Source of the DNA: Zeimonas sediminis
GTDB taxonomy: Bacteria; Pseudomonadota; Gammaproteobacteria; Burkholderiales; Burkholderiaceae_E
Assembly (NCBI RefSeq): GCF_023721795.1
Contig: NZ_JAMQYE010000001.1
Location: forward strand, 1,240,001 to 1,304,000
DNA length: 64,000 nucleotides
Direction of reading: 5' to 3'
Made by a program: the position numbers and the translations under genes. Position 1 is the first letter of the stretch; each line of letters opens with the position of its first letter. Shown here in pieces: positions 1 through 64,000 of this stretch. The notes under the pieces were generated by a model that was given only the letters and a program-made list of their open reading frames with translations, had not been told where the DNA came from and did not search any database.

Positions 1-856
1 CCTCGCGCAGGTTCTCCACCGCGATGTCGGCGCCCATCAGGCGCAGGATGTCGATGACGCCGGTGCGGGTCGGGTTGACGCCCACGTGCTCGAGCCGCAG
101 CGACGAGCCCGGCGTGATCGCCGCGCCGACCAGGAAGAAGGCCGCCGACGAGATGTCGGCGGGCACGTCGATCGCCGTCGCGCGCAGCGGCTGGCCGCCG
201 CGCAGCGAGATCGTCGCGCCGTCGCGCCCGACCGAGACCCCGAAGCCGCCGAGCATGCGCTCGGTGTGGTCGCGGGTCGGCGCCGGCTCGATGACCACGG
301 TTTCGCCCTCGGCGTAGAGCCCGGCCAGCAGCAGCGCCGACTTGACCTGGGCGCTCGCCATCGGCATCGGGTAGCGGATGCCCACCAGCCGCTCGCAGGG
401 CAGGATGCGCACCGGCGGCCTGCCGTCGCGGGTCTCGATGCGCGCGCCCATCAGGGCCAGCGGATCGGCGACCCGCCGCATCGGGCGCCGCGTCAGGCTC
501 TCGTCGCCGATCAGCGTCGACTCGAAGCGCTGGCCGGCGAGCAGGCCCATCATCAGCCGCATCGCCGTGCCGGCGTTGCCGCAGTCGAGCGGCCCGTCCG
601 CCTGCCGAAGTCCGCGCAGCCCGACGCCGTGCACGACCACCCTCCCCGCCTCGGGGCCTTCGATCGACACGCCGAGCGCGCGAAACGCATTCATCGTGGA
701 CAGCGCGTCGGCGCCCTCGAGGAAGCCCGACACCCGGGTCACCCCGTCGGCGATCGCCCCCAGCATGATCGAGCGGTGCGAGATGGACTTGTCGCCGGGG
801 ACCCGCAGGCTGCCCGCCAGGCCCCCGCCCGGCGCGACGCGAAAACTCTCTTTCAT
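1..856 (-). CDS. aroA: 3-phosphoshikimate 1-carboxyvinyltransferase (EPSP synthase), 3' end outside window
   Basis: EPSP synthase transfers enolpyruvate from PEP to shikimate-3-phosphate, the sixth step of the shikimate pathway, in the cytoplasm. About 285 N-terminal residues are visible; the C-terminal third lies left of the window. The start reads MKESFRVAPGG. K23 and S24 in PGDKSISHRS (about 20-29) are the conserved substrate-binding residues, DCGNAGTAMR (91-100) is the PEP-loop motif with the usual Gly at 96, and DESLTRRPM follows. tyrA lies 35 bp upstream in the same direction, so aroA is probably the distal part of a hisC-tyrA-aroA operon, the usual order in Burkholderiales. Confidence 0.95.
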   Translation of the reverse strand, partial: MKESFRVAPGGGLAGSLRVPGDKSISHRSIMLGAIADGVTRVSGFLEGADALSTMNAFRALGVSIEGPEAGRVVVHGVGLRGLRQADGPLDCGNAGTAMRLMMGLLAGQRFESTLIGDESLTRRPMRRVADPLALMGARIETRDGRPPVRILPCERLVGIRYPMPMASAQVKSALLLAGLYAEGETVVIEPAPTRDHTERMLGGFGVSVGRDGATISLRGGQPLRATAIDVPADISSAAFFLVGAAITPGSSLRLEHVGVNPTRTGVIDILRLMGADIAVENLRE

Positions 857-891
857 CGTGATCCGATTCCTTCGATGCGCGGCGCCGGCGT

Positions 892-1749
892 TCAGCCCAG
901 CCGCGAGCGCCAGCGGCTGGCCGCGGCGAAGACGTCGGCGAGGCGATCCCGGTCGCCCGCCTCGAGCGCGGCGATCACCTCGTCGAGCCGGTTGCGGAAG
1001 CGCGCCGCCGAGGCCAGGCAGGCCTCGCGGTTGTCGAGCAGGATGCCCGCCCAGAGCGAGGGCGACGAGGCGCCGACGCGCGAGGTGTCGCGCAGGCCCG
1101 CGCCCGAGTACTCGATCGCTTCCTCCGCGAGCTCGCCCGACGCGATCGCCGCCGACAATGCGAACGCGACCGCGTGAGGCCAGTGCGACACCTCGGCGAA
1201 CACCCGGTCGTGCAGTGCCGGGTCCATCGTGCCGAAGCGCGCGCCGGTCGGCGCGAGCATCTCGCGCACCGACTCGCAGTGCTGCCGGGGCGTCGCCTCG
1301 ACCGGGCACAACAGCCAGCGGCGGTCGCGGAACAGCTCGGCGCCCGCGGCCTGCGGGCCGCTCAGCTCGGAGCCGGCGATAGGATGGCCTGGCACGAAGC
1401 GCAGGAAGGCGTCGCCGAGCTCGCGCCGGGCCGCATCGATGACGCTGCGCTTGGTGCTGCCGCAGTCGGTGACCAGGGCCTGGGGTCCGAGCGCCCCGCG
1501 GATGCGCCCGAAGAGCTCCGGCATCGCGGGGACCGGCGCTGCCACGACCACCAGCGACGCGCCGGCCACCGCCGCCTCGGGCGTGTCGCAGGCCGTGTCG
1601 AGCAGCCCCAGCGCGCGCGCGACCTGCGCGTCGTCGCCGGGCGAGTAGCCGGCGACCTCGGCCACGGCTCCGCCGGCGCGCAGCGCCGCCGCGACCGAGC
1701 CGCCGATCAGGCCGACGCCGAGGACGGCGACCCGGTCGATCGTGGCCAC
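892..1749 (-). CDS. tyrA: prephenate dehydrogenase
   Basis: Oxidatively decarboxylates prephenate to 4-hydroxyphenylpyruvate for tyrosine synthesis. The 285-residue protein starts with a Rossmann dinucleotide motif, VAVLGVGLIGGSVA (about residues 8-21). TDCGSTKRSVIDA, VPGHPIAGSELSGP and the downstream His/Arg region are typical of TyrA. There is no fused chorismate mutase or EPSP synthase domain, although tyrA-aroA fusions occur in some relatives. It lies 3 bp after the hisC stop and 35 bp before aroA, so translation is probably coupled to hisC. The cofactor (NAD or NADP) cannot be decided by eye. Confidence 0.95.
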   Translation of the reverse strand: MATIDRVAVLGVGLIGGSVAAALRAGGAVAEVAGYSPGDDAQVARALGLLDTACDTPEAAVAGASLVVVAAPVPAMPELFGRIRGALGPQALVTDCGSTKRSVIDAARRELGDAFLRFVPGHPIAGSELSGPQAAGAELFRDRRWLLCPVEATPRQHCESVREMLAPTGARFGTMDPALHDRVFAEVSHWPHAVAFALSAAIASGELAEEAIEYSGAGLRDTSRVGASSPSLWAGILLDNREACLASAARFRNRLDEVIAALEAGDRDRLADVFAAASRWRSRLG

Positions 1750-1752
1750 GGA

Positions 1753-2847
1753 TCAGCGCCCCAGTGCCGCGGGGAGCGCGGCGAGGAACTTCTCGTTCTC
1801 TTCCGGCAGGCCGATCGACACGCGCAGCCACTCGGGCAGCCCGTACCCGGCCACCGGCCGCACGATCACGCCGGCGCGGAGCAGCCGTTCGTAGACGGCC
1901 GCGGAGTCGCCGACCCGCACCAGCACGAAATTGCCGTAGGAGGGCACGTACTGCAGGCCCAGCTCCGAGAAGCCCTTCTCGAGGCGCTGCTTGCCCTGCC
2001 GGTTCAGCTCGTAGCTGTGCTGCAGGAAGGCGTCGTCGCCGAGCGCCGCGATCGCGGCGGCCTGCGCCAGCGAATTCACGTTGAAGGGCTGGCGGATCCG
2101 GTTCATCAGGTCGGTGAGCTCGGGCTGCGCCAGCGCGAAACCCACCCGCAGGCCGGCCAGGCCGTAGGCCTTGGACAGCGTGCGCGACACGATCAGGTTC
2201 GGGAAGCGGCGCACCCACTGCGACGAGTCGAAGCGCAACCCGGGATCGAGGTACTCGTTGTAGGCCTCGTCGAGCACCACGACCACGTCCTGCGGCACCT
2301 TCTCCAGGAAGGCCTGGACCGCGGGCGCCGGCTGGAAGGTGCCGGTCGGATTGTTCGGGTTCGCGACGAAGACGATCCGGGTGTCCGGCTCGATCGCCGC
2401 CGCCATCGCATCGAGGTCGTGGCCCAGGTCGCGCGCCGGGACGACGATCGCGCGGGCGCCGATCGCCTGCGTGGCCAGCGCGTACACGACGAACGAGTAC
2501 TGCGAGTAGACCGCCGATTCGCCCGGCTGCAGCAGCGCGTGGGCGGCGATCTCGAGGATGTCGTTCGAGCCGTTGCCGAGCGTGATCCAGTCCTGCGGCA
2601 CCGCATAGCGGCGCGCGATCTCGGCCTTCAGCTCGAAGCCGTTCGAGTCGGGATAGCGGCCGAGGTCGTCGATCGCGGCCGCCATCGCGCGCCGCGCCGA
2701 CTCGGGCATGCCGAGCGGGTTCTCGTTCGAAGCGAGCTTCACGATCGAGGCCTCGTCGAGGCCGTACTCGCGGGCCAGTTCGCTGATCGGCTTGCCCGCC
2801 TGGTAGGGGGCGATCTTCCTGACGTACTCGGGTGCGTGGATGCTCAT
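1753..2847 (-). CDS. hisC: histidinol-phosphate aminotransferase
   Basis: PLP-dependent class I/II aminotransferase, 364 residues. It interconverts imidazole-acetol phosphate and histidinol phosphate; in this aro neighbourhood it may also transaminate aromatic keto acids. ASNENPLGMP (39-48), NPNNPTGTF (173-181), DEAYNEY (193-199) and SRTLSKAYGLAGLRVG carry the substrate and PLP contacts, with Schiff-base Lys at 226. The reading frame is open far upstream, but the family start MSIHAPEYVRKIAPYQ is at 2847. A second hisC copy is typical beside pheA and tyrA in Burkholderiales. Here it is cut off from pheA by the transporter block. Confidence 0.93.
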   Translation of the reverse strand: MSIHAPEYVRKIAPYQAGKPISELAREYGLDEASIVKLASNENPLGMPESARRAMAAAIDDLGRYPDSNGFELKAEIARRYAVPQDWITLGNGSNDILEIAAHALLQPGESAVYSQYSFVVYALATQAIGARAIVVPARDLGHDLDAMAAAIEPDTRIVFVANPNNPTGTFQPAPAVQAFLEKVPQDVVVVLDEAYNEYLDPGLRFDSSQWVRRFPNLIVSRTLSKAYGLAGLRVGFALAQPELTDLMNRIRQPFNVNSLAQAAAIAALGDDAFLQHSYELNRQGKQRLEKGFSELGLQYVPSYGNFVLVRVGDSAAVYERLLRAGVIVRPVAGYGLPEWLRVSIGLPEENEKFLAALPAALGR

Positions 2848-3044
2848 GGGCGGCTCGTTGGGAACGACTCGATGGCGCGCCGGCCGGAACGCCGGGCCGG
2901 GCCGCGCGCCGGTTGCCCGGTGCCGGCGGCCTCGCCAAACCCGAAAGGATAACCCGACGTCGGCGTGCCTAGCCGGGCTCGACCCGGCCTCCTGCCCGGC
3001 TCGCCGAGGACGGGCCCGCTCGGTTCGCCGGCCCCGCTCCCGCC

Positions 3045-4742
3045 CTAGTCGCCCAGCCGCTCGCGCAGCACCCGCTTCAGCAGCTTGCCGTTCGGGTTCC
3101 GCGGCAGTGGCTCGACCGAGATCGTCACGGTCTCCGGCACCTTGTAGTCGGCGAGCCGCTCGGCGCAGAAGGCCCGGATCGCCTCGGCGTCGACGGCCGG
3201 ATCGGTCGCGTGGACGAACGCGTGGACCCGCTCGCCGAGCACCGGACACGGACGCCCGACGACGGCGGCCTCGACCACCCCCGGCATCGCGGCGATCAGG
3301 TTCTCGACCTCGACGCTGAAGATCTTGTAGCCGCCCCGGTTCAGCATGTCCTTCTTGCGGTCGAACACCCGCACGAAGCCGTCGGCGTCTACCGAACCCA
3401 GGTCGCCCGAGTGCCACCAGCCGGCGGTGAACTCGCGCGCGGTCGCCGCCTCGTCGTTCCAGTAGCCGCGCACCACCATCGGCCCGGAGATCCACAGCTC
3501 CCCGACCTCGCCCGCCGGCAGCTCGCGGCCGTCGTCGTCGACGACGATCACGTCGGCACAGGGCAGCGCGACGCCCACCGAATCCGCGTGGTCGCGGGTC
3601 AGGCCGGCGGGGATCATCGTGGTCGGCGAGGTGGTCTCGGTCGCGCCGTAGGCGTTGAGCAGCGTCAGGCCGGGCAGCCGCGCGGCCAGCGCATCGATCG
3701 TCGCGACCGGCATCGGCGCGCCGCCGTAGCCGCCGATCCGCCAGGCCGACAGGTCGTGCCGATCGAAGTCGGGCTGCAGCAGCGCCAGGTTGTACATCGC
3801 CGGCACCATCAGCGTGTGCGTGATCCGCTCGCGCGCCGCCAGCGCCAGGAAGGCGCCGGCCTTGAAGGCCGGCATCACGACCAGCGCGCCGCCCACCGCG
3901 GCGAACGAAGCGATGTTCGCGATCAGCCCGGTGACGTGACTGGCCGGCACCGCGAGCAGCGAGCGGTCGCCGGGGGCCAGCCCCATGCACGAGACGAAGT
4001 GCAGGCACGAGTGGACGACGTTCAGGTGCGTGAGCATCGCCCCTTTGGGCCGCCCGGTCGTGCCCGAGGTGTAGAGGATCACCGCCGGATCCTCCTCGCC
4101 GACCTCCGCGGCCTCGCGAAGCGGCGCCCCGGCGGCGAGCTCGGCGAAGGGCAGCGAATCCGGCTGGCCCGGTTCGGCCGCGTCCGGGCCCTCGACCGGC
4201 AGGGACTCGGGCGGCGGGCAGGCGACCCGGAAGGCGAGTTGCGGCAGCTCGGCAGGCAGCGGCAAGCGGTGCGCGAGCTCCGCGTCGTGGAAGATCGCGC
4301 GCGCGCCGCAGTGGCCGAGGATCCACCTCAGCCCGTCGCGCTGCTCCCGGGCGCCGATCGGCACCGTGATCGCGCCCAGCCGCTGGACCGCGAACAGCGC
4401 GATCACGAACTCCGGCCGGTTCGACACGAACAGCGCGACCCGGTCGCCGCGCCCGATGCCGCGGGCCGCCAGGCCGCCCGCGACGCGTGCCACCCTCTCG
4501 TCGAGCTCGCCCCAGGTCAGGCGCAGCCCGTCGCAGACGAGCGCCTCGCGCGATGCGTGCGCGGAGACCGTGGCCGCGAACAGCTCGTGGAAAGACCGGG
4601 CTCGCTGCGCGAAGCAGCGCACGACCCGGTCGCCGAAGTGCGCCTCGTGCCGGATCGCCGGCAGCGCGCAGTCGGCCCACCACTTGCCGGGCCCGCGCGC
4701 CACCTCGCCGCCCGGCCCGCGGGCGCTCCCGCCTGCGCTCAA
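3045..4742 (-). CDS. AMP-dependent acyl-CoA synthetase/ligase
   Basis: Member of the ANL superfamily, 565 residues. It activates a carboxylic acid with ATP and joins it to CoA. YTSGTTGRPKGAML (224-237) is the phosphate-binding A3 motif. NAYGATETTSPTTM, the GWWHSGDLG hinge region, DRKKDMLNRGGYKIFSVEVEN and the catalytic Lys in NPNGKLLKRVL are all present. I place the start at a TTG codon (4742-4740): it has an AAGGAG ribosome site about 8 nt upstream and overlaps the livF stop. Translation therefore looks coupled to the HAAT transporter, suggesting that the transported acid is the one activated. The substrate (medium-chain, aromatic or dicarboxylic) is unknown. Confidence 0.88.
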   Translation of the reverse strand: MSAGGSARGPGGEVARGPGKWWADCALPAIRHEAHFGDRVVRCFAQRARSFHELFAATVSAHASREALVCDGLRLTWGELDERVARVAGGLAARGIGRGDRVALFVSNRPEFVIALFAVQRLGAITVPIGAREQRDGLRWILGHCGARAIFHDAELAHRLPLPAELPQLAFRVACPPPESLPVEGPDAAEPGQPDSLPFAELAAGAPLREAAEVGEEDPAVILYTSGTTGRPKGAMLTHLNVVHSCLHFVSCMGLAPGDRSLLAVPASHVTGLIANIASFAAVGGALVVMPAFKAGAFLALAARERITHTLMVPAMYNLALLQPDFDRHDLSAWRIGGYGGAPMPVATIDALAARLPGLTLLNAYGATETTSPTTMIPAGLTRDHADSVGVALPCADVIVVDDDGRELPAGEVGELWISGPMVVRGYWNDEAATAREFTAGWWHSGDLGSVDADGFVRVFDRKKDMLNRGGYKIFSVEVENLIAAMPGVVEAAVVGRPCPVLGERVHAFVHATDPAVDAEAIRAFCAERLADYKVPETVTISVEPLPRNPNGKLLKRVLRERLGD

Positions 4743-5392
4743 GCCGCCTTCTCCTTCGCGTTGGCGCCTCGCTCGATGACGACCTCGAGATCGAGCATCG
4801 AAGCGGCGTGGTTCAGCTCCGACTGCGCGATGAGCACGGTCAGGTCCTTGCCGCGCAGGCCGAAGATCACCTCCGAGAGCCGCTGCGACAGGGCCGGGGC
4901 GACCCCCTCGAAGGGCTCGTCGAGCAGCAGCAGCCGCGTGCCGACCGCCAGCGCACGGGCGAGCGCCACCAGCTTCTGCTGGCCGCCCGACAGCAGCAGC
5001 GCCCGACGCTCGCGCATCTCGCGCAGCTCGGGCAGGACCCCGTAGACGCGCTCGAGGCGCTCGCGCTCGTCGAGCGTCTTCGACACCCAGACCGGCACGA
5101 GGATGTTCTCCTCGACGGTGAGCTCGGGCACCAGGCCGCGGTCCTCGGGCATGTAGCCGATGCCCATTGCCGCACGCCCGTGCCTGGGCTGGCTCGCCAG
5201 GTCGACGCCGTCCCAGCTGACCTTGCCCGAAGTCGGCTTGAGGTGACCCATGATCGTGCGCAGCAAGGTGGTCTTGCCCGCCCCGTTGCGCCCGACCAGG
5301 CCGACCATGCTGCCCTTTTGCACCGCCAGCGAGAAGCCGCGCAGCGCCTGGACCGACTGGATCGTGACGTCCACCGATTCGATGTTCAGCAT
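4739..5392 (-). CDS. HAAT-family ABC transporter ATP-binding protein, LivF type
   Basis: Second ATPase of a branched-chain-amino-acid-type importer; powers uptake together with the LivG-like subunit at the inner membrane. It has 217 residues, slightly short for LivF (about 235). Walker A is GRNGAGKTTL (about 34-43), the signature is LLSGGQQKLVALARAL, Walker B is LLLLDEPFEGVAP, and the switch His position is occupied by Gln (VLIAQSE). It starts 2 bp after the livG-like stop and its TGA overlaps the TTG of the acyl-CoA ligase. The order SBP-H-M-G-F-ligase suggests one operon. Confidence 0.9.
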   Translation of the reverse strand: MLNIESVDVTIQSVQALRGFSLAVQKGSMVGLVGRNGAGKTTLLRTIMGHLKPTSGKVSWDGVDLASQPRHGRAAMGIGYMPEDRGLVPELTVEENILVPVWVSKTLDERERLERVYGVLPELREMRERRALLLSGGQQKLVALARALAVGTRLLLLDEPFEGVAPALSQRLSEVIFGLRGKDLTVLIAQSELNHAASMLDLEVVIERGANAKEKAA

Positions 5393-5394
5393 GA

Positions 5395-6150
5395 TCAGGC
5401 CCCCTGCCGAACCGAGCCGGTCACGTAGCGCTGGACCTGTTCGTCGGCCAGCACCGCGTCGGGCGGGTCGTCGGCGATGACCCGCCCGCTGTAGAAGGCG
5501 ATCACGCGATCGGCGTAGCGGGTCACGATCTCCATGTCGTGCTCGACGAAGAGCACGGTCACCTGCTCGGAAGCGAGCGCCTCCGAGATCGTGTCCATCA
5601 TCGGGAACTTCTCCTCTACCGAGACGCCGCTGGTCGGCTCGTCGAGCAGCAGCAGCTTGGGCTTGCCGGTGAGCGCCATCGCGATGTCGAGCAGCTTGCG
5701 CACCCCGCCGGGGAGCTCGGACACCTTGCGCTGCGCGTGCGCGGCCAGGTCGAAGCGCTCGAGCAGCGCCATCGCCTGCGCCCTGCGCTCGGGCGCGCGG
5801 GCCGGTTTCCAGAACGACAGCTCGCCGTCGTTGCAGGCCGCGGCCACCAGCATGTTGTCGAGCGCGGTCATGTCCAGCGCCAGCTGCGGAATCTGGAAGG
5901 AGCGCGCCACGCCCATGCGGGTGATCCGGCGCGGCCCCATGCCGGTGATGTCCCGGCCGTCCAGCGTGATCGTGCCGGCATCGGGCTTCAGGTAGCCGGT
6001 CACCATGTTGACGAAGGTCGTCTTGCCTGCGCCGTTGCTGCCGATCAGGCTCACCCGCTGGCCCGCGGGCACCTCGATGTTGACGTCGTCGGCCGCGGTG
6101 ACGGCGCCGAAGGACTTCATCAGCCCTCTCGCGGAAAGCATCGCCTTCAT
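5395..6150 (-). CDS. HAAT-family ABC transporter ATP-binding protein, LivG type
   Basis: ATPase subunit, 251 residues. Walker A is GSNGAGKTTF and Walker B is LLLLDEPTSGVSVEEK, followed by the switch His in VEHDMEIV. The LivG insertion is recognisable (RITRMGVARSFQIPQL). The ABC signature is unusual: LPGGVRKLLDIAMAL replaces LSxGQ, losing the Ser and Gln. The start MKAMLSARGLMKSFG at 6150 is chosen because it overlaps the end of the permease gene by 4 bp. A start at 6141 (MLSARG) is also possible. Confidence 0.9.
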   Translation of the reverse strand: MKAMLSARGLMKSFGAVTAADDVNIEVPAGQRVSLIGSNGAGKTTFVNMVTGYLKPDAGTITLDGRDITGMGPRRITRMGVARSFQIPQLALDMTALDNMLVAAACNDGELSFWKPARAPERRAQAMALLERFDLAAHAQRKVSELPGGVRKLLDIAMALTGKPKLLLLDEPTSGVSVEEKFPMMDTISEALASEQVTVLFVEHDMEIVTRYADRVIAFYSGRVIADDPPDAVLADEQVQRYVTGSVRQGA

Positions 6151-7115
6151 GCCCGGGCCTCCTGCGCTGCCCGGCGCGCCGCCTGCCGGTCGATCCACAG
6201 CGAGCCGAGCCCGCGCGGCAGGAAGCGGATCACGACGAGCAGGAACAGGCCCATCGCCAGCTGCCAGGTGTTCGGGAAGTACAGGTTCGAGAACGAGCGC
6301 ACCACCTCGACGACGAAGGACGCGAGGAACACCGCCAGCATGCTGTGGTGCCCCGACAGGATCGCCACGAAGACGAACTCGCCCGAGGTGGTCCAGTAGC
6401 TGAAGTTCGGCTCGATGTGGCCGAGCGCCAGCACGGTCAGCGCGCCGCCGATGCCGCCGAGGAAGGCGGCGAACACGAAGTTCACCGCGATCGCGTTGGA
6501 CACCGAAGCGCCCAGGTACTCGATCCGCAGTTCGTTCTCGCGAATCGCCAGCGACACCATGCCGCGCACCGAGTCGCTGTAGATCCGGGCCACTGTGGCG
6601 AGAATGCCCACCAGGACCACCGCCACCGAATAGAGCGCGAAGTTCGCGCCTTCGGCCGAGATCTCCGCCCCGAACAGCGTCGGCCGGCTCACGTTGAAGC
6701 CGTCCGAGCCGCCCATCGTCTCGGACTTCACCAGCACGCCGTAGAGCACCATCGAGATCGCGAGCGTCAGCATCGCGAAGAAGATGCCGCGGTAGCGGGC
6801 CAGCAGCGGCGCGAAGGGCGCCGCGAACAGCGCCGCAGCGAGACCGCCGCCCAGGGTCAGCACCAGCGCGTCGGTGACGCCCGCATGGTTGGCGAGCAGC
6901 GCAGCGGCGTAGCCGCCCGCCGCGAACACGAAGCCCTGCCCGAAGGAGACGACGCCGCTGCGCATCAGCAGCACGATGCCCATCGACACGAGCCCGTGCG
7001 AGATCGCCATCGTGGACAGGAACAGCAGCCACTTGGGCATGGCGAAGCCGGCGACCAGCAGCACCGCGATGGCGGCCGCCCCGGCGGCCGCGGTCTTGAC
7101 GATCGGGTTGTCCAT
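6147..7115 (-). CDS. HAAT-family ABC transporter permease, LivM type
   Basis: Inner-membrane permease of 322 residues with about nine or ten hydrophobic segments. It has the LivM-type motif GVVSFGQGFVFAAGGYAAALL near residue 55 and the cytoplasmic coupling segment SLAIRENELRIEYLG. It pairs with the LivH-like permease to form the channel. Its start codon shares a base with the stop codon of the upstream permease (TGATG), and its own end overlaps the LivG-like start by 4 bp. The frame stays open upstream, but MDNPIVKTAAAG fits the family start. Confidence 0.9.
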   Translation of the reverse strand: MDNPIVKTAAAGAAAIAVLLVAGFAMPKWLLFLSTMAISHGLVSMGIVLLMRSGVVSFGQGFVFAAGGYAAALLANHAGVTDALVLTLGGGLAAALFAAPFAPLLARYRGIFFAMLTLAISMVLYGVLVKSETMGGSDGFNVSRPTLFGAEISAEGANFALYSVAVVLVGILATVARIYSDSVRGMVSLAIRENELRIEYLGASVSNAIAVNFVFAAFLGGIGGALTVLALGHIEPNFSYWTTSGEFVFVAILSGHHSMLAVFLASFVVEVVRSFSNLYFPNTWQLAMGLFLLVVIRFLPRGLGSLWIDRQAARRAAQEARA

Positions 7116-8008
7116 CAGATCTTCCTTGCCTGGATTCGCTGGAACAGCCCCTCGGGCCGGAACACCAGCACGATGGCCATCGCGATGTAGATGCTGAACA
7201 GCTCCGCCGCCGGCCAGGTGTGCACGGCCAGCGCGCGCGCCAGGCCGACGATCAGCGCGCCGATCGCCGCGCCCTCGATGCTGCCGAGCCCGCCGATGAT
7301 GACGACGGCGAACGAGACGATGATCACCCCGACCGACAGGCCCGGCTGCACCGACACCATCGGCGCGGTCAACGCGCCGGCGAGCGCCGCCAGGAAGATG
7401 CCGAACATGAAGGCGAAGGTGTAGATGCGCGAGACGTTCACGCCCATGCTCGAGGCGATCTCGTCGCTGTGGATGACCGCCAGCACGACCTTGCCGACCC
7501 GCGTGCGGTTCAGGCCCCACCAGACCGCCAGGCCGCACAGCACGGCCACGACGATCAGCATGAAGTCGTAGCCGACGTATGACAGCGTGCCGAACTCGAC
7601 GTTGCCGAACAGCATGTAGGGCTCGCTCACGTAGTACGGCGTGGGCCCCCACACGAGCTTGGTCACGTCCTCGAGGATGAGGAACAGCGCGTAGGTCACC
7701 AGGACCAGCAGCACCTCGTCGCGCCCGTAGAACACGCGCAGCAGCCCGCGCTCGGTCAGCGGGGCGAGCAATGCGGCGACCGCCACCGCGGCCAGCAGCA
7801 TCGCGACCGGCGACAGCTCGGGGGCGAGCTCGAGCGTGGTGAACCAGCCCACGAAGGAGGCGGCGGCATAGGCGCCGACCGCGTAGAAGCTGCCGTGCGC
7901 GATGTTCAGGATCTTCAGCACGCCGAAGACGAGCGTCAGGCCCAGCGCGACGATGAACAGCCACGACGCGTAGACGACGCCGTCGATCAGGATGGTCAGT
8001 GCAAGCAT
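7115..8008 (-). CDS. HAAT-family ABC transporter permease, LivH type
   Basis: Inner-membrane permease of 297 residues, the usual LivH length. It opens with ILIDGVVYASWLFIVALGLTLVFGVLKILNIAHGSFY, the LivH signature in which NxAHG precedes the second helix, and has about eight hydrophobic segments. IIGGLGSIEGAAIGALIVGL near residue 240 is also typical. It is the first permease gene after the solute-binding gene, from which it is separated by 116 bp holding two strong hairpins. Confidence 0.92.
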   Translation of the reverse strand: MLALTILIDGVVYASWLFIVALGLTLVFGVLKILNIAHGSFYAVGAYAAASFVGWFTTLELAPELSPVAMLLAAVAVAALLAPLTERGLLRVFYGRDEVLLVLVTYALFLILEDVTKLVWGPTPYYVSEPYMLFGNVEFGTLSYVGYDFMLIVVAVLCGLAVWWGLNRTRVGKVVLAVIHSDEIASSMGVNVSRIYTFAFMFGIFLAALAGALTAPMVSVQPGLSVGVIIVSFAVVIIGGLGSIEGAAIGALIVGLARALAVHTWPAAELFSIYIAMAIVLVFRPEGLFQRIQARKI

Positions 8009-8036
8009 CGGGAGATTCCAGGGAGAAGGAGCGGCT

Positions 8037-8102
8037 GCCGGCGGCCGCGCCGCCGGCGCGCCCTCTCGTTTCGGACCGGCCCGCGGCGTGCAATCGCCGC
8101 GG
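8037..8102 (-). terminator. two GC-rich hairpins in the SBP-permease spacer
   Basis: The 116-bp gap between the solute-binding gene and livH holds two perfect 8-bp stems. CCGCGGCG / CGCCGCGG (8081-8102, 6-nt loop) begins 23 nt past the binding-protein stop. GCCGGCGG / CCGCCGGC (8037-8057, 5-nt loop) comes next. Neither has a T-run. By analogy with other ABC operons they may stabilise the upstream message or partly attenuate read-through, giving more binding protein than permease. That role is inferred. Confidence 0.4.
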
Positions 8103-8124
8103 GCACCGGCTCAGCGCGTCGGCC

Positions 8125-9428
8125 TCAGCACTTCGCGCCCTTGAAGCCCGACTTGATCCACTCCTCGGACTTCATGTCGGCGGGCGGGTTCACGCACTCG
8201 GCCGGGAAGCGCACGATGTCGACCAGGTCGACGCGCTTCTTCTCCTTGTTGTACTGCGTGCGGCCGATCGCGGTCGGCTGGATCGCCTGGTGGCCGTTGG
8301 CGATCGCCATGCTGATCGTGCCGGCCGGCGACTCCCACGAGAAGCCCTTGAGCGCGGCGGCGAGCTGCTCGGGGCTCGGCTTCTTGCCGCCGTTGGCGGC
8401 GATCGCCTTCTCGGCGGCCAGCTTCAGGCCCAGCAGGGCCTGGGCCATGCGGTACGGCGCCTGCACCGGGTACACGTTGTACTTCTTCTCGTACTCGGAG
8501 AACCACCAGCGGTTCAGCGGCGTGTCGGGCGACATCAGGCCGTAGGCGCCGCGCGCGCCGAGGATCACGCCGTCGGGCATCTTGTCGCCGAGGCCCGGCA
8601 GCACGTGGTCGCCGGCCGACAGCACGACCTGCGAGCGCTTCATCAGGCCGCGCGGCGCCGACTGCAGCATCAGCGCCTGCAGGTCGCCGCCCCACAGGCT
8701 CGAGTGCGTGACCGAGGCCGGCTTCTGCAGCAGCGCCGAGATCTCGGTGCCGTACTGGCCCGCGCCGAACTTGGGCCGCAGGTCCTGGCCGGTCTTCGCG
8801 TTCGGATACAGCTGTTCCATCGTCAGCTGGAAGTCCTTCAGCGAGTCGTGGCCCCAGGCGTAGTCCTGGTTGATGTAGTTGATCGTGTCGACCTTGACGT
8901 TCTTGGCCTTCAGGTAGCGGCCGAGCGCCACGTTGTCCATCGTCGCGTGCGCGGCGGTGCGGAACACGTACTCGTAGCTGCGCTCCTCGAAGATCCGAGG
9001 CGTGCCGCAGTCGTACAGGATCAGGAAGCGCTTCATCTCCTCGGCCACCGGCGCCACGGCCAGGCAGTCGCCCGAGCTCACGTAGCCGACGACCGCGTCG
9101 ACCTTCTCCCGGTCGTACAGGTTCTTCAGCTCCTGGACCTGCTTGGTCGCGCCGCCCGCCTCGTCGACGTAGATCGGCTCGATCTGGATCCCGCCGAAGC
9201 CCTTCTTGTCGTAGGGCGCAGGCGCGGTGCCGTTGTTGAAGGCCTCGACCAGAAGCTTGGCGCCGTTGACCGCCGGGATGCCGAAGCTCTCCGCGGCTGT
9301 CCCGACAGGAAGCTGACGATGCCGATCCGGAAGGTTTCCTGGGCCTGCACCGGCGAGGGCGCGGCCAGCCCGAAGGCCGCCGCGACTGCGGCCGCCCCGA
9401 GCGCGGGAGCGAAGTTGATGCGTTTCAT
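8125..9428 (-). pseudogene. HAAT-family substrate-binding protein with a frameshift near its N-terminus
   Basis: Periplasmic binding protein (type I fold, LivK/AmiC-like) for the adjacent transporter. Translation from 9428 gives a signal peptide (MKRINFAPALGAAA..., cleavage after VQAQ) and then ETFRIGIVSFLSGQ. After that the family sequence continues in another frame (AAESFGIPAVNGAKLL...) to the stop at 8125. One base is missing around 9294-9303, next to a short CCC run. The rest is intact (VDAVVGYVSSGDCLAVAPVAEE; GVILGARGAYGLM), so this is either a recent inactivation or a sequencing error. The start overlaps the GntR stop (TGATG). Confidence 0.8.
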
Positions 9429-10228
9429 CACGGTGTCTCCTCTGTTTCCGTGGTTGCTGCGGGAAAGGACGAAATGCCCGGCTGGGGCCACTCGACCGGC
9501 GCCTCGATGTCGAGGTCGGCCACCCTGTAGCCCCGCTGGAAGTCGACGAAGTGCCGGAGGGTCCAGCCCTCGGCCTCGTCGGGATCGTGGCGCCGGATCG
9601 CGTCGACGATCCGGCGGTGCGCCTCGAGATTGCGCCGGCCCGCCTGCGGCAGCGTGAGCCTCAGCCTCTCGAAGCTCGGCGCGAGCAGCAGGCTCACCGG
9701 CTCGCGCGCGAGCATCAGCACCCTGTTGCCGGAAGCCTTGGCGACCAGCGCATGGAACTGGACGTCGAGCTCGATGTAGGACTCCCCGCGCGCCAGCACC
9801 TGCTCGGTGCGCGCGAGGTTCTCGTCCAGGGCGGCCAGGTCGGCGTCGGTCGCGTGCTCGGCGGCAAGGCGCGCGGCGCGCGGCTCGAGCGTCACGCCGA
9901 CCTCCCACAGCTCGCGAAAGCTCACCGCCTCGAGCACCAGGGTGCGCATCGCCCGCGGCGCCAGGCTGCCCATGCCGGGCAGCGCCACCTGCAGCCTGCG
10001 GCCGGCGGCGCGCACCAGCAAGCCTTCCTGCTCGAGCAGGCGGATCGCCTCGCGCACGGTGGAACGGTTGACGCCGAAGCTCTCGGCCAGTTCCTGCTCG
10101 GTGGGCAGCGGATCGCCGGGTTTCAGCTCGCCGTCGAGGATCCGCCGCTCGATCCGCTCGGACAGCAGCCGGTATGCCGGCGAATGCCGGAGCGGCGCGA
10201 ACACTGCCTGTGCGCTTCGGCGCTGCAC
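9428..10228 (-). CDS. GntR-family (FadR-type) transcriptional regulator
   Basis: Probable ligand-responsive regulator of the downstream transporter and ligase genes. An N-terminal winged helix (YRLLSERIERRILDGELKPGDPLPTEQELAESFGVNRSTVREAIRLLEQEGLL) precedes a helical FCD ligand domain with the family's spaced metal His residues. I prefer a GTG start at 10228 (VQRRSAQAVF, 266 residues): a GAGGAGGAG ribosome site lies about 9 nt upstream and the N-terminus then has normal length. An in-frame ATG at 10381 would add 51 low-complexity residues and place a FadR-type operator inside the coding region. The stop overlaps the start of the solute-binding gene. Confidence 0.88.
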   Translation of the reverse strand: MQRRSAQAVFAPLRHSPAYRLLSERIERRILDGELKPGDPLPTEQELAESFGVNRSTVREAIRLLEQEGLLVRAAGRRLQVALPGMGSLAPRAMRTLVLEAVSFRELWEVGVTLEPRAARLAAEHATDADLAALDENLARTEQVLARGESYIELDVQFHALVAKASGNRVLMLAREPVSLLLAPSFERLRLTLPQAGRRNLEAHRRIVDAIRRHDPDEAEGWTLRHFVDFQRGYRVADLDIEAPVEWPQPGISSFPAATTETEETP

Positions 10229-10331
10229 GATCCTCGGCTCCTCCTCGACTGCGTTCTCGTTGTGGCCGGGGCTCTCGCTTCCCCGGCCCGGCTGCCGGCC
10301 GGGCGAATCCGGCGCCCAGCTTCTTCGGCAC

Positions 10332-10363
10332 CAGACCGGTCTGTTTGCCCGATTGTCCGACAA
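10332..10363. promoter_or_regulatory. putative GntR operator region (two palindromes)
   Basis: TTGTCCGACAA (10353-10363) matches the FadR-subfamily operator pattern TnGTnnnACnA. Ten bases to its left is a perfect 12-bp palindrome, CAGACCGGTCTG (10332-10343). Both lie between the proposed GTG start of the GntR gene (10228) and the divergent gene at 10553, so one regulator could control both directions. Binding is inferred from pattern only. Confidence 0.5.
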
Positions 10364-10552
10364 AGACTCGATCGGCTCCAATCGTGATGCGCCTCGATCG
10401 TATCGTCAAGAGGATTCGATCGTGCGACGCAACATCGTTCCAGTCTTCGCACGACATCCGGAACGGGCGACCGCCTCGCCGGATCGCTGCCGCGCCCTTC
10501 CCCGGACGAAGCGCGCTATCGTGTCCGGCAGTGACCGAACCGGGAGCACGGC

Positions 10553-11056
10553 ATGGACGACGAAACGAGCTTTCTGCGCGAGCAACTGGCCGCGTCGCTG
10601 AAGAACCGGGCGATGTTCTATTGGGAGACCTACCGGGTGCTCGAGCGCGAACTCGGTGCGGAGCGGGCGGCAGGGCTTCTCTCCGAGGCGATCCACGCGC
10701 GCGGCTGCGCGGTCGGCGAGCGCTTTCGCGCTTACGCCCCGGACGACTTCACCGGCCTGCGCGACGCCTTTCTCGGCTCGATTCCCGACCGCGGCCGCCC
10801 CTTCCAACCCGAGGTCCTGGCCTGCGACGAGCACGGCCTGGAAATACGCTTCGGCCGCTGCCCGCTGAAGGAAGCCTGGCTCGAGGCCGGCCTGCCCGGC
10901 GACCAGGTCGCCACGATGTGCCGGATCGCCGGCACCGTGGACGACGGCACCTTCGACGCGGCGGGCTTCGATTTCGCGAGCCGCACCTGGGAACCGGGCC
11001 GCGCCGGCTGCTGTCACCTGTTCATCCGCAAGCGACCGGAGCCGCCGCAGGCCTGA
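10553..11056 (+). CDS. L-2-amino-thiazoline-4-carboxylic acid hydrolase-like protein
   Basis: 167 residues resembling the ATC hydrolase family, named for hydrolysis of L-2-amino-thiazoline-4-carboxylate to S-carbamoyl-cysteine in Pseudomonas. The recognisable core is the C-terminal half: RFGRCPLKEAWLEAGLPGD, then MCRIAGTVDDGTFDAAGFDF and CCHLFIRK, with conserved Cys/His/Asp positions. No signal peptide or membrane segment is visible. It lies alone on the plus strand between the two HAAT clusters and diverges from the GntR gene. Actual substrate unknown; many members of this family are uncharacterised. Confidence 0.7.
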   Translation: MDDETSFLREQLAASLKNRAMFYWETYRVLERELGAERAAGLLSEAIHARGCAVGERFRAYAPDDFTGLRDAFLGSIPDRGRPFQPEVLACDEHGLEIRFGRCPLKEAWLEAGLPGDQVATMCRIAGTVDDGTFDAAGFDFASRTWEPGRAGCCHLFIRKRPEPPQA

Positions 11057-11079
11057 GCGGCGAGGCAGGCGCGCCGGCT

Positions 11080-12108
11080 TCAACCGCGGCGCCGGCCGCG
11101 GCGCTCGAGCCACTCGCCCAGGATGCCCTTGGGCATGTAGATGATGAAGAAGATCAGCAGCGCGCCGTAGATCAGCAGGTCGAGTCCGTGGATCTGGTTG
11201 CCGATCAGGATGCGCAGGCCCTCGGAGAGCAGCAGCAGGAAGACCGCGCCCACCGTGGGGCCCAGCATCACGAACATGCCGCCGGCGATCGCGCCGAACA
11301 CCATCTGAAGCGAGATGCCGATCCCCGACACGGTCTCGGGGTTCACGTAGAGCTGGTACTGGGCGTACAGGATGCCGCCGACGCAGGTCATCGCGGCCGA
11401 CAGCATCGTGACCGACAACTTTGTGCGGCTCACGTTGATGCCGATCGAGGCGGCGGCGTCCTCTTCCTCGCTGATCGCCTGCAGCGCGAGCCGGCTCATG
11501 CTTCGGTCGACCTTCTGCCACACGTAGAGCGCCAGCAGCCAGAACACCAGCACGATGTAGAACCAGACGATCTTGTCGGAGAACTGGAGCGACCAGAGCG
11601 ACGCGCTCTGGTCGTCGGCGAGACCCGGTTTGGGGGTGACGCCGAGCGAGCCGCCGGTCACGTCGCGCAGCGCGACGATGATCAGCCGCACCACCTCGGC
11701 GAGCGCCAGCGTGACCAGCGCGAAGTAGTGGCCGACGATCTTGAAGCGAAAGCACGGATAGCCGATCACGAACGCCACGGCAAGCGTGGCCACGAGCGCG
11801 ACCGCCGCGCCGGCGAGCGGCGGCCAGCCGAACGCGTTCCAGAGAAGCACCACCGTGTACGCGCCGATGCCGAAGAAGGCGCCGTGCCCGAGGCTCACCA
11901 TTCCGAGCCGCCCCATCAGGGCCCAGCTCGTGTAGATGAAGCCCCACAGCATGGCCATGATCATCAGGTGCAGCGGGTAGGCGCCGACGCCGGTCAGCGG
12001 CGCGACGACCAGCAGCGCCAGCAGGACCAGCGCCACGCTCCTGCCCCGGCCCGGGGCCCTCGTGGTGGCCGCGCCGACGGCAGCCTGGCTTGCGTGGGTG
12101 TTCGCCAT
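11080..12108 (-). CDS. HAAT-family ABC transporter permease, LivM type (second cluster)
   Basis: 342-residue inner-membrane permease. The LivM signature GRLGMVSLGHGAFFGIGAYT is near residue 65 and the coupling loop AISEEEDAAASIGINVSRTK near residue 210; the C-terminus is MPKGILGEWLERRGRRRG. It has about nine to ten hydrophobic helices. The start at 12108 (MANTHASQ) follows the livH-like stop by 2 bp. It is the last gene of the second cluster and converges with the plus-strand hydrolase gene, 23 bp away. Confidence 0.92.
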   Translation of the reverse strand: MANTHASQAAVGAATTRAPGRGRSVALVLLALLVVAPLTGVGAYPLHLMIMAMLWGFIYTSWALMGRLGMVSLGHGAFFGIGAYTVVLLWNAFGWPPLAGAAVALVATLAVAFVIGYPCFRFKIVGHYFALVTLALAEVVRLIIVALRDVTGGSLGVTPKPGLADDQSASLWSLQFSDKIVWFYIVLVFWLLALYVWQKVDRSMSRLALQAISEEEDAAASIGINVSRTKLSVTMLSAAMTCVGGILYAQYQLYVNPETVSGIGISLQMVFGAIAGGMFVMLGPTVGAVFLLLLSEGLRILIGNQIHGLDLLIYGALLIFFIIYMPKGILGEWLERRGRRRG

Positions 12109-12110
12109 GG

Positions 12111-12979
12111 TCAGCGTCGCCTCGAGAACAGCCCTTCGGGCTTCCAGAACATCATCGCGATGAAGAACAGGAAGGCGAGCACGTAGCCCCATTCGAGCTG
12201 GAACACGAAGCCGCCCACCGAGATGAACTGCGCGAAGATGAAGGCCGCGAAGAAGCCGCCGATCAGGTTGCCCAGGCCCCCCAGCACGCAGATCAGGAAG
12301 GTGATCGGCCCGAAGGACAGCCCGATCGCCGGGTGGATGTCGTACTGCAGCACGAGGAGGCAGCCTGCCAGCCCCGCGAGCCCGCCGCCCAGCGCCGAGG
12401 TGAGCAGGTAGATCTTCGAGCTGTTCACCCCCATCAGCGGCATGATCGCGCGGTCCTGGCTGATCGCCCGGATCGCCGTCCCGATGTAGGTGCGGGTCAG
12501 GAACAGGTAGGTGGCCACGATCGCGGCGATCGCGACCGCGAAGGCGATAAGGCGCGCCATCGACAGGTTGATCTCGCCGACGCTGACCCCGGGAAGCCGA
12601 ACGCCGATGTTGCGGAACTCGACCCCGAAGGTGACGGTGGCGGCGGCCTGCAGGAAGAACAGCACCCCGCCGGTCACCAGCAGCTGGTTGATCGGCTCGG
12701 CGGTGAGCACCGGGCGGATGATGAAGTGGTGCAGGCCCGCCCCGAGCAGCGCGACGAAGCCGATGCCGAAGGCGAAGGCCAGCCACAAGGGCGCGCCCTG
12801 CACCGTGTGCAGCCACCAGATCGCGTACATGCCGACCATGATCAGCTCGGCGTAGCAGATCCAGACCACGTCGATCACGCCGAAGATCAGGTTCAGGCCG
12901 AGCGCCAGCAAGGCCAGCAGCCCGCCGAGCAGCAGGCCGTTGACGACTGCCTCGAGCAGGAAGATGTCGAAGAATTCCA

Positions 12980-12980
<1 letters not shown>
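12111..12980 (-). CDS. HAAT-family ABC transporter permease, LivH type (second cluster)
   Basis: 289-residue permease. LGGLLALLALGLNLIFGVIDVVWICYAELIMVGMY is the LivH-type N-terminus, with Tyr-Ala-Glu in place of the usual Ala-His-Gly turn. GVNSSKIYLLTSALGGGLAGLAG and ILGGLGN-like VLGGLGNLIGGFFAA complete the pattern. The start overlaps the livF-like stop (TGATG). The gene order SBP-G-F-H-M differs from the first cluster (SBP-H-M-G-F), so the two clusters are not a simple tandem duplication. Confidence 0.92.
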
Positions 12981-13683
<703 letters not shown>

Positions 13684-13684
<1 letters not shown>

Positions 13685-14460
13685 CAGTGGGGCTCCGCCT
13701 CGGAACGCTCGCGGGCATCGAGCTGGCGGTGCACCGCCTCGGCGTCGGAGCCCAGGTAGACCTCGATCACCTTCGGGTCGCGCGTCACGTCGGCCGGCGC
13801 CCCCTCGGCGATCAGCTCGCCGTGGTCGAGAACCAGGCAGCGGTCGATGACCTTCATCAGCACGCCCATGATGTGCTCGACCCAGATGATCGACACGCCC
13901 CGCTCGTCGCGGATCCGCTTGAGCATCTCGGCCGCCTGGTCCATCTCGGCCTCGTCGAGGCCGCCGAGGCTCTCGTCGGCCAGCAGCAGCTTGGGCTGCG
14001 TGGCGAGTGCCCGCGCCATCTCGAGCTTCTTGAGCCCGGCCGCGCCGAGTCCGTCGACCCGGGCATCGGGGTCGCGCGGCAGGCCGATCAGCTCCAGCGC
14101 GTCGTGCGCGCGCTTGAGCGCCTCGGCGTGGCCGACGTGCTCGCCGGCCCCGTAGTGCGCGGCGAGCACCGTGTTCTCGAGGATGGACAGCTTGCGGAAG
14201 GGCCGCGGAATCTGGAAGGTCCGCGCCAGACCCATCTGGCAGATGCGGTATGGCGCGAGACCGCCGATCTCGCGGCCGTCGAGTCGCACCGAGCCCTCGG
14301 ACGGTGCGTACAGTCCGGCGATCACGTTGAAGGTCGTGCTCTTCCCCGACCCGTTCGGGCCGATCAGCCCGAGGATCTCGCCCTTCTCGAGCTCGAAGGA
14401 AAGCGCGTTGACCGCAGTGAAACCGCCGAACCGTTTGGTCAGCCCATTGACGGAAAGCAC
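13684..14460 (-). CDS. HAAT-family ABC transporter ATP-binding protein, LivG type (second cluster)
   Basis: 258 residues. Walker A is GPNGSGKSTTF; the LivG segment is RICQMGLARTFQIPRPF. The signature is degenerate (LGAAGLKKLEMARAL instead of LSxGQ) and Walker B reads LLLADESLGGLDEAE, with Ser after the catalytic Glu instead of Pro. The switch His is present (VEHIMGVLM). It begins 15 bp after the solute-binding gene, with no intervening hairpin, unlike the first cluster. Confidence 0.92.
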
Positions 14461-14475
14461 TTGGTCAGCCCGTGG

Positions 14476-15816
14476 TCACTTTGCGTAGGTGTGGCCCTTG
14501 GGCAGCGGCAGCACTGCGTCCTTGGTCTTGATCGCCGCAGGCCACACGATGTACGTGTCCTTGTCGTTGTACTGCATGACGACCGGCGACGAGCGCTCGT
14601 TCTGGCCCGCCATCTTGTGACCCGCCGGGAAGAACTTCACGCCGTAGCCCTGGATCGTGCCGCCCACCGGGATGTCGGTCTCGAGCGAGGCCTGGCGAAG
14701 CGCGTCGGGCGAGATGCCGCCGTGCTTCTTGATCGCGCGCGGCAGCACGTCGGTGAAGAAGATCCAGGCCTGGTTGAAGCCCATCGACACGTGCGGCGGG
14801 ATCTGGTCGGCCTTGGTCTCGGCCACGTAGCGCTTGACCATTTCCTTGGTGACGTCGCCGAGCCCGGGCGCGAGCGTCTTGGGGTCGAGCAGCTGCGCGG
14901 CGACCGGGTCGACGTTGTAGATCAGGTTCGCGTCGTCCTTGAAGGTGGCGTAGAGCTTGTCGAACTGGCCGTAGCCGGCGCCGTGGCCGATCAGCGCCGA
15001 CCACTTCAGGCCCTGCTCCTTGGCCTGGCGCAGGAACAGCGTGATGTCCGGGTTGTAGCCGGTGTGCAGGATCGCGTCGGGGCGCGCGCGCCGCAGCTTG
15101 GTGACCAGCGGCGACAGGTCGGGCGAGGTGGCGGCGTAGCCTTCCTTCAGCGCGATCTGCATGCCGAGTTCCTTGCAGGTCGCCTCGTTGCCCGAGGCGA
15201 CGCCCGCACCGTAGGGGCCGTCCTCGTAGATGATCGCGACCTTCAGGTCCTTGACCTCCTTGCCCAGCTTGCTCTTGGCGTTCTCGGCCAGGAAGCGGCA
15301 GGAGGCCTCGCCGAACTGGTCGGAATGCACCTGCGCGCGGAAGACGTTCTTCAGGTTCTTGTCCTTGAAGACGCTCGAGGCGACGCAGATGTTCGCCCAC
15401 ATGAACTTGTTGGCCTGGTCGACCTTCTGGGCCATCGGCACGCAGTGCGCCGACGAGAACACGCCCATGATCATGTCGACCTTCTCCTGGTTCAGCAGGC
15501 GCTCGGTCTCGTTGATCGCGACCTCGGCCTTGCTCTGCGCGTCGGCGTAGATCGGGACGATCTTGTAGCCCTCGACGCCGCCGCGCTCGTTGATCATGTC
15601 GATCGCGTACTTGGTGCCGAGGTAGCCGGCGTACGAACCGCCCGCGGCCAGCGGGCCGGTCAGGTCGTAGATGACGCCGATCTTGATCTGCTTGTCCTGC
15701 GCGAGCGCCGCGCCGGACGTGGAAACCCCCGCGGCCACGACGGTTGCAGCGGCAAGGACGGAAAGGGTGGTGCGGGCGCAGCCGAGTGCTGCGGCGACGC
15801 GATCGAACGTTCGCAT
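14476..15816 (-). CDS. HAAT-family periplasmic substrate-binding protein (second cluster)
   Basis: 446-residue type I periplasmic binding protein. The start at 15816 (MRTFDRVAAALGCAR) is set by a GGAGGAGACAAGC ribosome site; the frame is open further upstream, but that part looks non-coding. A signal peptide ends around SGAALAQ, then DKQIKIGVIYDLTGPLAAGGSYAG begins the mature protein. GVFSSAHCVPMAQ and YEDGPYGAGVASGN are ligand-domain landmarks. It is the first gene of SBP-G-F-H-M and starts 147 bp after the pheA stop, so it probably has its own promoter. Ligand unknown. Confidence 0.92.
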   Translation of the reverse strand: MRTFDRVAAALGCARTTLSVLAAATVVAAGVSTSGAALAQDKQIKIGVIYDLTGPLAAGGSYAGYLGTKYAIDMINERGGVEGYKIVPIYADAQSKAEVAINETERLLNQEKVDMIMGVFSSAHCVPMAQKVDQANKFMWANICVASSVFKDKNLKNVFRAQVHSDQFGEASCRFLAENAKSKLGKEVKDLKVAIIYEDGPYGAGVASGNEATCKELGMQIALKEGYAATSPDLSPLVTKLRRARPDAILHTGYNPDITLFLRQAKEQGLKWSALIGHGAGYGQFDKLYATFKDDANLIYNVDPVAAQLLDPKTLAPGLGDVTKEMVKRYVAETKADQIPPHVSMGFNQAWIFFTDVLPRAIKKHGGISPDALRQASLETDIPVGGTIQGYGVKFFPAGHKMAGQNERSSPVVMQYNDKDTYIVWPAAIKTKDAVLPLPKGHTYAK

Positions 15817-15963
15817 GCTTGTCTCCTCCAGGATCGTGGCTTGTTCGCCTCGCGGTTCTTGAGCGACCGCGCTGGCTTCCTTTTCAGTGTAGCCGAGGCT
15901 TTTCGCCGATGTCACCCCCTTTTCGACATCGGCATTCCGCGCTGGGCGTCACCCTCGCACGAA

Positions 15964-17046
15964 TCAGAGCGACGCACGCGGGTAGGAGCCGACCACCTTG
16001 CAGAAGGCCGCGTGTCGCCGGATCTCGTCGAGCGCCGCCGCCACGTTGGGATCCGATTGGTGGCCGAGCAGGTCGATGTAGAAGTAGTACTCCCACTCGC
16101 CCCGCCGGGCGGGCCGTGACTCGAAGCGCTTCATCGACACGCCGTGCCGCGCCATGGGCTCGATCAGCGCGTGGACCGCGCCGGCGCGGTCCGGCACCGA
16201 CAGGATCAGCGAGGTCTGGTCGCCGCCGGTGGGCGCGCACTCGTAGCGGCCCACGACCGCGAAGCGGGTGCGATTGTTCGGATCGTCCTGGATGCTGCGC
16301 GCCACGAGTTCGAGGCCGTAGCGCGCCGCCGCGTTCTCGCCGGCGATCGCCGCGGTGCCCCGGTCGAGCGAGGCGAGCCGCGCCGCCTCGGCATTGCTCG
16401 CGACCGGCACGCGCTCGATGCCCGGACAGTTGCGGTCCAGCCAGCCGATGCACTGGGCGAGCGACTGGGCGTGCGACACGATCCGGTTCACGCCTTCCAG
16501 CGTGCCATCGAGCGACATCAGGTTCTGGCGAACCGGCACGAGGACCTCGCCGCTGATCGACAGCGGCGTGTCGAGCAGCAGGTCGAGCGTGCGGTTCACC
16601 GCGCCCTCGGTCGAGTTCTCGACCGGCACCACGCCGAAGTCGACGGCGCCCGCCTCGGTGGCGCGGAACACCTCGTCGATGGTCGGGCAGGCCACGGGTT
16701 CGACGCCGCTGCCGAAGTGCTTGAGCAGCGCCTGCTCGGAGAAGGTTCCGGCCGGCCCCAGGTAGGCCACCCGCAGCCTGCGCTCGAGCTCGCGGCAGGC
16801 CGAGACGATCTCTCGCCAGATCGCCTCGATCGCCGCGCCCGGCAGCGGGCCGCCGTTGGCGTCGCGCAGCTTGCGCATGATCAGCGCCTCGCGCTCGGGG
16901 CGATAGACCGGCGCATCGGTCAGCTTCTTCAGCTCGCCGACCTCCTGGGCCAGGCGGGCGCGGCGGCTGACCAGCGCCAGCAGCTCGCGGTCGACCTCGT
17001 CGATGCGCACGCGCAGCGCGTCGAGCTTCTCGTCGTTGTCAGCCAT
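15964..17046 (-). CDS. pheA: bifunctional chorismate mutase / prephenate dehydratase
   Basis: P-protein of 360 residues that makes phenylpyruvate from chorismate. The N-terminal AroQ chorismate mutase domain (about 1-90) includes [30 protein letters not shown]. The prephenate dehydratase domain (about 95-280) includes [28 protein letters not shown] and NRTRF. The C-terminal ACT domain (about 285-360) includes [13 protein letters not shown] and [22 protein letters not shown], the phenylalanine feedback site. It overlaps the 3' end of serC by 8 bp, so the two are translationally coupled. Confidence 0.97.
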
Positions 17047-18178
17047 GGCGGCGCTCGAAATCCTTCATGTAGTCGACCAGGGCCCGCACGCCCTCGATCG
17101 GCATCGCGTTGTAGATCGACGCGCGCATGCCGCCGACCGAGCGGTGGCCCTTGAGCTGCAGCAGGCCCGCCGCCTCGGCGCCCTTCAGGAAGGCCGCGTC
17201 GAGCGACGGGTCGCGCAGGAAGAAAGGCACGTTCATCCGCGAGCGGTCCTGCGGGCGCACCCGGTTCTCGTAGAGGCCGCTCGCGTCGATGTAGTCGTAG
17301 AGCAGCGCCGCCTTCTCGACGTTGCGACGCTCCATCTCGGCCACGCCCCCCTGCTCCTTCAGCCAGGCGAAGACCAGCCCCGCGACCCAGATCGCGAAGG
17401 TGGGCGGCGTGTTGTACATCGAGTCGTTGTCGGCGACGACCTTGTAGTCGAAGGCGCTCGGGCACAGCGGGTGCGCCTTGCCGAGCAGGTCCTCGCGCAC
17501 GACGACGATCGTCAGCCCCGCCGGACCGATGTTCTTCTGCGCGCCGCCGTACAGGCAGCCGTAGCGGGTCACGTCGATCTCGCGCGACAGCACGTGCGAG
17601 GAGACGTCGGCGACGATCGGCACGCCGGCGGGCACGTCGGCCGGCCCGTCGCCCTGGGCGGGCGGGTGCTGGAACTCGACGCCGTCGATCGTTTCGTTGG
17701 TGCAAACGTGCAGATAGGCCGCGTCGCGCGACATGCGCCACTGCGACTGCTCCGGCACGAAGGTGTACGCGCCGGTCTCGCCGCCGCGGTGCGGCGAGGG
17801 CAGCTTCGAGGCGTCCGCCACGACGTTGACGCGCGCGTAGCGGGCAGCCTCCTTCGCCGACTTGGCGGACCACTGCCCGGTCACCAGGTAGTCGGCCTGC
17901 TCGCGGCCGCGCAGCAGGTTCATCGGGATGATCGCGTTCTCGGCGATCGCTCCGCCCTGCATGAACAGCACCTTGTACTGCTCCGGGATCCGCATCAGCT
18001 CGCGCAGGTCGGCGATCGCCTGCGCATGGATGCCCATGAACTCGGGCCCGCGATGGCTCATCTCCATCACGGACATGCCGGAGCCGCGCCAGTCGGGCAG
18101 CTCGTCGGCGACCTGGCGCAGCACCGCCTTGGGGAGCACCGCGGGACCGGCGGAAAAGTTGTAGACGGTTTCGGACAT
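17039..18178 (-). CDS. serC: phosphoserine aminotransferase
   Basis: 379 residues. PLP enzyme that transaminates 3-phosphohydroxypyruvate in serine synthesis and also acts in pyridoxine synthesis. The start [17 protein letters not shown] (18178) is the family N-terminus. [35 protein letters not shown] and the PLP Lys in [14 protein letters not shown] are visible, and the C-terminus [13 protein letters not shown] is typical. Upstream lies an AEC permease and then gyrA, the Burkholderiales order with one extra gene inserted. Confidence 0.97.
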
Positions 18179-18251
18179 GACGGCGGATCGTATCAAAGGA
18201 AGGCGTCCGGAACGCCGGCCGCGGACGCGAGGGATTCCGGTCCGGGCCGGC

Positions 18252-19208
18252 TCATCGCCCGGGCAGCACGAACAGCAGCAGCGGCAGGCTGGCCGCCGCG
18301 ACCAGCGTCGACAGCGTGACCCCGGCGCTGGTCTGCTCTGGCACCGCGCGATAGCGCTGCGCGAACAGGTAGACGTTGGCGCCGATCGGCAGCGACGCGG
18401 TGATCGTGGCCACCGCCAGCGGCAGCGGCGGCAGCTCGAGCAGCCAGCGACCGATCGCGTAGGCCAGCAGCGGGTGGACCAGGCTCTTGAGGCCGGTCAG
18501 CGCGGCCGCGGCGCCGAAGCCCCGGCGCAGGTCGAACTGGGCCAGCGAGGCCCCGAGCAGCACCAGGCACAGCGGCGCGGCGGCGCCGGCGAGCATGCCC
18601 AGCGGCACGTCGACCGGCCTGGGCAGCTTCCAGCCGGCGGCCGACCAGGCGAGGCCCGCCAGGATGGGCAGAACCACCGGGTGGATCAGCGAGTTGCGGA
18701 CGACCTGGGCGGTCTGCGCGGCGAGCCGGCCGCGATCGCGGCGGCCCGAGCCGCCGCCCGCGCCGCCGAAGAGCTCGATCAGAAGCGTGCCGAGGGTCAG
18801 GAAGGTGAGCGCGTGCAGCGCGATGATCGTCAGCAGGAAGGCCAGCCCGGCCTCGCCGAAGGCCAGCCGGACCAGCGGGATCCCGAGCATCGCGGTGTTG
18901 GAGAACACGCCGCTCAGCCCGTGGACGACCGCCACGTTCATCGGCTCGCCGCGCCAGAGCTGGACCCCGAGCACCAGCCCGAACAGCGGCAGCCCGGCGC
19001 CGTAGTAGGCCAGCGCGGCGCCCGGCGACAGCGAGTCGAAGTCGACGCGCGCCAGCGCCCCGAACAGCAGCGCCGGCATGAAGATCAGGAAGGTCGCGTC
19101 GGACAGCGCGCGAACCGCCGCGTCGGGAAAGCGCCCCAGGCGCGCCGCGCCGTAGCCGATCGCGATCAGCACGACGACCGGGAAGATGACCTCGAAGAAG
19201 ACGGACAT
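18252..19208 (-). CDS. AEC-family (auxin efflux carrier-like) transporter
   Basis: 318 residues with about ten hydrophobic segments. It belongs to the auxin-efflux-carrier/malonate-type permease group, whose bacterial members move organic acids. The N-terminus ([23 protein letters not shown]) and the inverted repeat with the central [25 protein letters not shown] segment support this. It lies 36 bp downstream of gyrA and 73 bp upstream of serC on the same strand. Substrate unknown; the position may only reflect read-through from gyrA. Confidence 0.85.
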
Positions 19209-19244
19209 CGGCGCGCCGCGCGACGGCCCAGTGCGGCGCCCGCC

Positions 19245-21869
<2,625 letters not shown>

Positions 21870-21968
21870 TTGCGGCGGGATTCCGGAGAAGCGACGAGCT
21901 GGTGAAGGCCGGGCCTGCGGCTGACGTGACAAGCCGAGTGCCGTGAGTGGCCGGAGCTAAACCTTTGA

Positions 21969-21974
21969 ATTTTA
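21969..21974 (-). promoter_or_regulatory. putative gyrA -10 element
   Basis: On the minus strand TAAAAT lies about 100 bp upstream of the gyrA start in an AT-rich pocket of an otherwise GC-rich intergenic region shared with the divergent aminohydrolase gene. No convincing -35 hexamer is visible. Call made by eye. Confidence 0.35.
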
Positions 21975-22005
21975 ACACGCCAGCCCCCCGCCTCCCGGCG
22001 GGCTG

Positions 22006-22014
22006 TGCTTAAAT
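22006..22014 (+). promoter_or_regulatory. putative extended -10 promoter of the aminohydrolase gene
   Basis: TGC-TTAAAT (22006-22014) has the TGn extension and a 4/6 match to the -10 consensus. It would place the transcript start about 24 nt before the ATG at 22045. No strong -35 is visible, which extended -10 promoters do not need. Confidence 0.35.
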
Positions 22015-22044
22015 CTCGCCGGTCCAAGCCCAGGGAACGCCCGC

Positions 22045-23379
22045 ATGCCGGATGCCGCCATCCTCGCCCCGCAGTGGATCGCTCCCGTCGCCCCGCAGGC
22101 GACGGTGCTCTCCGGCCACGCCGTGCTCGTCGAGGACGGGCGCATCGCCGAGCTGGCGCCGCTGGACGCGCTGCGCGAGCGCCACCCCGACGCGGCGCTG
22201 ACCCCGCTGCCGGGCCACCTGCTGGTCCCCGGGTTCGTGAACCTGCACACCCACGCGGCGATGTCGCTGCTGCGCGGTGTCGCCGACGACCTGCCGCTGC
22301 AGGACTGGCTGCGCGCCCGGATCTGGCCGCTGGAGGGCAAGCTGGTCTCGCCGTCCTTCGTGCGCGACGGCGCCCTGCTCGCCGCATACGAGATGCTGCT
22401 GGGCGGCACGACCTGCTTCAACGACATGTACTTCTTTCCCGAGGAAGCGGTCGATGCGGCGCTGCAACTCGGGATGCGCAGCGCGCACGGCATCATCGTC
22501 ATCGAGTTCCCGAGCGCCTACGCGTCGGACGCCGGCGACTACCTGAGGAAGGGACTCGAGCTGCGCGACCGGCACCGCGGCAACCCGATGGTCAGCTTCT
22601 GCCTGGCACCCCACGCGCCCTACACGGTGAGCGACGAAACGCTGAAGCGGGTCGCGGTGCTCGCGCGCGAGCTCGGCCTGCCGATCCACACCCACGTCCA
22701 CGAAACCGCCGACGAGATCGCCGAGTCGCTGGCCCGGCACGGCAAGCGGCCGCTGGAAAGGCTGGATGCGCTGGGCCTGGTCGGCCCCGAACTGATCGCG
22801 GTCCACGCGGTCCATCTCGACGAGACCGACCTGCGCCTGCTGGCGGCGAGCGGCGCCTCGGTGGCCCACTGCCCGCACTCGAACCTGAAGCTGGCCAGCG
22901 GCATCGCGCCGGCCGCGCGCCTGGCCGAGCTCGGCATCCGGGTCGGCTTCGGCACCGACGGCTCGGCCAGCAACAACCGGCTCGACCTGCTGCAGGAGGC
23001 CAGGACCGCCGCGCTGCTTGCCAAGGGCACCTCGGGGCGGGCCGATGCCTGGCCGGCGGCGCGGGTGCTGCAGGCGATGACGCTGGACGCCGCCGCGGCG
23101 CTGGGACTCGACGACCGGATCGGGTCGATCGAACCCGGCAAGCAGGCCGACCTGGTCGCAGTCGACCTGTCGGCCGCCGAGCTGTCGCCGGTTTTCGACC
23201 CGGTTTCGCAGCTCGTCTACGCAGCCGGCCGCGAACATGTCCAGCACGTCTGGGTAGACGGCCGGCATGTTGTCAGGAAGCGACAGCTGGTTTGCGCCGA
23301 CGCAAGCGAGGCGGTCGGCGAATTGGTCGGCCGTAGCTCGCTATGGCACAATCGAATACGTGAAATCCTGTCAGGCTGA
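22045..23379 (+). CDS. TRZ/ATZ-family amidohydrolase (5-methylthioadenosine/S-adenosylhomocysteine deaminase-like)
   Basis: 444-residue metal-dependent aminohydrolase that deaminates a purine-type or triazine-type ring. The metal site is complete: LHTHAAMSLLRG (67-78), the HTHVHETADE His, VHAVHLDETD, and GFGTDGSASNNRLDLLQEART with the catalytic Asp. CPHSNLKLASGI is the typical segment of the MtaD/SAH deaminase group, and IEPGKQADLVAVDL closes the composite beta domain. In Burkholderiales this gene commonly precedes ompA-ubiG-gph, as here. MTA/SAH deamination is the most likely role. Confidence 0.85.
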   Translation: MPDAAILAPQWIAPVAPQATVLSGHAVLVEDGRIAELAPLDALRERHPDAALTPLPGHLLVPGFVNLHTHAAMSLLRGVADDLPLQDWLRARIWPLEGKLVSPSFVRDGALLAAYEMLLGGTTCFNDMYFFPEEAVDAALQLGMRSAHGIIVIEFPSAYASDAGDYLRKGLELRDRHRGNPMVSFCLAPHAPYTVSDETLKRVAVLARELGLPIHTHVHETADEIAESLARHGKRPLERLDALGLVGPELIAVHAVHLDETDLRLLAASGASVAHCPHSNLKLASGIAPAARLAELGIRVGFGTDGSASNNRLDLLQEARTAALLAKGTSGRADAWPAARVLQAMTLDAAAALGLDDRIGSIEPGKQADLVAVDLSAAELSPVFDPVSQLVYAAGREHVQHVWVDGRHVVRKRQLVCADASEAVGELVGRSSLWHNRIREILSG

Positions 23380-23482
23380 CTGACAGCCCGCGTTTGCATC
23401 CCGCTCCCGGCGGGTTCGAATCGAGCGATCCAGCCTGCCCCAGCCTTCTACCGCTGAATCGCTTCCTACCGAGAGGAGAAAC

Positions 23483-24193
23483 ATGAACAAACCGGTCAAA
23501 CTGGCAATCCTGGCTGTGTCGGCGATGCTGGCCTCGACGGCCGCCGTCGCGCAGACCGCTGCCGAAGCCCCGTACGTCCTCAGCCCGGACATGAAGGTCG
23601 TCAAGAGCGGCAACAACCTGTGCGTTCGCACCGGCTACTGGTCGCCGCAGGCCGCCGGCTCGTTCAAGCTGCCCGGCGCGCAGTTCCCGGTCGGTTGCGA
23701 GTGCGACAAGGACCTGCTGCCCAAGGCCGCCTGCGAGCCGCCGCCCGCGCCCAAGGCCGCTCCGGCCCCGGCGCCCGCTCCGGCCCCGGCTCCTGCCCCG
23801 GCGCCCGCTCCGAAGCCCGCTCCCGCCCCGACCAGCGAGAAGGTCACCTTCGCTGCCGACACCTTCTTCGACTTCGACAAGGCCGTCGTCAAGCCCGAAG
23901 GCAAGGCCCGTCTGGACGATCTGGTCGCCAAGCTGCGCGGCGTGACCCTCGAGGTCATCATCGCCGTCGGCCACACCGACAGCATCGGCTCGGATGCCTA
24001 CAACCAGAAACTGTCGGTCCGTCGCGCCGAAGCCGTGAAGGCCTACCTGGTCAGCAAGGGCATCGAAGCCAACCGGATCTACACCGAAGGCAAGGGCGAG
24101 AAGCAGCCGGTCGCCGACAACAAGACCCGCGATGGCCGCGCGAAGAACCGTCGCGTGGAAGTCGAGGTCGTCGGCACCCGTCCGCGTCGCTGA
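23483..24193 (+). CDS. ompA: OmpA-family outer-membrane/peptidoglycan-binding protein
   Basis: 236 residues. A signal peptide (MNKPVKLAILAVSAMLASTAAVAQ) is followed by a short 60-70 residue region and then a Pro-Ala linker made of AP repeats. The OmpA C-terminal domain begins at FAADTFFDFDKAVVKPEG and contains VGHTDSIGSDAYNQKLSVRRAEAV, whose Asp and Arg bind diaminopimelate. It has no eight-stranded barrel domain, the usual form of this Burkholderiales protein. A GAGAGGAG ribosome site precedes the ATG. A strong terminator follows 38 bp after the stop, so ompA probably ends its transcript there. Confidence 0.93.
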   Translation: MNKPVKLAILAVSAMLASTAAVAQTAAEAPYVLSPDMKVVKSGNNLCVRTGYWSPQAAGSFKLPGAQFPVGCECDKDLLPKAACEPPPAPKAAPAPAPAPAPAPAPAPAPKPAPAPTSEKVTFAADTFFDFDKAVVKPEGKARLDDLVAKLRGVTLEVIIAVGHTDSIGSDAYNQKLSVRRAEAVKAYLVSKGIEANRIYTEGKGEKQPVADNKTRDGRAKNRRVEVEVVGTRPRR

Positions 24194-24231
24194 TCCCGGT
24201 TCGGAGCCGGCCTAGGTCGGCTCCTCGGGAG

Positions 24232-24258
24232 AAACCCCGCCTCGGCGGGGTTTTTTTT
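24232..24258 (+). terminator. intrinsic terminator of ompA
   Basis: Perfect 10-bp stem AAACCCCGCC / GGCGGGGTTT with a 2-nt loop, running into eight T residues. It lies 38 bp past the ompA stop and only 20 bp before the ubiG start codon. Confidence 0.9.
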
Positions 24259-24265
24259 CGTCCTC

Positions 24266-24271
24266 TAGAAT
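24266..24271 (+). promoter_or_regulatory. putative -10 element giving a leaderless ubiG transcript
   Basis: TAGAAT (5/6 to TATAAT) ends 7 nt before the GTG start of ubiG. Transcription would then begin at or next to the start codon. There is no ribosome site between the ompA terminator and the GTG, consistent with a leaderless message. No -35 match is visible. Confidence 0.4.
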
Positions 24272-24278
24272 CCGTCCC

Positions 24279-25019
24279 GTGAACGCAGACACCGCACATC
24301 CCGACCGGGCCGCTCCGGCGGCCAACGCCGACCCGGCCGAGCTCGCCAAGTTCTCCGCGCTCGCGTCGCGCTGGTGGGACCCGGAGTCCGAGTTCAAGCC
24401 GCTGCACCGGATCAATCCGTTGCGGCTCGACTGGATCGACCGGCTCGCGCCGCTGCGCGGCAGGCGGGTGGTCGACGTCGGCTGCGGCGGCGGCATCCTG
24501 GCCGAATCGATGGCCGGTCGCGGCGCCGAGGTGCTCGGCATCGACCTGGCGGAGCGGCCGTTGAAGGTGGCCGAGCTGCATGCGCTGGAATCCGGTGCTG
24601 CGGTCCGCTATCGGCACGTCTCGGCAGAGGCGCTGGCCGCCGAGGAACCGGAGGGCTTCGACACGGTCACCTGCATGGAGATGCTCGAGCACGTGCCGGA
24701 CCCGGAGTCCACGATCCGGGCCTGCGCGCAGCTCGCGAAGCCCGGCGGCTGGCTTTTCTTCTCGACGATCAACCGCAATCCGAAGTCCTTCCTGTTCGCG
24801 ATCGTCGGCGCCGAGTACGTGCTGCGGCTGCTGCCGCGCGGCACCCACGAGTACGGCAAGTTCATCCGGCCCTCCGAGCTGGCCGGCGCGCTGCGGCGCT
24901 GCGGCCTGGAAACCGTCGAGATGACCGGCCTCACCTACAACCCGATCACGCAGGTGTACTCGCTGCACCAGACCGACGTGTCGGTGAACTACGCGGTCGC
25001 GGTCCGCAAGCCGGGCTGA
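24279..25019 (+). CDS. ubiG: ubiquinone biosynthesis O-methyltransferase
   Basis: 246 residues. SAM-dependent enzyme performing both O-methylations of ubiquinone synthesis. [38 protein letters not shown] is the UbiG N-terminus, [29 protein letters not shown] is motif I plus the acidic residue after beta-2, and [28 protein letters not shown] is the UbiG-specific insertion. The start codon is GTG (24279). It forms a pair with gph, 5 bp apart. Confidence 0.96.
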
Positions 25020-25024
25020 GCGCG

Positions 25025-25687
25025 ATGCTGCAGGCAGTCTTCTTCGATCTCGACGGCACGCTGGCCGACACCGCGCGTGACCTGGTCGAGCCGATTCTCG
25101 CGATGCGCGCCGAGCGCGGGCTCGAGCCGGTTCCGTTCGAGGCGCTGCGCCCCTACGCATCGATGGGCGCGCGCGGCCTGATCCTGCGCGGTTTCGGCGT
25201 CGAGCGCGACGACGAGGCCTTCCCCGCCCTGCGAGACGAGTTCCTGGCCCGCTACGAGCGGGCAATGCTGGTGCACACCCGGCTGTTCGAAGGCATGGAC
25301 GCGGTGCTCGACGCGCTGGACCGCGCCGGCATTCGCTGGGGCGTGATCAGCAACAAGGTCGAGCGCTACGTGCGCCCGATCGTCGCAGGCCTGGGCCTGG
25401 GCGAGCGCTCGGTCTGCGCGATCGGCGGCGACACCACCCCCTTCGCCAAGCCGCACCCCGAGCCCCTTCTGCACGGCGCCCGGCTGGCCGGCGTCGATCC
25501 GGCCCGCTGCGTGTACGTGGGCGACGACCTGCGCGACATCGAGGCCGGCCGCGCCGCCGCGATGCGCACGGTGGCGGCCGCCTACGGCTTCTGCGGGGTC
25601 GAGTCCGCGCCCGCCGACTGGGGCGCCGATCACCTGATCGACACCCCGCTCCAGCTGCTCCACGCGCTGGAACTCGCGCGCGCCTGA
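25025..25687 (+). CDS. gph: phosphoglycolate phosphatase-like HAD hydrolase
   Basis: 220 residues. HAD phosphatase removing phosphate from 2-phosphoglycolate produced during DNA repair. Motif I is FFDLDGTLADT with the nucleophile Asp, motif II is VISNK, Lys is in FAKPHPEPLL, and motif IV is YVGDDLRDIEAGRAAAM. It follows ubiG by 5 bp, the conserved ubiG-gph pairing of betaproteobacteria. A MupP-like role on MurNAc-6-phosphate is an alternative for this HAD subgroup. Confidence 0.92.
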   Translation: MLQAVFFDLDGTLADTARDLVEPILAMRAERGLEPVPFEALRPYASMGARGLILRGFGVERDDEAFPALRDEFLARYERAMLVHTRLFEGMDAVLDALDRAGIRWGVISNKVERYVRPIVAGLGLGERSVCAIGGDTTPFAKPHPEPLLHGARLAGVDPARCVYVGDDLRDIEAGRAAAMRTVAAAYGFCGVESAPADWGADHLIDTPLQLLHALELARA

Positions 25688-25810
25688 GCCGGCCGGGCCT
25701 GGGTACGGAATCCTCGCGCGCCTGACCGGGCGCGGCTTGTGCCATCATCCGCTGCGGACCGCCGCTCGCGCCACGCGCGGGGCGGCCCGGTAACGAGACC
25801 CAGGAGACCG

Positions 25811-26815
25811 ATGATGAACCACACCACCAACCGCCGTCGCGCCCTGACCGCGACGCTCGCCAGCGCCGCGGTCGTCGCCGTGCTGGCCCCGCTCGCCGGC
25901 CAGGCCCTTGCGCAGGAATACCCGAGCCGCCCGATCACGATGGTCGTGCCCTTCCCGCCCGGCGGCGTGGCCGACACCGTGGGCCGGCCGGTGGCCGACG
26001 CCCTGGGCCGCTACCTCGGCCAGTCGGTGGTGGTCGAGAACAAGGCCGGCGCCGGCGGCGGCATCGGCATGGCGCACGCGGCCAAGCAGGCGCCCGACGG
26101 CTACACGCTGCTGCTCGCGCTGTCGTCGATCACGATCATCCCCGAGGCCGACAAGGTGCTGAAGCGCTCGCCGATGTACCAGATGAACCAGCTGGTGCCG
26201 ATCGCGCGTTTCACCGCCGACCCGACCGTGCTCGCGGTGCGCGCCGACAGCCCGTGGAAGACCTACGCCGACTTCATCGCGCACGCCAAGAGCAAGCCCG
26301 GCTCGATCACCTTCGGCTCCTCGGGCAACTACGGCACGATGCACGTGCCGATGGAGATGCTCAAGCAGGCCACCGGCACCTTCATGGTCCACGTGCCCTA
26401 CACCGGCGCAGGCCCGGCGATCGTGGGCCTGCTCGGCGAGCAGGTCGACGCGCTGGCCACCGGGCCGGCCACCGTCGTGCAGCACGTGAAGGCCGGCAAG
26501 CTGAGGGTGCTCGCGCACTGGGGCGAAGGCCGGCTGAAGGCCCTGCCTGACGTGCCCAGCCTGACCGAGCTCGGCGTGCCGGTGAAGTTCTCGCAGTGGG
26601 CCGGCGTGTTCGTGCCCGCCGGCACGCCCGAGCCGGTGATCGCCAAGCTGCGCGACGCCTCGCGCAAGGCGGCAGCCGACGAGAAGGTGATCCGCACGAT
26701 CGGCACCGCCGGCACGCCGATCCAGTACCTCGACGCGCCCGAGTTCGCGAAGTTCGTCGCCGACGACGCCAAGGTGATGGCCGGCGTCGTGCAGAAGATC
26801 GGCAAGGCGCAGTGA
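25811..26815 (+). CDS. Bug-family tripartite tricarboxylate receptor-type solute-binding protein
   Basis: 334 residues. Periplasmic receptor of the TctC/Bug family, greatly expanded in Bordetella and relatives. The start MMNHTTNRRRALTATLAS at 25811 has a CAGGAGA site just upstream and gives a signal peptide cleaved near QALAQ. YPSRPITMVVPFPPGGVADTVGRPVAD is the diagnostic N-terminus, followed by VVENKAGAGGGIGMAHAA and the Asp-Gly-Tyr loop. No tctAB membrane genes are adjacent, which is normal for orphan Bug receptors. Ligand unknown. Confidence 0.93.
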   Translation: MMNHTTNRRRALTATLASAAVVAVLAPLAGQALAQEYPSRPITMVVPFPPGGVADTVGRPVADALGRYLGQSVVVENKAGAGGGIGMAHAAKQAPDGYTLLLALSSITIIPEADKVLKRSPMYQMNQLVPIARFTADPTVLAVRADSPWKTYADFIAHAKSKPGSITFGSSGNYGTMHVPMEMLKQATGTFMVHVPYTGAGPAIVGLLGEQVDALATGPATVVQHVKAGKLRVLAHWGEGRLKALPDVPSLTELGVPVKFSQWAGVFVPAGTPEPVIAKLRDASRKAAADEKVIRTIGTAGTPIQYLDAPEFAKFVADDAKVMAGVVQKIGKAQ

Positions 26816-26846
26816 GCGCCTCGATGCCCGCCCGCAGGGGCGGGCG

Positions 26847-27503
26847 TCAGCCCCGCCCGAGCGACCCGGACTCGATGAAGCGGGTGCCGGGTTCGGCGCG
26901 CAGCGCCGCCTCGAGCAGGGCGCGCGCCACGGCTTCGGTCCGCACCGGCCGGTAGCGGCGCGGAACCAGCGGGCCGAGCAGCCTCGCCACGAGCAGCCCG
27001 GCCGCCTCGCCGGGCCGGAAGTCCGGCCGCCGGGCCGCCTCGAGCAGCGACGGCCGCACGATCGTCAGCGATTCGAAGCCGAGCCCGGCGACATCGCGCT
27101 CGGCCTCTCCCTTGATCCGCAGGTAGAAGTTCCTCGAAGCGGGATCGGCGCCCAACGAGGAATTGAGGCCGAAAGCCGGGGTTCCCGCAGCGCGCGCCCG
27201 TCGCGCCGACTCGACCACGTAGTCGCGGTCGACCCGGGCGAAGGCCTCCCGCGAGCCCGCCAGGCGCATCGTCGTCCCCAGCGCGCAGATCGCCGCGTCG
27301 GCCCGCCACCAGTCCGCCTGGCCGGGCAGACTCTCGAAATCCACCACCGGGTTTTCCAGGCGCGGCCCGAAGGCCTCGCGGGCCGACAGCGGCCGCCGGG
27401 TCGGCGCCACGACCCGCCCCACCCGGTCGTCGGCGAGCGCCAGCCGCAGCACCTGCGCCCCGACCTGCCCGGTCGCGCCGAGCACCAGCAGCGTCTTCTT
27501 CAC
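26847..27503 (-). CDS. NAD(P)-binding oxidoreductase of the atypical SDR/NmrA-like type
   Basis: 218 residues with an N-terminal Rossmann motif LVLGATGQVGAQVLRLAL and the pattern NSSLGADPASRNFYLRIKGEAERDVAGLGFESLTIVRPSLL, in which YxxxK is represented by YLRIKGEAE. This is typical of small YwnB/Htatip2-like NAD(P)H-binding proteins. I choose the GTG at 27503 because it precedes the glycine motif directly and overlaps the stop of the cupin gene (GTGA). The frame stays open for 930 bp upstream without family sequence. Function unknown; co-transcribed with the cupin gene. Confidence 0.8.
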   Translation of the reverse strand: MKKTLLVLGATGQVGAQVLRLALADDRVGRVVAPTRRPLSAREAFGPRLENPVVDFESLPGQADWWRADAAICALGTTMRLAGSREAFARVDRDYVVESARRARAAGTPAFGLNSSLGADPASRNFYLRIKGEAERDVAGLGFESLTIVRPSLLEAARRPDFRPGEAAGLLVARLLGPLVPRRYRPVRTEAVARALLEAALRAEPGTRFIESGSLGRG

Positions 27504-28249
27504 GAAGCGAGCGGCAAGGGCACGGTCGTCGCGCCCAGATGGCCGACCTTCACGTAGATCAGCGCGCCCTGCGGCCCCGCCCAGGGCGCGTGCTCGCTCC
27601 AGCGCGGGCTGCGCAGCCAGGTGCCGGCGGGGTACTCGCCGTTCTCGTCGGCGAAGAGCCCCTGCAGCACGAGGATCTCCTCGCCGCCCGGATGGAAGTG
27701 CCGCGAGAAGCGGGTGTCGGGCGCCCAGCGAACCAGCGCCGTGCTGATGCCGTCGTGCTCGTGCAGCGGCATCACCGACAGCCCCGGCACCAGTCCGGGA
27801 TGCCAGGGGGCGGTCCGGGTGTCGATGCGGACCGGCGCCAGGTCGTCGGGCGCGAACTGCCACAGCTTCACGAACAGCGTGCAACCCTCGCGCGAGAACG
27901 GCGCGTGCGCGCTGCCGGGCGGATTGCGCAGGTAGGTGCCGGCCGGGTGGTCGCCCGACTCGTCGGAGAACACGCCGTCGAGCACCAGGATCTCCTCGCC
28001 GCCGCCGTGCACGTGGCGCGAGAAGCTGCTGCCCGGTGCGTATCGCACGATGCTGGTCGCGCGGGCGACCTCGCCGCCCACCCGGTCGAGCATGCGGCGC
28101 TCTACCCCCGGCAGCGGCGAAGGCACCCAGGCGGCCTGGTCGGGCGTCTGCACGACGCGAAGCGAGAAGTCGGCGTTGAATTCCAAGCGGAAACCCCAAA
28201 TTGAGTGCGATGCAGCCGGCCACGGCCGATGCCGGACCGCTGCAAACAT
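27500..28249 (-). CDS. double-cupin protein (ChrR-like cupin)
   Basis: 249 residues containing two similar cupin halves. The first has SSFSRHVHGGGEEILVLDGVFSDESGDHPAGTYLRNPPGSAHAPFS and the second TRFSRHFHPGGEEILVLQGLFADENGEYPAGTWLRSPRWSEHAP. Each has the HxHxxGEE metal-ligand pattern and a downstream His, as in the cupin domain of ChrR anti-sigma factors; the ChrR N-terminal zinc anti-sigma domain is absent. The ATG at 28249 is used, but an in-frame TTG (LEFNADFS) about 22 codons in may be the true start. It is the first gene of a pair with the oxidoreductase. Confidence 0.8.
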   Translation of the reverse strand: MFAAVRHRPWPAASHSIWGFRLEFNADFSLRVVQTPDQAAWVPSPLPGVERRMLDRVGGEVARATSIVRYAPGSSFSRHVHGGGEEILVLDGVFSDESGDHPAGTYLRNPPGSAHAPFSREGCTLFVKLWQFAPDDLAPVRIDTRTAPWHPGLVPGLSVMPLHEHDGISTALVRWAPDTRFSRHFHPGGEEILVLQGLFADENGEYPAGTWLRSPRWSEHAPWAGPQGALIYVKVGHLGATTVPLPLAS

Positions 28250-28309
28250 TTGTCAGCGGCGGCCACTTGAAAACCGACCGCCAGCCGTCATATGTGAGAT
28301 CATGAACGA

Positions 28310-28326
28310 GTTGCTGTAGCAGCAAC
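28310..28326 (+). promoter_or_regulatory. inverted repeat just upstream of ssrA
   Basis: GTTGCTG-TAG-CAGCAAC is a perfect 7-bp inverted repeat ending 11 bp before the mature 5' end of tmRNA, in the expected core-promoter position. A TTGAAA hexamer lies at 28267-28272 but pairs with no good -10. Its role is not known; it could be an operator or a leader hairpin removed during 5' processing. Confidence 0.3.
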
Positions 28327-28337
28327 GCTGAACACCC

Positions 28338-28713
28338 GGGGCCGACCTGGTTTCGACGTGGGTAGCGAAGCGGCACAGGGCATGCCGAGGCGCCAAGTCC
28401 TCGTAAATCCTTTGGCAAATCTACAAACGCCAACGACGAGCGTTTCGCCCTCGCGGCTTAAACCCCGCGAGCGCCGCAACAGTCAGCCGACGGGCTGGGC
28501 CTGACCGGGCAACCGGAAGGGCTGCGGTGTAACTTCAGTCGGATAGCGCCCGGGCCGGGTCACTTGGTCCAGGCGCGAAACTCAAGGTGACTGGGTGTGC
28601 GGCGGCCTGTCGTTCGGCTAACCGCCCACCGAGATCCAAATAGAGCGACTACGCATGTAGAACTGGTCGTAGAGGACTTGCGGACGCGGGTTCGATTCCC
28701 GCCGGCTCCACCA
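28338..28713 (+). ncRNA. ssrA: transfer-messenger RNA (tmRNA)
   Basis: One-piece tmRNA of about 376 nt that rescues stalled ribosomes. The 5' GGGGCCG pairs with the 3' CGGCTCC before ACCA, with one G-U pair, to form the acceptor stem. GGTTCGATTCC is the T-loop region (28689-28699). The tag frame starts at 28429 and encodes ANDERFALAA, then TAA (28459-28461); this is the betaproteobacterial tag. The last 14 bases (28700-28713) serve as an attachment site for the island that follows. Confidence 0.96.
28700..28713 (+). other. attL: 3' end of ssrA
   Basis: CGCCGGCTCCACCA, the acceptor-stem end of tmRNA including CCA. It is repeated exactly at 49798-49811. The integrase start lies 166 bp downstream, the usual arrangement for integrases using the ssrA 3' end. 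Confidence 0.7.
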
Positions 28714-28744
28714 ATTCACCGTCCAGCGAGGTCCGCTGGAGTTC

Positions 28745-28771
28745 AAAAACCCGCCTAAGTGCGGGTTTTTT
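28745..28771 (+). terminator. terminator following ssrA (element-borne)
   Basis: Stem AAAACCCGC / GCGGGTTTT with a 6-nt loop, followed by further T residues, 32 bp after the tmRNA end. A small hairpin CCAGCG / CGCTGG (28723-28739) precedes it. Because it lies inside the attL-attR interval it was probably supplied by the island and replaces the displaced native terminator. Confidence 0.85.
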
Positions 28772-28878
28772 ATTGGATTTTTCTCCCAACAGAGTCCGGC
28801 GACGTCCATTGACATCCGCTGGCGGCCGGGGGCAACATCCGGGGCAACTCACCAGACCGCCAGGCAGATGCCCCCACA

Positions 28879-30138
28879 ATGCCCCTGACCGACACCGCAA
28901 TCCGGAACGCCAAGCCTGGCCGGACGCCCACCGGGAAGGTGACCGAGAAGCCCTACAAGATGGCCGACTCGGGCGGGCTGTACCTGGAGGTCTCCCCGAC
29001 CGGGGGCAAGTACTGGCGGCTGAAGTACCGGATTGGGGGCAAGGAGAAACGCCTCTCGCTGGGCGTCTACCCGGAGACCCCCCTTGCCAAGGCGAGGACG
29101 CGACGCGACGAAGCCAGGCGGCTGCTTGCCGATGGGATTGACCCGAGCGAGCACCGCAAAGCCATCAGATCGGCACGGGCCGACCGGGCGGCGAACAGCT
29201 TCGAGGTCGTGGCGCGAGAGTGGTACGGGAAGCTCGCGCCGACCTGGAATCCTGCCCACGGCGACCGGATCATTCGGCGCCTCGAACGGGACATCTTTCC
29301 GTGGATCGGCGGGCGGCCGGTGGCGGAGGTCACTGCGCCAGAGCTGTTGGCCGTGCTGCGGCGGATCGAGGCGCGCGGGGCGGTAGAGACCGCGCATCGA
29401 GCGCTCGGCAACTGCGGACAGGTTTTCCGATACGCGATTGCCACCGGCCGGGCCGAGCGCGACCCGTCAAGCGATCTTCGTGGCGCGCTGCCGCCAGTAA
29501 AGGGCGCGCACTTCGCCGCGGTGACCGAACCGGAGCGGTTCGCGGAAGTCCTGCGCGCGCTCGACGGTTATATCGGCACACCTACGGTTCAATGCGCCCT
29601 GCGCCTCGCCCCGCTGGTCTTCGTGCGCCCGGGGGAGCTTCGGAAGGCCCGCTGGGCCGATATCGACCTGGACGCCGCCGAGTGGCGCTACACCGTGACG
29701 AAGACGGGAACCCCTCACATCGTCCCTCTTGCGACGCAAGCCGTGGCGATCCTTCGCGAGCTTCACAAGCTGACCGGGCGAAGCGAATATGTGTTCCCCG
29801 GCGCGCGAACGAACGGACGGCCGATGAGCGACAACGCGATCCTCGCTGCAATGCGCCGGCTTGGCATCCCCAAGGAGGAGATGAGCGGCCACGGCTTCCG
29901 AGCCGTCGCGCGGACAATCCTCGATGAAGTACTGGGCGTTCGGCCCGACCTGATTGAGCATCAACTGGCGCATGCGGTTCGAGATCCGAACGGCCGGGCG
30001 TACAACCGGACTGCGCACCTTCCCGAACGGCGGAAAATGATGCAAGCATGGGCCGATTATCTCGACGCGCTCAAGCGCGGGCCCGCTGCGACGCCGGTTG
30101 CGCATCCCGAGCAACTGTGTTCGCCGACAGCCGAGTGA
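28879..30138 (+). CDS. P4-type tyrosine integrase
   Basis: 419 residues. Site-specific recombinase of the CP4/P4 phage family that inserts islands at tRNA and tmRNA ends. The N-terminal DUF4102 arm-binding domain reads MPLTDTAIRNAKPG...DSGGLYLEVSPTGGKYWRLKYR and ends near KARTRRDEARRLLADGIDPSE. The core-binding domain lies around 115-200. The catalytic set is visible: Arg in RPGELRKARW, His-x-x-Arg in HGFRAVARTIL, His in HQLAHAV, and the nucleophile Tyr in GRAYNRTAHLPERRKMMQAWADYL. It is intact and transcribed away from ssrA. Confidence 0.95.
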   Translation: MPLTDTAIRNAKPGRTPTGKVTEKPYKMADSGGLYLEVSPTGGKYWRLKYRIGGKEKRLSLGVYPETPLAKARTRRDEARRLLADGIDPSEHRKAIRSARADRAANSFEVVAREWYGKLAPTWNPAHGDRIIRRLERDIFPWIGGRPVAEVTAPELLAVLRRIEARGAVETAHRALGNCGQVFRYAIATGRAERDPSSDLRGALPPVKGAHFAAVTEPERFAEVLRALDGYIGTPTVQCALRLAPLVFVRPGELRKARWADIDLDAAEWRYTVTKTGTPHIVPLATQAVAILRELHKLTGRSEYVFPGARTNGRPMSDNAILAAMRRLGIPKEEMSGHGFRAVARTILDEVLGVRPDLIEHQLAHAVRDPNGRAYNRTAHLPERRKMMQAWADYLDALKRGPAATPVAHPEQLCSPTAE

Positions 30139-30213
30139 GCTGTTTCCATTGCCCGAATGGGGAGTTCCAGGCATATCTGCCGCCGATCGATACCAGCATC
30201 CGCCGCCGGCATC

Positions 30214-31038
30214 ATGTCGAACATGGCCGACCACCCTGCTCCCGTGATCCTTCGCCTCGGTGACGGAGCCGTGCTCGTTATTGAGCAGCTGCCCGACGGG
30301 CAGATCCAGCGAACCCGGATCGAGCCGGACGGCTCGACGTCGGTCGAGGTCGTACCGCACCTGCAGTGCAGCCCGTCGATCGCCCTTGCCGCCACTGTGC
30401 CCACTGGGTGCGTAAGCCGCCAGGTGCTGAGGGTGGAGCCGGCCAACCGGGAGTCGGCCACGAGCTGGAAGGACTTCGTTCGGCGCCTGAAGGAGCGCGG
30501 GCTCAACGGGGTGGAGTTCGTGGTGTCGGACGACCACGACGGGCTGAAGAAGGCGGTGGCCGAGCTGCTGCCCGAGGCTGCCTGGCAGCGCTGCTACGTG
30601 CACTTTCTGCGCAACGCACTGGACTACCCGCCGCGCAAGGCCGACGACGACTGCCTGCAGGAGCTGCGCTGGCTGTACGACCGGCGAGATCTGAAGGAGG
30701 CGCAGGCCGACCTGGCGGCGTGGCTCAAGCGCTGGGAGCGGCGCTACCCCAAGCTCACCGACTGGGCCGAGGAGAACATCGGGCAGACGCTGACCTTCTA
30801 CCGGCTGCCGCGCCAGCACCACAAGCACATGAAGAGCACGAACCTGCTGGAGCGGCTGAACGAGGAGATCAAGCGCCGCACGCGGGTGGTTCGGATCTTC
30901 CCCAACCCGGACTCCTGCCTGCGGCTGGTGCGGGCGCTGTGCGCCGAGACGCACGAGGCCTGGCTGGAGGACAACCGCTACATCAACATGGACCTGCTCA
31001 AGGAGCAAAGGAAGGCGGCGATGAAGATCGCCGCCTGA
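30214..31038 (+). pseudogene. chimeric ORF: unknown N-terminus joined to a truncated IS256-family transposase
   Basis: The frame opens with about 66 residues of unrecognised sequence (MSNMADHPAPVILRLGDGAVLVIEQL...). From about 30415 it continues as the C-terminal half of an IS256/mutator transposase: VLRVEPANRESATSWKDFVRRLKERGLNGVEFVVSDDHDGL, WQRCYVHFLRNAL and STNLLERLNEEIKRRTRVVRIFPN with the catalytic Glu. The first catalytic Asp and the whole N-terminal DNA-binding part are missing, so it cannot be an active transposase. The front part may be a beheaded island gene fused by the deletion. Confidence 0.75.
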
Positions 31039-31090
31039 TCAGCCCGACCTCAGCCCTGATCGCCATTTGCACAACTTGGCGGACACAACC
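30415..31090 (+). mobile_element. IS256-family insertion sequence remnant
   Basis: Contains the 3' half of the transposase gene and about 50 bp after its stop, where TTGCACAACTTGGCGGACACAACCCC looks like an IS terminal region. The left half and left inverted repeat are absent. Boundaries are approximate. Confidence 0.6.
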
Positions 31091-31487
31091 CCAGGAGACC
31101 AGGGGCGGGATCTCGGCTGGGCGCCCCGATTGGGGCTCCCGCCCGGGGCCAGAACTCGTTCCGGTTTCTGGCCGATCCGATGCCCGCACCCGGCCCGGCG
31201 GTCGGGCGACAGCGCCGTTCGCGCCCCCGTCGGTCGGGTCGAGGGTCGTCTGGTGAGCCCCTGCGGTTCTATCATCAGCCAACGCCGAATGCCCTGCGCA
31301 ATGCATTCGATGGCCGGTGCTATGCGCTTAGTTCAACTCTTCGTTCGGCGACGGGAGTCTGATATTCAGGGACTCCCCCGCCGGCGCACACACCATGAAG
31401 GTTGGCAGTTTGGATGAAATGGCGTAAAGGTCCCGAAAATCTGAGAAAGTCAAGGATGTCGTCAGTGCCTCAATAAGGAGAAGCACA
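31039..31487. other. intergenic region, IS remnant to TerY-P triad
   Basis: About 450 bp without a convincing gene. The left part is the outer end of the IS256 remnant followed by GC-rich sequence; the right part is more AT-rich and ends in an AAGGAG ribosome site for the vWA gene. The triad promoter is probably here, but no clear -35/-10 pair stands out. Confidence 0.5.
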
Positions 31488-32162
31488 ATGAGTCTCGATC
31501 AGAAGCCATTCGCCAGTGCAGAGTTTGTCGACAATCCGGAACCACGATGCGCCTGTTTGCTGCTCCTCGACACTTCAGGCTCAATGTCCGGTGGCAAGCT
31601 TCAACAGCTCAACGAGGGGCTTCGATCGTTCGAAGACGAGCTGAAGGCCGACTCGCTAAGCTCCAAGCGGGTCGAAGTGGCAATAGTTACCTTCGGCCCA
31701 GTTCAAATCCAGGCCGACTTTGTATCCGCCAGCGAATTCTACGCACCGGAGCTGCACGCCGGTGGGGACACACCGATGGGTGCGGCGATCGAACGAGGGC
31801 TCCAACTCTTGCGTGCGAGGAAAGACCAGTACAAGAGCAACGGTATCGCGTACTACCGCCCTTGGGTGTTCCTCATCACGGACGGGGCTCCGACTGATGG
31901 TTGGGGCAATGCTGCCTCGCTCGTTCGCATCGGCGAGGAGAAGAAGGAGTTCATGTTCTATGCGGTTGGCGTGGACAGCGCCGACATGAGCATGCTTAAA
32001 CAACTGTCTGTACGGGAGCCACTGAAACTGAGAGGCATCGCATTCAGAGAACTGTTTGCGTGGCTGTCCGCATCGCTCAGTTCGGTGTCACGGTCCAACC
32101 CTGGCGAGCCTGTGCCGTTGGCGAATCCGGCCGCCCCACAGGGATGGGCAGTGGTCGAATAA
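31488..32162 (+). CDS. TerY-type vWA-domain protein (TerY-P triad)
   Basis: 224 residues, essentially a single von Willebrand factor A domain. The metal-ion-dependent adhesion site is complete: DTSGSMSG (28-35), the Thr in [10 protein letters not shown] (about 103) and ITDGAPTD (about 130). No signal peptide, so cytoplasmic. It matches TerY of the vWA / PP2C / kinase triads (TerY-P) found with tellurium-resistance modules and listed among predicted antiphage systems. An AAGGAG site lies 7 nt before the ATG. It is the first of three same-strand genes. No other ter genes are nearby. Confidence 0.88.
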
Positions 32163-32177
32163 CACATCGGAGAGGCA

Positions 32178-32945
32178 ATGGATCGTTGGATCTGGGTCAG
32201 CGCTTCCCAGATTGGAACATCGCATCGGAGAAGCGGGCAACAACTCCAGGATGCATATTCCTGCTTTACGGTGTTGCCCAGCCTTCGGGAAGTGTTCGTT
32301 GGCATCGTTTCCGACGGCGCCGGGAGCTCCATCTTCGGTCGTCAGGGCGCGGCGCTCATCTGCCGCACGATTGGACTTGCGGCCAGGCGGCACCTGTCCC
32401 TCGGGCACCCGATCCCATGTCGCGACACTCTGGAAAGCTGGGTCGATCAGGCCCGTGACAGGATTTACCGTGCAGCGGCCCACAGAGGCAAGGAGCCTCG
32501 CGACTTCGCGGCCACCCTCGTCTGCGCCATCTCCGATGGGCAGCACTCCGTATTCGCCCACGTGGGGGATGGGTGTGCCGTGACACGCGAGCGCGCCACC
32601 GGAGAGTGGGTCGCACCGACGTGGCCGGATCACGGAGAGTACGCGTCTATGACAAGTTTCGTCACGGATCAACCAGCCGCCAAAGTGCGAGTCTGTACGA
32701 TAAGCGAGGAGATCGACGCAATCGCGATCTTCAGCGACGGCATTGAACGAATGGTTCTCGATATGGCTACTCGGAAACCAGCTGAACGCTTCTTCGCCGC
32801 GGTGGCAGCTCCGGTCACCGACAGCCCCGTTCCCAACGGGAAGGACGCCGCCCTGTCGCGGGCGCTGGCCGCGTACTTGGATAGCGAACAAGTGTGTGCC
32901 CGCACTGACGACGACAAGACCCTAGTCATAGCCACCCTGCGATGA
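32178..32945 (+). CDS. PP2C-family Ser/Thr phosphatase (TerY-P triad)
   Basis: 255 residues. Metal-dependent phosphatase expected to reverse the action of the neighbouring kinase. PP2C motifs in order: QDAYS (early Asp), VGIVSDGAGSS (metal Asp), RDFAATLVCAI, VFAHVGDGCAVT, AIAIFSDGIERMV and TDDDKTLVIATL at the C-terminus with the last metal Asp pair. No membrane segment. It begins 15 bp after the vWA gene with a CGGAGAGG site and overlaps the kinase start by 4 bp (ATGA). Confidence 0.9.
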   Translation: MDRWIWVSASQIGTSHRRSGQQLQDAYSCFTVLPSLREVFVGIVSDGAGSSIFGRQGAALICRTIGLAARRHLSLGHPIPCRDTLESWVDQARDRIYRAAAHRGKEPRDFAATLVCAISDGQHSVFAHVGDGCAVTRERATGEWVAPTWPDHGEYASMTSFVTDQPAAKVRVCTISEEIDAIAIFSDGIERMVLDMATRKPAERFFAAVAAPVTDSPVPNGKDAALSRALAAYLDSEQVCARTDDDKTLVIATLR

Positions 32946-35152
32946 CTGCGCCGCAGGTCATTGCCGCCGGTAAGACGGTCGCTCTGGGCCGCCTCATTGG
33001 GAAGGGCGGTGAGGGAGAAGTCTATGCGATCACAGGAGACCCGAACCACGCTGTCAAGCTGTACACCACGCCGGATCGACTAAGTCGTAAGGACAAGGTC
33101 TCCGCCATGGTCAAGAGCGACCTTGCGACGCGGGCTCCGCTGGCGGCATTCCCCGTCTCCGTGATCCAGTTCAAAGACGGCTCATTCGCGGGCTTCGTGA
33201 TGAGGCTCATGAGCGGCTTCCGGCCGGTCCACGAACTTTATGCACCGGGTTCGCGCAAGCAGCACTTCCCTCAGGCGGACTACCGCTTTCTAGCAAGGGC
33301 CGCAACGAACATTGCCCGAGCCTTCGCATCGATCCATGCCACCAACTGCGTCGTCGGCGACATAAATCACTCGGGCATCCTGGTCTCCGAAAAAGCGACC
33401 GCCGCACTAATTGACGCGGACAGTTTCCAGTTCTCGGACGGCTCGGCTCAGTATCTCTGTCGTGTTGGCGTTCCCGAGTACACGCCGCCGGAACTTCAAG
33501 GTAAGGCACTTCGTGGAATTGTTCGAACCACTGACCATGACGCATTTGGGCTTGCGGTCGTCATCTTCCAAGTGCTCCTTATGGGTCGGCATCCGTTTGT
33601 TGGCACGGTGAGAAATGGAGACATCCCGCCGCTGCATGAGAACGTTCGGAACTTCAAGTACGTGTACACCGAGAGTCGCAATGTCGGGATGGATCAACCC
33701 CCCGGGACACCGTCGCTACCGGACTTCTCACCGGAACTTGCGCGGATGTTCGACCGCGCCTTCCTGCAAAGTTCCATCGGCAGGAGACCATCTGCGAACG
33801 AATGGGTGACGTCTCTCGAGAGGTTCGAATCGACGCTCGCTCAATGCGCAGAGAACCCACTCCACTACGGGCCTCGAGATGCATCCGAATGCGCGTGGTG
33901 TGAGATGGAGGGTCAACTCGGGACTTTCCTATTCGTTCCGCACTTTCCCTCTGGGCCTGGAACTCGGCAAGTTGACCCCGGCAGGGAGCGCTTCGACATT
34001 GAGATCATTTGGGCTCGCATTGAGCGAGTCAAGATCCCATCTCCAGAAGAGCTCCAGCCACGCATCCCTCAGTCGGCCACGCACGGTCCCTCCGAAGCTG
34101 CGATACAGGCGAAGGAGGTTAAATTCAAGGGCCGTTCTGTCATCGGCGTTGCGCTAATTGTTGCTGGTTTTGGGCTAGTGCTTGCTGCTCCGGAGGCTTG
34201 GCTCTTGTCCTTGATTCTCGCCGGCATAGGTCTGTCAAACCTTGGCTCCAAAGGGGCCACACCTGCGATCGATGGCACACGGTTTCTACGCGAGTTGCTC
34301 GACGCTCAAAACCAATGGAATAGAGAGATCGAAGCTTGGCGTCGGCGCGTTGGGCATAGCGACCTCGTGTCTCTGAAGGATGAACTTCGAGTCGCTCGGC
34401 AAAAGTTCATTGCGGCAAGAGACGAAGAGCATCGTAAGATTTCCGACTACAAGACAGAACGATATGACCGGCAAAGGAGCGCCTATCTAGAAAATTTTGA
34501 CATCGATCGCGCCGGCATCAAAGGCATTGGGCAGGCAAAGATCGCTGTCTTGTCGTCATTTGGTATCGGAACCGCCGCAGACATTTCAAGTTCACGACTT
34601 AAGGCCGTACCGGGCTTTGGTGACGCGCTGATCGGAAGGCTCGTTGCTTGGCGTCAGGCGCACGAAAGTCGCTTCGTTTACGATGCATCGTCAAACGACG
34701 CTGATCGGCGGGAGATGGCACGGATCTCCTCCCTGGTCGAAGCGAAGCTTTCCCCGTTACGGCGCACGCTGACCAGCGGTGCACATGAACTGGAGCAGCG
34801 AGCTCGGCGCGTTCAGGAATTCGCACAACGAGAGGATCCCGTCCTTATTAGCGTTCACCGCCGGCTAATGCAGGCGCGAGCGGACGTGGGGTTTCTGAAC
34901 ATTCGCGTTCCAAACTCAGCGCCGCTCGGCTCCGTGTCGATGCCTAGTCCACGTGCTAGTCAGCCAGGACTGCCTCAGGCTCCGCAGTCGTCTCGGTCGC
35001 CTACACAGGGGCAATCACCACGTGTCGCGCCATCGTGTCCCAGGTGCGGTAGCCCCATGCGGCAGCGCATGGCCCGGCGCGGCCGAAATGCCGGAAGCTA
35101 CTTCTGGGGATGCTCACGCTACCCACGCTGCAAAGGAACCCGTTCCGCATGA
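32942..35152 (+). CDS. Ser/Thr protein kinase with membrane hairpin, HhH and topoisomerase-type zinc finger (TerY-P triad)
   Basis: 736 residues. Kinase domain 12-295: Gly-loop IGKGGEGEVYAI, Lys39 in HAVKLY, catalytic Asp140 in VVGDINHSG, DFG-equivalent DADSF (158-162) and PEY-TPPEL. The Asn expected five residues after Asp140 is Gly145. CAWCEMEG lies near 318. Two hydrophobic helices (about 398-440) suggest membrane attachment, followed by a charged coiled-coil-like stretch. A helix-hairpin-helix region (about 525-570: IKGIGQAKIA, VPGFGDALIG) and a C-terminal C4 zinc finger (CPRCG...CSRYPRCKG, about 698-731) suggest nucleic-acid contact. The same layout is known for TerY-P kinases. Confidence 0.9.
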   Translation: MTAPQVIAAGKTVALGRLIGKGGEGEVYAITGDPNHAVKLYTTPDRLSRKDKVSAMVKSDLATRAPLAAFPVSVIQFKDGSFAGFVMRLMSGFRPVHELYAPGSRKQHFPQADYRFLARAATNIARAFASIHATNCVVGDINHSGILVSEKATAALIDADSFQFSDGSAQYLCRVGVPEYTPPELQGKALRGIVRTTDHDAFGLAVVIFQVLLMGRHPFVGTVRNGDIPPLHENVRNFKYVYTESRNVGMDQPPGTPSLPDFSPELARMFDRAFLQSSIGRRPSANEWVTSLERFESTLAQCAENPLHYGPRDASECAWCEMEGQLGTFLFVPHFPSGPGTRQVDPGRERFDIEIIWARIERVKIPSPEELQPRIPQSATHGPSEAAIQAKEVKFKGRSVIGVALIVAGFGLVLAAPEAWLLSLILAGIGLSNLGSKGATPAIDGTRFLRELLDAQNQWNREIEAWRRRVGHSDLVSLKDELRVARQKFIAARDEEHRKISDYKTERYDRQRSAYLENFDIDRAGIKGIGQAKIAVLSSFGIGTAADISSSRLKAVPGFGDALIGRLVAWRQAHESRFVYDASSNDADRREMARISSLVEAKLSPLRRTLTSGAHELEQRARRVQEFAQREDPVLISVHRRLMQARADVGFLNIRVPNSAPLGSVSMPSPRASQPGLPQAPQSSRSPTQGQSPRVAPSCPRCGSPMRQRMARRGRNAGSYFWGCSRYPRCKGTRSA

Positions 35153-35190
35153 CCCTCGGTATCGACCGACAGGAGCGCCTCTTCTAGGCA

Positions 35191-35207
35191 TGTACAAGAA
35201 CAGTACA
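35191..35207 (+). promoter_or_regulatory. inverted repeat upstream of the 62-residue membrane protein
   Basis: TGTAC-AAGAACA-GTACA, two 5-bp arms 7 bp apart, lies 15 bp before the start of the small membrane ORF and 38 bp after the kinase stop. Could be an operator. Nothing else supports a function. Confidence 0.25.
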
Positions 35208-35222
35208 TCAAGAACACACGCA

Positions 35223-35411
35223 ATGAAGCGCCTCATCCACTGGTTCGCCTCCCTCCCCATCTCGATCGTCGCGCTGCACTCGATCATGCTCGGCACGATC
35301 GCCAGCGCGGCCGAGTATGACGGCTGGGTCACCTGGGGGCACGAGGCGTCCGGGCTGATGGTGGTGCCGATCGTGTTGTGGGCGGTGTGCGTGTACGCCT
35401 GCCGACGATGA
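35223..35411 (+). CDS. small two-helix membrane protein, unknown function
   Basis: 62 residues: MKRLIHWFASLPISIVALHSIMLGTIASA forms one hydrophobic helix, then AEYDGWVTWGHEASG, then LMVVPIVLWAVCVYACRR forms a second. No family is recognised. Evidence that it is real is a second, divergent copy of the same sequence on the opposite strand at about 36530-36670 (IMLG...YDGW...SGL conserved). It follows the TerY-P kinase by 70 bp and precedes the PLD gene on the same strand. The ribosome site is weak. Confidence 0.5.
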   Translation: MKRLIHWFASLPISIVALHSIMLGTIASAAEYDGWVTWGHEASGLMVVPIVLWAVCVYACRR

Positions 35412-35581
35412 GATGCGAACGGCGCCATGATTCTGTTCCCGGGTTAACGAACAGGGAGGCGCGAGATGGACTATTTCGCCACCCGGATGTCCCTCATGGA
35501 TGAGACACGGCTACTTTTCTCAGGTGCGGATCCGACTCCAAACGAGAGGGTTCGCGAAAGATCACCGCTACGGAAACTCGC

Positions 35582-36373
35582 ATGACAGCCTTATATTGGC
35601 AGCTGGCCGTAGTCTCTACGGTTCTCTTGGCGGGGATCTTTCTAAGCAGGCGCGCCGCGCTACTCGCCGCCATTGGCTGGACGATATGGACGTTCCTGAA
35701 GGTTCGGTATCCGAAGCTAATGGTCATTCAGGGTGGCCTTGCTTGGGGCGCCTACCTTGGTGTCGTTGTCTATCAGAACATGCACGGCGCCGTCGCCGAA
35801 GCCGACAATCGCGCGAAGGCGCTGGCAGCGCAGCTTGCCCAAGTTGCAGCGTCTGAGCGGCTTGTCGCCTCGGCCGTCCAGCATCCTCCCAGCGGTTCAT
35901 GGACTGTCATAGATGGGAAGCAGCATCGCGCGGCCCTGTTCAAGGCTTTCTCCGACGCCCGAACGGTTCTCTGCATCGCGTCTGGGTGGCTTGGAAGCGC
36001 GGCTGCCGATCAGCAGTTTCTTGTGGAATTGAAGAACGCGCTCCGAAGAGGCGTAGATGTCTACCTCGCCTACGGATGGCAAACATCCGCAGGGACTCAT
36101 GAAACTTCACGTGTAACAGACATTGCGCTCAGCGAACTGCGTGAGATCGCCCGCTCTTCCGATGCGTCGCGAGGGGAACTACATGTCGGCTGTTATGCGA
36201 ACCACGAAAAGCTCGTGATTGTTGATGACTATCTCATCGTCGGCAGCTTCAACTGGCTATCTAATCGTCAAGTTACTAACAACGAACGAAGCGTTCGCAT
36301 CGACGACCCCGCCTTCGCCAGCAAGGAAGCGCAGCGACTCAAGCGCTTGGTCGCACAAGATCGCGTGCTCTGA
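35582..36373 (+). CDS. membrane-anchored phospholipase-D-family protein with one HKD motif
   Basis: 263 residues. Two N-terminal hydrophobic segments (about 5-60) anchor the protein; a short helical linker (ADNRAKALAAQLAQVAASERL) leads to a PLD domain from about 100. One HKD signature is present, NHEKLVIVDDYLIVGSFNW (His-x-Lys-x4-Asp), so an active enzyme would be a dimer, as in Nuc/BfiI-type nucleases. KNALRRGVDVYLAYGW is typical PLD-fold sequence. It lies 430 bp after the TerY-P kinase. It may act as an effector that cuts DNA or attacks lipids at the membrane, which is inference. Confidence 0.8.
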   Translation: MTALYWQLAVVSTVLLAGIFLSRRAALLAAIGWTIWTFLKVRYPKLMVIQGGLAWGAYLGVVVYQNMHGAVAEADNRAKALAAQLAQVAASERLVASAVQHPPSGSWTVIDGKQHRAALFKAFSDARTVLCIASGWLGSAAADQQFLVELKNALRRGVDVYLAYGWQTSAGTHETSRVTDIALSELREIARSSDASRGELHVGCYANHEKLVIVDDYLIVGSFNWLSNRQVTNNERSVRIDDPAFASKEAQRLKRLVAQDRVL

Positions 36374-36972
36374 GCAGCGGCTCCTGGCGCTGAACCTGGC
36401 GGCAAGGCAACGCGCGACGATCCTGCCGCAGCTTTGCGCCGACCCCTACACCAGCCGAACGTTGCGCGAGGGTGACATGCCCCGGGATCCTCGGGCCATT
36501 CATTCCTGGAAGACGGCTCGGTTGGGAATCACGGCCGCAGAGTCGACCAAACACAATCCAGCCAAGTGGCTATCGGCGCCATCCTCAGCCCGGATCGCTC
36601 GAGCCCCGAGGAGATCCACCCGTCGTACTTGGCAACGCTGAGGAGCGAGCCGAGCATGATCAAACTGGCCCAAACTGCTGGACAAGGGATCGAGTCAATC
36701 CGGCGGACTGACCGAGGCAAGAATCGTTGTCGTTCCGTCGGCTGATCGTACTCCGAGGCTCCTCGTTCCTGGAATGCGTCGGCGGAGGTAGTTGGTCGAG
36801 TAGTCGCGCCAGACAGCCGAAGGATGGCGAGCGGTGGTTCCCTCGCCACGCTGAGCCATGCACCGGCCTACCACCCTCGCGCTATGTCAGGCATCATGAC
36901 GGCACACGTGACCGTGCCCATTCTCGGCGGGACTTAGAGCGCCTCGCGCATGAATGATTGGGAGATCAGCCC
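36374..36972. other. intergenic region with a decayed inverted copy of the 62-residue gene
   Basis: No intact gene. On the minus strand, about 36670 down to 36530, translation gives SLIMLGSLLSVAKYDGWISSGLERSGLRMAPIATWLDCVW, clearly related to the small membrane protein at 35223. It has no good start and diverges at both ends. The rest shows nothing recognisable. Confidence 0.5.
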
Positions 36973-37506
36973 ATGGGATCGTTTAGAGCCATTTCAGCGG
37001 CCTTTCTTGGGATTTCGTATGTCACCGCAGTATGGGCCGCAAAGCCCATCCGAGAGCCCATCCCGGGTCCTGTGCTCGTCGTCGATTCAGTCGGGAAGAC
37101 AGTCGGAAGGGCGGTTTATGTTCCGCGGGGCAACCTCCCCGGCGTGGCTGTCTCGTTAGATGGATTGACGCTAGTGTTCCCGCTTGAGCAAGAAAGCGGG
37201 CAATCGACACATCTGCAATGGAGCGTCCACTTTGGTGTCTACTTTACGGGTCCGGACTGCACTGGAAGCGCCTACCTCCTTGACGCATTTCCGACCGGCA
37301 GCGCGCGAGCGACTTCAACGGTGAGATCGGGCAACCAGTGGTTCGGCTACTACGCTTCGAGCAACGCTGTGTCGAACGTTTCGTTTCAGTCGACGCTCTC
37401 CACCAGTGGCGGGTGCTCGAACACCAGCCTTGTCCGAGGCGGGTTCCCGGTGGAGCGATCTTTCTCGCTAGACGAACTCGGAATCGCGCCCTTCTACTAC
37501 AAGTAA
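36973..37506 (+). CDS. exported protein of unknown function
   Basis: 177 residues. MGSFRAISAAFLGISYVTAVWAAKP looks like a signal peptide, and a GGGAG site lies 9 nt before this ATG. The mature part is beta-rich with alternating hydrophobic residues (GPVLVVDSVGKTVGRAVYVP, GLTLVFPLEQE, HFGVYFTGPDC) and contains two Cys that could form a disulfide (DCTGSAYL and GGCSNTS). No catalytic motif and no family recognised. It resembles small periplasmic or surface proteins. Codon use is less GC-biased than in the chromosome flanks. Confidence 0.6.
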   Translation: MGSFRAISAAFLGISYVTAVWAAKPIREPIPGPVLVVDSVGKTVGRAVYVPRGNLPGVAVSLDGLTLVFPLEQESGQSTHLQWSVHFGVYFTGPDCTGSAYLLDAFPTGSARATSTVRSGNQWFGYYASSNAVSNVSFQSTLSTSGGCSNTSLVRGGFPVERSFSLDELGIAPFYYK

Positions 37507-37553
37507 CGAGCCGGAAAGAGTAGGACCTGAATCGACATTGACGCGGCGGGCTC

Positions 37554-37949
37554 ATGACTAGAACCAGGCGCGTGAAGCCGGCGCCGCCAATAAGCACAGA
37601 GCCGCGACTGCGGAAGCTCGAACAGCTCGCGAGGGAAGGCATTGCGGCTCGCAAGCAAGAAGATCCAGCGGCCGGCAGCGAGGCAAGCCAGACAGCTAGC
37701 GCAGTGATTTCGGGCCTGCAGGAGGATGTCCGACGCGGAGCGAAAGTCCTGGACGCCTCTCGTAAAGGCCATGCCGCCACCCACGGTAGCTCAGAAGAAA
37801 GAGCGGCGAGGCACGCCAAGCTCAGGGCAACGTATTCGCGCCTGAAGGACGAACATCCTTTTTGGCAGGAGAAGCAACTCAATCAAGAAGTCGCGTCGGA
37901 GTGCGGAGTGAGCGTCCGCACGGTGGAGAGATACAAGAAGCCCCGTTGA
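37554..37949 (+). CDS. small basic protein with C-terminal helix-turn-helix-like segment
   Basis: 131 residues, Arg/Lys/Ala-rich and mostly helical. The C-terminal part (LRATYSRLKDEHPFWQEKQLNQEVASECGVSVRTVERYKKP) looks like a helix-turn-helix of the type found in island and phage regulators, in which VSVRTVERY would be the recognition helix. No Cys or enzyme motif. It stands 47 bp after the exported protein and 88 bp before alpA. Possibly a replication or excision accessory factor. Specific family not recognised. Confidence 0.55.
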   Translation: MTRTRRVKPAPPISTEPRLRKLEQLAREGIAARKQEDPAAGSEASQTASAVISGLQEDVRRGAKVLDASRKGHAATHGSSEERAARHAKLRATYSRLKDEHPFWQEKQLNQEVASECGVSVRTVERYKKPR

Positions 37950-38037
37950 GCCGCGCCAATCGTCCGCCAGTCTCGCCACTGGCGGATCAGGACCCAAATA
38001 GATTCATCGCTGTCCAAACCAGTACGAGGACAGCGAC

Positions 38038-38250
38038 ATGCAAGACCTTCCCGAAACCGGCTTTGCCAGGCTGCCGGTCGTCCTGGCCCATGTGCCTCTG
38101 AGCCGCTCCACGCTGTGGGCCAGGATCAAGGCCGGACAGTTCCCCGCTCCCGTCAAGCTCAGTTCTCGCGTGACCGCCTGGCGCGTCGAGGACTTGCGCG
38201 CGTGGATCGAAGCGCAGGGGCGCCCCTCGACCGGCGGAGGTCGGGGATGA
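38038..38250 (+). CDS. AlpA-family excisionase/regulator
   Basis: 70-residue MerR-like winged-helix protein of the AlpA type, common in islands with P4-type integrases, where it activates integrase/excision. LPVVLAHVPLSRSTLWARIKAGQFPAPVKLSSRVTAWRVEDLRAWIEAQG carries all the hallmarks: Ser-Arg-Ser-Thr-Leu-Trp helix, FPxPVKL wing and AWRVEDLRAW. The stop overlaps the next start (ATGA), so its expression is tied to the DUF3631 protein. Confidence 0.9.
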   Translation: MQDLPETGFARLPVVLAHVPLSRSTLWARIKAGQFPAPVKLSSRVTAWRVEDLRAWIEAQGRPSTGGGRG

Positions 38251-41200
38251 TGAACAACAAGAGACACCCGGCCGGTAGTGCGGCACAGGAGCCCGAAAGT
38301 CCTGACCGCCTCAACAGCCTTGCCGACCAACCCGAAGCGCGTAAGTCGGCTGGCGCGCCGAAATTCGCATGGCTTCCCGCGCGTTTCCTCATGAAGGGTC
38401 CGGTCGCCAGCCGAGACTACCTCACGATCGTCTCGACGCGCATGCCCTGCGGCAAGCATGTCCATCTCGACGACGAAGGGGCGGCCGTCTGGGAAAGCCG
38501 CGGCGACGTGATCGAGGGCGACACCGTTACCGCTTACGTACCCGATGTCTCGGCGATGGGCCAGTTGCTCGAGATTCTGCCCGCGAACCGCTACCTGATC
38601 CCGGACTTCGTGCCGGGCACCGAGGGGCTGTCCACGCCGTTTCGGATTCACAGCCAGAAGAATCTCTCCCGCCTGCTCTCCGAGAGGGGGATCGAACACA
38701 ATGCCACCCGACCCGCCGGCCTTTTCAAAGTGCCGCGGCGCGGCGGGACCGGTGAGGTGGTCCACGTCGCCAAGCTCAAGGAGAACTTCACGCCTGGGGC
38801 GTGGCGCCTCTTCGACTTCGACCGCGACGAGCACACGCCGGCGGACATCGCCGCCTTGGCGCCCGAAGAAGCGGTGCGAAGGCTCGAACAGGCCCTGCCC
38901 GGGCTCGCCGGGTGCGCCCGGGTGATCGTGCCGAGCTCGAAGGGGCGGGTTTGCCGCGCGGACGGCTCGCCGCTCAGCGCGAGCCCGAACTTTCACATGT
39001 GGGTCCAGGTCGGCGACCCGGAACAGACCGACGAGTTCCGCGAGCGGCTCCGGCCGCAGCTCTTCCGCGAAGGCCTTGGCTGGCGTAAGCCGAAGTTCGC
39101 GCGCAACGCGCCGGGCAAGCCGATCGGATCCGCGCCGGCGGCGATTGTCGACGCGAGTGTGTGGGCGATCAGCCGCAGCGTCTACGCCGGCGCGCCGGCG
39201 GTAGGCGACGGGCTCGTGCTCGCGCCTGCCGAGCCCGTCGTGACGGCCGGGCACCGCTTCGTGCTCGGCGCGCTGCCTGCGCCCGACGACAAGGCCCTGC
39301 GGGTCTATGAGGAAGGAGCCGGCGTAAAAGTCGAGCGGGACGACGCCGGCAAGCTCGTTCAGCGCGATTACGTCTCGCTCGTGCCCGATACACTGCTCGA
39401 CGTGAAAACGCCCGGCGGTGCGTTCCGGGCGCTAACGCTGCGCGAGTTTCTCGACAGCCCCGAGTTCGAGGCCGGGATGAAGTACCGCTGCCAGGCGCCT
39501 TTCCGGGATTCCACCTCCGAGAACGGCATCCTGCGCAAGCACGACAACGGCCGCGCGACGGTACACGACAACGGCACCGGCATCACCTATTTCTACAGCC
39601 CGCCCGGCGGCCTGGCGGCCTTGACCGCAGTGCTCGGCAGGGAGCCCGCCGAGCTCATGACGGCGCGCATCGACGAACTGGCCCAGCTTGCCACGCTTGC
39701 ATACGAGCGCTGCCGAAAGGACGAGGCAAAGCAGCTCGGGCTGCGTGTGACCATGCTCGACGCGGCGGTGCAGGAGGCGCGCAAGCGCCTCGGACTTGTC
39801 GAGCACGAGGGCGCCGACGGCGCGCAGGGTCGCGCGCTTCGATTCGAGGATCCGGAACTCTGGCCTGAGTCCGTCGATGGCGCGGTACTGCTTGACGAGA
39901 TCACGTCGATCTTCTCGCGGTACGTGTCGCTGCCGCGGCACGGTGATGTGGTGCTCGCTCTGTGGGTGTTGTTCACCTATGTCATCGATTCGGCGACGCA
40001 CGCGCCACTGCTCGTACTTACCTCTCCGGTCAAGCGCTGCGGCAAGAGTCGGACTTTCGACGTGTTGGCCCGTCTCGTCCGGCGCCCGCTGCCTACCAGC
40101 AACGTGACGGTCGCGGCGTTGTTCCGAGTCATCGAGCAACACATGCCGACCGTGCTGCTGGATGAGCTTGACGCGCTCCTCGAGGGCGACAAGACGGGCG
40201 AGCTGCGCGGGCTCGTCAACGCTGGCCACAGCCGCACTGCCGCATACGTACTGCGTACCGTGGGCGACGAGCATGAGACTCGGGCCTTCAACGTCTGGTC
40301 GCCGAAGGCGCTGGCGTTGATCGGCGACCTCGCGAGGAAGTGGAGCACGGTGGCCGACCGGGCCGTGGCCATCCGAATGCAGCGCAAGCCCGCCAACTGC
40401 AGGCTGCCGCGACTGCCGCGCGACGACGCCGCATTCGGCGACCTGCGGCGAAGGATCGCGCGCTGGGCGGACGATCAGGCCGACTGGCTGCGCGACGCCG
40501 AACCGCCGCTGCCGGACAGCCTGAACGACCGCGCAGCCGACAACTGGCACATCCTCGTGGCCATTGCGGACGCGGCGGGCGGTCATTGGCCGGCCGCTGC
40601 CCGGGCCGCGGCACTCGCACTGTCTGCTCAGGAAAGCAGCGTGAATGCGACAGATGAAGGCGCGGGGGTACGTCTGCTGGCCGACATCCGGGACATCTTC
40701 ATGCGGCTCGGCATCGACCGCATCCGGTCTGAATCGCTGACGCACGAACTGGCCGAAATCGACGACCCCGAGGCGCCCTGGTCTGACTGGAATTCACGCA
40801 CACGTGTGGTGGCGCACGGCATCGACGCACGCCAAGTGGCACGGCAGTTGGCGCCGTTCGGCATTCGTCCGCGTTCCATCAGGTTGGTCCCCGGCGCCGC
40901 TGAGAGGGAAGGCCTCCGGCGGTTCGGCATCAAGCCGAGCGGCACCGGCGCAGAGTCCGCTAAGGGATACCTCCGGGAGCAATTCAACGATGCGTTCGAG
41001 CGCTATCTTTCGCCGCACAACACGGCTTCGCAGCCGGAGTCGGCCGATTCATCCGGCACACCGGCACAATCCAGCATTCATGAGGCTTTCGGGCCGATTG
41101 ACCCATCCGTCACGGCCGCTTGTGTGACGGGTGCCGAATCGCCCGGAAACCCGCGCCAGTCCTCGTTTGTGCCGGTGTTACGGACGGAAACCCAGGGCGC

Positions 41201-41320
41201 GGCCCGAGAGAAAGAACGTCACGGCTACTGTCTGATCTGCGGGGAGCCGGGAGCGTCTGGCCTGTGCAACGACTGTCGCCACCGCGACGGGGTGGAAGGC
41301 GGCCACGAGGGGGCGACGAC

Positions 41321-41324
<4 letters not shown>
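38247..41324 (+). CDS. large DUF3631-type P-loop NTPase, probable island replication protein
   Basis: 1025 residues. N-terminal about 500 residues are of unclear fold, perhaps primase-like (SASPNFHMWVQVGDPEQTDEF). A P-loop NTPase follows: TSPVKRCGKSRTFDVLARL (about 590-608, Walker A) and TVLLDELDALLEGD (about 634, Walker B). NRAADNWHILVAIADAAGGHWPAAAR-type sequence near 760 is the DUF3631 signature. A Cys cluster CLICGEPGASGLCNDC ends the protein. AlpA-plus-DUF3631 blocks are typical of integrative islands, probably for replication. The start MMNNKRHPAG overlaps alpA and the end overlaps the ProQ-like gene. Confidence 0.8.
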
Positions 41325-41761
<437 letters not shown>

Positions 41762-41767
41762 CGCGAA

Positions 41768-42280
41768 ATGAGCCGTACGCACGGCCTGCCTGTCGTCGAT
41801 CCCCGCCGCGGCACGCCGGGTCATCGGGTCGATGACGCCGCGCGCCCCCCGTCGCCGTTCGCGCCCCGGCGCCGCCAGATCCTCGCGGCGGCTCCGGGCG
41901 CGCCGCGGCACGAACCTTCTTCGGCAGACAAACCCGCGCCGCCGCACCAGCGCCGGCGCAATCTTGCGACGCTGCGGCTGCTCGCCGAGCAGGCCAAGCA
42001 CCGTGAGGCGGCGCTTGCCGCATTGACCACGGCGGAGGCCGACGTCTTCGCCCGGTTGTTGCGGCATGGGCCGTCGAGCCTGCGCCGCGTGGTCCGTAAT
42101 GTGCGCGCAGTTCGCGACGCAAGTCATGCCGCGGAGCTGCTCCGGCGACTCGTCGAGCTCGGCTTGGCGCTGCGCGAGGAGGACACGCGGCCCGGGAGGG
42201 GCAGGCGAGCTCGCAGCCTCTTCCGTGCGTCGACGGAAATCGGATCTCACGGGAGCAAGGCATGGACGAGTCCAAACTAG
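41768..42280 (+). CDS. island protein with possible winged-helix domain, unknown function
   Basis: 170 residues. The first 60 are Pro/Arg-rich and probably disordered. RRRNLATLRLLAEQAKHREAALAALTTAEADVFARLLRHGPSSLRRVVRNVRAVRDASHAAELLRRLVELGLALREED reads as three to four helices ending in a wing-like turn, suggestive of a winged helix, but no family is recognised. Starts 6 bp after the ProQ-like gene with a GGAG site and overlaps the next gene by 19 bp, so it belongs to the alpA operon. Confidence 0.5.
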   Translation: MSRTHGLPVVDPRRGTPGHRVDDAARPPSPFAPRRRQILAAAPGAPRHEPSSADKPAPPHQRRRNLATLRLLAEQAKHREAALAALTTAEADVFARLLRHGPSSLRRVVRNVRAVRDASHAAELLRRLVELGLALREEDTRPGRGRRARSLFRASTEIGSHGSKAWTSPN

Positions 42281-42708
42281 AGGGAAAGACGCGCGCAGGC
42301 GTCAAGGGGAACGGCTCGCGCCGCCCCGGCCCCGTCGACGAGCCCCTACCCGCTTCCGGCACGGATCGCCGATCCCGATCGGCTGCAAAGGCACGCATCG
42401 CCCTGCTCGCTCTGGAGGCGCTCGGCCTTCCGGGCATGAAGCGCGTGATCGAGGCCGCGCTCAGGCCGCCGCGCTGCGCCGCCGTACCCCCGAAGCACGA
42501 GAGGCCTCGATGCGGCGCCAGATGCCGCGACGGGCACGCGTGCCTGGCGCCCGTCTTCAAACGCCCGGACGGCCAACTCTCGCGCCGATGCAGGCTGCAC
42601 GGTGGCGCAAGCACTGGGCCGAAGACCGCCGAGGGGCGGCGCCGGGCGCTGGAGGCACTGCGAGAAGGAAACAGGCGATGGCGCGAACGCCTCGCGAACG
42701 GCGGCTAA
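42262..42708 (+). CDS. HGG-motif small phage/island protein
   Basis: 148 residues. The C-terminal half contains RCGARCRDGHACLAP, then CRLHGGASTGPKTAEGRRRALEALREGNRRW. This CGA-(x)n-C-(x)n-CxxHGG-GPxTxEG pattern recurs in short phage and island proteins and is probably a zinc-binding module; its function is not known. The start has a GGGAG site and overlaps the previous gene. It is the last tightly packed gene of the alpA block. Confidence 0.65.
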   Translation: MDESKLEGKTRAGVKGNGSRRPGPVDEPLPASGTDRRSRSAAKARIALLALEALGLPGMKRVIEAALRPPRCAAVPPKHERPRCGARCRDGHACLAPVFKRPDGQLSRRCRLHGGASTGPKTAEGRRRALEALREGNRRWRERLANGG

Positions 42709-42887
42709 GCCTGTCTGCCATACCGACAAGCGGCGTCTGCGCGGAGGGGCGGCCACACCGGACGCGACGGCAGACTATGATTCCTGTGGCTCTGACAAGC
42801 GGTCAAAAGCGGCGCCAAGGCTACGCCATACAACTGCCGCTTCGACAGGAGCACGTGGCGAGAGGTGCCAACCAGGAGACAGCGCGA

Positions 42888-43178
42888 ATGTGGGGAACAG
42901 CTGATTCCATCGAGCCCGAGTCCGTGCCGGACAGTGACACACCGTGCCCGCACTGCGGCTCGCTGAAGGTCATCCCGATCTATCACTTCGGTCTAGCCGG
43001 CCTGCCGGCGGAACTTGAGGCGGAAGTCCGGAAGGGGCTTGCCATCGCAGAGCCGCGCACCTGCATTCCGCAATGGTGGACTGATCGAGATTTCCATAAC
43101 CGGGTGTGCTTGCGGTGCGGTCACCGATGGGGACACACACCGGGTGGCATACGCTGGCGGACCTCCGCTAGTAAGTAG
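42888..43178 (+). CDS. small zinc-ribbon protein, unknown function
   Basis: 96 residues, starting at an ATG preceded by CAGGAGACAGCGCGA. TPCPHCGSLKVIPIYHFGL and CLRCGHRWGHTPGG supply two Cys-x2-Cys pairs forming a likely zinc ribbon split by a helical insert. Such split-ribbon proteins are common orphan genes in bacteria. The 179 bp before it hold no gene. The frame is also open far upstream, in antisense to nothing obvious, but the motif and ribosome site favour this short version. Confidence 0.55.
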   Translation: MWGTADSIEPESVPDSDTPCPHCGSLKVIPIYHFGLAGLPAELEAEVRKGLAIAEPRTCIPQWWTDRDFHNRVCLRCGHRWGHTPGGIRWRTSASK

Positions 43179-43232
43179 CCGCAGCCATTCGAAGCCCGAA
43201 CCCAACATTGAGGCCTTTGCTTCACCGCGGAC

Positions 43233-44159
43233 TTAGAACAGCATATCTGGCCAAGGAAATTCCACCCCCATTTGCACATGCATCGAATGACGACCGATCG
43301 CTTCAACCTGGTGGGGGCGCCAGTCGTTGGCGCCAAGCCAGCCAATGCGATTCAATTCATTGGCAAGCCCGGCGTAATGGCGAACACAGTGCTCGTACTG
43401 ATCCTCGCCAAAGCTGTCGAGCTTGAGTCGCGCAGCTTCTGACGCTCCGAACTTGCGTGTGACGTACTCTTTGACCTCCGCATCGACGTACCCGGCGTCT
43501 CGGTAAGACCACTTGTCGATGGGGACCGGCATCCCGCCGCGACGATCGTCGCCCATGATCGTTCGTGTGCTCCTGCCCAACAGAACATCGAGAAGGTCAC
43601 AAACGTAAGCTGACGGCCAACCTGGCGGCATGCGGTGCGCATAGAGCAGTTCCCGAGCCTCCGTTTCCAGCTTGAAGTGAGGCCTGGACGCTGACGGTTC
43701 GCCCGACTTAGATGCAAGCACTTGACAAACCAAGCTACTGCCTTCGACGGGGCCTAGATCACGCTCTTGCGTCAATGCCCATGCCATAGCGATCCATCGC
43801 CAATCGTGAGCCGGGAATCGTGCTTGGAGCCGTCTTGCAAGGGACTCGTACCAAAAGCGCGCACGTACGAGCGTAGGAACGCCCTGCGAATCCGGTTTCA
43901 CTTCCCTCTCGTTGCTTTGTCGCTCAGCATGCCCCTCTTCCGCCTTCTCCACCCAGGGCGGGCGGCCTGACTTCGTCCTCCAGTAGCCGAAGCTGATCGT
44001 CGTTGGCGCGTTCTCCGAGTATGCCGCGCCCTCGCTTCGCGAACGAATCCCGAAACCCTTTGCCGTCGGGGTTGGCCTGCCAGTCGTTGTACTCGCTGGC
44101 GACATTGAGTCGGAAGGCATTGAGGCCTTGCGCTTCTCCGGTTTCACGAAGCCCCCCAT
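43233..44159 (-). CDS. protein of unknown function
   Basis: 308 residues if it starts at 44159 (MGGFVKPEKRKASMP). The first 110 residues are polar and low-complexity. The rest is a soluble alpha/beta protein (ARFWYESLARRLQARFPAHDWRWIAMAWALTQERDLGPVEGSSLVCQVL; YVDAEVKEYVTRKFGASEAARLKLDSFGEDQYEHCVRHYAGLANELNRIGWLGANDWRPHQVEAIGRH). No membrane segment, signal or motif I recognise. Together with the recombinase it is one of two minus-strand island genes. Moderate GC and irregular codon use suggest transfer. Confidence 0.55.
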   Translation of the reverse strand: MGGFVKPEKRKASMPSDSMSPASTTTGRPTPTAKGFGIRSRSEGAAYSENAPTTISFGYWRTKSGRPPWVEKAEEGHAERQSNEREVKPDSQGVPTLVRARFWYESLARRLQARFPAHDWRWIAMAWALTQERDLGPVEGSSLVCQVLASKSGEPSASRPHFKLETEARELLYAHRMPPGWPSAYVCDLLDVLLGRSTRTIMGDDRRGGMPVPIDKWSYRDAGYVDAEVKEYVTRKFGASEAARLKLDSFGEDQYEHCVRHYAGLANELNRIGWLGANDWRPHQVEAIGRHSMHVQMGVEFPWPDMLF

Positions 44160-44415
44160 GCGGCGTACCCTAGAAGTCTGCACAATGCTGATACAGGTTC
44201 TTAGGCTAATCAACTGGCCGGTATCGCACAGACGATCTCCGCGAGCCGAACCCCGCCGTCGCATCGCGCCCACGCGGCGCGATCAGTTCCCGGCCAGCCT
44301 TCACTGCCCCTGACCTCGGGATACAGGTCAACAGCCGCGATCCACTCGATCCCTGGGGCACTCGAGTAGCGACAGCGGAGCGAAATCAGTGGCTCGCGTC
44401 TCTCCCCTCGGCGCA

Positions 44416-45090
44416 TCAGGTTGCGCTCCTGGAGCGCGGACGCCTGCCGCGGGATTCCCCGTCGGACTCGCGGCGTGTGCGGGTTCCCGGCGCGACTTGC
44501 CCGAAAGCCTCAGTCGACAGCCGACTGCGGATTGACACGATGGTCCCGCGCGACACCCCGTATTGCCTTGCCACGGCGGTCACCGTTTCCCCGCCGGCCA
44601 GGCGGCGAACTATCTCCGAGCGCTGCATTTCGGTCGTCTTGGCGGGTCGGCCGAACTTCTTGCCTTGCGCCCGAGCACGTGCCTGGCCAGCAAGGGTTCG
44701 CTCGATGATCAGGTCGCGCTCGAAGTCTGCCACCGCCGCGAGCACCTTCACGGTCATCTCGCCGGTGGAGGACGTTAGGTCCAGACCACCGAGTTGCAGA
44801 ACGTGCAGGCGGATGCCTCGCTGCTTGCAGAGCTGCACGGTGTGCTGGACGTCGATCGAGTCGCGGCCAATGCGGTCAAGCTTGGTGACGACCAGGGTGT
44901 CCCCCTCTTCCAGCTTGTCCATCAGCTTTGTGAAGCCTGGCCGCTGCAGGGCCGGCACCGATCCGCTGATCTTCTCTTCGATGTACCGGCGAGGCTGAAT
45001 CGCGAAGCCGGCCTGCTCGATCTCGGCGAGCTGATTGACCGGATGCTGGTCAATGGTCGAGACCCGAGCGTAGGCGAACACGCGAGACAT
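44416..45090 (-). CDS. serine recombinase (resolvase/invertase family)
   Basis: 224 residues. The small serine recombinase domain (1-135) has the catalytic Ser in FAYARVSTIDQ, then YIEEKISGSVPALQRPGFTKLMDKLEEGDTLVVTKLDRIGRDSIDV with the conserved Arg residues and AVADFERDLIIERT before the E-helix. KKFGRPAKT and the C-terminal helix-turn-helix (GETVTAVARQYGVSRGTIVSIRS) bind DNA. A basic Ser/Arg tail ends it. The start MSRVFAYARVS is at 45090. Repeats resembling a res site lie directly upstream. It probably belonged to a Tn3-type or invertible element; no Tn3 transposase is present. Confidence 0.9.
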   Translation of the reverse strand: MSRVFAYARVSTIDQHPVNQLAEIEQAGFAIQPRRYIEEKISGSVPALQRPGFTKLMDKLEEGDTLVVTKLDRIGRDSIDVQHTVQLCKQRGIRLHVLQLGGLDLTSSTGEMTVKVLAAVADFERDLIIERTLAGQARARAQGKKFGRPAKTTEMQRSEIVRRLAGGETVTAVARQYGVSRGTIVSIRSRLSTEAFGQVAPGTRTRRESDGESRGRRPRSRSAT

Positions 45091-45103
45091 GGCGACCTCC
45101 AAA

Positions 45104-45189
45104 TGTCAGAAAGTGCCGTCAGAATAAGCGATGCGTCAGTAATTCCACAAGGGATATGTTTCTGACAGTCATCAAACAACCGTCAGAAA
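45104..45189. promoter_or_regulatory. putative res/operator region of the serine recombinase
   Basis: Four copies of the core GTCAGAA lie within 86 bp: TGTCAGAAA (45104-45112), GTCAGAAT (45118-45125), inverted TTTCTGACA (45159-45167) and CGTCAGAAA (45181-45189). The outer TGTCAGAAA and TTTCTGACA are exact inverted repeats. Placement upstream of the recombinase start is as expected for a resolvase that binds its own promoter. Confidence 0.5.
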
Positions 45190-45383
45190 CTGGTCAATTA
45201 CTGCCGGCAAGAGACCTGAAGCGGTGACACTAGGAGGGTGGCGCAGGCGATACGACAAGAGGGGCCTCGTTTCTGAAACGGCCCCCAGGGTGCTTTGGTG
45301 CTTGCGTCTCGCCGTCGGCTTCCGCCTCATGGTTCAATCGAGATGGCGATGCGAGAGCTCTGCCGAACTAAGAGGGGCGATTT

Positions 45384-45947
45384 ATGTATTGTTCGCAGTG
45401 CGGTGTTCTGAATACGAATGGCGCTCGCTACTGTTCGGCCTGTGGTGCCGAACTCGTTTTGTCAACGAACGGCGAATCGCAGGTTCAGGCTCGATCCGCT
45501 GAGCTCTCCGTGCGCTACGCGGGCTTCTGGTATCGGGCGTTGGCGGCCTTGATTGACACCGTTCTAGTCAACGTGACGGCCTTCTTCGTCGTGATTCCGC
45601 TGGCGATTAGCATGGGGCTATCCATGTCGGATAGCTCGTCTGCGGAAGAGATTGAAGCCGCTGGCCAGGGGCTTGGATTTCTGTTGAGTATGCTAATCCA
45701 ATGGTTGTGGTTCACGATTGGAGAGTCGTCTTCTTGGCAGGGATCCGTCGGCAAGAAAATGCTCGGCCTGCGAGTCACTGATGAGAAAGGGCGCAGAATC
45801 AGCTTTGGTCGCGCAAACGGACGGTATTGGGGAAAAATTGTCTCGGCGCTAATTCTGTTTATCGGTTTCCTTATGGCGGCGTTCACTGAGCGCAAGCAGG
45901 CGCTACATGACAAGATGGCGGGAACACTCGTGATCAAGGCGCGCTAG
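45384..45947 (+). CDS. RDD-family membrane protein with N-terminal zinc ribbon
   Basis: 187 residues. The N-terminus MYCSQCGVLNTNGARYCSACGAEL is a four-Cys zinc ribbon. The RDD domain starts at VRYAGFWYRALAALIDTVLVNV, in which the usual Arg-Asp-Asp pattern reads R-A-x-x-D, and continues with two more membrane helices; WQGSVGKKMLGLRVTDEKGRRISFGRA is the conserved loop and LHDKMAGTLVIK the end. RDD proteins are poorly understood membrane proteins, some linked to ion exchange. It stands alone between the res-like region and the Nudix gene. Confidence 0.85.
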   Translation: MYCSQCGVLNTNGARYCSACGAELVLSTNGESQVQARSAELSVRYAGFWYRALAALIDTVLVNVTAFFVVIPLAISMGLSMSDSSSAEEIEAAGQGLGFLLSMLIQWLWFTIGESSSWQGSVGKKMLGLRVTDEKGRRISFGRANGRYWGKIVSALILFIGFLMAAFTERKQALHDKMAGTLVIKAR

Positions 45948-46049
45948 TAAGGACAATGTGGGGTTATCCGGTTATTGCTTCCGAGCTCACTGGATCGATC
46001 AAACAGAACGTACGATGAGTGGCGCCTACCTGGGGGAGGAGCGCTGATT

Positions 46050-46442
46050 TTGAAGCTCGTTGCAGCCGCCGTAATTGAACAAAACGGTGTAATCCTTCTT
46101 GCTCGAAGAGCTCCGGGCCAGAAGCTTGCCGGGTTGTGGGAATTTCCCGGCGGAAAGGTCGAGAACGGAGAGTCGCTGGAGGAATGTCTGCGTAGAGAGT
46201 TGGCTGAAGAGCTCCAGATTTCATGTTCGATCGGAAACCTGGTCGCCGAGTCTGACTACCACGATAGCGAAGGCGCGATTCGTCTTCTCGCTCTGCGAGC
46301 GACCATTTTGAGTGGGGAGATCTCCCTCACTGTTCACGACGAGGTCTGCTGGCTGCGGCCGAAAGATCTGGAGTCGGTCCCTTTGGCTCCTGCCGACATC
46401 CCAATAGCTCGGTTTTTGAGGGAGAGCGCGCATGGCATTTGA
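46050..46442 (+). CDS. MutT-like Nudix (d)NTP pyrophosphohydrolase
   Basis: 130 residues if translation starts at TTG 46050, which has a GGGGGAGGAG site 8 nt upstream and gives the usual MutT N-terminus (MKLVAAAVIEQNGVILLARRAP). A longer frame from 45975 is possible. The Nudix box is GGKVENGESLEECLRRELAEELQI, complete except that the late Gly is Gln. LAGLWEFPGG matches the 8-oxo-dGTPase/CTP pyrophosphohydrolase group. It overlaps the SRA-HNH gene by 11 bp, so the two are made together. Substrate unknown. Confidence 0.85.
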   Translation: MKLVAAAVIEQNGVILLARRAPGQKLAGLWEFPGGKVENGESLEECLRRELAEELQISCSIGNLVAESDYHDSEGAIRLLALRATILSGEISLTVHDEVCWLRPKDLESVPLAPADIPIARFLRESAHGI

Positions 46443-47253
46443 ACCCGGTCTTGTACGCGGGCAGATCATCGATAACAGTACGCTCTCAGCCCTCTTCAAG
46501 TGCAGCTCCCAGGGCGGGATGAGACGCTCTCGGGTGACGAACACGCTGGTGCTCGTGTCGAACCACGTGGAATCTATTTATGATGATCGGTGGCTGGGCG
46601 ACATTTTTCACTACACAGGCATGGGTCAGGAGGGCGATCAGGCGCTCAGTTTCATGCAGAACAAGACGCTGGCAATGTCCCGAACGAACGGGGTGGACGT
46701 GCATCTGTTTGAAGTGGACAGGCCGCGTCAATATCAGTATCAGGGGCGAGTGGTACTTGCGGCGGACCCGTATGAGGAAATCCAGCCCGACCAGAAGGGG
46801 ACGGATCGGCGCGTATGGGTGTTTCCGCTGCGACTGGTGGAAGGTGTACCGACTTCGGTTTCACAGCGCGATTTTGAGGAGGAGCGCCAGCACCGTGAAA
46901 GGAAGGCACGGAGGCTATCCAATGCTGAACTGAGGTTGCGGGCTCAACGTGCTCCGAAATTGGCAGGCGACCGGATAGTCACTGGGAGACAGTACGAGAG
47001 GAATCCGTATGTCTCCGAGTTCGCGAAGCGACGGGCGAATGGGTATTGTGAACTATGTTCAGAGCCGGCGCCGTTCAGTAATGCGCGTGGCGAGCCTTAT
47101 CTCGAAACCCACCACATAGTCTGGCTAGCCCTGGGCGGCGAGGACAGCACTGAAAACACAGTAGCCTTGTGCCCTAACTGCCACAGACGAATGCACGTCC
47201 TTGATGAGGATGCCGATAAGGAGAAATTGCGAGCGAGGCTGGCGTCGTCGTAA
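46432..47253 (+). CDS. SRA-like / HNH endonuclease, probable type IV restriction enzyme
   Basis: 273 residues in two parts. The first (about 8-140) has the pattern of ScoMcrA-type SRA domains, which read modified cytosines: RWLGDIFHYTGMGQEGDQAL, NKTLAMSRTNGVDVHLFEV, YQGRVVLAADPYEEIQPDQKGTDRRVWVFPLRL. The second (about 200-262) is an HNH nuclease: YCELCSEPAPF, ETHHIVWLALGGEDSTENTVALCPNCHRRMH with both zinc Cys pairs and the HH-N-H residues. I infer cutting of DNA carrying modified bases, as known for SRA-HNH proteins. The start overlaps the Nudix stop, so they form an operon. Confidence 0.82.
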   Translation: MAFEPGLVRGQIIDNSTLSALFKCSSQGGMRRSRVTNTLVLVSNHVESIYDDRWLGDIFHYTGMGQEGDQALSFMQNKTLAMSRTNGVDVHLFEVDRPRQYQYQGRVVLAADPYEEIQPDQKGTDRRVWVFPLRLVEGVPTSVSQRDFEEERQHRERKARRLSNAELRLRAQRAPKLAGDRIVTGRQYERNPYVSEFAKRRANGYCELCSEPAPFSNARGEPYLETHHIVWLALGGEDSTENTVALCPNCHRRMHVLDEDADKEKLRARLASS

Positions 47254-47347
47254 GCTCCCCTAGCCGTCCGGGGCCGCGCATAAAGTTGCCTATCGGCCCA
47301 CGCTGAAGACGACACGCATTGCTCACATTGGGACGATGGAGGTTCGG

Positions 47348-48046
47348 ATGTCGAAGGATGGTGACGAAGTCCGAAGCAGCCTCGCCTGGCTCACCAATGA
47401 CGAACTCGTATCTCAGATACGCTCTGGAAACTTGACGGAGGACGCGCGGCGGATTGCGGAGGAACTTCTTGTAGAAAGGGGGGCAGCCGCTTTGCGTCCA
47501 CACGTGAAGCCGGCCGCAGAATCCGATCTCGCCTTCTTATCTCGCTGTTTCCGCGGCGAAGCGAGCCTCAACGACGCGTTTTGGGTCCTCGGCTTCGGCA
47601 TCGGATTGACTGTCTGGTCCCCCGTGTTTCTTGTCGGGATACTCCTGAACCCAACCTCAACGCACACCTTCTCAGGGGCCGTTGTCTCCTCACTTCTCGG
47701 TGGAGCCCTATTCGGAACCATCGGGGCGGGAGGCATTGGCCTGCTTGTCCTTGTTCCGACTCTCATCGTTCAGGGTCACGGCTTAGTGGAGCCCCTCATT
47801 TCGCCTCTTTCGACGGCATCTACGTCGCCAACAGCACCACTCGCCGTTGGAAGTGCGTTGATTGCTGTCTCTCTTGCTGCGTTCGCTGCCACCATCTTTC
47901 GAGACTTCGCAACTTGGCGCTGCGCCTCCAATTCGAAGACCGTTTTCATGGGCGTCGTCGCGCGTGTATGGATCTTCTTCACATATGTTTCTTCTCTGAT
48001 CGCTCTGCTGTTGGTGTTTCTCGGCAGCTTAGGCGGAGCCGCATAG
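47348..48046 (+). CDS. multi-pass membrane protein, unknown function
   Basis: 232 residues, starting at the ATG at 47348, which has GGAGG 7 nt upstream; an ATG 12 bp earlier lacks one. The N-terminal 40 residues (SSLAWLTNDELVSQIRSGNLTEDARRIAEELLVERG) form a small amphipathic helical module seen at the front of various membrane proteins. Four hydrophobic helices follow (about 75-100, 110-140, 165-190, 205-232). No family recognised. Downstream are 216 bp without a gene and then integron cassette sequence. Confidence 0.6.
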   Translation: MSKDGDEVRSSLAWLTNDELVSQIRSGNLTEDARRIAEELLVERGAAALRPHVKPAAESDLAFLSRCFRGEASLNDAFWVLGFGIGLTVWSPVFLVGILLNPTSTHTFSGAVVSSLLGGALFGTIGAGGIGLLVLVPTLIVQGHGLVEPLISPLSTASTSPTAPLAVGSALIAVSLAAFAATIFRDFATWRCASNSKTVFMGVVARVWIFFTYVSSLIALLLVFLGSLGGAA

Positions 48047-48262
48047 ACACCGATCAGCGCAGCGCGATCCATGGCGAACTAGCTGCCGAAATACCATGCA
48101 CGTGAGGCTCGTACTATCCGGATAGGTTCGCTTGGCGTTACGTCTGAGGTGGGAGCGTGGCAGAGAGGAAAAAACTTGCAGCGACAAGCACTTTACGAGA
48201 AGGGGGGTAGGTTACGGTGGTGGGTTTAGATTTGACTGGCTGCGTGCTGCGAATCAAATCAC

Positions 48263-48272
48263 GTTAGGCGTC
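48263..48272 (+). other. attC/attI-type 3' core site (GTTAGGCGTC)
   Basis: GTTAGGC followed by GTC lies 4 bp before the ATG of the next gene, the normal spacing between a cassette recombination core and its gene. The same ten bases end the full attC at 48863-48946. No matching GCCTAAC was found in the preceding 200 bp, so the left half of this site is lost or diverged. Confidence 0.6.
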
Positions 48273-48276
48273 AAAA

Positions 48277-48834
48277 ATGCACTCGCGCAGCCCCGCTCTT
48301 GCTTCGCTGCATCGGCTGATGGCCTTTGCCCAGTCCGTCATGGTGCGCCGGATGATCGAAGGAATCGCGCTCGAACCCAAGCAGACGTTCTGGATCATGA
48401 CCGTGAACCTGCTGCTGGATTCGGCAGTCATCGACTGGTGCACGGTCTTCGGATCCCGGGCTGAAGACACCCACTGGACACGAGTCATCCCGAAGGAACG
48501 GCATGCAGATGTGCGTGCGGGTCTGCTGAGCGCGCTTGTCCTGAGCGCGGACGATTGGGAAGCGTACCAAAACAGCATCGTTGTGTTTCGGGACCAGATG
48601 GTTGCCCATCATGACCTCAATGCAGCAGTGGAGAGGTACCCGCACTACGACGTCGCCTTCGCCGCCGCTGACTTCATGTTTACGGTGATCCGGGATCTCG
48701 CCGACCCGGATTCTCTTGGCGGCGTACCGTCTTCGCTAGATTTTTGGGCCCGCACCGTTGCGGGCAACATGTCAGCAATCGTCAGGGCCGCGTTCGACGC
48801 AAGCGCGCAGCTTGGCTCGAATATCCCCGGGTGA
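48277..48834 (+). CDS. integron cassette gene, unknown function (HEPN-like motif)
   Basis: 185 residues, helical, without signal or membrane segment. MIEGIALEPKQTFWIMTVNLLLDSAVIDWCTVFGSRAEDTHW is followed by WEAYQNSIVVFRDQMVAHHDLN, in which Arg-x5-His resembles the R(x)4-6H motif of HEPN RNases. VRRMIEGI and FAAADFMFTVIRDLADPD are further helices. It starts 8 bp after a GTTAGGC core and ends 28 bp before a full attC, so it is a complete gene cassette. Function not established. Confidence 0.65.
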   Translation: MHSRSPALASLHRLMAFAQSVMVRRMIEGIALEPKQTFWIMTVNLLLDSAVIDWCTVFGSRAEDTHWTRVIPKERHADVRAGLLSALVLSADDWEAYQNSIVVFRDQMVAHHDLNAAVERYPHYDVAFAAADFMFTVIRDLADPDSLGGVPSSLDFWARTVAGNMSAIVRAAFDASAQLGSNIPG

Positions 48835-48862
48835 GCCATATGCCAACAGTCGGCATGCTAGT

Positions 48863-48946
48863 GACGCCTAACCATTCTTTGCACCCGATCTGCCACAGCG
48901 GACTTCGCCCGCTTCCGCAGGCGGGTGAACTCAAACGTTAGGCGTC
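48863..48946 (+). other. attC recombination site (integron)
   Basis: GACGCCTAAC (48863-48872) and GTTAGGCGTC (48937-48946) are exact inverted repeats containing the R'' and R' cores GCCTAAC and GTTAGGC. Inside, TTTGCACCCG and CGGGTGAACTCAAA form imperfect inner arms with unpaired bases, and CCCGC / GCGGG forms an inner hairpin. This is the folding expected for attC recognised by IntI as single-stranded DNA. Confidence 0.82.
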
Positions 48947-48948
48947 GC

Positions 48949-49509
48949 ATGAAAGAGTTCTTAATGTTCGCAGCAGGAGCAGCCATCGGAGGCCTGCTGT
49001 CCTGGCTGATCACACACCGCTACTACATCAAAGCCGGCGCAGACCAGCGCGCCGAACTGGACAGGTTGTCTGCAGACCTGAGACCACGCAACACGTTGGA
49101 GAACTTTGAGCGAATGCTTGAGTCGAGCAACTGGACCAAATCAGTTATAGACCACACAGAAGTCTGGATAGCTGACGCTGACAATACCTACCAAATTGAA
49201 ATCGGCGAACGAACACGAGAGTTCACCGAACGCTGGACGACCGTGCACCCAGATCCGAACAGCTCCGCTTATCCTGTTTATTTGAAGCTGAATGGCGCAA
49301 CCATCAAGGAACTGACATTCATCGCCATGGACGGTGGTCGGATCTTCGTTCCAATGGCAGGAGTCCGGCAGGCCGGCGCGAATGAGGTCGAGTACTTCTG
49401 GAACCTGAACAGCCTCGAGGTCAAGGTATGCAGAATCATCGGCGCATACTATCTCTACGAGAACCTGGAAGGTGTGGCAACGCGATCCAAAGTCGCCATC
49501 GTGGCGTAG
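48949..49509 (+). CDS. integron cassette gene: single-helix membrane protein, unknown function
   Basis: 186 residues, starting 5 bp after the GTTAGGC core. MKEFLMFAAGAAIGGLLSWLITHRYYIK is one N-terminal membrane helix; the remainder is soluble and beta-rich (WIADADNTYQIEIGERTREFTERWTTVHPDPNSSAYPVYLKLNGATIKELTFIAMDGGRIFVPM), probably facing the periplasm. No family recognised. Downstream, GACGCCTGAT (49511-49520) looks like a damaged R'' core, suggesting that this second cassette lost its attC when the following IS landed. Confidence 0.65.
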   Translation: MKEFLMFAAGAAIGGLLSWLITHRYYIKAGADQRAELDRLSADLRPRNTLENFERMLESSNWTKSVIDHTEVWIADADNTYQIEIGERTREFTERWTTVHPDPNSSAYPVYLKLNGATIKELTFIAMDGGRIFVPMAGVRQAGANEVEYFWNLNSLEVKVCRIIGAYYLYENLEGVATRSKVAIVA

Positions 49510-49596
49510 CGACGCCTGATCTGAGTCGGGGATCCTGGACCATTCTGAGCGTTAGTTTTTCGGCAAACTGTCCTTTGGGAGAGGGAGAGGTTTGTC

Positions 49597-49797
49597 GTGA
49601 GGAAGAGCCGGTTTTCGGTCGAACAAATCGTGGCGGTGCTCAGGCAGGCGAAGGTGGAATCGGCCGTGCGGCCCAAGCCGGATGCCAGAGCGACGGACCC
49701 GGCAGCAAGCCGGCGGGGGCAACTCTGGGGGCACATAGCGAAGCGATGCCGCCGTAAAGCAAGCGTTCATGAGGGTTTCGGAAATCTGTTCGGTAGA
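49597..49797 (+). pseudogene. truncated IS3-family transposase OrfA
   Basis: MRKSRFSVEQIVAVLRQAKVE is the start of an IS3-type OrfA helix-turn-helix protein. After about 20 residues the similarity stops and the frame runs through unrelated sequence into attR. The catalytic OrfB is absent. It is the last recognisable island content before the right boundary. Confidence 0.6.
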
Positions 49798-49811
49798 CGC
49801 CGGCTCCACCA
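49798..49811 (+). other. attR: repeat of the ssrA 3' end
   Basis: CGCCGGCTCCACCA, identical to the last 14 bases of tmRNA at 28700-28713, same orientation. Flanking bases differ on the left and right. The adjacent long hairpin on the right would be the ancestral ssrA terminator. Confidence 0.65.
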
Positions 49812-49812
49812 T

Positions 49813-49860
49813 TGAAAGCAAAACGGGCTGCCCCGAAAGGGGTGGCCCGTTTTGCTTTCA
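49813..49860 (+). terminator. long GAAA-loop hairpin, probable native ssrA terminator
   Basis: A 22-bp stem (TGAAAGCAAAACGGGCTGCC... with its complement) closed by a GAAA loop (49835-49838); two G-U pairs, otherwise perfect. It begins 2 bp after attR. On an uninterrupted chromosome it would lie 2 nt beyond the tmRNA CCA end. The descending arm contains CCCGTTTT. Confidence 0.65.
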
Positions 49861-49875
49861 CCGGGCGGATTCATC

Positions 49876-49900
49876 GCGGGAATCGAATCCGCGTCCGGAA
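49876..49900 (-). repeat. inverted partial copy of the tmRNA T-arm
   Basis: Read on the minus strand, these 25 bases match ssrA 28678-28702 at 23 positions (core GGACGCGG, then TTCGATTCCCGC). It lacks the acceptor end and CCA. It lies inside a run of hairpins to the right of attR. Confidence 0.55.
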
Positions 49901-50000
49901 CGGACGCGGGGGTCGAACGGACAGCGGACATGAACTGCTTCATGTCCGCTGCAGTGAGACCGGCTCGCGCATGCTTGCGCGAGCGCGGCCTGCAAGGCCG
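49889..50000. repeat. cluster of consecutive perfect hairpins
   Basis: CCGCGTCCG-GAA-CGGACGCGG (49889-49909), a 13-bp stem with CTGC loop (49922-49951), GCTCGCGCA-TGCT-TGCGCGAGC (49963-49984) and CGGCCT-GCA-AGGCCG (49986-50000). They follow the 49813-49860 hairpin, giving five stems in 190 bp. No gene is evident here. Confidence 0.6.
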
Positions 50001-50032
50001 ATTCCCGCCACGCGCACGCCACCGATGCGCCC

Positions 50033-50545
50033 TCAGGCGCTGACTTGCCCGCGAGTGACTGTAAACGCGGGCGGGCGCGCCAGCGCCTGAGACACGACGC
50101 AGAAACTTTCCGTCCGGCGCAGAAGCGTCGCGACTTGCTCCTCCGATGCGTCGGTATCGAGCGTGAACTCCAGGCGTATGTCCTGGAAGCCCACCGGAAT
50201 CTCCTTGGAGAGGCCCAGCGCTCCGCGGAAATCGAGATCGCCTTCCGCCCTGATCGAAGCCCCTCGCAACTCGATTCCAAGCGCCGTGGCTGCAGCGTTC
50301 AGCGTCACGCCGGCGCAAGCCACCAGCGCCTCCAGGAGCATGTCGCCGGGGCATGCGCCCTGTCCGCTGCCACCGACACCCGGATGCATGCCCGCAACCG
50401 TGCGCGCCTTGCCGGTCTCCAGCCTGCAGCTGATGTCCTCGCCGATCCGGCCCTGCGCATGCAGGGTGACCAGCGCCGCAGACGGCATTTCACGATAGCG
50501 CTCGCGTAGAGCTTTTTGAGCCGAGCGCAAGTCTTCCGCATTCAT
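50033..50545 (-). CDS. OsmC/Ohr-family protein
   Basis: 170 residues. OsmC-like thiol peroxidases reduce organic hydroperoxides using two Cys. Both are present here: PGDMLLEALVACAGVTLNA (Cys near 96) and RRTESFCVVSQAL (Cys near 151). GMHPGVGGSGQGACPGD precedes the first. MNAEDLRSAQKALRERY at 50545 is chosen because GGAGGAACTCTCGTC lies directly upstream. It diverges from the winged-helix/TPR regulator at 50703, which may control it. Some OsmC relatives in this subgroup have no proven peroxidase activity. Confidence 0.85.
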   Translation of the reverse strand: MNAEDLRSAQKALRERYREMPSAALVTLHAQGRIGEDISCRLETGKARTVAGMHPGVGGSGQGACPGDMLLEALVACAGVTLNAAATALGIELRGASIRAEGDLDFRGALGLSKEIPVGFQDIRLEFTLDTDASEEQVATLLRRTESFCVVSQALARPPAFTVTRGQVSA

Positions 50546-50650
50546 GACGAGAGTTCCTCCTGGCTTGTGTGCGACGCCCGGTAATCGTGACGCCTGACTT
50601 CGAATTCCTGGACCGAAGTGTCTGTCCGGAGGGCCTGCAGCGTCCTTGGA

Positions 50651-50681
50651 ATTTTCTGAAGACTTCTTGTATTTTCTGAAG
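50651..50681. promoter_or_regulatory. two 11-bp direct repeats, putative operator
   Basis: ATTTTCTGAAG occurs at 50651-50661 and 50671-50681, exactly 20 bp apart, about two helical turns, on one face of the DNA. It lies between the divergent osmC-like and regulator genes, 22 bp before the proposed GTG of the regulator. OmpR/PhoB-type winged helices bind such tandem repeats. Confidence 0.5.
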
Positions 50682-50702
50682 CCTCGCTCACCGGGAGTCC
50701 AT

Positions 50703-52220
50703 GTGCCGGCCACTTACCGCTTCGACCGTTTCGAGCTCCGGCCGTCGGAGCGCGTGCTCCTGGTCGACGGCACCCCAGCGGCACTGGGATCGCGCGCGTT
50801 CGACCTGCTGCTTTGTCTGGTGACTCACCGCGACCGCGTGTTGCCCAAGGACGAGCTGCTGGAGCAGGTGTGGCCGGGCCAGGTGGTGGAGGAAAACAAC
50901 CTCGCGGTGCAGGTGTCCGCGCTGCGCAAGCTCCTGGGGGCGGGCGCCATCGCCACCGTGTCGGGCCGGGGTTACCGCTTCACGCTCGAGCTTCACCCGG
51001 ACGACACACGCGACACCGCTGCGGCGGCCGCAGAACCGTTGGAGCGCCCCACCATCGCGGTGCTGCCCCTGAGCGTGCTGTCGGACGATCCCCGGATCGC
51101 ATTCTTTGCGCAGGGACTGGTGGAAGACGTCACCGCGCTGCTCGCCCGCGTGCCCGGCTTCGTCGTCATCGCGCACGCGTCGTCGTCGGCATTCCGCGGC
51201 CCGCAGGCGCCCCTGCAGGACGTGGCGCGCCAGCTCGGCGTGCGCTTCGTGGTGCGGGGCAGCGTGCGCCCGAGGACCGATGCGCTGCGCGTCTCGCTGC
51301 AACTGATCGAGGCGGCCTCGGCCCGTATTCTCTGGAGCGCGCAGTTCGACAGTCAGGCCGACGACGCCGTCGATGCGCAGGAGACCGTCGCGCGCGGCAT
51401 CATCAGCGAGCTGGAGCCCGAGCTCACCCGGGCCGAGATTGCCCATATCCGGCGCCAGCGCCCGGAAAATCTCGATGCGTGGGCGCATTACCACGAGGCC
51501 GTCGCCGCATTGGCCGCCAAGGGCTGGAGCGCCGACGGCATTGCCGCGGCGCGGGCCGAACTGCAGCGAAGCACCGCCGTCGACCCGAACTTCGGCCTGA
51601 GCCACGGCCAGTACGCGCTGCTGACCATCCTGGAAGCGCAAATCGGCATGGCGCCGGACACGCCTGCATTGCGGGCCGCCGTCGAGGCCTCGGCCGACTC
51701 GGCGATCAGGCTGGACGACGGCAGTTCCGAGGTGCTCGGCTACGCGGGTTGCGCCCTGTGCGACCTGGGCCATCTCGAGCGCGGCATCGATGCCCTCCAG
51801 CGCGCTGTCGAGCTCAACCCGAGCAACGCCCAGGCGCATGTGGCGATGGGCGCGGCGCTGGTGCTGGACGGCAAGTTGGACGAAGGCATCGAGCGCATGC
51901 GCTACGGCATGAAGATCAGCCCGCGCGACCGCCGCCTGGGGTTCTGGGCCTGGCTGCTGGGATGCTTTCTGCTGCGCGCGGGCCGCGTCGAAGAGGCGCT
52001 GGCGGAAGCGCGGTCGTCATGCCGAGCCGACCCTCGCTTTCACCTGCCATACGTGTTGCTGGCGGGCATCCTCGACAGCCTGGGCGCGACTGCCGACGCA
52101 GTTGCGGCGCTAAGCGCTGCGCGACAGCGCCGCCCCAACCTTTCCCTGGACGAGGTGACGCTGACGCACGGCCGGCGCATCAGCGCGCGGCTCGCGCTGT
52201 TGTGGGATCGGGCCGGGTGA
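50703..52220 (+). CDS. winged-helix (OmpR/PhoB-type) regulator with TolB-like and TPR domains
   Basis: 505 residues from the GTG at 50703 (VPATYRFDRFELRPSERVLL), which has GGGAG upstream; a TTG at 50646 would add 19 residues and run through the operator repeats. Residues 1-100 are a trans_reg_C winged helix (GSRAFDLLLCLVTHRDRVLPKDELLEQVWPGQVVEENNLAVQVSALRKLL...GRGYRF). About 130-235 is a FlgO/TolB-like nucleotide-cyclase-associated segment (TIAVLPLSVLSDDPRIAFFAQGLVEDVTALLAR). The rest is TPR repeats (ELNPSNAQAHVAMGAALVLDGKLDEGIE). No receiver or membrane helix, so cytoplasmic. Signal unknown. Confidence 0.85.
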   Translation: MPATYRFDRFELRPSERVLLVDGTPAALGSRAFDLLLCLVTHRDRVLPKDELLEQVWPGQVVEENNLAVQVSALRKLLGAGAIATVSGRGYRFTLELHPDDTRDTAAAAAEPLERPTIAVLPLSVLSDDPRIAFFAQGLVEDVTALLARVPGFVVIAHASSSAFRGPQAPLQDVARQLGVRFVVRGSVRPRTDALRVSLQLIEAASARILWSAQFDSQADDAVDAQETVARGIISELEPELTRAEIAHIRRQRPENLDAWAHYHEAVAALAAKGWSADGIAAARAELQRSTAVDPNFGLSHGQYALLTILEAQIGMAPDTPALRAAVEASADSAIRLDDGSSEVLGYAGCALCDLGHLERGIDALQRAVELNPSNAQAHVAMGAALVLDGKLDEGIERMRYGMKISPRDRRLGFWAWLLGCFLLRAGRVEEALAEARSSCRADPRFHLPYVLLAGILDSLGATADAVAALSAARQRRPNLSLDEVTLTHGRRISARLALLWDRAG

Positions 52221-52649
52221 TTGGCCGCCGCCTGCGACCGACGGGTCAACGGCCGGGTGCTCGATACGCCGCCAGTGGCACCGGCCGACCTTGTAGCGCT
52301 GTTCAAGGCCTGCGAGCGAATCGGGCTCTGGAGCGACGAACCGGGCCGCGCTGCCGCCGATGTACGCACTCGACCCCGAGGATAGCGTCGATCGCCGGCG
52401 CGCTCCGGCTTCCCAGCTTCCCGGTTCCGCGATTCCCGGTTCGCGACTCCCGGCGACCGCCGCCGTTCCGGTGGAGACGACCGTTCATGGGCCGCGAGGC
52501 GCCGTTCGTCCGCTTCACGGGGCACGGACGGTATATCCCTATCGTGTGTGAGGTAATTTGCAGCTAGCCTGTCGAAAAACTGGCAGCCACACCCTCCATT
52601 CAGCCAGGACCAACCGTCCGACGAAGGCCGGAACTCTTCGGGAGTCATC
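52221..52649. other. intergenic region, no gene recognised
   Basis: About 430 bp of GC-rich sequence between the regulator and the cytochrome gene. Open frames here show no coding pattern. The part near 52530-52570 is AT-richer and may hold the promoter for the cytochrome/flavoprotein pair. Confidence 0.5.
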
Positions 52650-53081
52650 ATGCGAAGTTCGAGATTCCTTTCCGTTTCGGCCCTGTGCGCGGCCATCCTG
52701 GCCGGCTGCGGCGGGCCGGCGGACACCGAGGCCGGGCTGGCCGCCGGCGCGACGAGCGGCGGGGTAGAGGCGAAATCCTGGTCGAGCAACAGGACCGCGT
52801 CGGTGAGCAGCGCCAGCGCGCCGAGCGCGGCCAGTGCGGCCACCGCGGTTCCGGTGGGTCGCCTGCTCGCCTCCAACTGCTTCAACTGTCACGGCACCGA
52901 CGGCCACCCGAGCGGCGGCTTCGACAGCCTCGCGGGCGACTCGGCGTCCGAGATCGTCAAGACCCTGCAGGAGATGGCCGCGAAGTCCCCGGAAGACGGA
53001 GGGATCATGCGCGCGCACGCCACCGGCTACACCGACGAGCAGATGTGGCAGCTCGGCAGCTATTTCGCCAGCCAGCGCTGA
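52650..53081 (+). CDS. monohaem c-type cytochrome lipoprotein (FccA-like)
   Basis: 143 residues. MRSSRFLSVSALCAAILAGCGG is a lipoprotein signal with lipobox LAGC. A Ser/Ala-rich linker is followed by a class I cytochrome c domain: LASNCFNCHGTDGHPSGGF with the haem site CFNCH, and Met in GGIMRAHATGYTDEQMWQLGSYFASQ as sixth-ligand candidates. It lies 32 bp before a flavocytochrome c flavoprotein gene, so it most likely takes electrons from that enzyme during sulfide oxidation. Classical FccA is diheme and periplasmic; this is a single-haem, membrane-tethered form. Confidence 0.88.
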   Translation: MRSSRFLSVSALCAAILAGCGGPADTEAGLAAGATSGGVEAKSWSSNRTASVSSASAPSAASAATAVPVGRLLASNCFNCHGTDGHPSGGFDSLAGDSASEIVKTLQEMAAKSPEDGGIMRAHATGYTDEQMWQLGSYFASQR

Positions 53082-53113
53082 GCGCATACGAACCGGATTC
53101 GAGGAGCAACGAG

Positions 53114-54457
53114 ATGCAGCGCAGGGAATTTCTGAGAACGATGGGCGGTTCGGCGCTGGGGCTGGCCACCACGGGTGGAGCTTTCGCTGAAGACTCGGTC
53201 AGCGGTTACGTCGCGCCGGTGCCCGCGGACACCGGCGCGGCCGGTGAAGTGGTCGTGATCGGCGGCGGAATGGCCGGCGCGACGGCCGCCAAGTATCTGC
53301 GCGTGTGGGGCGGGGCGAAGGTGCGGGTCACGCTGATCGAGCGGGATGCGGCCTACGTGTCGAACATCATGAGCAACCTGGTGCTCAACGGCTCGCGCAC
53401 GGTGAGCGGCCTGACCTACAACTGGGACCGGCTCGAGTCGAACTACGGCGTGAATCGCCTGCGCGGCGAGGTGGTCGCCATCGACCCGGTGGCGCACAGG
53501 GTGACGCTCGCCGGCGGCTCGCAGTACCCGTACCACAAGCTCGTTATCGCGCCGGGCATCGATTTCGATGTCATGCCGGGCCTCGAAGGCCTGACGCAGG
53601 CCCAGCGCGACGCGCAATTCCCTCACGCATGGAAGGCCGGCGCCCAGACCACCACTTTGTGGAACCAGATCCGTGGGATGACTGCGCGAGACACGTTCGT
53701 GATGACGATCCCGCTGGCGCCGTACCGGTGCCCGCCCGGACCTTACGAGCGCGCCTGCGTGGTCGCCGATTGGCTCAAGCGAAACCGCCCCGGCGCCAGG
53801 GTCGTGGTGCTCGACGAGAACCCAGGCATCACCGCCGAGCCGCACGCCTTCGAATATGCGTTCACGAAGACGCACGCCGGCGTGATCGAGTATGTGCCGA
53901 ATGCGACCGTCTACCGGGTCGACCCGTCAATCCGGACCGTGTACACCGCCATGGGCAACTTCTCCGGGCGCGTGATCAACCCGATCCCGCGCCAGCGCGC
54001 GCCGAAGCTGTTGTCGGACTCCGGACTGGTCAACGACGGCGGGCGCTGGGCCTTCGTCGACGCCAAGACCTACGAACACTGGGACAACGGCAGCGGCAGC
54101 GGGCAGGCCAGGGATGTCCACGTGATCGGAGACCCCGCGACTCACGGACAGCCCAAGGCCGGGCACGTCGCGAATCAGGAAGCCAAGGTCTGCGCCGACG
54201 CGATCACGCGGATGCTGCGCGGCGGCAGCCCGGACGACGCGCCGGTGACCAACTCGGCCTGCTATTCGCCGATCACGTTCGAGACCGCTTCCTGGCTGAC
54301 CGCGATGTTCCAGTACAACCCGGGCACGCGCAGGATGTATGCGTTCAGCACCCGCTCCGGCGCGAGCCCGGTGGTCGAGGCGCCGTCCGCGAACAAGGAC
54401 AACTTCGACCAGATGAACAAGTGGTTCCGGCAGCTGATGGCGGACACCTACGCCTGA
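53114..54457 (+). CDS. fccB: flavocytochrome c sulfide dehydrogenase flavoprotein subunit
   Basis: 447 residues. FAD enzyme of the SQR/FccB family oxidising sulfide in the periplasm. A Tat signal with MQRREFLRTMGGSALGLATTGGAFA starts the protein. The FAD site is EVVVIGGGMAGATAAKYLR, the first redox Cys is in PLAPYRCPPGPYERA, and the second is in TNSACYSPITFE, matching the FccB disulfide pair. HVIGDPATHGQPKAGHVANQEAKV is the second FAD contact and the C-terminal domain is the FCSD cap. GAGGAGCAACGAG precedes the ATG. Paired with the cytochrome gene. Confidence 0.92.
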   Translation: MQRREFLRTMGGSALGLATTGGAFAEDSVSGYVAPVPADTGAAGEVVVIGGGMAGATAAKYLRVWGGAKVRVTLIERDAAYVSNIMSNLVLNGSRTVSGLTYNWDRLESNYGVNRLRGEVVAIDPVAHRVTLAGGSQYPYHKLVIAPGIDFDVMPGLEGLTQAQRDAQFPHAWKAGAQTTTLWNQIRGMTARDTFVMTIPLAPYRCPPGPYERACVVADWLKRNRPGARVVVLDENPGITAEPHAFEYAFTKTHAGVIEYVPNATVYRVDPSIRTVYTAMGNFSGRVINPIPRQRAPKLLSDSGLVNDGGRWAFVDAKTYEHWDNGSGSGQARDVHVIGDPATHGQPKAGHVANQEAKVCADAITRMLRGGSPDDAPVTNSACYSPITFETASWLTAMFQYNPGTRRMYAFSTRSGASPVVEAPSANKDNFDQMNKWFRQLMADTYA

Positions 54458-54869
54458 GGGCGCGGGGGGCCGACGGAAAAAATCGGTAAACGTCCGGCGA
54501 ACCCATCTTGAAGCCGATCGCCGGAGATAGGAGCCTCGTTGCCGCGCAACTATAGGCGGACACATCGACACTTTCCCGATCGAACTACCGGCTTGCCGTC
54601 TTCGGCGCCGGCATGGCCCCGAGTTCAGGGCGGCGGTCATCGAGGCCCCCGGCACCCTCTACAAGGGCTCGGATGATCTCCGGGCCCCTTTTTTCGCCCG
54701 GCATCCCCGCGCCACACTCCGGCCGGCAGCGCTGTGGACTGCTGTCAGTTCATCGATATTCTTGGGGCCTGACTTCAATTCATGCCCGCTGCCGCGAAAG
54801 GGGTGGCCCGTCTTGCCTGCGCCGGAGGCGGATAGTGCGTGGCGCTTCCCTTCTCGAGGGGCGAGATCC
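54458..54869. other. intergenic region with a weak terminator and a hairpin-type repeat
   Basis: No gene. A possible terminator (AAGGGCTCGG...CCGGGCCCC then six T) lies at 54663-54694. At about 54788-54815, GCTGCCGCGAAAGGGGTGGC repeats most of the loop half of the hairpin at 49813-49860, without its left arm. The end holds the ribosome site for the serine hydrolase. Confidence 0.4.
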
Positions 54870-55874
54870 GTGAACCGACGAGATTTCTTGGCCGGCGCCT
54901 TGGCCACCGGCGTGGCTGGTGGCGAGCCGGCCGGCGCCACCGATGCCTCGGGAGCCGGTTTCGAGCCGGCGGCGAGGTACTCCGCTGCGCGCCGAGGCGT
55001 GTCCCTGGTCGTCATGGCTCACGGGCAGGTCGTGTTCGAGGACTACCCGAACGAGGGTTCCGCCCAGGTCGCATGGGAGCTCGCGAGCGGCACCAAGAGC
55101 TTCTGCGGGGTGTGGACGGCGGCGGCAGCGGCGGACCGACTGCTTTCGCTGGACGAGCCCTGCGCTCGCACCCTGCCCGAGTGGTCCTCCGACTTGCGTT
55201 CCGCGATAACGCTGCGGCAGCTGCTGACTCTGACCAGCGGCCTGGCCGCCGGCCCGATCGGCCGACCGCCCACCTACTCGCAGGCAGTGAACGCACAGGC
55301 CGTGGCCGAGGCCGGCAGCCGGTTCCAGTACGGGCCCACGCCCTTCCAGGTGTTCGGGGAGATCATGCGACGCAAGCTCGCCGCTCGCGGCCATGGTTAC
55401 GATCCGCTGCGCCATCTGCACGCCCGGGTGCTCGAACCGGCAGGCGTGAACCCGAGCTTCTGGCGGCGGGGCGCCGACGGCATGCCGCTGCTGTCCCACG
55501 GCGCTGCTCTGACGGCCCGCGCCTGGGCCCGTTACGGTCAGTTCGTCCTCGACGGGGCTCCCGGCCTGGATGCCGGCGCTTTGGGAGCCTGCTTCGAAGG
55601 CACGGCCGCCAACCCCGGCTACGGCCTGGCCTGGTGGTTGCTGCGACCGGGCCTGGTGCCGCCGGGCCCGAATGCGGGCGTGAGCGACGCCCAGGGCGAC
55701 GCCCTTCGCAACGAGGATGTCGCAATGGCCGCAGGCGCCGGCAATCAGCGCCTGTACCTTCTGCGCCGACGCGGCCTGGTGGTGGTGCGGCAGGCCTCCG
55801 GCATTCTGGATGCCTTGAGGGGCAGAGGCGCACAATGGAGCGACCGGGAGTTCCTCGAAACCCTTCTGCAGTGA
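54870..55874 (+). CDS. exported serine hydrolase of the beta-lactamase/esterase type
   Basis: 334 residues from a GTG at 54870: [18 protein letters not shown] is a Tat-type signal, which sets the start. The class C beta-lactamase-like fold shows the nucleophile in [18 protein letters not shown] (Ser-x-x-Lys) and the second motif Tyr in [18 protein letters not shown], with Gly-Pro replacing the usual Ser-Asn. [13 protein letters not shown] is typical of the esterase/peptidase side of this family. The third motif (HTG/KTG) is not clear. Probably an esterase; not an obvious antibiotic-resistance enzyme. Confidence 0.75.
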
Positions 55875-55950
55875 GATTCAGCCTTCCGGCCGGGCGTGCG
55901 GATCCGGACGAGACTGCGGGCGCCGCGGGCCGCCGGTCAGCCCCGGGGGC

Positions 55951-56430
55951 CGCGTGCCGATCGTGGTGACCGGCTTCGAGCCGGTCGACATCCTGCAGGG
56001 CGTGCTGGCGGCGGTGCGCCAGCTCGATGACAGGCACGCCTGCGTCGATAACCGCTACGCGCGCTCGGTGCGCCCCGAGGGCAATCCCTCGGCGCGCGCG
56101 CTGGTCGATCAGGTGTTCGAGCCGGTCGATCGCGACTGGCGCGGGCTGGGGCCGATCGCGCGGGGCGGCCTGGCGCTGCGGCCCGCCTACCGCCGGTTCG
56201 ACGCGTCGCTTCGCCACCGCGTGCTGCCCGAGCAGATGCCCGCGAGCGAGCACGGCTGCATTGCCGGGCTGGTCCTGCGGGGCGCGCGCCGGCCGCCGGA
56301 CTGCGCTCGGTTCGGCACCGCCTGCACCCCCGACCACCCGCTGGGCGCGCCGATGGTGTCGGCCGAGGGGGCGTGCAGCGCCTGGTATCGGTACCGCCGC
56401 GACGAGATCGAAGTGAACGAGGCGCGATGA
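55951..56430 (+). pseudogene. hypD: hydrogenase maturation protein HypD, C-terminal remnant
   Basis: About 159 residues matching only the last 40% of HypD, the Fe-S protein that helps assemble the Fe(CN)2CO group of NiFe hydrogenases. [25 protein letters not shown] begins abruptly and the end is intact: [48 protein letters not shown], including the [4Fe-4S] Cys residues. Upstream, in the same frame, there is no HypD sequence, so the first 200 residues were lost. The stop overlaps the hypE start (ATGA). Confidence 0.85.
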
Positions 56431-57500
56431 TGGCGGACGCGGCGAGGGAAGACGGCCTCGACGGCGGGGCGGCTTGTCCGCTGCCCTCGACCGAGCACCC
56501 GCGCGTGCTGCTCGCGCACGGCGGCGGCGGGCGTCTCACGCAACAACTGATCGAGCGCGTGTTCCTGCCGGCCTTCGACAATCCGGCGCTCGCCGCGCGC
56601 GCCGACAGCGCGCTGCTGCCTGTGGCTGCGGCGCGGATCGCTTTCACCACCGATTCCTACGTCGTGCGCCCGCTGTTCTTTCCGGGCGGCGACATCGGCC
56701 GCCTGGCGGTGTACGGCACGGTCAACGACCTGGCGATGCGCGGCGCGCGGCCGCGGTGGCTGTCGGCCAGCTTTGTCATCGAGGAGGGCCTGGAGATGCG
56801 CGCGCTGGAAGCCGTGGCGGCCGCCATGGGCGACGCGGCCGCGGCCTGCGGCGTCGAGATCGTGACCGGCGACACCAAGGTGATCGAACGCGGTCGGGGC
56901 GACGGCGTGTACCTGACCACCAGCGGCATCGGCGTGCTCGAGCATGACGCCGACATCGCGCCGGCCGCGGTGCGCCCGGGCGACGCGATCCTGCTCTCGG
57001 GAGACGTGGGCCGGCACGGCATCGCGGTCATGGCGAGCAGGGAAGGGCTGAGCTTCGAGACGACGCTGCAGAGCGATCTGGCCCCGCTGCACGAACCGGT
57101 TCGCGCGCTGCTCGATGCCGGCGTGCCGGTGCGTTGCCTGCGGGATCTCACGCGCGGCGGGCTGAGCGCGGCGCTGCACGAGATCGCCGCCGCCGCCCGC
57201 GTGGGAATCGATATCGACGAAACCGCGATCCCCGTTCATCCCGACGTGGGCGCAGCGTGCGAGCTGCTCGGCTTCGACCCGATGCAGGTCGCCTGCGAAG
57301 GGCGGTTCGTGGCCTTCGTGGCGGCCGCCGATGCGGACCGGGCACTGCGCGCGCTGCGGCGTCACCCGGTGGCCGGCGGCGCGGTCGCGATCGGCACGGT
57401 CGCACCCGAGGGGCGCGCGGCGGTCGTGCTGAGGACCGCGAGCGGCGCACGCCGCGCGCTCGATCAGCCTGCCGGCGAACTGCTGCCGAGGATCTGCTGA
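56427..57500 (+). CDS. hypE: hydrogenase expression/formation protein HypE
   Basis: 357 residues, full length. HypE dehydrates the thiocarboxamide on its own C-terminal Cys to a thiocyanate, the CN donor for NiFe hydrogenase. [25 protein letters not shown] is the N-terminus, [35 protein letters not shown] the ATP-binding region, [14 protein letters not shown] follows, and the protein ends in LPRIC, the essential terminal motif with Cys. Only hypD' precedes it; no hydrogenase or other hyp gene is in the window. Intact by sequence but possibly without a client. Confidence 0.93.
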
Positions 57501-57554
57501 CGGCGCCGTGCCGCGGCTCGACAGGGGCGCCGTCGGACCGCCGGGGCCGCGCAT

Positions 57555-58535
57555 TCAGGAGCCGCCCTGCCCCTCGGCCAGCACCGTCGCGAAGACCCTG
57601 GTGTCGACGTTCCCCCCGGTCAGCGCGAAACCCACCGGTCGCCCGCCGGTTCGCCCGCGCTCGCGGATCGCCGCCGCCAACCCTGCCGCCCCTGCCCCTT
57701 CGGCCACGTTGTGCGTGTCGGCGAACAGGATGCGCATCGCCTCGGCAATCTCCTCGTCGGTGACCGCGACGACGTCGTCCGCCTCCTTCATCACGACCTC
57801 CAGCGCCTGGGGCTCGGCGATCCGGCAGGCCAGCCCGTCGGCCAGCTCGGTGGTCACCGGCGCCTCGACCACGCTGCCCGCCCTGAACGAATCGAGATAG
57901 GTCGTCGCGTGTGCCGACACCACGCCCACCAGCTTCGAACGGGCCCCGGTGTACGCACGCGCCGCAGCCGCGGCGCAGAACCCGGAGCCCAGGCCGATCG
58001 GCACGTACACCACGTCGGGCTCCTCGCCGCGTGGAAAGCTCTCGAAGAACTCGAGCCAGTAGGTCGACACCCCCAGCACCAGGCGGCGGTGGAACGAGGG
58101 CACCATGTGCAGCCCCTGCTCCCGCGCGAGCTCGACCGCGTGCTCGCGCGCGGCCTGGAAGTCGGTGCCGTGCTCGACCAGTTCCACGCCGAGCGCCCGC
58201 ATCGCGGCGTTCTTCTCGGCCGAGTTGCCATGCGGCACCACGATCGTGGCCTCGAGACCGTGGCGGCGCGCACCCCAGCCGACCGACTGACCGTGGTTGC
58301 CGCGCGTGGCCGAGATCACCTGCGTCACCCCCGGATGCTCCCGCGCCAGCGCCTCGAAATACACGAGGCCGCCGCGCAGCTTGAAGGCACCGGCCGGCGT
58401 GTGGTTCTCGTGCTTGACCCAGACCGGCATGCCCAGGCGGTCGCGCAGCAATGGCCACGCGTACTGCGGGGTGGGCGGAACGACGGCGTGGACGATGGTC
58501 CTCGCGGCTTCGATTTCCTCGCGGCTGAATCTCAT
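57555..58535 (-). CDS. PLP-dependent threonine/serine dehydratase-like enzyme
   Basis: 326 residues, fold type II. Deaminates a hydroxy amino acid such as threonine, serine or a 3-hydroxyaspartate. The PLP Lys is in ENHTPAGAFKLRGGL; the phosphate loop appears as PIGLGSGFCAAAAA and ATRGNHGQSVGWGARR contacts the substrate. VAEGAGAAGLAA and FALTGGNVD are standard. There is no ACT regulatory domain, as in catabolic enzymes. A GGAGG site fits the ATG at 58535 (MRFSREE) better than the one 6 bp upstream. It diverges from the amidase gene. Confidence 0.85.
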   Translation of the reverse strand: MRFSREEIEAARTIVHAVVPPTPQYAWPLLRDRLGMPVWVKHENHTPAGAFKLRGGLVYFEALAREHPGVTQVISATRGNHGQSVGWGARRHGLEATIVVPHGNSAEKNAAMRALGVELVEHGTDFQAAREHAVELAREQGLHMVPSFHRRLVLGVSTYWLEFFESFPRGEEPDVVYVPIGLGSGFCAAAAARAYTGARSKLVGVVSAHATTYLDSFRAGSVVEAPVTTELADGLACRIAEPQALEVVMKEADDVVAVTDEEIAEAMRILFADTHNVAEGAGAAGLAAAIRERGRTGGRPVGFALTGGNVDTRVFATVLAEGQGGS

Positions 58536-58697
58536 CTCCATTTCCTCCCCCCGAGCATGTTCGCCGGCGACGACGCCGGGTGTCCGCTGCGCGCCATTGG
58601 CGTCGATGTTAGCGCCGGAACCGGACCGGTCCCTGTCGGCCCCGGATGCATACTTCCGGTTCCGCCTTCCCGGACAGCCTGCACGAGGAATCCCCTC

Positions 58698-60173
58698 ATG
58701 ACCCTGCCCATGAACTGGGACGAATGGACCGCGCACGACGCGACCGCGCTGGCCGAGCGCGTCCGCAAGCGCGAACTGACGCCCGCAGAGCTCGCCGCCC
58801 AGGCCGCCGCCGCGATCGAATTGGTCAACCCGGCCACCTGCGCGGTGGTGGAAGTCTTCGACGACGTGGTCGCCGATCCGCTGAAGGACGGCATGGACCC
58901 CGCCGGTTTCTTCGCCGGCGTGCCCTTCCTGATGAAGGACCTGGGCCCCACGATGAAGGGCCGGCTGCAGGAGATGGGCTCGCGGCTCATGCGAGGCAAC
59001 CGCGCCGCGGCCGACGCCTTCCTCACCGGCAAGATGCGCAAGGCCGGCCTGAACCTGATCGGCCGCACCACCACGCCCGAGTTCGGGCTGTGCAGCTCGG
59101 CCGAGAACCCGGCGGTCTACGTGACCCGCAACCCGTGGAGCCTCGACTACACGACCAACGGCTCGTCGGCCGGCACCGCGGCTGCTGTGGCCGCGGGCGT
59201 GGTGCCGCTGTCGCACGCCACCGACGGCGGCGGCTCGATCCGCATCCCGGCCGGCGCGAACGGCAACATCGGGCTCAAGCCCTCGCGCGGCGTGTTCTCG
59301 ATCGCGCCGGGACTGTCCGACATAAGCGGCTACGTGTCCACGCAGGGCTGCCAGAGCCGCACGGTGCGCGACACCGCCGCCTTCGTCGACCAGTGCCGGG
59401 GCGGCGCGCCGGGCGAGTTCATGCCCTACTGGAAGGCGGACGAGCCGTATGCCGAGATGATCCGGCGCGACCCGCCGCCCTTGCGAATCGCGCTGTCGCA
59501 CGAGTGGGGCGACTACCGCGCCACGCCGCACATCGTGTCCGAGCTCGAGCGCGCGGGCCGCTTCCTCGAGAGGCTCGGCCATCGCGTGGAATGGGCGAAG
59601 CCCGACATCGACTACCGGGCCGCCTTCCAGGCGCAGACGCTTTGCTACATCAGCAACTTCGCGCAGACGATCTCGAGCCTGCTCGCGCTGCGCGGCCTGG
59701 AGCGGCCGTCGCCGGACCTGCTCGAGCCGATGTGCATCCGGGTCTGGCAGCTTGGCATGGGCACGAGCTACACCGACCGCTTCCGGATGCAGGCGGCGTT
59801 CAACACGACCTCGCGCGGCTTCGGCGAGTTCTTCGAGCAGTGGGACGTCGTGCTGACGCCGATCACCGCGCTGCCCACGCCGCCGATCGGCACCACCGAA
59901 TACCTGACGATCAGCGACAACCCTTCGGTGCACGACTGGTTCGAGAACCTGTGGCGCAATTTCGCCTACACGCCGCTCACCAACCTGTGCGGCATCCCCG
60001 GCATCTCGCTGCCGATGGCCTGGCAGGAAAGCGGCCTGCCGCTCGGCATCCACGCGCAGGCCAGGCAGGCCAACGACGGTCTGCTGCTGCAACTGGCCGC
60101 GCAGATCGAGCGCGCGCTCGGCGGCAAATGGAACGACGGACGCCGGCCCGGCGTGCACGTCGCCAACCCCTGA
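58698..60173 (+). CDS. amidase-signature family hydrolase
   Basis: 491 residues. Hydrolyses an amide bond using a Ser-cisSer-Lys triad: Lys in [11 protein letters not shown] (about 79), cis-Ser in [15 protein letters not shown] (about 156) and nucleophile Ser in [16 protein letters not shown] (about 180). No signal peptide. The C-terminal half ([26 protein letters not shown]) is typical of the family. It is 13 bp upstream of an enolase-superfamily gene on the same strand, which suggests a shared catabolic route for an amide-containing compound. Specific substrate not predictable. Confidence 0.9.
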
Positions 60174-60186
60174 CGAGGCCATCGCC

Positions 60187-61257
60187 ATGAAGATCACCTC
60201 TATCCACACGACGCCGGTCCTCGCTCCGCTGCCGCGCCCGGTACGCACCGCCTCGGGCTCGATCGAACGCTTCCCGCTGGTGCTGATCGACGTGGGCACC
60301 GATGCCGGCGTCGAGGGCCGGGCCTACTCGCTCGTGTACCTGCCCGAGTTGCTGCCCGCGCTGGATCGCTGCGTGGCCGGCATGGCCGGCATGCTGGTGG
60401 GCCGCGAGCTCGCGCCGCGCGACCTGCACGTACACCTGCAGCAGCGCTGCCGGCTGTTCGGCCTGAAGGGCATGACCGGCATCGCGCTGGGCGGGCTCGA
60501 CATGGCGATCTGGGACACCTGGGCCCGCGCGCGCGGCGAGCCGCTGGCGCGGGCGCTGGGCGCCGAGCTGCGCCCGGTCAAGGCGTACTACAGCGTCGGC
60601 CTGTACGACGCGGCATCGGTGATCGAGATCGCCGAGGAAGCGCGCGCCGGCGGCTATGCGGGCCTCAAGATAAAGGCCGGCTTCCCGAGCTTCGCCGAGG
60701 ACCTGGCCGCGATCCGCGCGGCGCGCCGCGCGCTCGGCGACGGCCTCGCGCTGATGATCGACTACAACCAGTCGCTGAGCCTCCCGGAGGCGATGGCCCG
60801 CTGCAAGGCGCTGGACGACGAAGGCCTCGCATGGATCGAGGAGCCGGTGGCGGCAGACGACTTCGAGTCCTGCGCGCGCATCGCCGACGCCGTGCGCACG
60901 CCGATCCAGATCGGCGAGAACTTCAACGGACCCGGTGAAATGCGCGCGGCGATCGCGGCACGCGCGATGGACCTGGCGATGCCCGATCCGCAGTACATCC
61001 AAGGGGTGACCGGCTGGCTCGAGGCCGCGGCCCTCGCGCGAACCGCCGGCATCCCGATGTCCTCGCACCTGTTCGCCGAAGCCGCAGCGCAGTTGCTTTG
61101 CGCAACGCCCACCGCCGATTGGCTCGAGGTGATGGACGCGGCCGGGGGCCTGCGCCGCTCGCCGCTGGAACTGCGCGACGGCTGCGTGGTGCCCTGGGAC
61201 GCGCCGGGCCTGGGCATCGAGTGGGACGAGACAGCGGTGGCGCGGCACCGGGCCTGA
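60187..61257 (+). CDS. enolase-superfamily enzyme, mandelate racemase/muconate lactonizing type
   Basis: 356 residues. Abstracts a proton next to a carboxylate with Mg. The capping domain (about 1-125) is followed by the barrel. GLKIKAGFPS holds the KxK bases, metal ligands are Asp in MIDYNQ (about 196), Glu in IEEPV and Glu in QIGENF, and His in SSHLF is the opposing base, with the pattern of the mandelate racemase subgroup. Follows the amidase by 13 bp. Reaction not assignable beyond racemase or dehydratase chemistry on an acid. Confidence 0.88.
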   Translation: MKITSIHTTPVLAPLPRPVRTASGSIERFPLVLIDVGTDAGVEGRAYSLVYLPELLPALDRCVAGMAGMLVGRELAPRDLHVHLQQRCRLFGLKGMTGIALGGLDMAIWDTWARARGEPLARALGAELRPVKAYYSVGLYDAASVIEIAEEARAGGYAGLKIKAGFPSFAEDLAAIRAARRALGDGLALMIDYNQSLSLPEAMARCKALDDEGLAWIEEPVAADDFESCARIADAVRTPIQIGENFNGPGEMRAAIAARAMDLAMPDPQYIQGVTGWLEAAALARTAGIPMSSHLFAEAAAQLLCATPTADWLEVMDAAGGLRRSPLELRDGCVVPWDAPGLGIEWDETAVARHRA

Positions 61258-61406
61258 GGCGACCTGCAGGGATCCGCGCGCCACATTGCGCCTTCTCGGG
61301 CAGGCCGACTTTGCCTATCATCGGCCCTGCACGACGCGGCCCACGATCGCCGCGGGGAGGCGGCGGGCGCTGCGCGTCTCGCCCAACCACGGGAATTCGC
61401 CACGCG

Positions 61407-62963
61407 ATGTCACTGCTGTCGAAGCTGCGCTTCGTTCTCGCCCTGCTGGCCGGGCTGGCTGTCGCCGGCTGCGCCACGCTTCCCGACACCCTGCCGAGGG
61501 GCGCTCCCGGGCAGGCCCTGGCGCCGCAGCCGGGCGGGCTGCTCTCGGCCGCCGAATCGCGGCTGAGCGAGCGCGCGGGTCCGAGCGCCTCCGGATTCCG
61601 GCTGCTCGACTCCAACGAGGACGGCCTTCGCTGGAGGCTGGCGCTGATCGACTCGGCGCGTCATTCGCTCGATCTCCAGTACTACGTGTGGTGGGGCGAC
61701 GAGAGCGGCAGCCTGCTGATGAAGCGCGTGCTCGACGCGGCCGATCGCGGCGTGCGGGTCCGCCTGATCCTCGACGACCTGTCCACCATCCTGAAAGACG
61801 GTGGCCATGCCGAGCTGCGCGACGACGTCGCGTCCCTGATCGACAGTCACCCGAACGTCGAGATCCGGCTCTTCAACGCCTGGCGCACGCGCGCCCTCGC
61901 GGGTCGCGTCTTCGAGATGGTCGGGCGCATGGAGCGCATCAATCACCGCATGCACAACAAGCTGCTGATCGCCGACAACCGCGCGGCGGTGATCGGCGGA
62001 CGAAACATCGGCAACGAGTACTTCGGGCTGTCGAGCGACTTCAACTTCCGCGACCTCGACGTGCTCGGCATCGGCCCCGTGGCGCGCCAGGCCTCGTCGG
62101 TGTTCGATCGCTTCTGGAACAGCGAGTGGGTCGTGCCCGTCGCCGCGCTCGGCGTCGCCACGGATTCCGGCGAGCTGTCGCGCGTCCAGGCCCCGCTTCG
62201 CGAGCGCCTGAGGTCTGCGCCTTCGCTCTCCCGCTTCCCCGTCGACCCGGAAGACTGGAGCGACCGCCTGGCTCGCGCGGTGGCGAGCCTGCACGTCGGG
62301 ACCAGCCGGGTCCACACCGACACCCCGGATCCCGACGCGCTCAAGCACCACATGCCGGCCGCGATCCGCGAACTGCTCGCGGGCGCGAAGCGCGAGGTCC
62401 TGATCACCAACGCGTACATCATCCCGGGCCCCCACGCCCTCGAGCGCATGCGAGACCAGATCGCGCGCGGCGTCAGGTACCGGATGCTCACGAACTCGCT
62501 GGCCTCGCACGACGTTCCGGCAGTCAACAGCCACTACAAGCAGTGGCGCCGCCCGCTGCTCGAGGCAGGCGTCGACCTGCACGAGATGCGCGCCGACGCG
62601 GCGGTGCGCCCCCTGCTGGCCGACACGGCCCCGACCGAAGCCGGGTTCATGGGCCTTCACGTCAAGGCCATCGTGATCGACCGGGAGAGGGTCTTCGTCG
62701 GCTCGATGAACCTGGATCCCCGCTCGTGGGACATCAACAGCGAGATGGGCGTCGTCGTCGACAGCCAGGGGCTCGCCCGGGAGCTTGCCGCGTCGATGGA
62801 GCGCGACATGCGGCCCGAGAACGCCTGGCGGGTCTCGCTCGGCGATGACGGCACGGTGCGCTGGACCGCCGGGGACCGGGTCCTGACCGCCCAGCCCGCA
62901 CGAAGCTTCTGGCAACGTGTCCAGGACGTCTTCTTCATGTTCTTTCCCCGCGACCTGTACTGA
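61407..62963 (+). CDS. phospholipase-D-family lipoprotein, cardiolipin-synthase-like
   Basis: 518 residues. The lipoprotein signal ends in the lipobox LAVAGC (near residue 22), so the protein sits on a membrane from the periplasmic side. Two HKD sites are complete: HNKLLIADNRAAVIGGRNIGNEYFG (about 190) and HVKAIVIDRERVFVGSMNLDPRSWDINSEMG (about 417). SLDLQYYVWWGDESGSLLMKRVLDAADRGVRVRLILDD is the typical N-domain. This is close in layout to ClsC-type or YmdC-like proteins, which transfer phosphatidyl groups. It stands alone, followed by a convergent hydrolase gene. Confidence 0.88.
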   Translation: MSLLSKLRFVLALLAGLAVAGCATLPDTLPRGAPGQALAPQPGGLLSAAESRLSERAGPSASGFRLLDSNEDGLRWRLALIDSARHSLDLQYYVWWGDESGSLLMKRVLDAADRGVRVRLILDDLSTILKDGGHAELRDDVASLIDSHPNVEIRLFNAWRTRALAGRVFEMVGRMERINHRMHNKLLIADNRAAVIGGRNIGNEYFGLSSDFNFRDLDVLGIGPVARQASSVFDRFWNSEWVVPVAALGVATDSGELSRVQAPLRERLRSAPSLSRFPVDPEDWSDRLARAVASLHVGTSRVHTDTPDPDALKHHMPAAIRELLAGAKREVLITNAYIIPGPHALERMRDQIARGVRYRMLTNSLASHDVPAVNSHYKQWRRPLLEAGVDLHEMRADAAVRPLLADTAPTEAGFMGLHVKAIVIDRERVFVGSMNLDPRSWDINSEMGVVVDSQGLARELAASMERDMRPENAWRVSLGDDGTVRWTAGDRVLTAQPARSFWQRVQDVFFMFFPRDLY

Positions 62964-62980
62964 AGGCGGGGCCGGTGACG

Positions 62981-64000
62981 CTAGCGGGCGCGGTCGCGCA
63001 GGGTCGCCGCGACGACGTCGATCGCCGCCCGCACGAGCGCCGCGCGGGGCACGTCGTCGTGGAAGGCTGGCGATAGGACGGGCAGGCTCTCGGAAAGCGG
63101 GATCGCGATCGCATAGTGGTCGGCATTCGCATAGCCCAGCAGGTGGCTGCGCGGGGCAATCTGGTCCGTCCACAACAGCTTCCCGTCGTTTCGGGGGTCG
63201 ACCGTGGCAAGCCGCTCGTAGCTGAACCGCGTGATCGCCGAGACCCGTTCGGGCCGGGGAGCGGCGACCAGCGCGAAGATCGGCACCGACAGGGAGTTGC
63301 CGTATCGGCGCCACCACTCCAGGCGCACGTCGCGGCGCAGGTCCCGGATTTCCTCGCCGCTGCCGCGCTCGCAGCCAGGCAGCGGAAGCCGCGCACCGAG
63401 CCACCGGTACGCCCCCTCCACGCGCCCTGCCAGCGGACTGCCGTTCGCCGCACCGGCCACGGAAACGACTGCGGCGACCTGTCGCCCCGCGTCAGGATGC
63501 CCCGCAAGGAATTCGAGGACATCGGGCAGGCCCTTCGAGTACGCGAACACGATGACCGGGGGCTGCCCGCCGGCGCCTCGCGCGAAGTGCTCGGCGATCC
63601 TTCGCGCGTTCCCGGCGGAGGTGCCACGGCCCGGAACGTCGAGGAGGTCGACCTGGAAGCCCTCCGCCTCCAGCGTCGGCACCACGTCGCGAAACGGCTC
63701 GCCGACCTCGCCGAAGCACTCCGAGAAGAAGCCCGGGACGAATGCGATCCGGTAGCGCGCCGCGGCGTTTCCGACGACAGGCGCCGCGCCGCCCTCGCCC
63801 TCCCCCGGCAAGCGCAGCAGGACATCGTCGCACGCGTCGGCCCCGATCGGCAGGCGGCTGCAGACGGCGGCCCGGTAGACCGCGCGCATGTCCTTCACCC
63901 CGGCGTTCTCGATCGTCGTGAGCACCGTCGGGGGCGTCGCCTCGGAGAAGATCTCGAGCGGCGGAGAAGCGCAGGCCCCGAGCATGAGCGCGGCGCAGCA
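62981..64000 (-). CDS. alpha/beta-hydrolase-fold lipoprotein, 5' end outside window
   Basis: About 340 residues visible; the start lies right of the window. The visible front LMLGACASPPLE is a lipobox with Cys, so this is probably a lipoprotein. The nucleophile elbow is IVFAYSKGLPDVLEFLAGH (A-x-S-x-G), followed by VVSVAGAANGSPLAGRVEGAYRWLG, and the C-terminal His may be in LSPAFHDDVPRAALV. LLGYANADHYAIAIPL precedes that His. Resembles uncharacterised lipase-like proteins. Converges with the PLD gene, 17 bp apart. Confidence 0.75.
   Translation of the reverse strand, partial: CCAALMLGACASPPLEIFSEATPPTVLTTIENAGVKDMRAVYRAAVCSRLPIGADACDDVLLRLPGEGEGGAAPVVGNAAARYRIAFVPGFFSECFGEVGEPFRDVVPTLEAEGFQVDLLDVPGRGTSAGNARRIAEHFARGAGGQPPVIVFAYSKGLPDVLEFLAGHPDAGRQVAAVVSVAGAANGSPLAGRVEGAYRWLGARLPLPGCERGSGEEIRDLRRDVRLEWWRRYGNSLSVPIFALVAAPRPERVSAITRFSYERLATVDPRNDGKLLWTDQIAPRSHLLGYANADHYAIAIPLSESLPVLSPAFHDDVPRAALVRAAIDVVAATLRDRAR

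What the first reader, a model, noticed from the sequence alone, without database searches (positions are those of the whole stretch)
28700..49860. ssrA-borne genomic island with both attachment ends and displaced terminator
The last 14 bases of tmRNA recur exactly at 49798-49811, a P4-type integrase stands next to the first copy, and a 22-bp GAAA-loop hairpin fit to be the ssrA terminator starts 2 bp beyond the second. The interval contains only accessory genes. ssrA is a known integration site for this integrase type. The boundary call combines visible repeats with family knowledge.
Basis: partly seen in the sequence, partly recalled or inferred. Interest (0 to 1): 0.7.

Follow-up and report, generated by a model that had tools for sequence, protein, structure and literature searches.

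The report
Gene island inside tmRNA gene end
A 21-kb piece of foreign DNA has slotted into the very end of an essential bacterial RNA gene; it pushed that gene's stop signal away and appears to bring a replacement stop signal of its own, as many relatives of its insertion enzyme do.

Summary
Confirmed. tmRNA (28338-28713) ends in a 14-mer found exactly once more, at 49798-49811. In same-genus G007 ssrA joins directly to the sequence from 49812; G004 and G021 agree. The 21,098-bp island carries a P4-type integrase. Its far end looks intact: GGGGCA[ACT] pairs occur on the + strand only at 28829/28841 and 49716/49728, the arm-site layout annotated in phage P4.

Of 143 RNA-gene-to-integrase intervals, window included, 108 hold a forward terminator; 30 have one on the reverse strand; shuffles average 6.7. 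Hairpin starts cluster at +32 to +36 (71 of 108). E. coli CP4-57 and phage S1 carry one too; P4 does not by my rule. Termination itself is inferred. PMC13023037 (2026) reports a displaced tRNA terminator and attenuating stem-loops for ICEKp1.

Verdict: new member of a known kind, with a regular, little-described att layout. A conserved structured element beside ssrA was noticed in passing.

The parts
28338..28713 (+). ssrA (tmRNA), intact, CCA encoded
28700..28713 (+). attL core, 14 bp (last 14 bases of tmRNA)
28721..28745 (+). first 10-bp-phased RTCCR array: GTCCA 28721, GTCCG 28731, degenerate GTTCA 28741 (+8, +18, +28 after CCA)
   Evidence: first two; the third by eye; phase control
28745..28770 (+). 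island-borne terminator-like hairpin (10 pairs, 6-nt loop) with T tail; proposed replacement ssrA terminator
   Evidence: family survey
28794..28818 (+). second RTCCR array: 28794, 28804, 28814 (+81, +91, +101)
28828..28847 (+). int-proximal arm-type site pair (GGGGGCAAC / GGGGCAAC, 12 nt apart)
   Evidence: likeness to P4 arms
28868..28885 (-). inverted arm-type sites at the int start, as in P4
   Evidence: P4
28879..30138 (+). P4-type tyrosine integrase, 419 aa (Arm-DNA-bind_3, Phage_int_M, Phage_integrase)
30199..31038 (+). Transposase_mut protein matching only profile positions 194-378 of 379: probable remnant
31488..32162 (+). VWA-domain protein (first gene of a VWA-PP2C-kinase trio)
32178..32945 (+). 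PP2C-type phosphatase
32942..35152 (+). protein kinase with C-terminal Zn_ribbon_Top1
35582..36373 (+). PLD-like protein (partial PADLOC matches to MkoB, MkoC, DrmC)
38038..38250 (+). AlpA-type regulator, candidate excisionase
38250..41324 (+). DUF3631 protein, 1024 aa as translated
41120..41761 (+). ProQ/FinO family
44416..45102 (-). serine resolvase
45384..45947 (+). RDD membrane protein with zinc ribbon
46053..46442 (+). Nudix hydrolase
46432..47253 (+). HNH endonuclease (PADLOC mREase_IV match)
49715..49735 (+). far-side arm-type site pair (GGGGGCAAC / GGGGGCACA, 12 nt apart)
   Evidence: P4
49798..49811 (+). attR core, exact 14-bp copy
49813..49860 (+). displaced native ssrA terminator hairpin (22 pairs, GAAA loop)

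Best explanation
A 21,098-bp integrative island entered the 3' end of ssrA through its own P4-type tyrosine integrase. Shown by sequence: the 14-bp core is duplicated; arm-type site pairs lie inside both ends; relatives have the uninterrupted site; ssrA keeps an intact CCA end. Inferred: recombination inside the 14 bp leaves tmRNA intact in both states and moves the native terminator 21 kb away, while the island end supplies a replacement at +32 to +57 after CCA. This should stop ssrA transcription and shield int, which would then be driven from the arm-site-rich region just before its start codon, where Int could repress itself. Excision (Int plus perhaps the AlpA-type protein) would restore ssrA joined to its own terminator.
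For: Exact 14-bp core at both ends. Empty site in G007, G004 and G021. P4-type integrase domains; 34% identical to CP4-57 IntA. Arm-type pairs at both ends and nowhere else on the + strand of the 64 kb; P4's annotated arms are the same motif in the same layout. Terminator: 108 of 143 intervals (window included) have one in the first 110 nt (tmRNA 65 of 76, tRNA 43 of 67), against 30 of 143 on the reverse strand, 14 of 141 further downstream, and mean 6.7, maximum 14 in 30 shuffled sets. 40 distinct 7-bp stems in 89 of 143 loci, including double-sided changes such as AACCCGC/GCGGGTT to AACCGGC/GCCGGTT (no shuffle control). RTCCR peaks at +8, +18, +28, +71, +81, +91, +101; at least 3 of 7 in 54 of 143 loci against 0-3 at the 12 shifted phases. 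E. coli K-12 CP4-57 and the attP region of phage S1 carry a strong hairpin with a U tail after the core.
Against: No excision, transcription or termination was measured. 35 of 143 intervals have no terminator by my rule (6 of them Legionella or Legionellaceae), and 14 of those 35 still have at least 3 RTCCR sites; P4 has none by the rule, so the hairpin is common but not essential to the layout. The rule also misses the S1 hairpin because of its loop limit, and its best hairpin for the window is a longer one starting at +15 that contains 28745-28770. No sigma-70 consensus promoter was found in 28690-28900. The joined attP was not found in viral contigs. The right flank beyond 49906 is not collinear with G007. 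The 143 intervals share ancestry; only exact duplicates were removed.
Confidence: 0.88

Rival explanations
1. The hairpin at 28745-28770 is not a terminator but part of the recombination machinery (spacer, DNA bend or protein site between the two RTCCR arrays).
For: Clustered position between two phased arrays; arrays persist in loci without a terminator (at least 3 of 7 sites in 14 of 35, against 40 of 108 with one) and in P4, which has none by the rule.
Against: Strand bias, 108 forward against 30 reverse; the T tail follows the hairpin on the ssrA strand; 40 different stems with preserved pairing fit a terminator better than a protein site. Both roles could coexist.
Confidence: 0.2
2. Integrase is expressed by read-through from the ssrA promoter, with the hairpin only as an attenuator, as reported for ICEKp1.
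For: PMC13023037 (abstract, passages, section 22 read): tRNA-asn promoter drives int, stem-loops attenuate. Same orientation here, and no consensus promoter was found.
Against: The hairpin has a canonical stem and T tail; 114 of 143 intervals have direct plus inverted 7-mer repeats in the last 95 nt before int (mean 3.5, maximum 8 in 20 mononucleotide shuffles), suggesting a separately regulated start.
Confidence: 0.25
3. The island is a defective remnant that can no longer move.
For: Truncated transposase match; patchy GC; no packaging or conjugation gene recognised in the ORFs scanned.
Against: Full-length integrase, AlpA-type protein, perfect 14-bp cores and both arm-type pairs are present.
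Confidence: 0.3
4. The 14-bp repeat is chance and the island ends elsewhere.
For: With up to 2 mismatches the pattern matches 7 times (2 exact) against a shuffle mean of 2.14 in this GC-rich window.
Against: Exact copy, arm-type sites beside it, and three empty sites joined at that base.
Confidence: 0.02

Closest known systems
CP4-57 cryptic prophage in E. coli K-12 ssrA
   Same: P4-type integrase beside ssrA in the same orientation; RTCC sites (10 and 20 bp apart in two groups) and a strong hairpin with a U tail between ssrA and intA
   Different: Integrase 34% identical; hairpin at +44 by the rule and RTCC sites at other offsets; its attR reads CGCCAGCCCACCA, one base short, and excision changes ssrA (PMC10107115, passages), whereas here the core is perfect
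Satellite phage P4 attP
   Same: GGGGGCA arm-site pairs on both sides plus an inverted copy at the int start; RTCCR at +18, +28, +91, +101
   Different: Different core (its target, leuX, is recalled); no terminator there by the rule; P4 sid, delta and psu were not recognised among the island ORFs scanned
ICEKp1 (PMC13023037)
   Same: Insertion displaces the RNA gene's terminator; stem-loops before int reduce read-through
   Different: tRNA-asn target and a conjugative element; its stem-loops are called a potential terminator, with int driven by the tRNA promoter
Stenotrophomonas phage S1
   Same: Integrase 56% identical; upstream of it an arm-type pair, a CTCCACCA core and a strong hairpin with U tail in the same order, core and arms read by eye
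   Different: A phage genome with a different core; its hairpin escapes my counting rule

Membership tests
Integrative genomic island at ssrA | Direct repeat of the gene's 3' end at both boundaries | tested here: met
Integrative genomic island at ssrA | Uninterrupted site in relatives | tested here: met
   3 of 19 fetched same-family relatives with a readable ssrA end
Integrative genomic island at ssrA | Excised circle with joined attP | tested here: inconclusive
   0 exact matches in viral contigs; no reads available
P4-type tyrosine integrase elements | Integrase with Arm-DNA-bind_3, Phage_int_M and catalytic domains | tested here: met
   alignment with IntA
P4-type tyrosine integrase elements | Arm-type sites on both sides of the core | tested here: met
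   by sequence likeness to the sites annotated in P4; binding not tested
P4-like phage satellite | Helper-exploitation genes (sid, delta, psu) | tested here: not met
   none recognised: 22 ORF stretches scanned with Pfam, 10 with PHROGs; not every ORF was scanned
Integrative and conjugative element | Relaxase and conjugation genes | tested here: not met
   none among 22 ORF stretches scanned with Pfam; not every ORF was scanned

The most novel reading that the evidence does not exclude
P4-type attachment sites are built as a transcription-terminator exchange: a dedicated terminator sits at a near-fixed distance from the crossover, between two 10-bp-phased arrays, so that integration at any tRNA or tmRNA gene swaps the host terminator for one carried by the element and excision swaps it back, keeping the essential RNA gene terminated and int insulated in both states.
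Probability: 0.5. Interest if true: 0.6.

Novelty: new member of a known kind. Interest (0 to 1): 0.45.

Why it matters
tRNA and tmRNA genes are favourite island targets (general knowledge), and insertion at their 3' ends should cost the gene its terminator. A built-in replacement would explain how essential RNA genes tolerate insertion and how int stays quiet next to a strong promoter. It would also help find island ends, because core, arm pairs and terminator keep regular spacing.

Tried and rejected
A right-arm search with RTCCR-like motifs at 49398-49797 found no phased array. I first read RTCCR as the Int arm sites; P4's annotation showed that GGGGGCA repeats are the arms, so RTCCR is a second, unassigned class (candidate: excisionase sites, inference only). 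I first took 49597-49815 for an IS3 fragment by eye; Pfam gave nothing, so this is dropped. Second copies of the ssrA end in 17 genomes did not give clear far ends (its list was cut). A first terminator rule over-extended stems and counted 55 of 86 and, loosened, 98 of 143; the corrected and slightly looser rule gave 108 of 143, and its shuffles rose too (from 0-5 to a mean of 6.7). Of 170 integrase loci, 22 had no RNA gene within 500 nt upstream and 5 were exact duplicates; these were dropped. In taking the 60 loci ranked after the best 30 I skipped two matches cut at contig ends. Viral contigs: 45 of 78 loci had enough upstream sequence; 27 of these 45 had a terminator (6 of 11 with, 21 of 34 without a recognised RNA gene), but several of the 34 clearly contain RNA-gene ends, so I use only L308 and the near-identical L328/L360 as likely free attP sites. 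Plasmids: no DNA match. Fetched but not analysed: L297-L300, L245.

Literature seen: PMC13023037 (abstract, passages, section 22); PMC10107115, PMC2951348 and PMC3146451, passages only; all others search listings only. A fixed-position terminator in P4-type att sites did not show in the listings; the library lacks most subscription papers.

Full report
Observation. tmRNA lies at 28338-28713. Its last 14 bases recur exactly at 49798-49811 and nowhere else in the window. Right after the second copy lies a hairpin of 22 pairs with a GAAA loop, pairing from 49813. The integrase ORF starts 165 nt after the first copy.

Empty site. ssrA was sought in the own genome and 40 relatives; 35 of 41 matched. 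Twenty stretches around matches in the same family were fetched, of which 19, one per genome, had a readable CCGGCTCCACCA end; the more distant matches were not counted. In G007 the left flank is collinear up to 28713 apart from 1.7 kb extra in G007, and the next base aligns with 49812 onward (sequence). G004 and G021 show the same join. Four relatives (G011, G017, G014, G015) have a related integrase beside ssrA. The other 12 have different sequence after CCA; in G013 and G022 a diverged copy of the native terminator was found elsewhere, about 19 kb downstream on the same contig and on another contig respectively. Ten remain unexplained, including G006, whose tmRNA is 99% identical. The site therefore looks like a hotspot. 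The right flank is supported only over 110-214 nt, because window and G007 differ again from 49906 to 57561.

Both ends. P4's record annotates arm repeats containing GGGGGCA on both sides of its core and an inverted one at the int start. In the window, pairs of GGGGCA[ACT] 8-16 nt apart occur on the + strand only at 28829/28841 and 49716/49728, both 12 nt apart, and on the - strand only at the int start, 28885/28874. With one core counted, the element spans 28714-49811, 21,098 bp. The core is perfect, so excision should rebuild a normal tmRNA end (inference). PMC10107115 (Table 1, seen as a passage) lists one- to five-base losses for the six P4-type ssrA elements shown there, and CP4-57's attR shows one.

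Contents. Integrase; Mutator-type transposase remnant; VWA, PP2C and kinase trio (the resemblance to TerY-type trios is recalled; one search gave only a listing); PLD-like; AlpA; DUF3631; ProQ; resolvase; RDD; Nudix; HNH. Partial or weak PADLOC matches (MkoA and PD-T4-6 for the kinase, MkoB and MkoC for the PLD protein, mREase_IV for HNH, PDC-S50 for 48925-49509) hint at defence cargo but prove nothing. G014's contig has the same length as a contig titled Burkholderiaceae, so the host is probably in or near that family.

Replacement terminator. The interval after CCA holds a 10-pair hairpin with a T tail at 28745-28770 (z -4.2 for 28714-28775 against shuffles). To test whether this is general I took the 30 best loci of an order-wide integrase search, window included, and the next 60 in rank with two skipped, plus 80 named loci. 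148 of 170 have a tRNA or tmRNA gene within 500 nt upstream on the same strand; dropping 5 exact duplicates left 143 intervals (86 and 57 from the two sets), median 165 nt. 108 of 143 have a forward terminator in the first 110 nt, 30 of 143 on the reverse strand, 14 of 141 further downstream; 30 shuffled sets gave mean 6.7, maximum 14. Of the 108, 71 start at +32 to +36. Stems vary while pairing holds: 40 distinct 7-bp stems in 89 of 143 loci (no shuffle control). Against universality: 35 of 143 lack it, and P4 lacks it by the rule.

Second layer. RTCCR peaks at +8, +18, +28 and +71, +81, +91, +101 (25-74 of 143 loci each, against a mean of 3.0 per position). 54 of 143 loci have at least 3 of the 7; 12 shifted phases give 0-3. 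These sites are as frequent without a terminator (14 of 35) as with one (40 of 108). P4 has them at +18, +28, +91, +101. Direct plus inverted 7-mers occur in the last 95 nt of 114 of 143 intervals, against a mean of 3.5 in mononucleotide shuffles; in the window and P4 these are the arm-type repeats. The layout is therefore core, array 1, terminator (usually), array 2, arm sites, int. Upstream of its integrase phage S1 has an arm-type pair, a CTCCACCA core and a strong hairpin with U tail in that order (the hairpin escapes my counting rule). Viral contigs L308 and L328/L360 look alike. This indicates that the hairpin belongs to the element and not to the host.

How it probably works. Shown: layout, empty sites, conservation. 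Inferred: Int recombines the 14-bp core; ssrA ends at the island hairpin while integrated and at its own terminator when empty; int starts downstream and may be self-repressed through the arm sites. PMC13023037 shows experimentally for ICEKp1 that insertion displaces a tRNA terminator and that stem-loops before int reduce read-through, so the principle has a precedent; what the survey adds is the regular position and the breadth.

Verdict. Finding confirmed; ordinary in kind, with an att architecture more regular than I found described in the searches named in Tried and rejected.

Noticed in passing
window 49868-50016; L033, L024, L244, L029, L049: A structured element follows the native ssrA terminator: fold z -7.9, 24 of 52 consensus pairs with two-sided changes in 6 sequences. 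A model built from these six finds it in 33 of 399 genomes of the order at E <= 1e-4, own genome and two other model sources included; 13 of the 30 loci given there also hold a tmRNA gene by ARAGORN. No Rfam family reached its cut-off over it.
   Followed up: partly
L249, L253, L256, L261, L278, L287, L229; L283, L290: In 7 of 18 tmRNA loci printed, that element ends in a second direct copy of the host's own tmRNA tail (at most one mismatch in 20), and an inverted T-arm copy lies near its start; tRNA-Leu and tRNA-Thr versions appear in tandem. Could be a tiny tail-copying mobile element, a tandem duplication or an RNA gene; unexplained.
   Followed up: partly
G319 C1:1561139-1562012 (L296): Five copies of the element in tandem with a 186-nt period, about 6.5 kb downstream of a copy beside ssrA, and preceded by another copy of the tmRNA tail and terminator.
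   Followed up: partly
window 31488-35152: VWA, PP2C and kinase genes in a row; each matches a PHROG of unknown function (phrog_28389, phrog_37072, phrog_37888), so phages carry relatives.
   Followed up: no
window 49906-57560: Segment right of the island has no nucleotide match of 60 nt or more in the G007 stretch, which has its own 7.3 kb there; OsmC and a regulator lie in it. The neighbourhood is variable beyond the island.
   Followed up: partly
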